64,000 nucleotides of DNA from Lanius collurio. Lineage: Eukaryota > Chordata > Aves > Passeriformes > Laniidae. Where the stretch lies: the NCBI GenBank assembly GCA_020086605.1, contig JACBWW010000008.1, positions 15,962,720 through 16,026,719 on the forward strand, in the 5' to 3' direction. Shown here one piece after another: positions 1 through 64,000 of this stretch. The position numbers and the translations under genes are program-made. Position 1 is the first letter of the stretch. The number at the start of each line of letters is the position of its first letter. The notes under the pieces were generated by a model. The model was not told where the DNA came from, did not search any database, and worked only from the letters and a program-made list of their open reading frames with translations.

Positions 1-1648
1 ATAATAATATATCCTTTGTTATACATTAAAAGGTTACTACATTAACTATAGCTAAGCTATAGTTAAAAATTTGGCCTCAGTCAAATGTGAAATTCCTGTT
101 TTCAAGATTATGTCTCCTCTGCTATTTGAACTGGTAATGTATTTTATGTGCTTGTCAGAATTAACTTTTTTCCTTCAAATGACAGTGGCATTTATACTGA
201 GACCTAGAGCTCCAGGAAAGATGATATGGACTTGCTTTACTGGGTTTATTTTTCTCCAATATGCTCTGTCCTAATTCTGTGCACACTAAATCCAGTCCTG
301 CTCTTGATTGAGTTACTTTTATGGTTTTCATTCAGGATAGGTTGTTTTGAATGTGACTATATTGAGCACATCAGACCAATACACGTAGCTCATAAAGTTT
401 TCTCCATCTCCTGACTTCTACTCTATTCTGAATCTCTAGTTCTTCAACCCCACTGTCAAAATATGTCACATATGACTTGCATTTTACCTGACCACTTTTT
501 CCATATGATCACAAGTTGACCTTATCCTCTTGGCTATTCCTTTTTGGAAGCATTGTCAAGACCAATTTTTGTATCTCTCAGATGATAGGGATTATGATCC
601 TGCATGAACCCACTGTATCCGCTACCCCTCAGCATTTTGGAGCTTACTCCTAAGGCCAGTAAATTTGTCACTAGGAAACCCCCTGAAGCACTCAGCAGAA
701 TTCCTTGATCACTTGTTTTTCATGACTGTGCCCTTCATATCTGAAAAAACATGGTTGTTGCATTAGTCACCCACTCCTACTGTAGACCATGCTGAGAGGC
801 ACTACTCTCTCTTTAGGAAAGTGATTAATTTTAAACAGATGTCTTTTTCCTATTCAATACTCAACCTAAATTGGTTGTCAAGATAAGTTAATAATTTGCC
901 TATCTCCAGGTAGGTCTTAATCTGACATCTGATAGCAGCTGTCTAAGCCCAGAAGGGAAATTTCCCACAGTAGCAAAATTTTCTGAAAATTTCCCTTTAC
1001 TGCTGTAAGAGTAACAGCTCTTATGGCTCTGCTGGCTTCTGTGTTCAGAATGTACACCGAATCAATGGTGTGGAGTAAACTCTGATTTACAGCTATGGTG
1101 ATTTTTGTCTGCATTACTGCCCCAATGTAGGTACCAACAATGTAGATACAGCATCTTTGCAGTGGTGAAATTACACTGAAAGAGGAAAGTTAGAAAGTGA
1201 AGACAGGGGTGGATCTGCTGTTATTATTTCTACAGTATCCGAGAATTCATATTAGGCTCAGTCAAACATCTTGACTTCCTTTTTACTGACACAAATATCT
1301 CTAATTTGCAGTGAGAAATTAGTTAGGGTTTTCAAAGGAATTTGAAGTACTTACACAAGCTTAATTCAGTTTGCACTGCTGATCCTGCAGACACTGTCAA
1401 GAATCTCACTGTGCTTACAAAAACCAGGGTGGAGAGTTCCTGTTTTCCAGAAGGATTGTCAGGGTTTTGTAAGTATAATTAGTAACACAGAACTCAAATG
1501 TCCCTCCCATTTTCATTAATAAACTTATTACTTGTGTTCAGCCAGTAGCAGTATAGGTGTTAGCATGAATAGGAAGTTTGAAGAGGAAGTGTGAAAAATA
1601 GACTGAAGATAGCATAATGTTGATGGTAATCATTATGCTTCTTTACAG
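1..1648. other. Left flank and probable receptor upstream region
   Basis: I see no exon, transposon or clear promoter here. The short ORFs are AT-rich and without recognisable content. A noncoding first exon of the receptor may lie in or left of this stretch. Confidence 0.4.
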
Positions 1649-1696
1649 AGAAGATGAAGAACTCATTGCTCGCAGCTATCTTTTTAATTGTTAGAG
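1649..1696 (+). CDS. Receptor exon 1: end of 5' UTR, start codon and leader
   Basis: ATG at 1654 opens [14 protein letters not shown], a basic start followed by a hydrophobic core, as in a signal peptide. It is short for one. The exon ends at GAG|GTGAGT in phase 1. The sequence CTTTACAG just before 1649 looks like a splice acceptor, so a noncoding first exon probably lies upstream; if it is not an acceptor, the transcript may begin nearby. Confidence 0.72.
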
Positions 1697-4600
1697 GTGA
1701 GTTTTCATATACTGCGCAACTTGCTGCCGCTTACGAACAGTAAAAATTCTTAATGCTACTCAAGGATGAGGCTGTACCAACAAAATCATGACCGAATTAA
1801 ATTCTGCTCGTAAGAGAAGCAGCTACCAGCAATATTTTTCCTATTTCTTTCGCGATTGTCTTGATCAACAACTTTTGTTTTGTTTTGTTTTGTTTGTTTT
1901 GTTTTGTTTTGTTTTGTGCTGCCCAGACGCCTGCCGCTGCACAGACTGGGACTCTCCGTTCTGCCGGCAGCTGCCAGGTGGGTGGAACGCTCGGGCCCGG
2001 CGCGGTGCCCGCGCTCCCGCGGCCCCTCAGGGCTCCCGCGGCCCCTCAGGGCTCCCGCGGCCCCTCAGGGCTCCCGCGGCCCCTCAGGGCTCCCGCGGCC
2101 CCTCAGGGGTCCTGTCCGCCCCGGGCGCCGCCTGGCGGACGCCGCGCCCCGCTCCCGCCGGGACCCCCGCCGCTCGGAGGCCTCGCCCCAAAGGAAACGC
2201 CCGCCTTTCCCGAAGGGAAAATCCGGCCCGGGCGGCATGGGCAGGCGTGTCTGCGTGATGGCAGGGTGCGCGGGTTAACCCGCACGCCATGAGTGAAAGC
2301 CCACCCAGCGCGTCGCAAATAGCCGCCGTTTAAAAAGACCACGGACCTGTGGTGTTTATGTGTGACGGCTATGTGCTCTCCATTTAACTGAGAAATTACT
2401 GATGCTGGCGAGAAGGAGCAGTGCTACACATTTTAATAGCGAGTATTACAAAGCAGTGGGTGGTCATCTAATGTACTTTGTGCTGGATTTATTGTAGGCA
2501 GAAACATCTTGCTTGCTAACAAACACAGCAGAGATGACAGGTTCTTGAGTACACAGTGACACTGGGCAAGACATTTGCAGGAGGACTGTGTTTTTCTGAA
2601 ATTAGCCATGAATAATTTTCTAGTCATTGCAATTAACCTGCCAGACTGTGCTCCACTAAATCATTAGTGAGAACACCAGATGCACAGGAAAAAAAAAAAA
2701 ACCAAAGTTCTTGAGTGAAAAAAAATTAAAGGTGAGACTTTGTTTGTTGGTTTGGGAGGTCTTTTAGTAGAGAAAGTGAACTCTCTTTTCTTTAGAACAA
2801 AGACATTTTTTTCTTTCTTTGCATAGTGCTTGGTGCACAGTCATGATACAGCACTAGTACCATGCTAGGTCTGGGAAAAATTAATAATATACATGTTAAG
2901 CTGGAGCAGTACAATAAAACAAAGAAAGCAATAGAATAAAAATGAATGTGCATGCAGATACTGATATCCACAAACAGGACGAGTGAAAATGAAAGTGTGT
3001 AAGATTCATCATAATCATCTGGAGAAAGTAATGTAGAACTTCAGTATCCTGGGAGCAGGGTAAGGTATTGGGGTGTTAGTTGAGCTAATATACTATTTCC
3101 ACACATGAAATCTACTATTTTTCCTTGTCTGCTCTAATACCATAATCTCATAGAGAAAGACAGGGAGGGTTTGTAAAATTAAAACCTGAGGAACAATACA
3201 ACCTCTGTTCCTCTGTAAGCAAAGACAGGTCTGCAATATTTAGACATCACACGGATCTGAATTAATAGAACTGTTAGTTCACATAGTTTCAGGAGCAGTA
3301 TATTACCCATGTATTGACATGAAGTATTACAGTAGTTCCAAAAACCTTTTGTTTTCAGATGTTTCTTCAAAACAACAATAAACAAACACTAAGTAAGTGT
3401 AAGGTTTAATTCAGAGTAAAAAAGAGAAGAATGTGAGAGCTGTTGCTGTTTTCCCTGCTGTTGACAGACACCATGTTCATGGGTGAGGAGGCCAAGATGT
3501 GGTTTGGTGGCCAGACTAGAAAAGCAAAGAATTCTCTAATTTTTCACATTGCTACAGAAACAAAGAAGACATGATCTCCACCTTCCTGAGAGGAACCTGT
3601 ACACACCTGAACTGATGCAGCATAACTTTATTAGAAAAACATTATTTGTTCAATATGAGAAAAGAAGTGTCATAAGGTGAGGGTATTAAAGTCAGTGCTA
3701 TACTCATTTGACACACTTTTTTCCCCAAAAGATCTTTTAACTTGAACATGTATCTGTCATCTCAATGATGAAAAGACTGCAGAGGATACTTTGAAAGTCA
3801 GGTTGTAGGAAGAAATGAGGAAAAGAGAACTGATCTTTTATCTCATAACCTAGGTTATAAAACACCATAACTATGCTACAACACTAACTCCAGACATACA
3901 CATATTTACTTATCACATAGCAAAACATTTCTTATTCAAGATTGATAGGCCTATTGGCAACTTGTTAAACCTAACAGATATGAAGGACATGTGACTCTAC
4001 TCATTAGGAAAAATTCACCTTAAGCATCCCATGCCTGTTGAGATCCTTGTCTACTTTCCTGAACAATAACAACAACAAAAAAATCTGAATCCTTTTTGAA
4101 ATTCCTTTAGGTGGTACTTCGAAACACCATGACTGATTCTTCTGAACTAGTAGTTCAGACACAAATGACACAAAGCAAAAGAACAGTCATATTTTATCAT
4201 TACCATTTCTGATAAGACATTTTTGAAATACTGAGGTAAGCTTAACCGCTAAAGACAAAAAACAAGTTCCTTTGATAAAGTTATCAGTGTTTAATTTCAT
4301 GTCAGCTGAAAAAGGGACTGTTCAGATGCAAAATAAGCCCTATACTTCTCTTTAAAAAAATAATAGCAAGTAATTTAGTACATAAACTTATGCTCCTCCT
4401 GTTTTATAACATGGTCTTTATAGAGCTGGCAGCATGAAAGTAATATTGGTTTTATCCAGCAATAATGCATTGTTCAGATAGTAATGGCTGATGGGTTGGA
4501 GGCAATTCTGGGGTCTAGTCGACCAGTTCTAACCTGGTTTATATTTGGTTTCATTACTCATAGTCCCTTTGAGTCAGTTAATGGTTGCCTGTGATAGGTC

Positions 4601-7600
4601 TTTTCCAGTGCACATGTTTTCATCTTCCAGACTGGGACAATGACTTGGTGTGCTACAAAGAACTGAGTGAGGATCTAACCTGTACCTGGCTGCCCTTACC
4701 TAGTGCTCCAAATACAGTTAATTATACCATATATTTAAAATGGTAAGTCTGAAAAGTAATCTCAGAAAACAAAAAGCTCTTATTGCTCTAAGATGTGATT
4801 CCCATCTGCCAGAGTTTTGCTCCAGTGTATTTCATCACATTATAAGTTGTTACACAATGCTGGTTAATATCTTTCATCATTTCCAATCAATACCTCTTGA
4901 TTTGGGAGAGCTTGGTAAGAGAGTGGTAGGTTGATCTTGGCTAGATGTCACAATAGCTGTTCTATCTCTCCCCTCCTCAGCCCAACAGGGTGCAGAAAAT
5001 ATTAAAAAGGCTCATGGGTAGAGATAAGGACAGGAATAGATCACTCAGCAGTTACCGTCATGGGCAAAACAGACCTGACTTGGGAAAATGAATTTAATTT
5101 ATTAACATTCAAATCAGAGTAGAGTAATGAGAAATACAGCTAAAACTTGAAACATCTCCCTGCCTGCCCTCCCCCCCGCCCCGCTTTCTTTCTTACTGAG
5201 CTTAACTTTTCTCCTGAATTCTCTACCTCCTCTCCGCCAGCATTGTGGGTGGACAGGAAATGGGGTTGTGGTCCAGTCCATCACACGTTGTGTCTGTCAC
5301 TTCTTTCTCTTCTGATTCTTTTGCTGGTCCAGCATAGGGATCCTCCCACAGGAGGATGGGATCCTCCCATGACGAACTTCTCCAACATGAGTTCTTCCCA
5401 TTGGGCTGCAGTTCTTCATTAACTGCTCCAGTGTTAACCCTTCCCTCTGGTGCTGGCCCTTCAAGAACAGTCTGCTCCGTAGCAAGTCCCTCATGGGGTC
5501 ACAAGCCCTGCCAGCAAACCTGCTCCAGCGTGGACTCCTCTCTGCTGCTCTCACAGCTGTGCAGCTGTTGTGCAGCAGCTTTTCCCATCTTTAAAATACA
5601 TTATCCCAGAGGCACTACCACCATGGCTGATGGGCTCAGCCTTGGTCAGCAGCAGGTCTGTCCTGGAGGTAGCTAGAACTGGCTTTGTTGGACATGGTGA
5701 AAGCTTATTGCAGCTTCTCATAGAAGCCACCTCTATACCAAACTGCTCCCCTGCTCCCAAAACCCAATACAAAGTCATTATACATGTTACCATGCCTCCA
5801 ACACACTGTTTAGAATATTATTGCCAAAGATCAGCTTAATCAATTACCTTTATTAGCAACTATTGACTTCCACTGTCTATTCAACACAGATGCATTCAAT
5901 GTAAAAAAAAAGAATTAAAACAAAACACACAAACATAAACAGACACTTTAAGTTTTTATTTTATGTATTTTGTATTTTGCTATAGCATGTACCCAAGGAG
6001 ATGTCAGATGCTGGCATACCTTCTGGTAATTGTGAATTATCAAGTAGTGGTTTAACAGATGAAATGAACTTGTAGGGTTAATCTTGAATTGATTACCTCA
6101 AATACTGTGTCTTCAGTTGCAGCTGCAATACAAAATTCAATTGCCTCATTTTATATCTAGATGTTTGGAAACTCCTGTGAGATTAGGGGCATGTTCAGAA
6201 ACAGAGATGTGAGATCAGAAGCCATGATCTTTGCCATGAGACCATATCATGGGGTACATAGGGTACAGCACTGTGTGCCGTTGGTAAATTCTGATATTCA
6301 TTGCTGATTATTTTGCCGCAAACCACTCCTTGTCATTAAAAATGAGCTGTGGTTAGAAGCATCTCCTAAAGCTAAGAAAATGTCACTACACTGGGAAATT
6401 CCCCAGGGTGATCATCTTCATATTGCAGAGGAGCAAAGCAACCACCTCAAGGCTGAGCCTACTCCCCCCAACACCTTTGGTATGTTCTCACTGGAGGTAG
6501 CAGCAGGCACCAACTTGCAAGAAGCATCAAATCCCACTGCATTAGCCATCTTGCCTCTTGGGAAGTTAAAGAGTCACAATTTTTTGGAAGGGCAGAAACA
6601 TTTGTGAAACAGCTCTGTTTCTGTAGAGATGTTATCAGATAAAATACATGTAAGCTAGTTGCTCTCAAAATCCTAAGCCAAAACCAGAGTGTGCCGTTCC
6701 CAGGCTGCAGGGTTGATGTCACAAATAGACAAGGCAGAAAAAAAGAATGAAAGAGGAGGCCAGTGGGAGAAGAGGGAGAAAATTCCCTGGCAGAGATGCT
6801 GATTGTTCCAAGTTGGAGGAAAAAAAAAAAAAAAAAAAAAGCACACTTGAAAAGGCTTTTGTCTTGCCTAGAAGAGGGCATCACCCCTTCCTGCATGTAA
6901 CATCAGTTTGACGTTGTAATTGTTCCTTGTCCTTGCTCCTTATGATTTAGTTGTCAGGAAGAAAAAGATTAAAGATAAAACACTCCCACAGAAAAGTTCC
7001 AACCAAGAACTCAAAATCATGCTACAAAATTTTAATTGCTGATTCACACCTAGTCTGAAGCAGAAGACAAGAAAACCTTCAAGTAGTTTTTTTCAGTTAT
7101 TAAATATTGAATGTGCGTAATTTAATACTTGAAATGCATAGCAAGGTAATTAATATGTTAACCCATCTCTTTAAGGACATTGAACTTGCACAATTCTAAC
7201 CTTGGGAAAATTTTTCCTATGTGTGGCAGAGATTAAATGAGAGAGACAGGGAAAAAAATAGGCAGCAAAGTTGTATGTAAGGCATTAAAACTCTTGGAGT
7301 TCCTGTGTTGTGTGCATTAGATATACCAGGAGAAATCTACAGGGCTGAGGACTAAGGTGACATTTAATTATCTCTGTCAAACTCTGATGCTTTGCAGGAA
7401 CAGAAGTCAGAAGCCAGGCATATAACTCATAAGAGGTTTTTCATAACTTTATGGTAATTTAGATTCACGTAACTGGGAAATTATGTTGTTCAAAAGGAAT
7501 TTGTGTGCCCCTGAGATAGATGACAAGACTTTATGAAATAATTTCTAACCTAATTTTATACCTCCAAAATGCTCTATATATCCCACTGTAAGTACAAAAG

Positions 7601-10600
7601 AAGGTCATATGGATCTTGTTGTATCATGCTACAGCTTACAAGTTTAAGGAATTCAACAGTTCTCCACCACACAAGGCAAGGATTTGCATGTTTAAATTTG
7701 CTAGTTACTGGGGCACTGGAATTAATCTTGCTGTTTCAAGCTGCTCAAGGTGAACCTTCAAGTTTCCAGATGTGGAATTATGTGTAGAAGTATCTGGAAA
7801 GCTATCAATTGCTGTAAAGTCACTTTCTTGGACAGAGGAGGAACTATAATTCAATGAAATGTTTTTCATTCTGCTTCCTTTTCTCTGAAGGAACAAGATA
7901 CGAAAACTTTTTCAACGAAACACATCATTGCCTTTCATCACAATAGAACGAAAGAATCTCTACATTGAGAGATCTGCTTCCATTTGGATAGCAGTGAATT
8001 ATGCCCATGACACCTGTGCAAAAGGAAAGAACATTTCCGTTTTACCAAGCCAAGCAGGTACAACATCTTCACAAGTTGTGTTACTGCAGTGCTCAGCTAA
8101 AGCTGTAGTCTTTAAAGATTATTTCCAAAATTTCAGCTCCCAAAATACTCTCATTATTTTTACTGATTCAGAGACCTAAAATGCAGTTTGACTTCCTTAA
8201 ATAAAATTAGTAACAGAAGTCTGTCAGCTTTTACAGGAGGAGGGCTTTACTTAAAATATTTTGCTGTAATGTTTAATATTCATATCCAGAAAAATATATA
8301 GTAATATATGTGTACTTAACCAGCTTTCCGTGCTCTCTTTGATGGTTTTCTGAATTTCTTTACATTGTTTCACAAAGAGAGATTGACTCAACACTGTGCA
8401 CCTAAGGAATCCATGATATAGGGCATTAGAATTTTGAGAAACCTTTTCAAAATTCAGCTCTTCTCTAAAGCCATTTACCTATTACACAGTGCTACAAAGA
8501 AGATATGAAAAAAGCAGCCCTATTTACATCCCTTAAGATGTTTGTTTAAAGATTCTCTACCTATCTGGTCACTGAAATAATGTTAAAAGCTTCCCAAAAT
8601 TTCACCTGCTTAGCCTAATCATGTTCCAAGAAAAACCTATGTTTCCCACTGCTGGTGCTACAACCCAAATTACTGCTATGACCTTTACTGGACACTTTTG
8701 GCCACCTTGTGTTTATTGAAGAGAAAGATGAAAATATATTTGCACTTACTGAAATTTAAAGATATTCTGGATATTTTTAATTCATGATTACAGGTATTTT
8801 TGACATTTTGATTAGTAACTGCTTAGAAAAAAAATGTTCCTGAAATTAGTAGAAGCATTCACAAAAGAAAGGCAAGAGGAACAACTGTATTTTGCTGATA
8901 CCATAAAGATTTAGTAATTATTCATTTCTAGGGTTTTTTGAAGTCTTACAGTGTTCAGTATTGTGTGCCAAGTCTTTCAATTTTTAAAGACCACACTTGA
9001 CAGCCGTAATTACCAAAGCTTTCCTGCTTCTCTTACACTTTTAACAGCTGTATATCCCCCATTTTAGGAAAGTGCTTGTTACCATCTAACATAAGTGCTT
9101 ATCAGATCACAAACCAACTGATAATAAAGTGGGACCGGACCACAGCTCATACATCGTATGAGCTGAGATACAGAGAGGCAATCTCAGAAGCCACTCCATG
9201 GACACTGGTAAGTACTTCCAGATGAAGAGTCACAGGAGATCATAAGGTGCCTCAATATCTGCACATGATACATGCAGCACAAGGATTGCAAGGCAGCACA
9301 GCAAGGAGTCACTTGGTAGGTAGATCGCATTAAGCCACCTTAGTTTGGTTCTAACAAATAGTGAAATGTTTGGGAAAGAAGGAATTATAGTTTTAAACAG
9401 AGTAAAATATAACCGCATGTCATCAGGTTCATTAATGTACCAGTGAGATGCTACAACTATCAGTGATGCAAAAGCTAAGTATCAGAAATGCCATGCAAAC
9501 TCAGATCCAAATTGTACTGTCAGCAATTTACAATATTACTCTCTATCTGGTAACATTGCATTTTCAAATAGATTAGAGATCAGAGAGCTTTGTTTTTAAG
9601 GTAATAATTCATATCTTAAACACCTTTGGTTTGTGTCAATATTCCAGATTTTCTTCTTTGAAAAGGAGAGAAATAATTTCTCTGCAATACAGGTAGAGAA
9701 TCATGGAAATTTTTGTGTTGGAAGGGACCTTGAAGATCATCTAGTTCCAACCTGCCCTGCCATGTGCAGGACCACTCTCTACTAGACCAGGCTGCCCCAT
9801 TCAAACTGGCCTTGAACACACCCAGAAATGGAGCATCCACATCTTCCCTGGGCAACCTGTTTCCATGCCTCGTCACCCTAATAGTAAAGAATTTTTTTCC
9901 TAAAATCTGATCTAAACTTACTCTCTTTCAGGTTACAGCCATTACCCCTTGTCATGTCTTTATATGCTCTTGTAAATAGTCTTGCCCCATCTTTCCTGTA
10001 AGTTGTCTTCCAATACTGGAAGGCAACAATTAGGTCTCCCCAAAACCTTCTCTTTTCCAGACTGAACTGAAAGATTCTCCCCAGTTCTCTAAGCGTTTCC
10101 TCACAGGAGAAGTACTCCGTCCCACTGAACAATTTGGTTCCTTTGGATTCATTTCAACAGGTCCATGTCCTGCCTCTGCTGAGGACCCTGTCCCTAAAAA
10201 CTGGGAAATTCTCCATCAAATTTGTAGGTTAGAAAGTCAGCATTGCTTCATTAGCAGTGCTGAATGCATGGGTAATTCTCTTCAAAGCATGCATGCCCAG
10301 TAAGCTAAGAGACCAGGTTATATTCCTGAAACTATGGTATTTCCTGAATACATGCATATATGCTAATTATTTCCACTTGTTTGGATATGGTTCCAGATCT
10401 TCTGACGAATCTTTTCTCCTTGGGTGTATCTCAAATATGTCATCAGGTCATGATGTACTTCTCTTATCATTCTTTGCTCTGACGCACAATCCTTGCTCTC
10501 AAAACTGAGATATTAGTTAGTACATATTAATCACTGATAGAAGTAAACAAGAAAGCATTAGTTGGAACAAGTTTATTTGTCACAGATGTAGGGAGTTAGC

Positions 10601-13600
10601 ACAAGGCTACATTAATCTCTAGTATTTCTGCTAAGCACTCTATGTACAAAATTAAGCACTAACAATGAATGTAGGAGTCATATTCTATTGTGCTAAAGTT
10701 AAAAAATTTTCCAGCATCTTCCTCCATTGCTGCATAGACATCTTACAGGACTGTTCAGTAACAACCCCAGAGCTGGATGCAGCACTGCAGGTGGGGTCTC
10801 AGGAGAGCAGAGGGGCAGAATCCCCTCCCTGGCCCCGCTGGCCACGCTGCTTTGGATGCAGCCCAGGACACGTTTGGCTCTCTGGGCTGGGAGTGCCCAT
10901 GGCTGGGTCATGTCCAGCCTCTCACCCACCAGCACCCCAAAGTCCTTCTGGGCAGGGCTGCTCTGATCTATTCATCCCCAGCCAGGTGCAGCACCAGCAC
11001 TCAGTGTTGTTAAACCACATGAGGTTCCCATGGTCTACCTCTGGTGCCCGTCCAGGTCCCTCTGGATGACATCCTACCCTTCAGGAGTGCCAACAGCACC
11101 ACTCAGCTTGGGGTCATCTGCAAATTTGCGGAGGGTGCACTTGACACCTCCATATCATTAACGAAGATATTAAATAACACTGGTCACATCCACTATGGAC
11201 CACTGATGGACACCACTTGTCAGTGATGTCCACTGGGATTCTGAGCCAATGACCACTACCCTCTGGATGCGACCATCCAACCACTTCCTGATCCATGTAA
11301 CAGTTTACCCATCAAATCCATCACTATCCCATTTGGAGACCAGTTCTAGATACCTTTTAGGACATGAAATATAGCACAGCAACAGGGCAGTACAAAACTA
11401 GAGGGAATAAGTAAGATACGGAAAATGAGTCATAATTTCAGTAATGTCTGCATGTAGCAGCAATGACTGCTTATGCTGCCCCTTCCCCTTCAGATATCAA
11501 GCTAAGGTTTCTCCAGCAGGCAGGCACATATGCATGATTTGTATCATTAAGTTCCTGAAATTGCCTGTTTTTCAAACTCTGTTATTTACGTATGTGTTAA
11601 TCTAGTTTTAAATATGTGTTTATCAAGTACAACAAAACCCCAAGAAAACTGTATAAATAGCAACAGTTCCCACTTCTTGGGAAACTCTGCTCTCCTCGAA
11701 GTCTCTTTTCTTCTTTTTTACTACAAAAATCTCCCTTACCTTTTATCTCAGAAAACTATTCCTATTTCTCTCATAGCTGACTGTCAGTTTGTTTAGTCAC
11801 TTCATAGGAGGTACTTTGAGGGGCCCATGTAAGAAAGGTTTTACCTCAGTACAAAGAATGTGCAGGTCTTGGAAGGGTCCCATTGTTCATTTGCATACAA
11901 TTCCTAGACCATCCTAGGGCAGTCAGTTACCCAGGCATGGCCCACCCAGTAGTGCCATAGATAGATAACGATGTGCAGACTGACTGGCACACGGCATGTG
12001 GAAGAGCAGAGGTTTAAGAGCAGTACAAATGCATGCTCTGCAGGTTCTGGAGACGGGAGATGAAAGATACACAAGAGTACTGTGAAGGACTAGTAGAGGC
12101 AGCCAGCCAGGGTGATACGAATGACTGAGGACTACAGGTCATAAATATTCATTATCTGCCAGGTTCCAACTAATCCTGTGAATTTAGTCTGTAATCTCTT
12201 CCTAATCATGTGAACATAGGCTACACTTGCAGCTGAGTGAGTTATGGCCACACATGCACAGAAGATGTATAAAGCTAGTGTTTATCAAGAGTATGTAAAT
12301 GTACCTGTAATATAATTTAACATTTGGATTTTAAATCCATTCTACTTCCTTCTTGTTCTATAGAGATTTGGAGTCTTTCTATAGTATTGTGCTTAGTTTT
12401 ACAACCAAGCATTTTCTATTAGCAAAATTATATGAAGTTGTCATGGTCAGAGTAATACTCTTCACTCATAATAAAGAAGTAGCAATTGTTTATTGATATA
12501 AAACAGAACTGTAGCAAAGTTTGATAATAAATGTGGCAGACATTTAACAAGAGTAGATGGCAAGGAGCACTTGATTACTTTGTAGAGGATAGTGTCAGAC
12601 AGAACTGTTAGGGAGATCTTTCATTTGGGTTATGATGCTTAGAAAGGCTCCCCTTGCATTCTAAAATTCTTTTCAGAGCCCCTAAGAGGCTAGTTACTTC
12701 CAGATCCAGACTTAGTCTCAGACTTGGTCAACAGTTTATGCCTGAAGGATTATATGTGGACAATCAATCCTTTGTATCACTTAAGTGACATTTAAAATTT
12801 TCAGTGTATTAACTTCTGAGTCACTTAGCAAGTATCTGGGATGAAAATTCTATCAACCTTGAGGAGTAGCCTTAAGAGGTGTCCCTACTCAAGAGATACT
12901 GTTGTATAGCCCACTGCTGTGCAGAAGAGCTCAAGAGGCTGTGGGCTCTCCACTATTTAAGGGGTAAGATGAGTCACTTAAAGGCATATATATATGCTCA
13001 CTTCAGATATTAATTTCTTCCAAAGTTGACTTGAACCTTAACCAGCACTACAGTTAGGTGGATGAACTGCTCAAATTAGCCCTTGTCTTTCGTGTTATCT
13101 GTCTGCCCTGAATTGACTTTGAGACTGATGATGGTCCAGACACATCTGTAATGACTGCTGATTATGGTTATCACTCGAGCAGGATTACAAGAAATAAGGA
13201 GCAGGATGGAGGGGAAGGAGAAGGGAGGGAGGTGAGCACACTGCCACAGAAGTTAATTAATTAACTTATTAATTAGAAAATAAAGTACTGCCAAAATTGA
13301 AAGAGAGGAGTGGGTCACCTTGCAGTGGGGCTTTTTTTTTTTTTAGGGAGGTTTTAGGAAAAAGTTTAAGCAATAACTACAGTTTTCTATTGTATTTTCT
13401 ATTATCTTCTCTGTATTTTTCAGCTCGGGGTTTTTCTTAGACCTGGGTGATATCTTTGTTTAAAGAAAAACTCCGTTCTCTGTACAGTTACTGGGACTCC
13501 AGTGCTGTCATCAGCTGCAGATACTCATCACTTCTGCAGTACCAAGGCATTAGGCAGCCACCCTTTCAATCCAGTCGAGGTCTGTAAGACATCAGTCATG

Positions 13601-16600
13601 TGGATCTATTTAGACATAATGATACTTTTAAAAAGAAGGGCTTCTTATAGTATTTAATTTTCCTTTGAGTTCTTATTCTTGAGAATGTCAATGTGTTGCG
13701 GCAGACCCCCCTGGCCCCGCCCCTCCCGGCCGGGTCCCTGCCATGTGACTGAGTCGGGTCTACCTTAGGTTCAAGCAGCCCGGGCTCTGATGTGGTTGGT
13801 TGTTTGTCCCAGCTCCGCCCCTGGTATCACCTTTCCCCCCTGTCTGTGATAAAACCATCAGGACACAAAGCCCCACTCTCTTACCTCGCTGACTCTGCCC
13901 AGGTCAGGTGCTCTGTCCCCCCCCCAGGACAGAGGGAATAAATGACTTAACATCATAAAGGAGGTTTGAGCTATATTTCTCTTCTCAACTTCTGCTTCTC
14001 GTGAGCATCAATAAGGCTCAGAGTTAAGTATATTTTTTGGTTTACAGTATGTGCAATGTCTTACTGATTTTAAAAGTAATATTTAGACCAGGTTACTTAT
14101 TGTCCCAAGTGAGCAGAACAAGTTCATGAAAACGAGGGTGTTGCCTTGAAAGAATGAAAATAACTTGACTAAAATGTGTAGTAATTCCTATTTGATGACA
14201 GGAACCTCTACTTTCAGAGCTGAGTTAGAAGACCAATCTTAGGCTGAGAAAACCATTAATATAAGATTATTATTGCTGCTACATAAATGATTTTGCTTTT
14301 TTAGGTGCCTGTAGAAAGTAATGTTGTCAATGTCACCATTTCAAGTGTAAATGCTATGTCTTCATACATTGTTCAGCTCAGATGTGTAACCAAGGATGGT
14401 CTCAACTGTGTTTGCATTTGGAGCAAAGAGATTTTGGTCCCTCACAGTAAGTGAAATGTAGTTTCATCCTATTGTTAGTAAATATGAATGCAAGGGCTTT
14501 TCCAATTTTTGTGTCATATGGAATAGCATTTTCAGATACTGTTGAAAATACAAATATGAGAATGTTTCATTTGAGTGCATTTCTCCATCTTTTACCATGT
14601 TTACCAGAACTCATGAACAAGCCAAGAATATCATATAATGCAACCACCCAAGTGTCTCCAGGAAGAAGAAGTGTTCTTCTGAAGTGGGAGGTAAGGTTCA
14701 CTTTGAGTCTGGGTACCTTCTGTTATGTATATGTTATTTATTGAACACATTGCAGGGGAAAACAGACTTTCTCGTTGTGTTGAGAATACTCTTGATATGC
14801 AAAAGGCATTGGATATTGTATACTTGCTGCAAAATTCATTGCATCTATGTGCTAATGATTTAGGTGCTAGAAACTAACAAGAAAAAACTACATTCATTTA
14901 TAATCTTGAAAAATCACTATAACGTCCCTTCTTTTGCAGGGAGAACATGTTTTCATTTTAAGAGCTTCCAGCTTTTTCTGAAATTCCTCACAAGACATTA
15001 CTAAATGTCTTCCTGTCTATGTTACCCCAAAAGTATCCAAGTATTTCATTAAGATAACCCAGCCTCACAGCTTCATCGTATCTACATACTATTAATTTTG
15101 TGATAGAAATAACAGACAATCTTGATATCAGAAATAATCCTTAAAGAATTCACAGGCCTCCATGTATCAAGTTTCTGCCTAAATTGCAGTAATTTCCATT
15201 TCTGTGCACTCATTTAACAATGTCTTATTAAGATTAGTACAGTAAAATAATGAGTGAAACACCACCAGAAATTTCTACCAATGGATATTTAACACATTCC
15301 AAATTTGTAGCATAATTACTAGCATTTCTCTTTAAAGAGGCTAGATACCTAACCAAGCCTGAGTAGATGAGGGTACCCAGAGGCATAAATTTCAATTAAA
15401 CACCTCTCATTAACTTTCAAGTTCCTAATAATGAGGGATATGTTCCAGTGAAATGTAGAGAACGTTACAACTGCTTCACTGCTGTTATTACTAATTGCAT
15501 ACGCATAACTACAATCTCAATTAAGGAAAATTCTTAATCCTGTACTAAAACCCTCTCAATTTAAGCATGCTCTTAATTTTAAGGAAATGCTTTGCTTCAT
15601 TGTTTCCTAATGACTTAATTAAAACAGTATGATTTTATCCCCATTATTGAAGGCTCCATTTTGTTTATACAATTAAATTCTTCTTGATTTTCTGCATGGG
15701 ACATAACAGCATTTATAGAGTAATAATGTTGTTCTTCTTGCTAGGTAGCACAAAGTGAGAATGTCCTTGGATATTTAGTTAACGTGGAAAGAATACCCAA
15801 CAGCTGCAGCCACTCACCAAATCGCACCTCTCTCAAAGAAAGAGAAATTCTTGTGAATCTCTCCATGGCTTACTATAGAGTTAATATTTCTGCCTATAAT
15901 GAAGCAGGAGAATCTCCACGAGCCATCTACATTGTCCCAGAATTCTCTGGAACAGGTATTTACCTTATCATCCATTCACCAGAGTATTGGGGAAGTTTTA
16001 TGAACAGTCTCTAAGGTTGCTTTTTGACATAGTTTGGGATGGGTGAAAGCATTCCCTTGAATATTTTTTAGGCTGATATTTTCACATACTGGGAGTCAGA
16101 ATTGTTTCTTAAGAAGATACTTTGGTAGAAGTTAAGAGATAACAATTTAATATTCAGTTTAGTACTTCTTGTTTCTCAAGCTAGAGAAAGTATCATGTGC
16201 TGGATATAATTCAGAAAATGATTTATGTACTGTCTTCAGCATCAAGTAGATGTCTAGGTTTTAAAAAAAGTTTACAGAGCTATGTACGAGTCTAAATTTT
16301 TGAGCTAAATAACAATTAAGAGACCTGCTACTGTCCTTTATTTCATTATTACTCTAAATGGCACATAGGAGAAGTAACAGATAGGATGTACATGTTGCTT
16401 TCTAATGAATATGTAAGCTTTGTAATGCCTAAACAGACAGTCTTTTTATTTAAAAAACAGACCTAACAATGCTTTCCTTATATGCTGGCTTCATGTGTTA
16501 TAATCTTGAGGTATATTTATTGCAATATAAGAAGAACCTCTCTTACAAAGTAAGATTTTTTTTAAAATTAAGCTATAGCATTCACAAGCAAAGAAGTGTG

Positions 16601-19600
16601 CAAGTATCCTTTTTGATCTTCAGATAGCTGCAAATGACTGCTTATACAGTATTCTCTAACATTCCTCTCATTCTGTTCTCCTTTGCCCTGAAAAGAGGAA
16701 ACAGCTTGATTTTGGCCTTAATTTCAGTCACTTAGCTCTCTTCTGATAAAATATATTGACCATTTCAAGCCACCTTTTGGCTGACAATAAGTTGTCTACT
16801 GGACCTCTGAGCCTGTGTTTCATGGCTTTCTCCACCTGTTTTCATTTGATTGTACTTCAGTGCAACTTGTCTGTATCTATCATGAATTACTGAGAAGATA
16901 ATTGCATTAAGCGCATTCTCGAGATGAATTCCTTCTCAGCATACACAACTTTTCCTCAGCTAGTACAGTAATTTTCTTTACAGAATCATAGAATCAACTA
17001 GTTTGGAAAAGACCTCTGAGATCATCGAGTCCAATCTGTGACCTAACACCACCTTGTCCACAAGATCGTGGCACTAAAGTGACACATCCAGGCTTTACTT
17101 AAATATTTCCAGGGACAGTGACTCCACCATCTCCCTTGGCAGCCCATTCCAATACCCAATCACTCTTCCTGTGAAGAAATTCTTCTAAATGTCGAGCCTG
17201 AACCTCCCCTGGCACAGCTTGAGACTGTGTCTCTTGTCCTGTTGCTCATGGCTTGGGGGAAGAGACTGATCCCCTCCTGGCTACAGCCTCCTGTCAGGCA
17301 GTTGCAGAGACTGATAAAGTCTCCCCTGAGCCTCCTTTCTCCAGGCTAAACAACCCCAGCCATTTCAAGCAACCCCAGCTCCCTTGGAAAACCACAGCTC
17401 CCTTGGACAACCACAGCTCCCTCAAAATTAATTTGCCTTTCATGTATTGATTTCCAGACAGGACATAAAACAGGGAGCATTTATATCTGCCACAAGGTCC
17501 ACTTCTTGCCTCACAATGGCAGGTTGCTCTTCTCCCTTCTTAGTGTCAGTAAGATGATCTTTCCTAGTTTGATTGCCTTTTAAAATGTCAAAATCTTCAA
17601 GATCCTTTCAGAAAATGCAAAGTATATGAAATATAAAATTATCTACCTTCTCCTCCTCCCCTACCCAGGCAAGCACTATCTCACAGTTTCTCTGTGTATA
17701 GCAGTTACTAGTGGTTCACAAGAACTTATTTAGCAACACCAGACTTCCTCTTCCTGAGGCTTGGAATAACCATTTAATTTCCAACAATTAGAAACAAGGA
17801 AAAGTCATGAACAGCAATCAACACTGTAGCCCTCAGACACCATTGCAAAATAGTAAATGCTAGGTTTCCTGTATTGAAATACTGGTGTAAATCTTACTTT
17901 GGTAAGTGGGTCACTTGCAATGATAAATACTTAATGAATAATGTCCAAAAACAGAGCAAAAGGGATAAAGAAAAGTCATAGGGGAGAAAACTACTTTCCT
18001 GTTTATTAACCTTTAATTGTATATTTGTTCACAGACTTGCCTGGTCAAATCCATGTCAAAAGCCAGGGAACCAATGCAGTTGTCACATGGACTCCAGAAT
18101 ACAATCCAAAATGTTTTGTGGTTGACTGGGGCACTGGTAAAGAGGATATGCACATGAAAATAGTAACTACAGATACCAGAAATTTCACACTAGGTAACAG
18201 CAACCACTGCATCTCCTCTGGAGGCACCCTTTCATCTCTTGGTTATTTTTGGTTGGGCAGAGTAGAATTTTCATTCTGTTTTTAAGGGCAAACTGAAGAT
18301 CCATCCAGATAAGTGCAACTCTTAATATTTGTGCAGTACTGAGTCATCATCTAATGCTTAGCAACATTAAGGCAGATAAAAACCAGAATTTTCATTAGGA
18401 TTCTTCTGGATACTGTTGGGCAAGAAATGCAGCTAAGCTGCTGGTACAGTGTCTCTCCTTGCCTACATTCCAGGCACACATGGCTTTACTGGCTTTAAAG
18501 AAAACTTTCACCTTGTACCTAGGTAAGCTTGTCTTTCAATACAAACTGCTCTGTTAAACAGACTCTCTAAGAGTAATTTCTATTTTATCCCAATATCTAT
18601 ACTTGTCAAAGCCTAAGTTCTCAACTCCAGTATTCTGCTTACCAAACTAGGCATGATGGGTTTCAGTCAGGGATTTCTTTATGAAACAGACATTGAAGAT
18701 CTTGATTAAAATCATGTAGGTGGCCTCTTGCAAAAGCCATTCAGGACTGGTTTTTATGTACAATAGAGAACATTTAGCTTCAGAGTTCTACAAAGTCTTC
18801 TAGAGAGTTAACTCTTTACCTTTGTTCTTCTGCAACATCTGCAGAATCTGCATCTATTTTTTTTTTTTATTTTGCTTGGGTATATATATTCTAGCTGTGG
18901 GAAATATCTATCCCTGAAATAACTGTACCCATTTTAGTTCCTAATTTCTCCTTCAGTAACTAAAGCCTCCCATAGGGAGACTATAAACATATCAATCATC
19001 TTTTAAAAGAAAACCCATGTTATGTCCTGTTCTGATTTTGAAATAGTTTGCACTAAGCATCTAGAGACACTGAAGAAGGATGTACGTATTTTGTACTCAA
19101 TATAAAGCACTATACACTTATGCTATGCTTTGAGTGTCAGAAAGCAAGAACTATACAGAAAAACTATGAAGCTGTTGTCTTTTCTCTCCTTCTTTTTAAT
19201 TTAAAACTTTTCAGTAAACCCTGACATACCTTTATTTGTTTTCCAGACAATTTTCAGCCATTCAAGTTGTACAAAATAATGGTACATGCATCTAATGTGT
19301 GTCAGTGTGAAAGTTTCTCCACAAGACATGAAAAGACTTTTGGAGTGACCCACTTTTACTCCGTTGAAGGAGGTATTCCTCCCAGTTGAACAACTTCACC
19401 CTTTATATTTTTTCTTGTTTCCTATCTGCAGCAAAAAAGGGGGGCTACAAAAAATTTCTTTCCCAGGTGACTGAACAGCATTCTCTGTTGTGGTGGACCC
19501 CCCTGGGACCCCCCGGCCAGTTCCCTATCATGTGACTCTGAGATAGTCAGTCTGTCCAATGTTCAAGCAGCCCAGGCTCTGATGTGGTTGGTTGTTTAAC

Positions 19601-22600
19601 CCAGCTCCACTCCTGGTATCCCCTTTTCCCCCTCTCTGTGACAGAACCCACGGGACACAAAGCCTCACCCTCTTACCCCTGCTGGTTGCCCAGTGGGCAC
19701 TCTGTCTCTTGGGACAGAGGGAATAAATGACTCTAAGATCATAGATGGGGTCTGAGCAAAGGTTTCTTTCTCTGCTTCTGGTGAGTAGCTAACAGCTGGC
19801 ACTAGCTCAAGTGGAGCTGCACAGCTGAGGAATATTTAGACTATTTTTAAATTGTTTAAGATATTCCAAGGCATAAAGAGGCAAGCTTACCACAGAAATT
19901 AGGCAGTGTACAAGCTACTTAATAACCAGAATTCTCCAGTTAGTGTTGCCTTTAGTCTTAGCAGTTACGTCCTGGCAGTGAATGACCTGAATGCAGTTCC
20001 TTACCGACAAGTCCACAGAAATATTTATTTCATATGACGTTACCAAAAATAACAGAAAGAGGCTCTCACACCCATGTGGTTCAAATTTAAATTATATCAG
20101 ATTTTCCAATCCCAATTTCATAGTGTCTTATAGTCAAAGCTGAAATGAGAATGGCTATCACTATTGGAATATAATATTCATAATGAGACTGTCACAATTT
20201 CTACCTACTTTGGTATTGTTTAAGGTGGGGGGTTTTTAATCGATGGGATTTTGCCTTTCTCTCGCATCCTTTACGTTGTATCATCCTTTACGTTGTATTT
20301 ATGGGATCTAGAATCTGACAAGAAACTCTCTTGGAAGCAGCTAGGTTTCAGTCTTGTATGTCTACTGCAGAACTCAAATAATCTGTTTTTTTAAGTTCCT
20401 AGGACAGGTCCTGCTAATGTGACAATTCTGAACATCACAAAGCATTCAGCAGTTGTGAAGTGGACCGAAATAAATGCAGAAGACCGTTTGGGCTTTCTCC
20501 AGGGATATAGGATCAGTTACACAGATTCATCAAGGAAGAAGTCTCCAGGTAAGTCACCATTTCCAGAACAAAGCAGCAGCTCAGAGTCATGAAAAAAAGC
20601 TTAATTCAGACCATTAAGTATGCTGAGTTACTTATGATTTCTGTGCAAACTGAGTGCTCTACTCTCAAAGATCACCTCCTGGTTAGAATTTTAATGCTCT
20701 GGATGGTTCCGTGAGCACTTAGAATTTTCTAGATACTCTGTCAAATTAAATATTGCTATTTCCTTGAAAATTACATTTACAGCAGAATTCTCTAGTAACA
20801 CTTAAAGGAAGACGTACACTTCCAGTATTTCTGAAGAATTAAGATTTCAGTCACAACACCTTTATGTTTGATTGCAACTCATCCAAGCTTGAGTCTGAGC
20901 CTTTCTATAGGATATAAGACATTATACTTTTCATTTTTCAACTCAATTAGCAGCTTATAATTCTTACCTGTTTCCAAAGACACCACTATAAATTTACTTT
21001 TAGAAACATTTTAAATTGGTAGGTTTTTATGTTTAATTTTGGACTTGATGACCTCTAAGGTCTTTTAACAAACTACAAACGATGAAAATTCTACACACTG
21101 GAATAAATGAATAGCTGTGCATTCAAACCACTTGAGTTTTCCATGTAAAAAATCCCCCACTTCTTTTGATAAACATTTTCTTTCTGGTCTATAGTAGAAA
21201 GTCTCTGGACCATAAGAAATAATAATTATCTTTGTACATACTGACCTTCAAATAAAATTGAAGACATGCTAGAGAAGACAAAGAGTGCCTAAGGAAAGGG
21301 AGAGAATAATAGTTCTATAATTCATGTTGACCTGTGCCTTTACAGAGCCATAAAAATTCTTCTAGAGATTCTATTCCACTTCAAATACCTACCTGAAAGC
21401 ACAAGAGTAGGCAGAATGGGAACATCCAGGACTGAACCTCTTTTTTTCTTCCCTCTGCCTTAACCAGTCAATACAGCAGTGACCAGTTGCCATGTTTTCC
21501 AGGCAGACAGTGTAATGCTCTTGGAGAATTTGGGGGAAGAAAGTCCATAGGCTACAGCACCATATCTACTTCTGTGAAGATCTTGAATCCACAATGACAA
21601 ATTTGAAAAAGTAATTTCTGCCCCATTAAAACATCCTTACAGCTTGTACATTATTCTGGCCAAGGGAAAAGTCCCTGCACCATCAGAAAAGAAAGGCTGA
21701 GATGAAAGTCCCACAAAGCAGGTAAAGCAGAATGCACAGCCCTGTTTCTGTACTGAATGATGAGTAAAAGTACTAGCACAAATCACGCTGAACAAATACT
21801 TGAGTGAGGCTAAAGCATTTGATAAGGGTTAGTCCTAATGTTAACTGTTATAATCAACATAAAGACAACTCTTCAGCATGTTAGATATATTTTCCTCTCA
21901 CGTAGTATCCACAGCCTTTTGTATTCATCACCTGTGATGGTTTACCCTGGCGGGATACTGGAGCCACTGGGTGCCAGAGCCACTCTATCCCCTCTGCAAG
22001 TGGACAGGGGAGAGAAAATATACCAAAACATTCACAGGTCGAGATAAGAACTAGAAGAGATCTCAGATTACTCTATGGGCAAAACAGACTTGGTTGGCTT
22101 GGGGAAATTAATGGAATTTAATGCCAATGAAATTCAGAGTAGGATAATGACAAATAAATCTTTTAAACACTGCTCCCTCATTCCCAGGCTCTACCTCTTC
22201 CCCACCTGCAGCACTGGGAGACATAGACTGGGGATTGTGGTCAGTTCATCACAGATTGTTTCTGCCATTGTTCAGGGAAAAGAGTCCTCCTGCTCCAGCA
22301 TGGGGTGCCTCCTATGGGAGACAGCTCTCCATGAACTCCTCCAGTGTGAGTCTATCCCATGGGCTACAGTTCCTCACGAACTGCTCCAGCATTCACAGTG
22401 TTCACTTCTTACAGGGTGTAGTCCTTCAGCCTGCTCCAGTGTGGATCTCCCACAGGGTCATAAGTCCTACCAGGAAACCTGCTCCAGCATGGGCTTTTCT
22501 CTACATGGGTTTGCAAGTCCATGCCCCATCAGTTAAACTAAAACTAACACTGCAACAGACTTTTTTTTGTTTGGCCACAGGTTCACTTAGTAGATCTTTC

Positions 22601-25600
22601 TAAATAGAAAAAGAAAAGAACATGTTAAGATGCTATCAGTAACCTGTGAAATTCAGAGACAATAGTATGAAAATGGTTTCTTCCCACAATAACTTTTGTG
22701 TATTAAGTGAGGGAGGTATAAAATTAAACAACTGAATAGTCAAAGTGCGAAGCAGAAAGAAAAAGACAAGAAACTTAAAATATTTCTTGAAATCAACAGG
22801 AGGCCTCCCACAGGTTCACAACCCACTCTCAGACCTCCTTCTGCTCTGGCCTGGGCTCCTGCTCCATGGGTTGCAGGTGGATCTCTGCATCCCCAGGGAC
22901 TTCTGTGGGCTCAGGGTCACAGCTGCCTCACCATGAACCATGAACCACAGACTTCAGGGGAACCTCAGCTGCAGCACCTGGAGCACCTCCTGCCCCTCCT
23001 TCTCTCCACGCCTTGGTGTCTGCAGGGCTGTTCCTCTCACATATTCTCACCCTGCTCTTCTCTGGCTGCAATTACATTTGCAAAATAACTTTCTTTTCCT
23101 TTTAAATCTGTTATCAGAGAGGCATTACCCCTTTTTAATTGGCTAAGCCAGCAGCACATCTGTCATGGGGCCAGCTGGAATTGGATCTGTTGAATATGGG
23201 CAGCTTCTGGCAGCTTCTCACAGCTCCTCACAGAAGCTGCCCCTGTAGCCCCTCTGCTACCAAAACCTGGCCATGCAAACCAAATACAGCCTTAGTGTGT
23301 TAAAAGCTCATGCTTTTTACCCCTGGATTTAGAATGTACATAAATATTTTGGAGAAATCTGGTATCCATCTGAAGAACATTTGCACAGTGTGGTTTCCTC
23401 CAGATGAGGATTAGGGCACTGAAATTTTGCCTCTTCCCTAGTCAGCAACACTGATACATGCTCAGTCATGAGAGTTCATCTAATCATCTCCTCCCCAAAC
23501 CCTACTGTATTTCAGCTCTTACTCTCAACTCTTCTACCACAACTTACCATCTCACCGGACTGAAGGAAAAGACCACCTATCGTGTGCAGATTTCAGGATT
23601 CACTAGAGCTGGAGAAGGACCTCTGACTCTTTCACAACCTTTCAGCACCCCAAAATATGGTACTGTGGAACCTATATGTATCTGCATTACCCAGCATGAA
23701 TCTTTGCATTATGCTCTCTCTCTATACTCACTCACAATATTTATTATTCAATCCTCAGCTGGTGAGAGCAAATACAGAAAATTGTTCCTCTGTAAGAAGT
23801 AAACTTTGTATCACAGAACAATACTGCCTGTATTTCATTACCTGGTATACAGGGAAGACTTAGCTAGGTTCTTCATTTCTGAGACCTTTTCTGACCTTTT
23901 TTGTGCTATGTGCACATATCTTTATCTACTGACAGTTACTGTCATAGATTTCAGCAATTTAAATTTCTGCCTGTGACTAGTAAAGCTCGATCATCTACTC
24001 TTGGCAAAATCCTGAGCTATGACATGAAACTGGCTTCCTGAGCCATTAACTGTAAAAATAAAAAATTAAGTATCTTTTAATTGCTCCTATGTGGGTGAAA
24101 ACTAATCAAAATGTCTTTTGCTTCGCTATAATTTAAGTACATTATAAGTAACAGTTCCTTTAGCTCACTGGCAAAAGTTTGCTTGTCTCAGAGGTGCCTG
24201 GATAGGCTAATACCAATACAGTTACATTTAAAAAGTCTAAAGAACTTAAAGTCATGTAGGGTTGACTAAACTTAGTCTTTCAAACATTTTTAATACTTCA
24301 TCAGTTAAGCTAAAACTAACACTGCAACAGACTTTTTTTTGTTTGGCCACAGGTTCACTTAGTAGATCTTTCTAAATAGGAAAAGAAAAGAACATGTTAA
24401 GATGCTATCAGTAACCTGTGAAATTCAGAGACAATAGTATGAAAGTGGTTTCTTCCCACAATAACTTTTGTGTATTAAGTGAGGGAGGTATAAAATTAAA
24501 CAACTGAATAGTCAAAGTGCGAAGCAGAAAGAAAAAGACAAGAAACTTAAAATATTTCTTGAAATCAACAGGAATTGCACCCCTCCTCCCCCCACTGAAA
24601 ACTTTCTCCTGTCAATACAAAATATTGAAGTATCTCCCTGGAGTTTTCTGCAGGACTCTATTTCACTTATCCTGCTAAATATATATTTGGAGAGGGTTCA
24701 ATTTTCAGTAAAGTAACAAAAATGCAGAGTGAGATTAATACCACATTTTAAAAATTCAAGTAATTACAGTGAATTTAAACATTACATTTACTGTTTTTCC
24801 TCTACCCCAATATTTCACAGGTTACTTAATCCATTAGGAGAATCTCAGGTTTCTTTTCTATAAAAACGTTTTTCAGCAACAAGGCAATTCACAGCTTTCC
24901 ATATTAGTTTTACTCTTAGGTAGCTGTTTGGTTAAAAAAAAAATCGTTTTTGTTGGGGGTTGGGTAGGAAAAGAAAAAGCAAGTGGCTTTTTTGCAAATA
25001 TGGTTTGTCAATATCAGTAACACAATCATGAACTGGCCACACTTTCACGACACTATTTTTGAACTTTCAATGTATCCATCTGTAAAAAAGGCCTCTACAC
25101 CAACTCAGTCTTAACATCAATTTCAGTTTTGGTTCCTGTGTTAGCAGCGGTGTTACTGTCTGAGCACTTTATCAACTTTCATTAACCCCTCAAACACTTT
25201 CTCCTCTTCAGGCAGGAGGGTTATAGATAGAAAGTATCTCAAGCAAGTATCAACAAGGTGATAGGAGACGTAGGTTTGCACCGAGGATTGACAAGTGGCT
25301 GATTACAGATAAAGTGGTCATAATGTTCTTAGAAGTTAAAGCATGGACACTAGCCAAATACACAAAATATATTATTCCTATCAGGACCAGGCATGATCTC
25401 ACAAAAAAACCCAACCAAATAAAAGAAAGAAACAAACAAAACCCAACCAAAACCAACCAGCCAAAAAAAACCCCAAGCCCTACTAATAAATCCTGAAACA
25501 GATTAAAAGCCATTTTCGCTCAAATAGTTTCTTATTAAGTCAGATGTGTATGAGGGCCCTGACCCATTAAAATCAGCTGGAGCTCACATAACAGCATTGG

Positions 25601-28600
25601 GTGAAGAAGTACACTTGACAGGTTGGAGAGAAGGGCAGAGAATAGTCAGAAATTCAGCAAAGGCAAATGCCAGGCCCTGCCCCTGGGGAGAACAATCCCA
25701 GGCACCAGCACAGGCTGGGGCTGACCTGCTGGGGGGCAGCTCTGCAGAGAAGGACCTGCGGGTCCCGGTGGACAACAAGCTGTCCATGAGCCAGCAGAGT
25801 GTCCTGGTGGCCAAGAAGGCCAATGGTATCCTGGGGGACATTAGGAAGAACATTGCCAGCAGGTCATGGAAGGTGATCCTGCCCCTGTACTCAGCTCTGG
25901 TGAGGCCTCGCCTGGAATGCTCTGTCCAGTTCTGGGCTCCTCAGGACAAGAGAGACATGGAGCTCCTGGAGCGGGTCCCGTGAAGGGTTGCAAAGGTGTT
26001 AAGGGAACTGTAGCACCTTACTAATGGGGAAAGACTGAGGGAGCTGGGCCTTTTTATCCTGGAGTAGAGGCAACAGAGAGGGGATCTTATCAATGTATAC
26101 AAACACACTAAAGGCAAGTGTCAGGATGATGGGGCCAGACTCTTTTCTGTGGTGCCCAATGACATAACAAGAGGCAATGATCATAAACTGAGATATAGGG
26201 ATTTCCACCTGAACACGAGGAAGAACTTCTTTACAGTGAGGGTGATGGAGCACAGGAACAGACTGGCCAGAGAGTCTTCTTCCCTAGAGATATTCAAAAC
26301 CTGCCTGGATGCCATCCTGTATCATCTGCTCCAGGTGAATCTGCTTTAGCAAGGGGTTAGAACAGGTGATCTTCAGAGATCCCTTCTAATCCCAATCATT
26401 CTGTGACTCTATGATACCTAGATATCGTAAGAATACAAACCTGAAAAGTTCACACTCTCTTGAAAATACCAGGTCTAGTTTTAACTAGATTTTACTTAAA
26501 TTCCAGAACAAGCATAAAGTTGGCTTTGACTTCTGTTTGACATATTTCTCTCATGAAGTTAATAAGGCCTTTCTGTACTTAACATCATAAATCTAATTCA
26601 GTCTTTCTGTTTCCCATTAGATAAAGGAGAATTTGAAGGTTTTGTGATTGGCCTTTGTTTCAGCATGATACTCATTCTGGTTTTTGTACCTCTCACTTGT
26701 TCTCTAGTGCTTAAAAGGTAAGAAGAGAATATTGGCTGGAATTGTTAGCAGCACTCTTGTTTTGCTTAGCTCTGGGTTTCATAACACTGAGCCTTTTTTG
26801 TCATTAAAGGCAACACAACTCAAAAAACACACAACATAAAAGCCACCACACTCATTTCACAGTTAAGAGAAATTACAGGCCACTATATGCTGTTAAAATA
26901 GTAAAAAGAGTTTGTCAAAAATCTATAATCTTTAGCTTTTGATTCCATTATCTAACTAACTCCTGTCACAAACACCCTCAGAAAGAGCCAGGACCATTTC
27001 TCACAGTGGGAAATATGCTCTATATGTAGGTAAAGCATGCCTGTGATCATTTTTATCTAACATGTTTCTTGCAAACACATTTGGATATTAAATGTATAAA
27101 GTATGCATATAAGCACATAATGAGAAGGAGTAATATATGAATAAGTAGGAACAAGAGAGAATAACAAAGGTGCCTGTAAGATCTGAAAGTGGCCCTCTTA
27201 TTTTAGGAGAAATTGTTTTCTGAAATAATAAAGTATTTACCCCCACATAATAATCTGAGGCACAATATTGAGGCATACACTACGACTTAAAGAAAATGGT
27301 TTGCATAGTAATGGATTCTAATATTAATTTTTTTACAAACTTAATTGCATTCAGCCACTCATGTTACTATTTGGTGTCCTAGAACACTACCCTCCCTTTT
27401 TTCCCTCTTCACACAGCACCAGCCTCAGAAGCTGAAAGCACAGCTGCTAAAGGACAGATGGCGCAACCTGTGGCTTGAAAACCATGAAAGCCACAGTGTG
27501 ACATAGCCTGCTTTAGCTAAAACTCCTGTCCTTGCCTCTGGGAAACATACTCTCCATGAAGCCTCCTGTGCTCTTAACCTTTTCAGATTGTACTTTGAGT
27601 TGCACTGTGTCTGATACAGCAGTTTTAACAAGAACTTCTGAGACCTAGTTTTGACCTAGAGCAAACTTCATTGTGTTAAACATAAGACCACACTTCATTG
27701 TCCGTGCCCAATAGGAAAGAATAGGGGAAAAAAACCTACAAAACAAACAGGCAGCACACAGGAACCCAGCATAGCACTCAAATAGTGCTTAAATTTGTAA
27801 ATTTGTGGTAATATTGAACATTTTTAACTGAGATTAAGGGTGCCAGCAATACCCTCATCTCAATTCCCTTCTTGAATTGTAAAAAAGGAGCCCGCTATCC
27901 AGCCAAACACCCATCTTCACAAGATCAGCAAGAGATTCAGTAATTTTATAGCCACATTCTTCACCTCAAACCACAGCCTAAGCAGAGGCAAAGTATGCTA
28001 AAGCTAATGAAATCTAGCTTTAATTTCAGAACTGAAAAATATTGAAGCCAACAACACTAAGGCTTCGTGAACTACTTAAACTGTCAACCTCTCTTACAGC
28101 TGCGTTGAGAGGTTTTTCTATGGAGGTGAGATGCTGCATGTAAAACTTCCAGAACGAGCCAAACGCCAAACAATTTGGAGAGAGCAGGAGCTGTGCTGTC
28201 CCCTTACAGCTTCTTCCAGATCGCCAGTGCCATTGCACACGGGCTGAATGCAGCAGAGTGTTGCTCTTTGTTTTTAAGGGAAAGGAAGCCCAGGGGCAAA
28301 TATTGAAACAAACCTTTTCCTATTTGTCCCAAAGTCCTCAAGGAAGATGGAAGTTTTTTGGAAATTATAATGAATTAGATGTATAGATATATTAGCTGTA
28401 TAGATTAAATGTATAGAAAGAGACAATATTGCCAGCACTTTCACAGCTCCTTTGTCATTGAACAAAGATGTTAATCATCATTAACTCAGCATTTCAGTGT
28501 AGACTACCAAGTTTGTTCATCAGCTTCTAATTAGCATTATGCTTAAAAGTCTCTGTAGAACATCTTTTTTTGATGGCCGCAAAAATATTAATATGTTATA

Positions 28601-31600
28601 TATGAACAGTAATTAATTTAAATGCATAGGAAATGTCAGTCATTTAACCTGATGATAAATTTACAATACTTCTTTACAGGCTGAAAATAGCATACTGGCC
28701 CAGTGTACCAAGCCCAAGACACAGCAGTGCACTCCAAGATATGGCAAGTACTCTTCTGATTGCATGAAAAAATACACAGGGGAGATCTTTGATTAATCTA
28801 TAATGCTAGTCATTTGTTCTTTCACACTTCACTCTAGAAAAGGTCTAATATCAGCAGCTGGGAAGCCAGAGTAATATTCAAAATACAGGATAGGGAATGG
28901 TTGTTTTTTAGGCATAGGCTTTATACACTTCTAAATTTAATAAAGGTCTTGTGTAGGGTCTGACAAGCCCCTGTCCTGGCAGGAAGCCCTCATTAGATAA
29001 AGGAGACTGCACAATCTCCAGATGTGGGGTCTGACAAGCCCTTGCCCTGGCAGGAAGGCCTGGAGATAAGGAGGTTGCACAATTTCCTGCAGGCTCCTCT
29101 TTGAAAGTCAGTATGTCTTTGGTTACAGCGAGAGAAGACAGACCCATGTTCCTCTGGGAAACCATATGTAAATTCCCTTAATACCCATTGGCCTTTCACC
29201 CTTTCACACCCACCTCTGTACCCCCATAAAAGAGACCCCTCTATCCCATATTTGGGGGAGGATCTGTCTCTGGTCACCCTTCGAGGAAGATGGAAGAATA
29301 AAGCTGCTTCTGCGGAACCACCAGAAGGACCTCTCCTCTCTCTATCCGGGCCTGGCCAGGGGGGTTTGCCTTGCAGAGCAGAGCTGAAATCACTCCCTGA
29401 ATCACTAAGAGCTGATGGCTGCTGAGCCAGGCACCTCTGCAGGCACCCCAGGCCAAGGGCTGAGAGAAGCCACGACCCCCTGGGAGACGGTTCCTCACGG
29501 GATCACCTCTGAGGGCCTGCTACGGCTTCTTGGGTCTGAGCCTCAGACCCCAGCCAGCACCGGCCGACCCCTGGCATTAGTCTCAGACTTTTCTGAGTAC
29601 ACTATAGAGCATTTTTAAAAGCATGGTTCTTAAAAAAACAAATCAAAGCTGAATGGGGGTAGATGAGAGAAATTCAATGTTCACATCCAGTCAGTTTTCA
29701 CCAACTCAAACTGATTATTAAGTTCAAGTTATTCAGAATACAAAGTAATGAATTGTGGCCTAATTCCAGAGAAGTCTCATGACAGAGGCCATGTGACAGG
29801 GTGTTTTCTGAAGTCTGCTCCTCACTCCTCAGTCCCAGCTTGCCCCCAAAGCAATCCAGGGGCTCTGGCTGGCAGCTGATAGCTGCCTAAGGAGCACCTA
29901 CTGGTCAACAGGCACCAAGGTTCAGCACCATGCTCACATCTTGCCCACAGCTTTCTCATATGTTTTGATAAGTATACCTGAATTCCAGCATTAAAAAAGC
30001 AGCAAGAGCAGCTGTTAAGAAAAAATAAAGCTGTTAGAAGCAGCTGCTGGAGACCACATTTTCCACCTTTGCCTATTAGTAGACTTAGTAGTATCTTTGC
30101 CTTCTTGCCTTCCCCCTTTTAATAAGATTTCTGCTGCAGTTTTGGTGACATCTAATACTAAAAGATCTCATCTTAGAACACGTACGTTTATCTTTTAAGT
30201 CTCAGACCACCTACCACTGTGTTTTTGGAGCAAGGACTAGTACTGTTTCCCTTCTTAAATCTCTTTTTCTCTAGAAGACCTGAACTTAATTTGGCACTTG
30301 TCCATCTAGTAGTTTCTCTCATGATCTTTAACAAGCAGATTTCTATCTAGTCAAATTTCAGGCATTGGCTAGTAAGCATCCACAGGCCAGACACTGGCCA
30401 AAACTGGGATACAGAGTGAAGTAATCAGAAACAAAATTTCAGAAGACCCTGATAGTCTGCTGGTAATGAAAAGTTTTGCTGAATATCAGCATTGCTTCCT
30501 GAGACACAGCAAATATGGATTTTCATATTCCAGGTCAAAACTTCCTCACTTTCTTTCTTCCTTTCTTCCACCTAAATGTAGATAAAGAAGTGATGAGTTC
30601 AGAGCTATTATGAGGTCATCATTTTGCAACAAAGAATTGCAAGTGAAATACACAGAGGCTGCATGCTACAGAAAGGACAAATAGGTTTTGTGAACCACAG
30701 TGCCACTTCAACATAAAATGTTTAAAAGCAAAATATATAAATTTAAAATGCCTTTAACTTCTACTTCAGAGACAAAGCAACTAAGAAAATGAAGTCTGTG
30801 TTAATCACACCTGCTAAAGAATACTGTTATGTTGATAACAGATGCAGAAATGCCAGATACCAGATAATGGTTTGGGAGAGCACAGTAAAAGCACTATGTC
30901 AGGAGACAGTACAATAAACAGGTTACCAGATACATTGTCAAGAAGTAATTTGGTATTCTAAACAATTAATGAACTGTGGAGAAAGTTATTCCCCAAATGG
31001 GCACTGGAAAACAGAGGCAGGGAGCAAATCTTGCTTCATTCTGTACGTTTATTCCATCAGGTTACAAGAGAAAAATGCTGATATAGTATTGGAAAAATAT
31101 CTGATGTGGTATCGCTGAGATTTCAAAGAGCAGCATTCTTATTTCCCAGTCAGATCACAAATTGTAAGAAAGAAATAAAAAACAGTACACATGTACTTAT
31201 TTCTTTCAAAATTATTTAGGGGGGGAGGGAGGGAGAGGGAAAGAAAAAATCTAATAGCTATGCCAACTTGCCCATAATTTAAAAAACATTATGGCAAATG
31301 TGGCAAACCCAGAACAATCTAAGTAGAAAATAAAAAAACTTGGTGTTACCACCTGTTCTTCATTTAACCATCCAGAATTTGCAAAAACTTGTTACCCCAG
31401 GTATACTCAGATCACAACATGGCATGAAGTTTAATAACAAACTGTTTGCAGCAGCTGACAGCTTAATCTTGTCTGGCTGCTGTTCAAGTTGCTGCCTTTG
31501 TATAGTAACATATTTGCTAAATTCTTTGAAAGCTGTTGTTCTCAGAACAGCACATCACGAGACTTGCATTTTATCATCACTGCTTTTGGTCCCAAGTAAA

Positions 31601-34600
31601 CATAAAAGCAAGAAAAACTTTGCTTAAATACTGCGGGACAGGAGAAGAGGATCCTCTAAATTAGGGAAATAAGTATTTTCATTCATATTTCTAAAATCAA
31701 AAATTAGATAAATTAATTAATTAGCATATTATTCTTTTTCCTTGCTTTGTCTCACAGACTAACTGGAAACCTGTTTCAAAGTCACTGCTTCAGGCCCTTT
31801 CAGACAATGATACCACCAGCCTTTTTGTCATAGACCATGAGTCAAAGGCTCCTCTGATGCTAGACCTCTTCACAGATGGTGGGCAAGGCAGCAAGCATGA
31901 CACTTGCCAGTCAGAAACTCCTAGCAATGACACCAACATGAGCCTGAGTCATGAAGAAATCCCTGCAGAAGCAGTTACAAGTGAAGAAGACATCATTTCC
32001 ATTGAAGTTCCTCTACTGAGTGACTATGCCAGCATGGAGTTCAGCCACAAAGCCCTAATGAGTCTGACAGTGAGCATGCCTGAAAGAGCTGCTCACCCTG
32101 ACCCAGAAATGGAACTAAGCAGTAAGCAAGCACAAACTGTGCATAAGGTTTTGTTTGCTTCCCAGGACTACCTCAAACAAAGCCAGGTAGTACTTTTGCC
32201 ATCTGGACCAACTTTCATGGGACAAATCAATTAAAATTAAAGCATCTTCATAATTTTCCTTACCATAAAATCAAGTTCTTACACTTCTGACACCTCAGTG
32301 GAGGCACTAGGACCAAATAAGACACTGAGCTTGTGACAGTTATCTTCCCTACAGTAAGTTTCCTTGGTGAAATAGGTTGATTATATGATTAGATTAACTA
32401 TTTCATCTCAGTCGTTCAGGAAAGCCCTACCATTTTCACACAGGAAAAACTTTCAGGGAATCATCTGAAAAATCTTTCAGTAAAGTACCTCTTGCTTATT
32501 ATTTTGTTCTAGGGCACTCAAGAGCCATTCAAGGCTTCCACTCTAAGCACAATATCCTTGTACATATCAGGAGAATTCTCTATTCACTATGATCAACTTA
32601 AGATCTGATTTTCAGATCTCATAAGTTTTTCAGCAAAAAAATTTCACCTAAAGTATCTACCACTTCAAAGAAGCTCTCCAGCTGATCAAAGCTGGACAAA
32701 GAAATTATTCCAACTCTTTCAAATTAGGAATAAAAAATTATGTGTACTGGTCTATGTAAAACACCATTAGTGCTTTACATCCTAGAACTTTACAGCTTTA
32801 TTTATTTTACATAAATAGCACTGTGTAAGTGAAGACGATAATAAGTTTCATTAACAGTATTGGAATTGTTACTTACATTAATTAAGGTCATTTCCTCCTA
32901 CAATTAACCTAAACATAGAGAAAAAACCCCATCCGTATTCTGTGATGAGGTGTAGCTGCAGGTATGTTTTCACACTGCATGGAATGACAATAACTGTAAC
33001 ACAGACTTCAGGAGATGAACAGATAGTTCTGTTAGCCATCCCGCCAAACACTGCATGGAAGAGGAGCCACTGGATACGGGGATAAAAGAGTGTTCCTCAA
33101 TATGCTTTCTATGAGACTCCATCAGGTATCTCCACAATGCAAGGAGTCCGAACCTTTTTCTACCTCACAAGATTTTCTCAGTCATGAACTCTGCAGGCAT
33201 TAATGGTCTGCCATTATTGTACAAAACCCAGTTTATTGCTGTTGTCTCAAGTTTAAGGAGCATTTTATTAGAATTGCTTTGTGGAGAAAGAAATTGGTCA
33301 ACTCTACCATAAGCACCAGAGAATCCATAGATGGACATTTGTTAAAATTCTCTCATTAAAAGTGAAGGACAATTGACATTCACACAAATATTTCCATTCA
33401 TCCTTGGCAGTATGAATTATAGAACAGACATGCTTGCAAAAACTCAGAGAAATTCCTAGTCCCCCACTTCACTGATTTAGTGAGAATCCATAACAAAACC
33501 TGGTTTATTCATTTTCCGTATTTATATTCACTCTCTCTTTAACTACATCTGTTTATATCTGTTCAGACTATTAGGAACGAACCTGTATTTCACTGAGGGT
33601 TATGCACTCTTTTTCTTCTTAGCACTCAAAATCCACTGTTACCCCACAAAGCAATATGCACTCACAGTTGTTAAACCTCGTAATTGAAACAAGGGGTGAG
33701 AAGAGCACTCCCCAGAGATCACACAAGTTTGGGGAATCTTTTAAATATCTTTCTTCTTTTTTTTAAACTTTAATCTGGTCACCTCACCTGATTTGAATTT
33801 AAGAGAATGCAAATGATCCTGCTATTAGTGCAGTTGTTTTTACTTGTAATATCTAGTAGTGCTGTTGAAAAGCTGTTCCAGACAATGAAGTCCTGATATA
33901 CAATCATTATCAAGTAGTCATAATTTGTCCATTTCCAAAATATAATGATATGATACTTACAGTATTTCTTTCATTTCTGGTCAAAGAAACTTATTTTCCT
34001 GGTGCACTTTGTACCTTCAATAGCTTTACTCATCCTTGTAAACAATGAATTCTTCTTTTCTTACTCTGCACCTACCAAACCAATACATATTATTCTGTTA
34101 TGGATAAAGTATGTAAAAAGTAAGTAAGGAGAACCAAACTAAAGGCTTGCAAGCAGTTTCAGTATATGAAACAGGCTTATACATGAAACTCAATGGACAG
34201 CTTGGACTTTTACCCTGGTGATTATTAACTCCACTGTACTAGCCATTGTCTGACATCTTGCTAAAAAAAAATTGTATAACAGGACAGGAGAATTGTACTA
34301 GAAGCACCCATGGATATTAAATAGAAGAGATAGATCTATTCTACTTTCAGTTATAAAGCTCACAATATATGTAATTCTTAACTGATCTCATTAAAGCAAT
34401 ATTTGTACAATATCTGTAAACAGTACATTTGGGAGAATAAGAGATATATGAAAAATCCTGGTGTGGAGATTAGATATAAATTAAGAACTCATCCCATCAT
34501 GATGTATCCTTTGAGAGCAAATAAAGAACCTTTCATATGGAGACAAATAGAAGAGTACACTTGCTAAATAGTTTCATGCAGCTGAAAAGGAGTCTTAGTT

Positions 34601-35452
34601 CAAATAATGTACTTACTCAGGGACACAGGATTAGGAGATACACTACCTTTCTGTGGTATTTTTTTGTTGGCTCTTCTATGGAGATTTTTAGTTCAGTTGG
34701 AAGGGTCCTACAATAGTCATCTAGTACTCCCTGCCTTCTTCAGGCAGTTTAAAGAAATATGTGCATATACTGGTGTACAGTGACTGCAGAAGCCTTCCCC
34801 TACAAATAAACATGTAAGGTAGTTCATTCCATAGTACTGTTCAAGCGGTTTGTGTAGTGTTCTTAGCTTCAATATCTTTAGCTTCTGGGGATGTTATGCT
34901 GAGTGAAATTGCAGATATGAAGGCTCAGGACCACAAAAGGCAAGATATTTTATAATTAAATTTTTGCTTTCTATTCACATTCAGCATAGCTCTGGGTGAT
35001 CTGGATGATCATTAGTGAGAGTTCAGACATGGTAAAAGCTTAGACAACTGTAGGCCTGGAGGCACTTCAGCACATCACATCAGCATATGCACATCAGCAT
35101 AGTGATTTATAGCATGGGATATTATACTGGAAGGTTAGAGGGCTGTAGCATTCTGTATCTACAGAGAAAGGAATGTAATAATACTCAGACTAATACAGCA
35201 CAAAGCTAATATAGCACAAAGTTAGGTTAGTATTTTTTTTCTGGTATCCAGAGTAGATGTTTTTTCTTGCATGGAGATGAGATTTTAAATTTTTTTTTTA
35301 TTATATTTTTTATGTAGTGCCTAAAGGCAGACTACAGCGCAGTAGTTAGCACTGAAAATTCCCACAGTGTGTCAGAGACAAAACAAACAAGTGTTCATCC
35401 TGGAGCAGGAGATTGCAGCAACCACAATATTGTAGAGGTTGACTCAGTATAG
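1654..35452 (+). CDS. Type I cytokine receptor with five FN3 domains, IL-12Rbeta1-like (15 coding exons)
   Basis: The coding exons are 1654-1696, 4631-4742, 7891-8057, 9068-9207, 14305-14446, 14608-14690, 15745-15955, 18035-18193, 19247-19372, 20396-20548, 23516-23659, 26621-26717, 28680-28743, 31758-32186 and 35318-35452. Joined, they keep one open frame of 734 residues. All introns are GT-AG except the one after 28743, which is GC-AG. The layout is leader (1-14), D1 (15-107, C22/C32 pair and CTW), D2 (108-201, degenerate WSxWS), D3 (202-299), D4 (300-394), D5 (395-493), membrane span (about 501-524), Box1 WPSVPSP (532-538), and a tail with Y637, Y685 (YLKQ) and Y696. There are 13 N-glycosylation sequons outside the membrane. 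In this family Box1 binds a JAK kinase. D1, D4 (GTN...W...DW) and the order of domains look most like IL-12Rbeta1, while D5 (VPxxGP) also resembles IL-31RA. Membership of the family is secure; the exact orthology is inferred. Confidence 0.86.
1873..1917 (+). repeat. (TTTTG)n microsatellite
   Basis: A run of TTTTG/TTTG units directly adjoins the left edge of the GC-rich island. Confidence 0.9.
1918..2345. promoter_or_regulatory. GC-rich, CpG-dense island in receptor intron 1
   Basis: The composition jumps from AT-rich to strongly GC-rich with many CG dinucleotides (GCGCGGTGCCCGCG, GACGCCGCGCCC), then falls back after about 2345. It starts roughly 220 bases after the leader exon. CpG islands usually mark promoters, so it may drive this gene, or a gene running left on the minus strand. 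Overlapping ORFs in several frames reflect base composition only. Confidence 0.6.
2013..2107. repeat. 19-bp tandem repeat, five copies
   Basis: Five perfect or near-perfect copies of GCTCCCGCGGCCCCTCAGG stand head to tail, each with a CCGCGG palindrome. With no spacers between units it is a minisatellite, not a CRISPR array. Confidence 0.93.
2346..4630. other. Rest of receptor intron 1
   Basis: AT-rich intronic sequence with short A runs. I see no exon and no transposon that I can name. Confidence 0.45.
4631..4742 (+). CDS. Receptor exon 2: first half of FN3 domain D1
   Basis: The exon follows CATCTTCCAG and ends before GTAAGT in phase 2. It encodes the signature start of a cytokine-receptor module: [14 protein letters not shown], with C22 and C32 able to form the conserved first disulfide and W34 after it. 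An N-Y-T sequon follows. IL-12Rbeta1 has the same C-(9 residues)-C-x-W layout in D1. Confidence 0.88.
4930..5800. mobile_element. Solo LTR of a songbird endogenous retrovirus (copy A)
   Basis: The stretch has the features of a common passerine LTR family: GGGCAAAACAGAC, then repeated CTGCTCCAG and TCCTCCCA phrases, then CTTCTCATAGAAGCCACC and AACCCAATACA near the end. Copy B at 21933-23293 shares these in the same order. There is no viral coding region. The ORFs in it are not genes. Edges are approximate. Confidence 0.75.
5840..7890. other. Rest of receptor intron 2
   Basis: AT-rich intron. A 22-base A run ends at 6840. No recognisable exon or element otherwise. Confidence 0.4.
7891..8057 (+). 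CDS. Receptor exon 3: second half of D1
   Basis: The exon sits between TTCTCTGAAG and GTACAA and runs from phase 2 to phase 1. It encodes residues 52-107, including the strand [13 protein letters not shown] and sequons NTS and NIS. Only one cysteine (C94) is present, so the usual second D1 disulfide cannot form within this domain. Confidence 0.85.
9068..9207 (+). CDS. Receptor exon 4: first half of FN3 domain D2
   Basis: The exon follows CCATTTTAG and ends before GTAAGT in phase 0. It encodes residues 108-154, including LIIKWDR and YELRYRE, the usual B and C strand patterns of a cytokine-binding FN3 domain. Confidence 0.88.
9690..10205 (-). mobile_element. CR1 LINE fragment, 3' end, antisense to the receptor
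   Basis: The plus strand reads AGAATCATGGAAAT...TTGGAAGGGACCTTGAAGAT, the reverse complement of the CR1 3' end, and continues through CACCCAGAAATGGAGCATCC and CCTTGTCATGTC. It is moderately diverged. Confidence 0.88.
10745..11345 (-). mobile_element. CR1 LINE fragment, further 5', antisense
   Basis: The stretch from AACCCCAGAGCTGGATGCAG to CATCAAATCCATC matches the part of CR1 that would directly follow the fragment at 9690-10205. The two are separated by about 540 bases of non-CR1 sequence. Its ORFs are remnants of the CR1 reverse-transcriptase frame read backwards or by chance. Confidence 0.85.
11346..13687. other. Middle of receptor intron 4
   Basis: AT-rich intron with no element that I can name. 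Only short T runs and a TTAATTAATTAACTTATTAATTAG-type AT palindrome near 13253-13275 stand out. Confidence 0.4.
13692..14007 (+). mobile_element. Solo LTR with 4-bp target duplication (copy 1)
   Basis: The element starts TGTGTTGCGG and ends GTGAGCA, with TCAA directly before (13688-13691) and after (14008-14011). It has a TATA-like GATAAAA (13848-13854) and AATAAA (13937-13942), as an LTR should in this orientation. A close relative is at 19486. The element lies about 300 bases upstream of exon 5. Confidence 0.83.
14305..14446 (+). CDS. Receptor exon 5: second half of D2 with degenerate WSxWS
   Basis: The exon follows CTTTTTTAG and ends before GTAAGT in phase 1. It encodes residues 155-201: the F strand SSYIVQLRC, then NCVCIWSKE, where VCIWS (190-194) replaces the WSxWS box. 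C181, C189 and C191 are three cysteines in a short stretch. Confidence 0.88.
14608..14690 (+). CDS. Receptor exon 6: first part of FN3 domain D3
   Basis: The exon follows TTTACCAG and ends at GGGAG|GTAAGG in phase 0. It encodes the D2-D3 linker and the first strands of D3, with an N-A-T sequon and VLLKWE as the B-strand tryptophan. Confidence 0.85.
15745..15955 (+). CDS. Receptor exon 7: rest of D3
   Basis: The exon follows CTTGCTAG and ends at ACAG|GTATTT in phase 1. It encodes residues 230-299, including GYLVNVERI and [16 protein letters not shown], the typical F-G strand of an FN3 domain. Sequons are NRT, NLS and NIS. The match to the YNVAVISSNQFG region of human IL-12Rbeta1 is by eye. 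Confidence 0.88.
16983..17425 (-). mobile_element. CR1 LINE fragment, antisense
   Basis: The plus strand starts CAGAATCATAGAATCAACTAG and runs through GACTCCACCATCTCCCTTGG and GCCTCCTTTCTCCAGGCTAA, the reverse complement of a CR1 3' end. The last part repeats an ACCACAGCTCCCT phrase. Confidence 0.88.
18035..18193 (+). CDS. Receptor exon 8: first half of FN3 domain D4
   Basis: The exon follows TTGTTCACAG and ends at CTAG|GTAACA in phase 1. It encodes residues 300-352. The pattern GTNAVVTW...CFVVDW parallels GTNGTTMYW...YCIEW of human IL-12Rbeta1, which is the best single clue to the family branch. Confidence 0.88.
19247..19372 (+). CDS. Receptor exon 9: second half of D4
   Basis: The exon follows GTTTTCCAG and ends at GGAG|GTATTC in phase 1. 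It encodes residues 353-394, with [14 protein letters not shown], the F strand seen in D4 of IL-31RA, gp130 and the IL-12 receptors. C371 and C373 form a C-x-C pair. Confidence 0.87.
19486..19795 (+). mobile_element. Solo LTR (copy 2, related to 13692-14007)
   Basis: It shares CAAGCAGCCC.GGCTCTGATG, GTGGTTGGTTGTTT and GACAGAGGGAATAAATGACT with copy 1, in order and spacing. AATAAA is at 19722-19727. I see no clean target duplication, so the right edge is approximate. It follows exon 9 by about 110 bases. Confidence 0.8.
20396..20548 (+). CDS. Receptor exon 10: first half of FN3 domain D5
   Basis: The acceptor is TTTTTTAAG ending at 20395. Phase and homology choose it over the AG at 20401-20402, because it yields EGVPRTGP across the junction, matching VPSEGP in IL-31RA. 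It encodes AVVKWTEI and GYRISYTD and ends before GTAAGT in phase 1. Confidence 0.86.
20549..21932. other. First part of receptor intron 10
   Basis: AT-rich intron with no named element, ending where solo LTR copy B begins. Confidence 0.4.
21933..23293. mobile_element. Solo LTR of a songbird endogenous retrovirus (copy B), split by a 275-bp insert
   Basis: The element begins TGTGATGGTTTACCCTGG and shows the same GGGCAAAACAGAC, CTGCTCCAG and TTCATCACAGATTGT phrases as copy A. It stops being LTR at 22526, resumes at 22802 with GGCCTCCCACAG, and ends around CCAAAACCTGGCC. The inserted piece is a copy of intron sequence found at 24299-24573. There is no viral gene. Confidence 0.78.
22527..22801 (+). 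repeat. 275-bp direct duplication, copy 1 (inside the LTR)
   Basis: The stretch from CATCAGTTAAACTAAAACT to AAATCAACAGGA is repeated at 24299-24573 at equal length, with about three substitutions by eye. The copies are 1,772 bases apart, on either side of exon 11. Confidence 0.95.
23516..23659 (+). CDS. Receptor exon 11: second half of D5
   Basis: The exon follows TATTTCAG and ends at ATATG|GTACTG in phase 1. It encodes residues 446-493 with [20 protein letters not shown], a classic FN3 E-F strand. The exon lies between a solo LTR on its left and the second copy of a 275-bp duplication on its right. Confidence 0.88.
24299..24573 (+). repeat. 275-bp direct duplication, copy 2 (in intron 11)
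   Basis: This is the partner of 22527-22801. Its flanks are ordinary intron, which makes it the likelier source. It has no terminal inverted repeats, target duplications or poly-A end. Confidence 0.95.
25395..25490. repeat. A/C-rich low-complexity stretch
   Basis: CCAACCAAAACCAACC-type units and A runs. The opposite-strand ORF across it (25250-25513) is hydrophobic only because T/G-rich DNA encodes Leu, Phe, Val and Trp. Confidence 0.7.
25560..26416 (+). mobile_element. CR1 LINE, 3' end with reverse-transcriptase remnant
   Basis: A 145-codon frame (25546-25983) carries [18 protein letters not shown] and [18 protein letters not shown], the C-terminal part of the CR1 polyprotein, followed by CR1 3' sequence ending TCTGTGACTCTATGATA. 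It is sense to the receptor, in intron 11, about 200 bases before the membrane-span exon. Confidence 0.93.
26621..26717 (+). CDS. Receptor exon 12: membrane span
   Basis: The exon follows TTCCCATTAG and ends at AAAAG|GTAAGA in phase 2. It encodes residues 494-526: a short acidic stalk (DKGEFEG), about 24 hydrophobic residues, then the stop-transfer LKR. This fixes the protein as a single-pass type I receptor. Confidence 0.9.
26718..28679. other. Receptor intron 12
   Basis: AT-rich intron. No recognisable exon or element. Confidence 0.4.
28680..28743 (+). CDS. Receptor exon 13: Box1 motif, with GC donor
   Basis: The exon follows CTTTACAG. It encodes [20 protein letters not shown]. Box1 (aromatic-P-x-x-P-x-P) is the JAK docking site in this family, and human IL-12Rbeta1 has a similar CPPLPTP...SSAIEF. 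The exon ends at ATG|GCAAGTA, a GC donor. Reading on would reach TGA within 24 bases. Confidence 0.84.
28950..29590 (+). mobile_element. Solo LTR of another endogenous retrovirus, with duplicated U3 segment
   Basis: The stretch has the order of an LTR: a GGGTCTGACAAGCCC unit near 28956 repeated near 29028, then TATA-like CATAAAAG (29225-29232), then AATAAA (29297-29302), then a GC-rich segment. It starts about 210 bases after the Box1 exon. No retroviral gene accompanies it. Edges are approximate. Confidence 0.68.
29640..31757. other. Rest of receptor intron 13
   Basis: AT-rich intron with a purine-rich GGGGGGAGGGAGGGAGAGGG run at 31219-31238. No exon seen. Confidence 0.4.
31758..32186 (+). 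CDS. Receptor exon 14: main cytoplasmic tail
   Basis: The exon follows TGTCTCACAG and ends at GCCAG|GTAGTA in phase 0, encoding residues 548-690. The tail is acidic and carries Y637 (DYASM) and Y685 (DYLKQ), the second fitting the STAT3-type YxxQ pattern. If the donor is skipped, the frame continues 15 residues to TAA at 32232-32234, giving a 705-residue alternative form. Confidence 0.85.
32187..35317. other. Receptor intron 14, or 3' UTR of the short form
   Basis: If exon 14 reads through, this becomes coding to 32234 and then 3' UTR, with AATAAA near 32729 as a possible end. A short stretch at about 34690-34740 (GTTGGAAGGGTCCTACAATA) may be an old CR1 3' tip. Nothing else is recognisable. 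Confidence 0.4.
35318..35452 (+). CDS. Receptor exon 15: C-terminal tail and stop
   Basis: A pyrimidine-rich tract and TTATGTAG precede 35318. The exon is in phase with exon 14 and stays open for 44 codons, starting [15 protein letters not shown] and ending VEVDSV before TAG. Y696 lies in DYSAV. No ORF-length criterion would reveal it. Support is the in-phase junction, the strong acceptor and a polar, receptor-tail-like composition; a missed small exon before it cannot be excluded. Confidence 0.68.
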   Translation, partial: CLKADYSAVVSTENSHSVSETKQTSVHPGAGDCSNHNIVEVDSV

Positions 35453-36000
35453 TTAAAAAATTAATAATAATATCTACCAAATGTCTACAAATTCCCCCAG
35501 AATCTAAGCCTTAGATGTACTGTGAGAACCCTTAAAGCCACTCTTATGCCACAATAGTACCTGCAGTCAAGCAGAGTCCTCTGGTTGACAGGGGCATCCT
35601 GTCAACCCAATTCAACTGCAGTTATTGCTACAAAAAATGTAAAATAATGAAGCAATTCATGAAAGACCTCTAGCTCCAGAAGACACCCATCTTGGAGCTC
35701 TTGACTCTGTGTCACAGGCTCTTGGTTTGCCTGTTTCTCTCTCTCTCAATGGCGCTCTAGGTCTGCTGCCTGAATGATGTTAAATGTGCTCTGGTACAAT
35801 GTTGATGGAATCTCTGTGAACCTGGGTAATAAAACTTGTGACAGCTTACACCACTCACTTCTGAGCACTGTTTATAGAAGACTGCTGCTAAGACAGATCA
35901 CTCCATGCCAGTGGTGTTGGGATGGGAATAATCTTATCCTCACACCTGTTTCAATTCTACAGCAGAAGCACCAGTCTGATTAATAAAAATTAAAACAGCC
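35453..36000 (+). other. Probable 3' UTR of the receptor gene
   Basis: The stretch after the TAG is AT-rich and noncoding. AATAAA occurs at 35828-35833 and at 35982-35987, so either could end the transcript. The right limit is approximate. A CR1 copy begins about 60 bases further on. Confidence 0.45.
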
Positions 36001-36061
36001 TGCTGTATTAGAAATGGTCATTCCCATTACTCATCTCCAGAGACCCCCTACAGTGCTTCAC

Positions 36062-36440
36062 AGGATCACTGAGTTTGGAAAAGGCCTTTAGGACTGAGTC
36101 CAACTGCAAACCTAATACTGCCAAGCCCACCACTAAATCTTGTCGTTAAGCGCCTCCAGGCATGGTGACGTAACCAGTTCCCTGGGCAGCCTGCTCCAAG
36201 ACTTGACAACTCCTCCTGTGGAGAAATGTTTCCAGGTATTCAATCTAAACCTCCTCTGGTGCATCTTGGGGCCATTTCCTCTCATCCTGTCACTTGCTAC
36301 CTGTGAGAATGTACTGGGCCTCTCACCTCACTGCAACTTCCTTTCAGGCAGTTGTAGAAAGCGGTAAGATCCCTTCCCTGAGCCTCCTTCTCTCCAGGCT
36401 AAACATCCCCAGCTGCTTCAGCCGCTCCGTGTAAGACCTA
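36062..36440 (-). mobile_element. CR1 LINE fragment, minus orientation
   Basis: The plus strand reads GATCACTGAGTTTGGAAAAGG, then GAGAAATGTTTCCAGGTATTC and CTCCTTCTCTCCAGGCTAAAC, the reverse complement of a CR1 3' region. Confidence 0.85.
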
Positions 36441-36784
36441 TGTTCTAACTTCATTCCACAAAGCTTTCCCCAGGCAAACTGCTGGGCTTATTACTTTATA
36501 GAAATAAACCCACCAAGGAAGTCATGTGGATGTGTTGAAGTGGTAGACACAGGAGACAAAAATCCTGAAGAATGACAGACTAGCTACAGCCAGTCCTTAC
36601 CAGGAAATTGACATTAAATGTGTTCAGGTCCTTGCTGGAGACACTGGACTCTAGGCAAGCCAGAGAGTAGTAGACATGCTACTTTACCTGAAAAATTACA
36701 GGCTGCAGCCAGTTTTTCATAGCTTGCTAGCACAGAAGTGGATAACATAACAGTAAAGCTCTTACAGATATTTTCTGGCCTTTC

Positions 36785-37725
36785 CCAAACAGTAATCTGG
36801 GGCTGTGCCCAGAGAGTGGTGGGGAATGGTGCTGCATCCAGCTGGGCACCAGTCCCTAGCGATGTACCCCAGGGATCAGTGTCAGGGCCAGTCCTGCTTC
36901 ATATCTTTTCTGATGATCTGGATGAGGGGATTAAGTCTACCACAGCAAATTAGCAGATGACACCAAGATGGGTGGGAGTGTTGATCTGCTGGAGGGCAGG
37001 AGGGCTCTGCAGAGGGATCTAGACAGGCTGGATCGATGGGCCAAAGCCAACAATATGTGGCTTTGGCCCATAAAAGTGCCTGGTCCTGCACTTTGGTCAC
37101 AGCAACCCCCTGCAGTGCTGCAGGCTGGGGACAGAGTGGCTGGACAGCAGCCAGGCAGAAAGGGACCTGGGGGTACTGATTGACAGCAGCTGAACCTGAG
37201 CCAGGGTGTGCCCAGGTGGCGAGGCTGCACCTCGAATCCTGTGTTCAGTTCTGGGCTCCCCGGTTTAGGGAGGATTTGAGATGCTCAAACACAGCCAGAG
37301 GAGGGCAACAAGGCTGGTGAAGGGTCTGGAGCACAAACCTTGTGAAGAGCAGCTGAGGGATCTGGGGTTGCTTATCCTGGAAGAAAGGAGGCTCAGGGGA
37401 GACCTTATCACTCCCTACACCTGCCTGAGAGGAGGCTGTAGCCAGCTGGGAGTTGGTCTCTTCTCCCATGCACCCAGTGACAGGACAAGAGGACACAGCC
37501 TCAAGCTGTGCCAGGGGAAGTTTAAGTTTGACATTAGAAAATAATTTGTTACAGAAAGAGTGATTGGGCATTGGAATGGGCAGCCCAGGGAAGAATCCCT
37601 GGAGGAGTTTAAAAAAAGACTGGATGTGGCACTCAGTGCCATGGTTTATTTGATAAAGTGGTGCTAGGTCACAGATTGGACTTGATGATCTCCAAGGTCT
37701 TTTCCAACCTACTTGATTCTGTAAT
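36785..37725 (+). mobile_element. CR1 LINE, 3' end of ORF2 and 3' UTR
   Basis: Codons such as [20 protein letters not shown] (about 36860-36920) are the CR1 reverse-transcriptase motif region. Frameshifted pieces follow and the element ends with TTGATTCTGTAATTG. It is the longest CR1 copy in the window and clearly dead. Confidence 0.92.
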
Positions 37726-37729
37726 TGCT

Positions 37730-40700
37730 ACCATTTTCTGGTAGTGGTTCAAGCCAAGGTACTCAGCAATCAGCAACTGTTGCCTTTCTTGTGAGTTGTA
37801 ATTAAATAACTATTCTGGCATTCGTTCCATGTGTGTGGTTACTGAGTATTACCAGAATTAGGATCCGTAAGACACAATAATGCCCTTTTGGCATTACACC
37901 TGTGGTTGCACATTCAACATCTGGTGATTTGGTGTGTTGTGCAGTCTGGACATGAACTTGGCTACCATGACTTCCGCGTGTTATTTTCCGCGTGTACCTC
38001 CCCACTTTTGGAAAGGAAGCTACCTGTGTTTCTGCTACTTTTAATTATCATAGCTGTGTCAAAGAAGCTGCAATTGCCAATGCCCACATAACATAACATA
38101 GATGAGCTATTTATCTAGGCACAGACATATTGGAGCTTTTCAACACAACACAGGTCGGAACTTCATAATTCAAAAAGAAATAGCATATAGTCACATTGAA
38201 GTTCTAATGTGAAGTTCTAGTTACACTGGGTCATAAAAATGTTCTTCAAATGCTGTAAAGCATTTAAGAAAAAGTTAAGATAAAATTTACATTGAATGCA
38301 TTGGCTCAATGAAAATTAACATTACTATTAAAGATCCCACTGGGAAAAAGAATACAAATAACATAAGAGATTTTGTGGATGTTGAGAAAGTCCCTAGCAC
38401 CAAAACCAGTTAAAATAGTCCAGTAGCATGTGATTCTACTCACTTTGTTTCAATGTTCATTCAACCTTCATCAGAAGACCCTCTGGATTTCACAAAAACA
38501 AGTAAGAAAAGCAAAGGTATGGTAGTATACTTGGAGTCATCATATATAGGCTGTATTTCCATTGGAATGCTTGAGAAGTCTGCAGTTCCAAAAAGTGTGT
38601 GTGTACTCATAAATCCATTCTACAACTGCTCTGAAGCCATTTGCTCTAAGAATGCTTCTTACTCTGACATACATTAAGCATCAGACTTTCTTCTCTCTGT
38701 CTCCATATTTACCTACTCGAAGCTGCAGGGTTGCAGTTCTTTTTTAAGTGCTGGATCCACCAGATATTTTACTGACAAATAGTAGGTCTGTTTTGTTTGT
38801 AATACTGTATGTGACTCATTTTCTGCTCTCCAGACCTAATGAAAAGGGATGCTGATCCAAGGACACAGAGAAATAACACTGGAGACCCAGTCACAAGCGT
38901 AAAAGAATATTATTTTTTCAACTAATAAGGACAATTACATTTTGGTTTTGTTTGTTGTTGAGTTTTGGGGTGGTTTTTTTTTTTTAGTTTGGTGGTTATT
39001 TTATAATACTGTTTGGTTATTTGAAAGCTTCAAGGAGAAAAAAGGATGGCTTGGATGCTGATGCTGACAGAGCTCCAAGAATCAGGAAGGAAATGAAAGA
39101 CACTGGTTATCTCTCATTAACCCTTACACTTGCATTGTCTGTCCTTCCAGCAGCCCAATATGTCTCAGAAATGCAACCAGCTGGGCTGCCCACATGGCCC
39201 ACTTTTGCACACTGGCATCATGGTACTCTGCCTAATGCCATATTAGAGAATCCAACCTTACTATTCTCATCCCTTTTCTTCACTGGCAAAACTCTCATTG
39301 CAGTCATAAACTGCACTGCAGTAGGGACTGCAGAGCTCTGATTTACTTCATTTTCTCTTTATTTAGATAAAATATGAGCACCTTCCTGCTGTCAGACATT
39401 CTAATTTACTGTCCTCCCTCCAAAAAACCCCAGTTCAAACAAATATATTTTATCGATTAAGTAAGTGCATGTTTTTAATTCAAACCTCCAATGTAGATCA
39501 GTCTTAGACCCTGAGTGTTAGGGCTAGGCACCAGGTAATGATGGTAATGAACTGGACATAACATCCAAGTCCAAGCAAACCTATTTCAGATTTAACTAAA
39601 AAGGCCGTCACCTGTACATGTAGTATCTCCTATTAACATGTTATCAGGTATATCACATTCCAGTGCATTTTAGTAATTACTACTGCATTAGAGCACAAAA
39701 TTAGCAGTGGTAGAGTACTAAAAATAGTGGTGCTTTGCAGTAGGCTTGTAACAAAGCCTTTAGCACACTCAGTGTCTAAATATGCAGTATTTCAAACACT
39801 ACCTGAAATCTTACTGTGATAGCTCAGGAGGGGGTGCTCCAGCCCTGAGTTTTATACTACAGTGCAGCATAGCCTAACTTCCAGAAGATGCTCTTCCTAC
39901 GTCAGTAGAAACCTCTCAGGCAGCTGTTTTGCTGCGATATTGAACCCATAAGAGAGTTGTCTCAAGTGGGAATGTCTCCATAAGGTCAGTAAGAAAGACT
40001 CAGAGACTCCTATCTCTTTATGTGAACTGAAAAGATTATAAAGGTGGTAAACTGACTGAAATCTCAAGGGTTGTTTCTACATTATCAGTGTGGAAAAGTG
40101 AGGGGAAGAAAAGTGTTCCAAGGGTTTAGTCTGATTCTAACTTTTGTTTCCTTCTTTTAGGTCTGCTAATAAACTTCTTAGAGTCTTTTAAGTTTGTGCC
40201 TGCTTTGTTTTCTCCTAATTCTTATGTCACAGAGGTAAAATAAGTAAGTAAGAAATGATCTGAACAAAAGCACTACAATCAGCTATCACACTTTCTGAAA
40301 TTCTAGGACTGATTTTGGCTTAAATGTTTTTGTTTCTCCACTGTAATTCCCTCAACAAGCCTTCAGAGGCTTGAACCTTTCCTGGAGGCTTCTCTCTTGA
40401 GTCACACAACTGGTCCGTGTTCTCAGCAGTCAAGGCAACGCTTTCAAAATAAGGTACTGCTATAGTAAACCCAAGACTGTGATCTGGAAAGTCTTGGTAA
40501 GTGATACACAGAACCGTATTTTAAAAGGAGAACTTCCAGCTATTGTTTCAAAGTACTGTGCTGGAAAAGGTATCTTCTCAACAGCAGCACAGTGATCTAA
40601 AAGCAAGAACATCATGATCTTTCTGAAAAGCTTGTGTTAAAGGTTATAAATGCAGAGTAGTAAAGCTAAGTTTCTGTACAAGCACTAAATCAGAATCCTG

Positions 40701-43700
40701 CCTAAGCACCCATCTAGCAGCAGGGCCTCATTGCAAACTACTTTCATTCCTCTGTATAACACTGCAACCATTACAGTCATTAATCTTTCATGACTTACAC
40801 ATCTGGGCTTCCTATCCATCTCCAAGATACCTCAATTCGTAGTTCACAGTACACATGTTCACACCTTGGTAATACAAAAGAGAATGTAGAGACTGAACTA
40901 TAAACAGTACTCACCCTGCCCCCAAACTCCTCCTCCACCCAAACATTGTCACAGCTTCCAAGCAGCTAAGCATCAAGCAGCACTAAGTTTACATGGTATA
41001 AATAATCATCATATCCAGGGATGTCAGATCACTAACGTTAGGCATTTTATATCTCAAGGGTCTGCCTGTAAGTCAGAAGATGAATCAACAGTGGTACCAG
41101 CAGGCTTGGACAGTTACCTCTTTATAAAAGGAGACAGATCAGGAATGCGGCCTGACTGCTTTTATGTAGCTCTTGAAAACTATGATCTGGAAGGCTGACA
41201 CAGCTTCTAAAATAGTAATTCTTGTCTTTGTGGTCTTTATAAACTTCTATTAGTCTGTCTTGATAAAGAGCAAAAAGGCAAAACTTGCTAATCTTACAGG
41301 CAGAAGATGACAGAAACCATGAAATACGGTCACTTCAAAAGGGATATACTACTCTCTCCATTTGCAGTTATAAGCTGCTGTTGGAATAGTTACAGATCTG
41401 ACAGAAGAAAACAAAGCTATTTTACAAAGTAGTAGGAGTTATATGTTTTATTATCACCTACTGAATTACTACAGTTCATACAACTATAAACTTCCCTAGG
41501 CAAAAATGATCAAAAGGAATACATTAATTTATGCAACTCTTGGCTACTATATTTCACCTAGCCATAAAAGCACCACAAATGCCCATTTCTTATTCAGTCA
41601 GCGCAATGCAATGACCCAGATCTAACACTTTCTTCCATCAGAAGATTCTGAAGTATACTTCAAGTCAATTAATTCAGCATTGACACACTTTGGCTGAACA
41701 GAGTAGAGTACTCCAAGTTCGGATACAAAATTAGAAGAGTGAAGAACAGAATATTACAGTGACTTACTGCGTCCCCCACATTATCTGAGAAATGGCCCTA
41801 TAAAGCAGCAGCCCAGGATCATACCAGGATCATACCATAACACACAGCTGTCATCTATCCACTCTCTTTGAAACCAAATATAACAAAAAAACCATATCAC
41901 AATTCTGAAGATCATAGTGAATCACATTATCTCCTTACTGATAGAAATGAAATTTGGATAGACCAATTAACATTTTTAACAATTTACATTTCCTATGACA
42001 ATGAGTACCACAGCGGCTGGTCCCGCTACTCTGTAATATGATTTTGAACCACTGCAAAGTTATCTCAATGTGTTTCTCAGATCTGTTTTTTCCCTGCTTT
42101 CAGAGAGAGGAACAGCATGTGAAACGCACTTCGCCAGACCACAGGCATGGTGACTAAATCAACTGTGGTGACTAAATCAGTGGGAGCTAAGCCAGCCCTG
42201 AGCCAGCCAGCCAGCTAAAATGATCTCAGACATCACAAGAGCAGATCACTCGTGAGCAAGTTAGTCTGTTGAGAAGCACATCTCAAACTATTGCTCCTTA
42301 ATCAGTGCTATTTAGAAGCTTACAAATTATACAAAGCAACTGAGAAGCACTGGCATGGAGAATTTTGGTAGGAAAACATCCATGGCAATAAATTGATAGG
42401 TAAGGTTATTGTCAGAAGCTCTGCTTGAACTCCTGACTCCTACTTTGCCATAGTCTTCTATACAGTCACATTTACTAATTTACCATTTGAAAGTGAGGCT
42501 CTCTGGCGAAACTATGGAAGCTTCCTCTGCAGAAGAAAATCAAGGGATTCAGAAGGCTCCTCTGTAACTAAACAGTGATGATATATTAAATTACTTAACC
42601 CCTTACCACCCTTCCTTTAACACTCTTGTCAGTATCAGTACAACAGACTTAGTTTCAAAGCACTTGACTCTAGGGCAGATAAAGCCAAAAAAGAAAAAGA
42701 AAAAAAAAAATGGAGAAGAGAGAGAATTGTAGAGTCATTTGTTATATCTCATCTAAATTTAGTGGAAGTGAGTTTATGACACCATTAGAAATTTGGGACA
42801 TGGTTTATTTATGAAAATAACAACAACATAATAGCATTTAACATTTCTTTACATGTACCATTTTCATAGTTGCTTCATTAATGCAAAAATATACTCTACC
42901 AACATAGCACAAATGTGGTTACCTGGTAATTAAACTTTGAATACCTGCATTATTAACAGAAATGCCAAACTTAGAGAAGGAAAACAGTATTTTTGCTGCT
43001 GTAGTGCTTAGGTTCCTCAGGTTTATCTGAACCCAGACAATGATAGATGCAATCTGTGAGTAACAAATTAGACACAGCTCCCATATCAGGGGAGAAAATA
43101 CCAGAAAGGACCCACTGACAGGCCACACAATCTGTGAATGTCAAATTACTCTCTTGATCTTTCTGGGCCAAATCAGTCATTCTTTTGATTGTTATGTAAA
43201 TGATGGCTTTTCAAAGTAGCAATTTCTAAGTGCCCCATGATTTACTCATCAGTGCAGTAGCAGTTCTAAATCCTTGCTCTAGAGAAAGAGTAGAGCAACA
43301 ACTTCTTCTAAGAAAGCCAGTTAACCAGCAGCCTTATTAAGGATATCAAGAACTGCATGAAAGGGAGATGAATTATTCTTTTACCATTGCAGTTAAGTCT
43401 TTCAGGCCAAAAAAGACACATACAGCCTTTTCAATGGAAAAAGAATAGTTTCATTAACAACTAGTATTGAATACACTTTGTACACCAAAAATCTCTGATC
43501 TCACATCAAATGTGGTACTAGCTGAACATAAAAAAGTAACAATTTTTTTTTTAAGAGTGCAAGTTGAAACTTTCCAGAATAGTAAAAAGAGCTAAAAACC
43601 TATTTTTTACTGTCCATGTGCTGCTGTACTAAGCTCAACAATCTTAAAACTGTCATGACAATTAAAAAAAAAAAAAAATTGTCCTCTTGGATAGTAAGAG

Positions 43701-44705
43701 TTCACATGTCTAGAGCACACTGAAAACTGAAGTTGGTAGAGAGCTTCTCAACTATAGTATTTACTTAAACAATACAGAAGTGAAGTGGTAACAGCGTCAT
43801 CTCCTCAAACTAGAGGGAAAGTTGCTGCCTCCACACATTAAGAAGCTAATTAAACTGTATTACATTGAATACGAAAGAAACTCTTGTGCCAATGTGTTTC
43901 CATTCTGCAACAGGACTTACCTACAAATGAGGCAGGCTTGAGTTAGAAATAAACATAAACACTGCACGCCATGACATTTTTTAAGCCTAAAATTAAACAG
44001 AGGAAAGTGTGGTTCTCTTGCATTAAAAAAAAATCCTTTTGTACAGTGCTTTTACTTTCAATATAATTTTAATTACATTTTTCAACATATAAAAATAAAG
44101 CTAAAGTACAAGCTGAAAACTTCTGTTTATGTATTAGCAAACAAAATTAAATTTTAGATTCTCTTTATGCACTAACACTTAATGATATCTACATATACTC
44201 TCCACACTCCAGTCTCTGGTGGGAAAACTACATCTCTTTGAACTAAATGTCTACTGGTTGACATTATTTTAGTCATTTACAGATTTCAGCATTTATGCCA
44301 CTAAGTAAATTTTTCACTTTTAAAATTATGATAACACCAAAGGCAATATGTGACTGCTATAAAATGCAAAGTACCACCAAGTGGCATATGACCTAGATAA
44401 TGATTCAGAATTCACACCTTAAAGATTGTTTTATCACTATAATGCTATTATCACACTAACATTTTAAAAAGATTATTTTGGATTTTTTTTCCCCTCTAAC
44501 AACACATGAGCTCTGATCTTGGTTCATTACAAAAGTGATGCAGAGATGCTTTAGACCTAAAAGTAGACAATACACACATCACTATGGCATTACTGCTTGC
44601 AAAGGTTACACATATGAATGAAAAATAAGTAAGTAAGACTGGCGATATGTATAGAGTAATTTATAACATACAAAGCAGGCTTTACTTACTAGCTCTTTCT
44701 TAGAC

Positions 44706-44739
<34 letters not shown>

Positions 44740-47636
44740 CATAATTCCTAATCTAGTAACTATTGCAAAATACCAGTACAAGCTAAGGGCAAAGGAAAGA
44801 AGCTACTATGTAACACATCTGAAGAGTTTCAAAGCAGTGCCTTAGATGTACCTAAGAGAACAGTAGTAAGCAATGCAAAGCATGCTACAGACTATCAAAT
44901 TTAACTTCCTTGCAGCAGAGTAAACACGAGGAAGTGTCCACACCCCATTTCAGAATCGAAGCTGTACACAGGTTGCTGTCAGCCAGCCAATATAAAGCTT
45001 GTTCAGACACATCTATCCGAAACTGCCATCAAAAAGATTAGGTGATTAAGGAATAGGCAAAACCCACATCTCACCAATTTCCCAAGTATTCTTCAGATAT
45101 TTCTAGTTCCTAACCAAGTGCTTTTATTATCCCCAATTCCAGTTCTGACACATGAAAACTAAGAATTCTTTACATACCATACACTACTATTAGTGTCTGC
45201 AAATAAAATTCCATGCCTCACACCTTTGTAAATCCACTGACTTTGATGAAATCATCTGAGCCACAGCCACTTCTACTTTGAGCTTAACATCCTGTTCCAT
45301 CCACCAAGAAGTTCTCTTTTACTACCTTCTTTTTTCAGAATGTAAGGAAAAATCCTGTCTGCTACCCAGAATCCTGTTGGGAAATAGCTACAGGCACTAA
45401 TGGCAGCTTATGTTTATGTGCTGTATGTGATCTTAGCAAAATGGCACCAGATGATCACTCTTCTGAGCAATTACATTTTCAAGTAAGGGCCGATTCATAT
45501 GAAACTGAAAACAATACAGCTGTCATGAACTATGCTGTTGTCAAAACCTCCACCCAAGTTAAACCCATTTATAAAGTGCAAAACCAAATTATCTGACACA
45601 GTAGCTCAGCACACAAGCTTGTTAATGATAAAGGCAATGGACTTCCTATGGAAGGCAGACACATTCAGTGGGTGATGCACTCAATCCTGTAGGAGCAGGA
45701 TGGAACTTTATTAGTGTGCTATGCTATCAGTTTATAAGTGAGCTACCCTCTGCAGAGATAAGCATTTTTCAGAGTAACAGTTCTCCAGGAGTGGCTTTTT
45801 AGGAACACCTGATTAGAAGTGACAGATAATAACTACCTCACAGATCTGCACAGCATTTACAAAGCAAAACCAGAAAATACAGTACTTGCAAGAAAACACA
45901 ACCTGAGGAGGGGAGAAAACGTGTGTATTTGGTGACTGGTGGTTTTGGTTGATTTTTTTCCTTAAAAAACCAACCAACAAAACCAACCAAAAAAACCCCC
46001 TAAAAACCCCAAGACACTTTTTGTAAGGAAATCATAACTAACATACAATATAATAATGTGCGGCATATAGCCTCACACACGGGATAAACTAGCAAGTAGT
46101 AAGTTAAAGGCTGCCATTCATAACAATTAACTTCCAAAGGCATGTTTCTTAAGCTAAGTGTACACAATCTTTTACATATTTTGCAACTAATACATCACAG
46201 AGACATGCTATTTCAGGTTAACAAAACTCAAGAAATCAAACTAATACCAGCTAAAACATGATACACTGAAAGAATTCTAGCTCTTCCCAAAGGAGAAACT
46301 TAGCTTTTCAAAGACACTATAAATAATACATGTATATTTTCACTAGTATCCCCATTTCAAATGGAAGAAGCTCTATGAATAAGACCAGGTGGTCTAAAAA
46401 TATTCCTTTAATAAGTATGTACCAGCAGAAACTTCCCTCTAAAATACTTACTTTATTAGTGAAATGGTACCAAAGATAACAAGTATACAAACAGTCTCTT
46501 TGCTCTATGCTACTTACACATCATAAATAAGACAGCTGCTGTTGCAAGACACAATCTTTCACAGTCTTCCTGTAAGCATACAGATTTTTTTATTCTTTTA
46601 TCAGAATTAGCTGTTTACCAGCCAACAGCACGTGGCTTAAACATCACAAAAATGGCTGTTCTATACTTTACATGGTAAAGCATTTTCTGTTGTCTTAAAT
46701 GTACACAGTGGCAAGAACATTAAATCTTATTGAAAATGTGGAGTGATTAAGCAGCTTAGCTTCACAATCAAATTGGATTTCATTATCTTAGGAGCTGGGC
46801 AAAGTAATATGCTTTCCTTCCACTAAAAAAATTAACTACGCAGAGGAAAAGTAAAACAAATAGAAAGCAAATAGCCAATACACTTAATTTTTTATTTTAA
46901 CTGAAAGAATTAACACTTCCCATGAGGTAAGGCAATTAAGTAATTTGATTGCATTAAGTTGTACTAAAAATAATCTATGTGATTTTAGGTATAATAATGT
47001 CTTAAAAGCATAACTTATCAGAAATCTCATGTAACCAATTAAACTAGTTCAGAGAACACAGCCATGTTTTGCCTTGACAAAAATACTTCTTACATGCTTT
47101 CTCCACAAAAAATGAAAAAAGAATCTCTACTGTGTAAGCCCTATGTATATTAGAACTTTCCTCCTCAAATTATTTATCCCCCATTTCTTCGCATGCCATT
47201 CCTTTTATGCAGCCCAACAGGTATCAGAGAAAAATAACTGAGAGGTAACAATTAAGGCCTTCCAAATGTATATCAAATGTCTTAAGGGCTTTCTTTGATG
47301 CAGGTAATCAGAGCACATTTTGTATTCAGCTACTACTTTTGTACAGTGGTGATCCCCAAATTACATCTTTCCTCTTATTTATAAATCTCTTCTAAGAATA
47401 AAAAATAAAAGTAAAATGGAGCTTCAGTATTTTAACAAGTGACTCAAGCAACTGTTCTGGTAAGTCACTTGCACTCCTGTCTACAGTATAGTGGTGGCAA
47501 AGTAGCAAGAAGAGATCATATAAGATTTAGCTGAACATGTGTAACAGCACATATACATTTCTAGAAAATACCACATTTTAAGAAGGCACTAAAGCTTCTG
47601 CTTGTGCTCCCATATTTTTTTAACAAAAAAGAAAAA
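37730..47636. other. AT-rich intergenic stretch between the two genes
   Basis: About 10 kb with no recognisable exon, RNA gene or complete element. It holds A runs, including 30 A at 44707-44736, and an A/C-rich patch near 45970-46010. The right part may be distal SREK1 3' UTR. Short ORFs here are unconvincing. Confidence 0.45.
44707..44736 (+). repeat. Poly-A tract, 30 bases
   Basis: An unbroken A run on the plus strand. No retrogene or SINE body is visible to its left. Confidence 0.9.
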
Positions 47637-48537
47637 TTTATTTTCTTAATGGCACCTGTACTATTTTCAGCTGAACAGACACACTGCAGTACATTTCAAA
47701 ACAAAGCTCTAAGTTCTGGTATCATCATACAGATGTGCTCACTTCTCTAAGGACAAAGAAAACAACAAAACAAAGCAACTCCAAAACAATCCTGGTAAGC
47801 TAACCTAATACCTATAACATGGCAATGTTCCTTTTAGGAACAGAAAAAGCGCATGCATTGTTCAAACACTTTAAAAAAAATATTAATTTCAGGGATATTA
47901 GTAAGAAATTATGTTAAATAATAAACCCTAAGAATCTCAAGCAGTGAGCAAATGAAAAACATACTAATCTGTGAGTATTTAACATAAGAACAGTAAAACT
48001 GCATTTATGCTTAAATCTCCTTTCCCTACAGTTGTCATTTACAAGGAAAGAAAGAGTGTATATTTATGCACCATTTTCAAGCACATCAAACAGCACACAT
48101 GGAAGTTTTTGCAAAATTTTTAACCTACAGGGCAAAACAATACAAACGCCATCAACAAGCAGTATTTTAAACAACCTTCAATGCATATCTTCAGCTTTTT
48201 TTGGGAAGTACAGGTTTACATCTTTCAGTTTCTAGTTATTTGTAACAGCTTATAGCAAAACTTAACATAAATCATTTTACAAGTACAGCTATCATGGAAA
48301 TGCATGGATTTTCAGAGATGAATAGCTCTGATGGCATCTGCCTTTTCATGGTATAACTACTGGTCTGTGCTATCTTGCTTTACAGCAAGAAGACAACAAA
48401 GCTATCACAAGAATTAGAGGAACTACTAGTACTATCAACACGTTCAGGTTGATTGCTTTTACATTTTCTTCCTCATTCTGGGAAATAAAATGCTTTGGAT
48501 TTCATTCCTTAGTTGAATTGTAAGTCCATTCTTTGCT
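47637..48537 (-). other. SREK1: Probable proximal SREK1 3' UTR
   Basis: The sequence downstream of the stop on the minus strand is AT-rich and repeat-free. The first clear AATAAA on that strand is at 47642-47637. Other minus-strand copies occur at about 46452, 45706, 45124 and 42804, so the true 3' end may lie several kilobases further left. Confidence 0.4.
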
Positions 48538-48690
48538 TTAAACCTCTTCCATTTTAATTGAGAGGTTTTCTTCATTTGGTTGACAGTTCCCGTTCTGTTG
48601 TAGCTTGACTTCATCTGTCCTTTGTGTATCTCTATTGTCTACTTCCTTGTCAGTCTCTGCATTCTGATCTTCTTTATTGGTATCTTTGTC
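48538..48690 (-). CDS. SREK1: SREK1 last coding exon and stop
   Basis: The exon follows TCTTTGGTAG. It encodes 50 residues ending NEENLSIKMEEV before TAA at 48540-48538. The human protein ends with a closely similar NEENLSTKTEAV. The start of the segment is acidic (DKDTNKEDQNAETDKEVD). Confidence 0.95.
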   Translation of the reverse strand, partial: DKDTNKEDQNAETDKEVDNRDTQRTDEVKLQQNGNCQPNEENLSIKMEEV

Positions 48691-51600
48691 CTACCAAAGA
48701 TAAAATTATTTGACAACAAAATAATATTCTTAGCATTATAGGCTATGAATTCTAACCAGCTCTTGGCGATTTTATTGTTTCAATTTTTACATATCTATCT
48801 TGTCTCTGCAAATTTTAGAATAGAGGTGTGAGCTTTTCTGCCCCCTCCCCACTCTTTTTTTAAAATTAGCTTTCTTTTCAGTTGGCTGAAGTTAGGCACT
48901 TGTAACAACTCATCACCCAAGAAATTATGCCATAAAGTGATCTGTCTTTATTAACGATAGTCAGACAAAACAGAAAAAGCAGCACCATGAAACATATGAG
49001 AAACAGTTCCAGAAATGAAGATTTTACCAACATTTTTTAAATAGAACTTTTTAAATAGAATTTTTTTTTTCTTTTGTCACATGTCTGATGCATTTTAAGG
49101 GAGTTCATGGGTAAGATACTTACTTAAGCCTTTCAACAGTCACCTAAACAAGGTGTTTTGTAACAGTTGAATAATTTCAAGCACAACAAACTACTCTTTA
49201 AAGGCGTGCTGCTATTCAAATTCTAAGATTAAACAATTTGAAGACATTTCCTTTCTTAATTGCAGTACCTTCTATTTTGCAGGGGAAAATCCTATACCAC
49301 TCTTTCACAACTCTTCAACTTCACTCCTACAGAATCCAATATACAGACCAGGACCAAATCAGTGAGGGAGAGTTTGAGCTACAGTCAGTTTATTCAAAAA
49401 GTAATCTTTTCCATTTGACAGTCAAGCCACTCCTGAATACTGCTAATTAGTTAATGGCCTGCCAGGTCCTAAGAGTAGGGGGCAGGCATGTCCTCACATA
49501 GGGCACACAACAGGAAAGAGAAACAAGGTGTTTCCGTAACCTAAGCACACAAACTCCTACAGGTCAACTGAAGTTCAAATATGTAGACTTAACTGGTCTA
49601 CTAACCCTAACTAGTAACACTAAACTCAAATGGCACTGATTTGGTAAGGAATAGGAGAAAAAGAAGGCAGGAGTAAAAGAAAGAAAAAGTAAAGCGAGAA
49701 CTTCAATAATAACTTCATTACGACTTCACTCTGCTGATCACTTGGTCACACAAACTTACCTTTGAAGTAGTGGTGCTTTTGTCAGATTTCTCCTTTCCCT
49801 CTTTTTCTTTACTACTTTTTTTCTTGGAAGTGGAGCGTTCTCTCTCTCTTCTTTCATTATTTGTATCTCTTTCTCTTTTTTTTTCTTTCTTGTTTCTGTT
49901 TCAGAAATTTTTTATTCAAATTAGGATTTGATCCAACTACAACAAATTTCAAACCACTTGAATGCAAACTAAACTCCCAGCATGGACTTTCAAAAACCCT
50001 CACAAAATTTAACAAAAAAAAACCCTCCGCAAAGACAATGGGATTTTTTTTTTTTGCTGAAGAGAGCTAAACAGTGCATATGACCAGTACACACTGTATT
50101 TGCAAAGAAAAAAGCAAAATGAATCTGTATCAGATGAAGGGATTTTATTGATTTGAAGCAATTTGCAAAGCTGATTGATTTGAAACTGTCATTGAAAGAA
50201 TACCAGAGCTCAAATTGGTTAAAGTTTTGAGTTTTAAATTAAAACTGAATCATACTGACCAACTGAAAGAATCCAAAATCATTAGTGAAAAGGCAGTAGA
50301 ACAGAGAAAATACTATAAATCCTTCCTTTTTTACTCATCATTAACTTCTATATTTACACCAAACCAACCTTCTCGGAGAAGGAGTTCGTGAAGACTTTCT
50401 TTTTGCTGTTTTTGATGTTTTAGGAGACTTGGAGTGACTTCTACTCTTCCTTTTACGCCTTTCTCTACAGGACCAAAAAATTCAAGATCATCAAAACCCA
50501 AAAATAATAAACTCAAAAGAGATAAAAAGAGAAAGCTCTTACAATGTGTTAACATATCTACTGAATTTAACAGTCCTTATTACCAACAAAATATGAACTG
50601 TAAAACCTAAAAAACATTGTATGCTTCAGTTTCGTGGGAAAGGCAAGGCTGCAAGTAGGAAAAAAAAAAGCTGTGTCCTTTCAAAACTTTTTTTAAAATC
50701 ATTACCTTGGTAACAATGGAAACACATTGAATCCGGTAATCCTGTATCAGTTAAGAGTTTCTTCAGTCAAGAAAACAATTCAATTAAATGAAGTGCCATA
50801 TTAAGACAAATGGTATAACTCAAGCAGTATGAATTTCAAAATTTAACATTACAACCTGCAGATCACTGCAACTTCAGTTTAACCTGACTGAAATTTAATT
50901 CCTAAATACACAAGTTAGAATTAGTTGGTTTAGCCCAAGCTGTTGTCAACATCAGGATAAATAAAATCTGTTGTTTTTCTAGTGGTCCTTGCTTAGCAAC
51001 CACAATGTTATCACGCTAACACATGGAAAAGCCTGAACTGTTTTACAGAGCAGCTGTTTTACATAGCTTTATGGAGTTTCCTGAAGTTGCCATTATGGGG
51101 TGTGATCTTGCATAGAACAAAAACATTATAAACTGGTCATTTATACTGCAGCATACGTTAAATTAAAGCAAAAACTGAGCCAGTACAACTTCATTCAACA
51201 CAAATGCAGAACCCATCTGCCAAAATAAGACAATTCTTTTCCTATCAACTCTTTGTACAGCAGGAAAAGCATATTGGAAGAACATCAAAGAAAAAGAGAA
51301 ATTTAAAACTTACTTCTAGATACAGCACAAAAGCTACATTTATGGGTAACAGCTTTTGCAATTTGTGAATATTTAAATATTCAATGTTTAGAAAAGCCAA
51401 GAAAACAAAACTTATTAGATAAAAAACAAAAGGACACATTAAATTATGGCCAGTATCACTACATGGATCGATACTCTGACACTATAAGTCTACTCTGACT
51501 GGTCTGGTTTTGGCCAGGATAATTTTCTTTCTACTAACCAGCATGGTACTGAGTTTTGGATTCAGTATGACAGTGATGTTGAAAATACACTGATGTTTTA

Positions 51601-54600
51601 GTTGTTACTTACCCTAAATCAAAAACTCTGGTTTCCCATGCTCTGCCAGCAAGCAGGTCCCCAAGACACTGGAAGGGAGCAGGGCCAGGAGAGCTGACTC
51701 AACTGGCCAAAAGTACTTTCCATACTATAGGCAGGGAGCTGGCTGGGAGCTGCAGATTGCCCTGGAAGATGGGCTGGGCATTGGGCTGAGCAATTGTTTA
51801 ATACATGACTTCTCCTGGGCTTTAGTCCTCTCTGTCCTTTCCATTACAATTATTACTGTTAGTGTAATTATTTTATTTTGTTTCAATTACTATTGTGTTC
51901 TTTTCTCAACTCTCAAAATACAGAGCATGGCAGAGCATGACAAGGTTGAACAAAGAAGGAATTGGTGAGGAAACGAAAGAACTGTCATGGTTTAACTCCA
52001 GATGACAACTTAATCCAGAGTGGCATTTGCTCATTCCCTTCCTGCTTTTGCCCCCCACTGCCCCTCAACCTCCATACCCCCATGCCACTGAGGAGGAGAT
52101 TAATGAGAAAGAAAACTCCAGCACTGTACCAGCTGATAATAAGAAATTTAACTCTCAGTCAAAACCGAGATAGTGACCTCCTGAAGCTGCCCAGGACAAG
52201 ATTTCTTAGGTATTTTGTTCAGCAAGCTTGTAAGTGTGATTTATCTTTGATAAAAATATAAAATGTCGTCAAAATGGTGGACAAAATAACACAGTAACTA
52301 CATCAGTTGTTCACTAGTTAATATGAATTTTATTTTGAACATCTCCACATCTGTCATCACCTTTACTTAAATAACGATACTGGAAATTGATCATTCTCTC
52401 TTAGTGCTGTTACTTCGGCTACTTTGAGTACATTACCATTTTATTTTGCTTTCCAGCATACGTACCTGCAAACCAAGCACTTTAGCAATTGTGTTCAAAT
52501 TAGAAACTCCTTATTTATGAAATCTCATTTTCAGTTTCTGCTCTTATTTCACATTGAAGAACTTTAACTGTGTCTCACTGCATTTGTTCCCATCTGTATT
52601 GCATTTGTCCATACAAAGATTTTTGTGCACCCATTTCATTAACTCTCTCACACAATGTTAATATGGCAAAACTTAAGAAAAACAAGTTCTGAATACTTTG
52701 ATAGTGATCCCATGTCTCTTAATCGTACAGAGAAATAACATTATGCATCTCATCTGGTGCTACTGGCTCTGCTAGCCTGTAAGATACCACCTTTTCCTGA
52801 TTTCTCTTCCCCTGGTCTGTCTCTTCAGCAAGGAAACACAAATAAATATCTTATTTCCAGTACTTGCATGCTGTCTGTCAGCAAACCAAGGTCAGTTGCC
52901 ATCTAGTTCTTAGAAGGTCCTGTATGTCCTACTCCACTTTCACCTCTTCTCCAAAACAATGCCTGTTTGCCCAGTATTTTACATTGCTCAGGCAAATGAT
53001 CAGAATGAACTGCTGTACTGTAAACTCAGGCAACTGAAATGCTTCATGGTTGAATTATCTTCACCAGAAAGGCCTGCAACCATTTCAACTACGCAATGTC
53101 AATCACTAGAGAGAGACCCCTAAAAGCAAGCTGTGACTCTGTAACCCAACCTATTCAGAATTACTTTTTAGAGAACCATGACATTACTGAGGTTGGAATT
53201 ACCTATCTCTTCCCCACCTTACAAAAGGGTCAATCAGAGTAGGTTATTCAGGCCATACTCAGTCAGATTTTTACTATCTCCATGGATAAAGGAGATAATC
53301 CCTTGGGATAACTGGTTCCAGTCTGCCCAGCAAAACCACAAATTCAACATTTGTAAAAAAAAAGCCTTAATTTCCCATATGTCAATATGTGCCTGTCATC
53401 TCTTAATTGTCACAGGCCTTTGCTGGCTCTGTCTTCTTCATGCTCTTATTACAAATTAATACATATTTTAAGATGCTCCTTAGCTTTCTCTTTTCCAGGC
53501 TAAACAGTCCCATATTCCTCAGTATCCCCTTGCATGACAAAAGCTCCAAGTCCTTTATCAGCTTCATGGCCCTTCACCAGACTCATGTCAGTACATCTGC
53601 ATGTCTCTTGCAATGGGAACAGGATTCTAAATGTGTCCTCACCAGAAGAAGGAAAGAATTACCTTTTCTGACCTACTCACAACATTGCTGGCAAGGACAT
53701 TAGCTGCAAGGACCTTCCAGCCCGTCCCCCTGCTATACTGGTGCAATGGCATTATTCCTGCCTGCGTGTAGGACTTGTCCTTTCTCTTTGTTCAATTCCT
53801 TGAGATGCCTGTCAGTCCACTTCTCCCACCTGCTAAAGTTTCTCTGCATGGTGGACCAGCCTCTCTCCACTCTGTTGTTTGCAAAGCTGCCAAGGATGGA
53901 CTCTGTCTCACTATCTAAGCCCTGATAACAATATTCACCAGTACTGGTCTCTGCATTGTTGTTCTAAGGATAATGTTGTATCTGAAAAAAAAAATTGTAA
54001 ATCCATAATAGAAAGTATATTTTCTCATCTTCCAGCTTCATAAGAACACTGCTCTTGTTTAACAATATCTGTATCATATCAAAGTACAGTTTTGTACTTT
54101 GCACTAGAAGAGATGCACTAATTTTCACTAGAATCATTTGCTCAAGCACATGACATTGGAGCCTTTCCATAGCACTCTCTTAACTAGTAAGATTCATAAG
54201 GGGGATCAAAATTGTTGCAAATGAGAGTATGAGTTTTTGGTTACTCCCAGCTAACTACATTTGCTATTTGGCATTAGGAACCTAGTTTTCCACCAAGGGT
54301 CCTATATAAGCCATATATTGTGGAACTCATATATTTTTCTGCACTTAGCCAATTCAACACTGAGGCCTACGAACTGAAAAAAATGGTTTCAAAGCTGACA
54401 GAAGTATCTCTGTCTGGGTCTTCCACTCATTTAAACAGAAAGCTGCATATGCTTAAAGAAGATACACTACTTTGCCCATAAACCTCATAAGACAAACACA
54501 ATGTTCAGAAACTATTTCACCCTTTTTTACCTTCTGTGAACCCTGAATTAATTATTTTTTTGGACTAGAGGAATTCTGCTTTTGTCTAGTGAAATTACCA

Positions 54601-57600
54601 TAACAGAACCTGCATTATTATAGGCAGAACTTGACCAATCATTCAGCATTTCATTATCTCAAGGTTACAGATACAATTTGGTATTTAAATCCAGTATCCA
54701 ATACTACTGAACTCTAATTCCTGATGTAACAGAAAGGACCTTATCCACCAATGCTTCTGAACTTATCTTAGCTGCACTGCTTTTAGAATATGCCTGTGTT
54801 TGCTTACAGAGATTGATTATAACATCACAGCCTCTTTCTGGTGTACTGAATTTATCCAGACTTCCTGACAGTTAATCTTCCTTCAGAGCCAAAACCAACA
54901 TCCACATTAACTTTATTGTTTTCCTGTTTACTGTCAGCAGTGTTATGGAATGTTACTTTTAACTTATACCTGGCCATCTAGTCAGATAAACAGGGTTTCT
55001 GTCTCTTCCAACAGAGATACTTTCACCTTTTGAAAGGCTAGCTAGCCAAGCGATACACTTGCTTCCTGCAGTTCATCCATCTGGCCAAAAAGTTGCAAGT
55101 ACAATGGAACAACTGTTTGCAAGATCTACAGACTAAAATGTTGCAGTATGTAAGTAACGAATGAACTATGTAACACTGACTCAAACTTTCATCAGAGCAA
55201 AGATGATGTGCGTAATGTGGGTCAGAACTTTTGGCTGTATTCAACATACAGAAATGGCACAAGAATCATCCGATTACTGTCCTCATGGATTATATAATAT
55301 GGGTATGTGAAAGTAAAGCACCAGCAGCCCAACAAGCACTCTCTTCTATCAGGCACCATATAGAGCTTTTTATAACAGATGTTACTTTACAGGAAAATCT
55401 ACAAAATGGAAATAATATATACTTATTTAATAAGAGACATGGTGATATCAATACATAAAAATTAGGATGGTGCCTCACTGAACTGACAAGTCCAAAAAAA
55501 GCATGAAAAATTCTAAACAAACCTGCTGGAGCTACGAGATCTTCTTGAAGAGCTATAGCTTCTTGGGGGTGTTCTGGATCGCTTATCTTTCTTCTTTTTA
55601 TCATCTCTCTCTTTTTCTCGCTCCTTCTCCTTATCCCCATCTTTTTCCTTTTCTTTGTCTCTGTCCTTTTCTTTGTCCCCTCCTTTGTCCTTATCTCCCT
55701 CCTTGTCTTTAATCTTCTCTCTGTCCTTCTCTCCTTCTTTCTCAGTATCTTCTTTTTCTTTGTTATGATCTACCTCTTCCTTGTCTTTTTCCTTATCTTT
55801 TTCTTTTTCCTTATCCCTATCTTTGTCCCTATCCTTGTCCCTGTCCCTGTCTCGGGCTCTCTCTCTATCTTTGCTTCGTTCTTTATCTCTCTCCTTGTCC
55901 TTCTCCCTGTTTCTCTCTTTATCTCGCTCTCTTTCCCTGTCTTTGTCGCGGTCCCTATCCTTTTCCTTGTCTCGGTCTCTGTCTTTCTCTTTTTCTTTGG
56001 CCTTTTCTTTTTCCTTGATCTTTTCTTTGTCTCTTTTCTTGTCCCTGTGAAAAGCCAAACACAAACCCATTAATTAATCTTCAAACTTTCCAATTAAAAT
56101 TACAACTAACTTTTTAGTATACATCAAGATAAAGTATGTGTCTCTGTTGAAAAATAGTAATTCTTCAATATTTTAATTTTTTCACCCCTGTTCACAATGA
56201 GGAAAATCTATATATAGCAAGGAAATATACAGCTATATACAACTAGGAAAAATTTGGAAACCACATTGCAGAAGGGGACGCCAAAACCAAATCACACCAC
56301 TATCTCCCAAGTGATGTTACTATGTCTCTCTCCATCTCAGTTATGTAAATATACATACATATATAGTCTCTTTTTTGTCAGAGAACTGACAAAACTCTAC
56401 AATCTTTTAATCTATTCTTTACTAAAATTGTATCCACATAAAATGACCTTCAGATTAATCACTGCCAAGGGAATAACAATAGCTGACTGACAGAAGTCCT
56501 TATATTCTACATTTTCTCTCACAGATATCCTTTGAACTGCTTCTTGGAAGTCCAACAACATTTAATTCATAGAAATAAAAGGAAAACATGGACAAAATGC
56601 TACCAGATACCCTTAAAAGGCAAATGTAAGATCAAAACTCAATCAAGACAATTCAACCATCAGCTGGAATTTGAAAATTATAAAAAAATTGCTAATACAG
56701 TAAAAACAGAAGAAAGGAAAACAGCTTCTTTGGGACAGAAGTAGGATACATGTTCATAAAAAGAACAGTAAGAAAAATTCCATCTGATGTTCAAAGTCAA
56801 ACGAAAACTAATTAGCTCACAACTTTTGCTGGAAGATTACATTGTAGTATAGGACTATTCGAAAATGCAAGACTCCATCTTTCCTCTCTAGTACAGAGAG
56901 ATGTGACAAAAGAACAATTGTTCAGAGAGAGAAAACAGGAGAAAGCACAAGAGGAGAAATTCATTAGCAGGCCTTATTTGGTCAAAGAGAACTAGACTGA
57001 TAGAGGTTACCTGGTATCTATTCTAGATTTTTACAGATTCTAAGAGAGACTCCTTCACACATGAAAGATTCCTAAGCACTCAAACTGTCCTCAAACTGAA
57101 GAAGTGTTTGGCTGTATCTTCTCAACTGCAAATAAACAGCCAACTGTTGTATGCTCTGTCACCTAACAACTTTGATTCCCATCAGGTTCTGTCAAATACT
57201 TTGTTAGGAGTCTCAGAGAAGGAATGTAACATCATAAAGATGAAACAGTGCCAAGTCCCCACGACACCAGCCTTAAAATCTCTCAAGAAATGTCTTCTAG
57301 TTAATTTATCAGAGAGATTTCACTGGACTTGCCCCTTCCAGTGAGCAGATGTCTCAAGAAGCTCAAAACAACAGAAACAAGAGAATCAAAAGGACCCAAC
57401 AATAAAACCCAGCTGGCTACATAGCCTAGTTTTGTTTCCACATAGGTCCACAGATCTGCAGGTCTCTTTCCCACAAAACTTATCTCAAAGAACAAGAGGC
57501 AGCTGCACAACTCAAGTACAAATTTCCCTTTAAATGAATCAGAGGAATTACAGAAATGAAACTAAGAACATACTAAGACTTCTATTAATTAGGCTATTTT

Positions 57601-60600
57601 TACAGGTACTTTTGGTTTGAGCTTATTCACTACTTCATCTCTCGAAAATTATGCCATTATCTTGTTATAATTTCATAGTTTAATAATTAGACGATCAGAC
57701 ATAAAAACAAATAAACTAGATAAAATACACACATATCACATCCTGAAATACATATATGCCATAAAACAGACACATTCATTTGTTCCTGCCATTTGACATA
57801 TGAGAAAGTCAAAGTGAAAATAAAAGCTCATGCACAAGAACTTTATACATGTTCTTACAATATAGCTCACTCTGAATTTGACCTTCTCAACAGATACACA
57901 TCAAACAAGCATTATCCATTTTTTGGTAGGTTCACAAGGTACACAAGATACTCCTACACTATGGTTGTAGTCTGACAAAATTAGGTTTTTTCAGTCAGCT
58001 TGGATGTAAGTACAAAGTAGACAAGACTATCAAAGTTCAGGTGCCTCAGCATGATCATTTAACCCCTGTAGGCATCATCCAGGCTACAGGAAGTACAATT
58101 AACTCTATCCTAGCCAAGACCACTATACTCAGTATTAAATATTACTTTCTGTCCTTTATGCTATATCCTTTATGGTCACTTAAAAGGTTTGTTAATTTTT
58201 TTTTTTTCAAAAACTCTGTATTGTGAGCTAACAGCATCATTTTGTGGAACAGATCTCACCGAGAACGAGAGCGACTTCTTGATTTCCGTCTTTCCATAGA
58301 TCTAGAACGTTTTTTCAGAGGACTTCTTGATCTGCGTCTGTCCTTGTGTCTTGAGAGAGATCTGTTGCCAGATCTACTTCTAAATGAAGAATGCCAGAGA
58401 AAAGTATTTTAGTATTGAAACTTTATACAAATGAAGCCGACCAACAAAACGACAGTATACATGTGTGTCACCACATAGTATTATATAAAGAATTACACCT
58501 CAATAATATACTGTCTGCAAATGTTTTTGCAAATACTTTATGCTTCACCAGGTGTACATGCTCTACTTTGAAACAATGAACCATTTAATTATACCAATGT
58601 TTCCTAATAATCTCCATGAATCAGGAAAATAAAAGTTAATGTAATTTACAACAGTTGTCCTTACAAAATGACACTGCACAAAATCTCTGATTAACAATTT
58701 TTAGCAAATTTTAAAAATAATTAGTTACATCTTATTTCCTTCCCAGGCCCAGTCACTTATTGAAGCCTTAGTCATTAAAAAAAGATGACTTTGGCTGCAA
58801 CAATCTCTTTTTGTTTTGCTTTCTAGCCTTATAATTTAAATTAACAAAAAACCCTGATGATGTGCAGTGCAGGTTTTAGTCAAGTTACCTTCTCAGATAA
58901 AAGGATCTGTTAGTATGGATTTCAGTTGCAAATAAAGTACAAATACTCTGATTATAAAATCTTATTCAGATTTGATGAAGAAAACAGCATTTTTTTTTTT
59001 TTTTCCAAAACACTGTATTTTTGAAGACCCTTTTCCCCAGAGAAGCAAAAATAAAAAGCTGAATTTCCACATTAAGTTTCAAAAAACATCACTGGATACT
59101 TTGCTTCAGATGTTAAGGTACCATGAAGTTTAACTTACCAAAGCCAGAAAGATCATGTATATTACTCAATAAAACCTGAAGAATTGTGAGGTACAAAAAG
59201 TAACACATGCACCTACCTTCCAAAACTCAAGACACACAGTGTAATATAAACCAAGAGGAGAGGAAGCAATTTTTTACCTACAGCTTTGTTCTCCTTATCA
59301 GAAAAGAAATGCAAATCAACTGCAAGACTAATTAATTATAACTGAATCAAAGCACAATCTCGAATGAATTTTATGTCATAAAGATGAAAATTATGTTACA
59401 TAAAACAGTCAAACAGAGAAGTAGTAAGGACAGATTATTTTTATGGATGAAGCTGCCTCAACAGGTCAGAGTGGCTTTTTTTCAGCATGTTCTCAAAACT
59501 GACAGTAGCAATAATAAACAATTTACAAAACATAAAATATAATAATCAACATTTGTTTCAAGAACAGGTATTCCCTATTTAAAAAAATAAAAGCTTGTCT
59601 TCTAAAATCCCATTTGGCTCATGTCAGTACAAGATAATACTGAAATTACCGCACTGTTACACAAAACCAACTTTGTTTTTCAGTTACTGAGTGAAGAGAC
59701 ACAGCAGAGAAGCAAGCAATGAAGAAGTGACCAAATGGTCCTTCTTGCATTAGAAAGGACAGAACATTTTGAAGTCATTAGAAAGTACATGCTGTGGTTT
59801 CCTACTGTTGCAAAACTGAAGCCTGCACCTGTATCATATTTCTTTGATAGTATAATTAATAACTCCCTCTCGGCCAGATCTTCTGTATCTAAAAGAATTC
59901 TAGCAGCTTTATTAAAAGACATAAATGAAAGGATGCAATAGAGCTGTTGCTGCAATATGGACAACACTCAACTTTTTCAAGTGCAAGTGATCAAACAACA
60001 TTCCAAATTTGGGGGGGGGGGGTGTTTATCCTTAAAGTAGTCAAATACCTTTAGATTGATTTACCTAGGCTCTCAGAAGATACTCCTGATGATTGAAAAA
60101 ATCTGGACCATTCTGGGAAGCCTTTAGAAGTCTCCCAGAACAAGGCTGTTTCATTCTTGGAAGAAAACATTAATGGGTATACATCAAGAATGACCCAATA
60201 ATTTTCTTTTTCAGAACTGAATGAATTTAACAAAGCAAATGAAATCTGAAAAATTAGGAACTGCCCCTATAGCCTCTTCCCTATGCTTTTTTTAAAACAT
60301 AAAAGCTCATCAGTCTGAATTCAACCTTCAGAAAAAGATTTTTAAAAACATAGCTTCACCTTTACAGGACAGTAAATAAAGACACTGCATTTACTAACTC
60401 AAAGTTTAGAAGTTGAGCACAATAGGAATTCTATACCAAAAAACAGGCAGCCTATTTGTTCAGGGTGTTACGAGTAACTTATCTGCACCATGCACAAAAT
60501 GCAGGTTTCTCTTTAAAATACACATCAAAAAATCTTATTTGGCTACATAGCACAATGTACAAAACCATAAAATCTACATAGAAACCACACAACTTTTTAT

Positions 60601-63293
60601 CTTACATGTCACAGGAAGTGCCTTCTAGGATGTTTTAACTGAAAGTAATCCTAAAAACACTTAGGATTTATAGGAAAAGAGCACCTATTCAGAGACAAAG
60701 TTCCTGGTAACTCTGATCTGCTGGGCGCAAGTTAGCAATCTCTACAGGAATACTTGTGTGTGACTAAAAAATCCCAGTAACCAGCACTATGCAAAAAATC
60801 CCAGTATGATCTTAGTCTGAAACAAAAAGCATACCTACCTGTGTTTTGAGTGTGATCTTTTCCTTCTAGATCGGGATTTTGAGCTAGACCTGGATTCTGA
60901 ACGAGAATGGGAACGAGATCGACCGCCTTTTCTTTCACTGCTCTTTCCAGACTCTGAGAGGAAAAAACCACTTTGCAGTGTAAGCTCAGAACATTTAAAG
61001 ATCCCAGTTAACAATCTGGCACAAGTGGAATGTACCACATATATTGCAAGGGGCCTACTCTCTGCACATCTTCCTTCTTTGCAAATATCCTTCAGAAACA
61101 TCCAAGAAAGTCATTGCATATACTCGTTGAGTGCAGCCATCCTGCAGCAGTACACATAAACCAGATAATTATAAACAGCTAGCTCTACTAAGAACGGGAT
61201 TTATGTTGCTGCCACAATGTACAAGAACATAACATGTCCTCCTTTTGGTCTATTATTTAATATAATTACTTTCTCTTTTAATAACCTGAGAAGAACTGAG
61301 CAAATTTTGAGGGCATAATTTTGTAAACAAGCACAAAATATAGATCATTACTACTGCCTGTATTTTTAGATATTTCACACACTGTACAAATATTGAAGTT
61401 TTATTCCTTATTGTTTTGTAGGAGGAAAGGATGAACAGAACAGGGTGAAAAGTCTGACCAAAGGCCAGAAAGTCAACAGAAACCTTAACAGTGAGCTCAC
61501 CATGGTTCAGAGTCTGTTACTCTGTTGCTTAACACTGATGAAGTACTAGAGTACTTCCAACCAAAAAATACAACAGAAAATAATCCCCCCCACAAAACCC
61601 TCAAGACTCCATACTATCTAATCAACATAAGACAATATTGGGGTTTTTTAGCAAGAAGAATGGCAAAAAGTTGCTGATGAAAAGAAGTAGAAGTCTACTA
61701 AGTTGAGAATTTTTTTATGCTGTGGTTTTGCAATCAGTTTAAACCAGCATAAATCCCCCCTGGAATGTCTGTCTAACCTCTCAACACAACACCACCTTCC
61801 AACTTGACTTGGCACCTCAGTGTTAACAGGGAACAGGGAAACAATCTGGATGAAAAGAAGTCCTTTACAGTATGTTAACATTTATCCCAGATTCATTCGC
61901 TGATCCCATTTGCTTTGAGGATGCATACAGTCTTGAGCGACCATGAAAAAGAAACAAAATTAACCTTGTACAGATAAGGAAAGCATAGTATCACTGCTTT
62001 CAGAACCATGCTAGCTCACTCTGCTCATGAGACTATAGCACTAACGGGTGCTAAAGGAGAACAAAAAATATTTTATTTTAAAAGTTTTCAAATACTCTAA
62101 ACCTAAAAAGTACCATCATTAAGTACTAATTTAGTATTGAATTTGCATTTTTTAAAACATTCAGTGGACATGTATCTGAAAACAAGACATGATCAAATAA
62201 AAAGCTTCATTTCACTGTTTAGTTTCATGAACAGAATTTTGATTTTTTTTCCCCAACACATACTGAATACATTCAGATACCCTTCTCCTGCATCTGAAAA
62301 TACTCTTAGAAATGTGAAGAAAATGCTCTTAGAAAAGGTACATACAGAATATGTCTGTTCAGTAATGAACAAAACATACCTACCTGGCTCAATAGCAGCA
62401 GATATAAAAGATTGGGCTTCCCTTACTCTCTTCATCACTTCTTCTAGCTCCTTGGCAGCAGCTTGTGGTGTCATTTCAGGAGGCTTCACTATTGCATTAT
62501 TGGAGTGATTTATCCTAAATTAAAGGAAAATAAATCCTTTTATTCTTAAACACTCGAACAGGGCAGATAAAAAACAAGTAAGAAAACATCTCAATTTCAG
62601 TGTACAACTGAAAACTTTGTAAGTTCAGCAAAACTACAGATTTGTAACACCCATCTGTTCCAAGTACCCAAAGTACCTTTTACTACTTTGGAAATCTTAC
62701 CACTTTTAAATAAAGGCAGCACAGTATTTCTCTGTTACAATACTTTTAGTAGAAGTCTAGGAAGTTACTTCTTTATTTCAGATCAAATCTTCACATTAAC
62801 ACCTACTAACTACATACACATCATATGGAAAACTTAATTAGTACTATGGACTTCAAAAATTTTTTCACTCTTACAGCTTACACTACCTCAAGATTAATAT
62901 AAATGTATTTTCCTCAATGTTATATTCTATTGAGAGAAATTTATGCCAAACTGTGAAGCTGGAGTTGATAAAAATGTTCTGTTTTTTTTAACAATAGGCC
63001 TGCATATTGAAAAACATTAGTTGCAGCCTTTTGCTACACATAAGTCATAAATGTGTGTGCAATGATACAAAGAAATCTCTCATTCAACAGTCAAATGTAT
63101 AATTAATTTCTTACTTCAGTGGTCGATCTCCAAACATAACTCCATTAAAGGCAAGAGCACGAGGTACAGAATTTTGGTCTGCAAATTCCACAAAAGCAAA
63201 TCGTGTTGGTTGCGTCTCATCGCCTGCCATGCGCACAAATTTGACTTCTCCAACTTGCTTAAAGAATTCAAGCAGCTGATCTGCTGTGGTAGT
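48538..63293 (-). CDS. SREK1: SREK1, splicing regulatory glutamic acid/lysine-rich protein 1 (3' eight coding exons)
   Basis: Exons in transcript order are 63293-63115, 62514-62384, 60953-60839, 58379-58260, 56044-55523, 50464-50369, 49895-49760 and 48690-48538. Joined, they give 483 residues and a stop in one frame. The product matches SREK1 (SRrp86/SFRS12) as I know it: an RRM with RNP1 RFAFVEF, the PPEMTPQAAAKELEEVMKRV helix, ESGKSSERKGG, Arg/Ser blocks, a long Lys/Glu/Asp/Arg region, SRTPPRSYSSSRRSRSSSR, and an NGNCQ...NEENLS C-terminus. SREK1 acts in the nucleus, modulating SR proteins in splice-site choice. The N-terminal part and promoter lie beyond position 64000. It is tail-to-tail with the cytokine receptor. 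Confidence 0.97.
49760..49895 (-). CDS. SREK1: SREK1 exon: basic/acidic tail
   Basis: The exon follows CTGAAACAG and ends at CAAAG|GTAAGT in phase 0. It encodes NKKEKKRERDTNNERRERER and STSKKKSSKEKEGKEK, matching the NKKDKKREKERD...RERERSTS segment of human SREK1. Confidence 0.94.
50369..50464 (-). CDS. SREK1: SREK1 exon: C-terminal RS segment
   Basis: The exon follows GTCCTGTAG and ends at AGAAG|GTTGGT in phase 2. It encodes RERRKRKSRSHSKSPKTSK and RKSSRTPSPR, equivalent to the human SPRTSKTIKRKSSRSPSPR region. Confidence 0.94.
51497..51955 (+). mobile_element. Avian endogenous-retrovirus LTR fragment in a SREK1 intron
   Basis: The stretch reads GGTTTTGGCCAGGATAA, then GTTTTGGATTCAGTATGA, ACACTGATGTTTTAGTTGTT and CCCATGCTCTGCCAGC, phrases of a widespread bird LTR. 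It is antisense to SREK1 and degraded. Confidence 0.7.
51983..52210 (-). mobile_element. Second LTR end, inverted relative to the first
   Basis: It begins CTGTCATGGTTTAACTCCAG, which is the reverse complement of the usual end of the LTR type at 51497-51955. Only part of an LTR remains. Confidence 0.5.
52212..53379. other. SREK1 intron, unassigned part
   Basis: AT-rich with no exon. The last few hundred bases may already belong to the old CR1 that follows. Confidence 0.35.
53380..53965 (-). mobile_element. Old, degraded CR1 LINE in a SREK1 intron
   Basis: The phrases CTTTCTCTTTTCCAGGCTAA, CCTTGCATGACAAAAGCTCC and CTTCATGGCCCTTCACCAG follow the order of the reverse-complement CR1 3' region but are much diverged. 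It is sense to SREK1. Confidence 0.65.
55523..56044 (-). CDS. SREK1: SREK1 exon: long Lys/Glu/Asp/Arg region and RS end
   Basis: The exon follows GCTTTTCACAG and ends at AGCAG|GTTTGT in phase 2. It is 522 bases, nearly all short repeats of EK, DK, DR and ER pairs, then DKRSRTPPRSYSSSRRSR. Such alternating-charge helices give the protein its name. The region appears longer than in human SREK1. Opposite-strand ORFs here are only reflections of the repeat. Confidence 0.95.
56045..58259. other. SREK1 intron
   Basis: No exon, repeat or regulatory element that I can name. Confidence 0.4.
58260..58379 (-). CDS. SREK1: SREK1 exon: second Arg/Ser block
   Basis: The exon follows TTCATTTAG and ends at CTCG|GTGAGA in phase 2. 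It encodes RSGNRSLSRHKDRRRSRSP and a further run of KRSRS and RRKSRSRS units. Confidence 0.94.
58380..60838. other. SREK1 intron
   Basis: AT-rich, with a T run near 58990 and a 12-base G run near 60010. No exon recognised. Confidence 0.4.
60839..60953 (-). CDS. SREK1: SREK1 exon: first Arg/Ser block
   Basis: The exon follows CCTCTCAG and ends at CACAG|GTAGGT in phase 2. It encodes ESGKSSERKGGRSRSH and then mixed RS/KS dipeptides to KRSHSKHR. Confidence 0.95.
60954..62383. other. SREK1 intron
   Basis: No exon or transposon recognised. Confidence 0.4.
62384..62514 (-). CDS. SREK1: SREK1 exon: end of RRM and charged helix
   Basis: The exon follows AATTTAG and ends at GCCAG|GTAGGT in phase 1. 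It encodes INHSNNAIVKPPEM and then KELEEVMKRVREAQ...AAIEP. A similar MKRVREAQ segment occurs in the relative SRSF11; the PPEMTPQAAAKE lead-in is the SREK1 version. Confidence 0.97.
63115..63293 (-). CDS. SREK1: SREK1 exon: most of the RNA-recognition motif
   Basis: On the minus strand the exon follows CTCTTTCTAG and ends before GTAAG. It encodes TTTADQLLEFFKQVGE through GDRPLK, covering helix 1, the strand VKFVRMAG, RNP1 RFAFVEF and helix 2. It is the first SREK1 exon inside the window. Confidence 0.97.
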
Positions 63294-64000
63294 CTAGAAA
63301 GAGTTGAAGAGCTCAGCTGAAGTAAAATATACAATGAAAACCACTAATCTAATATATTCGGTAGTCTTAGAGCTACAGATTTTGGAATGATAGCTCAACA
63401 TTATTACAAAGGATACGTGAATTTGGTAACATTACATTTTAAGACATAAAGACATGCATTTTTTCTTCCATTAAATTAAGAATATTCTACAATTTTAAAC
63501 AGTGCAGGCACAAGCCCTTAGTCCTTCACCTAGGTAAAAAAAGGACTTTACATAGGGCTTTGCATTTTTCAGACAACTAATCTGAAATAACTGATAACAA
63601 ATTTCCTTATACATCTGTTTCCAAGCTACTAATCGTGACTTTTGATCAATTAAAAGAATCCAAACAATATTAAAGGATGTAGATTTATGTGGCTTTCTAC
63701 TAGCTTCCAGTTTGCTTCACTTTATCACAGTCAATAAGACTTTTACACACAGTAGCTATTTCAGCAGTCAAAAATCCCATAATGTAATATCTAAATTGCT
63801 ATCTGTCAAAAGCAAATATTTTTCAGTTAATCTGATCACCTCTTGAAAAACCAAGCTGCTGACTGAAAGATATTTATGCTAATTTTGCAACTTTCAGTAG
63901 GATACATCATTTCATCTTATTCTATCTACACAACTGCACTGTGCTCTGGGGGACAGCTACCACAATCTCACGACTTCTGAGGATTGCTCATCTAATACAA
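63294..64000. other. SREK1 intron running off the right edge
   Basis: The exon holding the start of the RRM (the VYVGNLN strand in human SREK1) is not found here, so this is all intron up to the window end. Confidence 0.5.

Follow-up and report, generated by a model that had tools for sequence, protein, structure and literature searches.

Which cytokine receptor lies beside SREK1 in the genome of Lanius collurio? The stretch of DNA analysed here, 64,000 nucleotides in length (hereafter the window; C8:15962720-16026719 in the coordinates of the bird's own genome), carries a receptor gene at a place, the SREK1-MAST4 interval, where the human map is not known to have one. In a preliminary description made from the letters of the DNA alone, the gene was read as most like IL-12Rbeta1, and was proposed to be either a second receptor of that type or the bird IL12RB1 itself.

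Gene model of the receptor

The receptor gene occupies positions 1654-32234 of the plus strand of the window, where 15 coding exons form an intact spliced open frame of 722 residues. The parts encoded are a signal peptide, five FN3 domains, one membrane helix, box 1 and a 181-residue tail. Both the homology and the fold of the FN3 cytokine-binding module are those of a class I cytokine receptor, and the window gene is an intact member of that class. An N-terminal Ig domain is absent, and five FN3 domains with one membrane helix and box 1 are the architecture of the IL12RB1 subfamily. The gene had been described before as an intact 15-exon, five-FN3 receptor on the plus strand from 1654, with 734 residues ending at 35452. 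That outline and the start were retained, but exon 2 had been overlooked and the final exon was wrong, so that the corrected protein has 722 residues and ends at 32234, still with 15 coding exons. The former last exon (35318..35452, plus strand) lies outside the gene and was rejected, together with the 734-residue model, as it found no match in any of the 27 rows of alignment A1. There is no splice at 32186; instead, exon 15 continues to the TAA at 32234, giving a C-terminal peptide as in the relatives in A1. At 90% identity along 94% of the length, the match of the first model to a Corvus protein excludes chance.

All exons lie on the plus strand. Exon 1 (1654..1696) carries the start codon and signal peptide and agrees with the relatives in A1, and exon 2 (1927..1977) encodes an N-terminal Cys-containing stretch, with AG/GT borders, a fitting phase and a peptide that likewise agrees with the relatives. 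In the cytokine-binding module, domain D1 is encoded by exons 3-4 (4631-4742 and 7891-8057; span 4631..8057), a region in which the Pfam model IL6Ra-bind matched below cut-off (residues 19-54 of the first, 734-residue model); D2, with VCIWS in place of WSXWS, is encoded by exons 5-6 (9068-9207 and 14305-14446; span 9068..14446). The three remaining FN3 domains follow in pairs of exons: D3 in exons 7-8 (14608-14690 and 15745-15955; span 14608..15955), D4 in exons 9-10 (18035-18193 and 19247-19372; span 18035..19372), and D5 in exons 11-12 (20396-20548 and 23516-23659; span 20396..23659). Pfam alone gave four FN3 stretches, and the fifth domain was obtained from the alignment and the model. Exon 13 (26621..26717) encodes the transmembrane segment (residues about 518-541), which is supported by a membrane helix at 513-547 in the Corvus structure model. 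Exon 14 (28680..28743) contains box 1 (YWPSVPSP) and ends at a GC donor, the intron from 28744 starting with GC (gcaagt) rather than GT. Exon 15 (31758..32234) encodes the cytoplasmic tail and the stop codon, including a YASM motif (YxxM; 32025..32036, tyrosine residue 654) and a YLKQ motif (YxxQ; 32169..32180, tyrosine residue 702). A codon-plus-splice scan yielded four candidate exons, none of them a correct receptor exon; one used the acceptor of exon 2 at 1927, in another frame and with another donor.

Several other features were observed in and around the gene. The segment 1900-2400, covering exon 2 and intron 2, is CpG-rich, the DNA upstream of it, in which exon 1 is found, is AT-rich, and a GC-rich 19-base unit is repeated in tandem (5.3 copies) at 2013-2112. 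Two intronic copies (13758-13885 and 19550-19677) are 84% identical over 128 nt and may belong to a dispersed repeat. Exon 12, the second half of D5, is flanked by direct repeats of 275 nt (22527-22801 and 24299-24573) that are 99% identical and 1772 bases apart; this pair may stem from a recent duplication or from the assembly, and could give rise to deletion of exon 12. An Rfam scan of the window at gathering thresholds gave no matches.

Neighbouring genes and the bird's own IL12RB1

To the right of the receptor, tblastn with a human SREK1 sequence located SREK1 on the minus strand (48541..63353), with the RRM at 63353-63087 and the C-terminal part at 48690-48541; the exons thus run from 63353 down to 48541, tail-to-tail with the receptor as had been described. 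Short imperfect tandem repeats cluster at 55610-56032 within the SREK1 span, and are perhaps a coding part of SREK1 rich in Lys, Glu and Arg.

On the left, MAST4 had been predicted on the minus strand, with the receptor head-to-head to it, and this is what the contig contains. A MAST kinase query identified the MAST4 kinase exons at C8:15616466-15626149 (minus strand), and a MAST4 N-terminal query extended the exons out to C8:15825121, about 137.6 kb from the window. When the 80 kb left of the window (5353 bases of it N) were searched by tblastn, the first exon of MAST4 was not found. The receptor faces MAST4 head-to-head; a further gene may lie between them, the sequence read covering the nearest 80 kb of the ~137.6 kb. 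Beyond MAST4, PIK3R1 lies at C8:15238538-15288971, also on the minus strand.

The preliminary description had also called for a search for a second gene next to MAST3 in the same species, and one is present. Human IL12RB1 gave seven matches in the bird's own genome, the third of which (contig C88, E 0.115) led to a compact IL12RB1 gene at C88:1167672 to 1164121 on the minus strand; the best of the seven, an FN3 exon similar to that of a LAR-type phosphatase, was rejected as IL12RB1. The bird IL12RB1 model comprises 14 exons and 575 residues up to box 1, is 28% identical to human IL12RB1 and keeps WSDWS; its exon borders were set by eye, with one GC donor. Below C88:1164121, its tail seemingly has one tyrosine, in YRRQ (YxxQ), in contrast to the human tail, as read by eye with a provisional last exon border. 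This gene precedes, and is head-to-head with, a second MAST gene (exons from C88:1183245, plus strand; MAST3 by neighbourhood), which is followed by a second PIK3R gene (C88:1203889-1213887, plus strand). The names MAST3, MAST2, PIK3R2 and PIK3R3 were assigned by neighbourhood and by the human map.

Because contig C88 carries a separate IL12RB1, placed head-to-head with a MAST gene, the window gene is not the bird IL12RB1 itself, and of the two proposals made before, the second IL-12Rbeta1-type receptor is the one upheld. The order on C8 is PIK3R1(-), MAST4(-), window gene(+), SREK1(-); when read backwards, C88 gives PIK3R(-), MAST(-), IL12RB1(+), which is the same order and orientation. The neighbours of the two receptor genes are thus paralogues in matching arrangement, as in a pair of ohnologues.

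Placement among the receptors and alternative origins

Raw similarity and phylogeny gave different answers to the question of kinship. Among human and mouse receptor chains, the best gp130 (IL6ST) chain scored 107 bits and the human IL12RB1 chain 23 bits; against human receptors, the window protein scored 115 bits with gp130, 80 with IL31RA and 53 with IL12RB1, to which it is about 20% identical. The earlier reading that the protein is most like IL-12Rbeta1 therefore fails by raw score, where gp130 is best among human and mouse receptors, and holds by tree. In the reverse direction, human IL12RB1 as query scored 92 bits with the coelacanth member of the window-gene family, 73 with the gator and 56-61 with six other sauropsid rows. 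Its best score among the other human receptors was IL31RA (51), followed by gp130 (38), so that eight of 10 family rows scored higher; the two frog rows (42 and 44 bits) fell under IL31RA. By plain BLAST, bird IL12RB1 scored 163 bits with human IL12RB1 and 56-97 with 11 family rows, eight of which exceeded IL31RA (65.9), while the window protein (65.5), Engystomops (60.8) and the softshell turtle (55.8) were below it.

Structure comparisons were mixed. By Foldseek TM normalised to target length, mouse IL12RB1 (0.59) and human IL12RB1 (0.44) exceeded gp130 chains of at least 390 residues (0.26-0.30), making IL12RB1 the best whole-ectodomain match. VIA-align Z gave no separation of IL12RB1 from gp130, and for the Xenopus member against solved structures, titin and gp130 were at the top and IL12RB1 was absent among the best 60 of 102.

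IL12RB1 and the family were grouped in every tree built. The joining branch received 97/97 in a 17-row tree; in trees lacking bird IL12RB1 it received 96/95, with 88/81 for D3-D5 only, 95/91 for D1-D2 only, and 99/97 when IL27RA and LIFR were omitted. Mammalian IL12RB1 rows form long branches, and inclusion of the bird's own IL12RB1 shortened the long IL12RB1 branch and sharpened the result. In the final tree (21 rows, 470 columns, bird IL12RB1 included), IL12RB1 and the family were joined at 99/99, bird, human and mouse IL12RB1 formed a clade at 100/99, and the family itself was recovered at 98/95. The window gene thus groups with IL12RB1, all other gp130-group receptors sampled staying outside, and is not placed firmly inside IL31RA or IL6ST, the outcome that would have spoken against the preliminary description. 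It falls outside the bird-human-mouse IL12RB1 clade, as its MAST4/PIK3R1 locus also differs. CSF3R, LIFR, IL12RB2 and IL27RA, which belong to the same receptor group and have a similar FN3 plan, all lie outside the joined branch; LIFR and IL12RB2+IL27RA were ruled out as home of the gene by tree tests, run on the tree without bird IL12RB1 only.

All six alternatives were rejected at 5% by AU tests on the 21-row tree. These were a duplication in the bird lineage (p 5e-7), the grouping of IL12RB1 with the sauropsid rows (p 2.3e-4) or with the tetrapod rows (p 0.023), and the grouping of the family with IL31RA (p 0.0105), with gp130 (p 0.007) or with gp130+IL31RA+CSF3R (p 0.0104). In earlier trees without bird IL12RB1, the last of these groupings had given p 0.058 and 0.065, while gp130 and IL31RA as home of the gene were rejected there as well. 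In raw similarity gp130 outscores every other human and mouse receptor, and it too has YxxQ motifs; it differs by an extra N-terminal Ig domain.

Three other origins were weighed. The gene could be an IL12RB1 paralogue whose duplication was later or segmental and not part of the early vertebrate genome duplications, a reading that the tree leaves some room for, as its sampling goes down to the coelacanth, the deepest member found. We consider it unlikely, as the MAST and PIK3R neighbours were duplicated together in the same order and orientation, and as the family predates the parting of coelacanth and tetrapods (98/95; AU p 0.023) in a tree sampled from these two groups. Still less probable is orthology of the gene with IL31RA, or an origin as a relocated tandem copy of IL6ST/IL31RA. 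Many records name it IL31RA-like or IL6RB-like, its raw BLAST scores with human gp130 and IL31RA exceed that with human IL12RB1, and IL31RA is on the same contig; moreover, five FN3 domains, a box 1 of the form WPxVPxP and tail tyrosines are shared with IL31RA, including a similar tail motif, YLKQ here versus YLKN in the human protein. This bird, however, has its own IL31RA at C8:19810665-19830413, 3.8 Mb from the window gene and beside a probable IL6ST (C8:19776550-19784308). The IL31RA was found in eight pieces (two of them weak) that together reach from residue 3 to residue 711 of a query of 713 residues, and human IL31RA was the best scorer in all four pieces fetched, in one narrowly over gp130. 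Neither the locus of the window gene, between MAST4 and SREK1, nor its grouping is that of IL31RA. That the gene is the true avian IL12RB1, relocated and without a second copy, is hardly credible: it does group with IL12RB1 in all trees built, but the C88 gene, with its WSDWS and its MAST neighbour, joins human and mouse IL12RB1 at 100/99, and an annotated chicken IL12RB1 has been measured in papers, PMC12243254 and PMC10627459 both reporting its expression.

The window gene is not IL12RB1, IL31RA or gp130. Given the separate IL12RB1 and the own IL31RA in the same genome, together with the collinear blocks, we conclude with high confidence that it is the ohnologue of IL12RB1 that remained in the MAST4-PIK3R1 block after a block duplication, probably in early vertebrates; its product would be a self-signalling chain of the beta-1 type. 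An ancestral MAST-PIK3R-receptor block would have been duplicated, with IL12RB1 as the copy in the MAST3-PIK3R2 block and the window gene as the copy in the MAST4-PIK3R1 block.

Distribution, tail motifs and possible function

Among about 5.8 billion proteins searched, 80 matches were listed which, by source name, comprised at least 57 birds, six turtles, two crocodilians, nine squamates, two frogs, two coelacanth entries and two nameless entries. No mammal was named among these best 80 matches; as the weakest scored 276 bits, an orthologue from mammals would be expected in the list at the similarity of the frog and coelacanth proteins, if enough short words were shared. A 387-residue coelacanth query gave eight proteins (one coelacanth, seven birds) and no further group, and a C-terminal query from human IL12RB1 gave 15 proteins, of which four were named, all as mammals, and 11 were nameless, none being named as bird. 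Judged from these protein sequences, the gene is retained in sauropsids (birds, turtles, crocodilians and squamates), frogs and the coelacanth, a range wider than the birds in which retention had been proposed. It appears to have been lost in mammals, as suggested by the protein search and the presumed human map. Source names among the matches listed conflict, including IL6RB-like (IL-6 receptor beta-like), IL31RA-like, LIFR-like, CSF3R-like and sidekick-2-like. Within the open-licence PMC literature, we found no paper treating the gene as an IL12RB1 paralogue. The abstract and sections 3.1 and 3.5 of a study of the IL-12 family across 405 species (PMC12162339) do not describe a second beta-1 gene, and passages of PMC6238376, which presents a tree of class 1 group 2 receptors, name neither IL-12Rbeta1 nor the window gene.

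Conservation of motifs was counted in A1 over the rows filled at each site. Box 1 (P.P) was present in all 26 filled rows. Tyrosine 654 was found in 25 of 26, with YxxM in 18, and tyrosine 702 in 20 of 23, with YxxQ in 18, the coelacanth included. In both frog rows a different residue occupies position +3 of the tyrosine 702 motif, and YxxQ was found in none of the five squamate rows (three without the tyrosine, two without letters at the site). Canonical WSXWS occurred in 0 of 26 filled rows, Cys replacing the first Ser in every one; since bird IL12RB1 keeps WSDWS, this change belongs to the window-gene family. WSXWS is usual, not universal, in class I cytokine receptors, and growth hormone receptor also departs from it; the changed motif was accordingly not counted against membership in the class.

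The 181-residue tail with YxxM and YxxQ contrasts with that of human IL12RB1, which has 92 residues and is not known to contain a tyrosine. YxxQ is the docking motif for STAT3, and YxxM is suited to PI3K p85 and also, on the example of IL-7R, to STAT5. On the strength of the tail tyrosine motifs kept, the receptor is presumed able to signal, and this beta-1-type chain probably does so itself, unlike human IL12RB1. Its product would be a cell-surface receptor chain in which the D1-D2 elbow may bind a helical cytokine or the p40/EBI3-like partner of one, the D3-D5 stalk would position the membrane segment, and box 1 would hold a kinase of the JAK family. Pairing with a second chain, induced by ligand, would then lead to phosphorylation of the tail tyrosines, which could recruit STAT3 (YxxQ) and STAT5 or PI3K p85 (YxxM). 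Kinship is what prompts the guess of a p40- or EBI3-type partner. We propose tentatively, and as a wider reading that we hold to be somewhat less probable than its opposite, that a second receptor of the IL-12Rbeta1 type, signalling itself via STAT3 and PI3K/STAT5 and serving its own heterodimeric (p40- or EBI3-type) cytokine, persists in birds, reptiles, frogs and the coelacanth, and that the whole axis was lost by mammals.

IL-12/IL-23 signalling shapes vertebrate defence against intracellular microbes, and mammal-based maps of it assume a single beta-1 chain. With a second such chain in poultry, wild birds, reptiles and frogs, the IL-12-family biology of these animals would have to be reread, and expression studies in birds may report the gene under wrong labels, such as IL31RA or gp130. 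The pair offers a clear two-copy case for the roles of beta-1 receptors before the mammalian reduction, with tail tyrosines kept here and absent from human IL12RB1, and it raises a testable question, namely which avian cytokine is bound by the receptor of the window gene.
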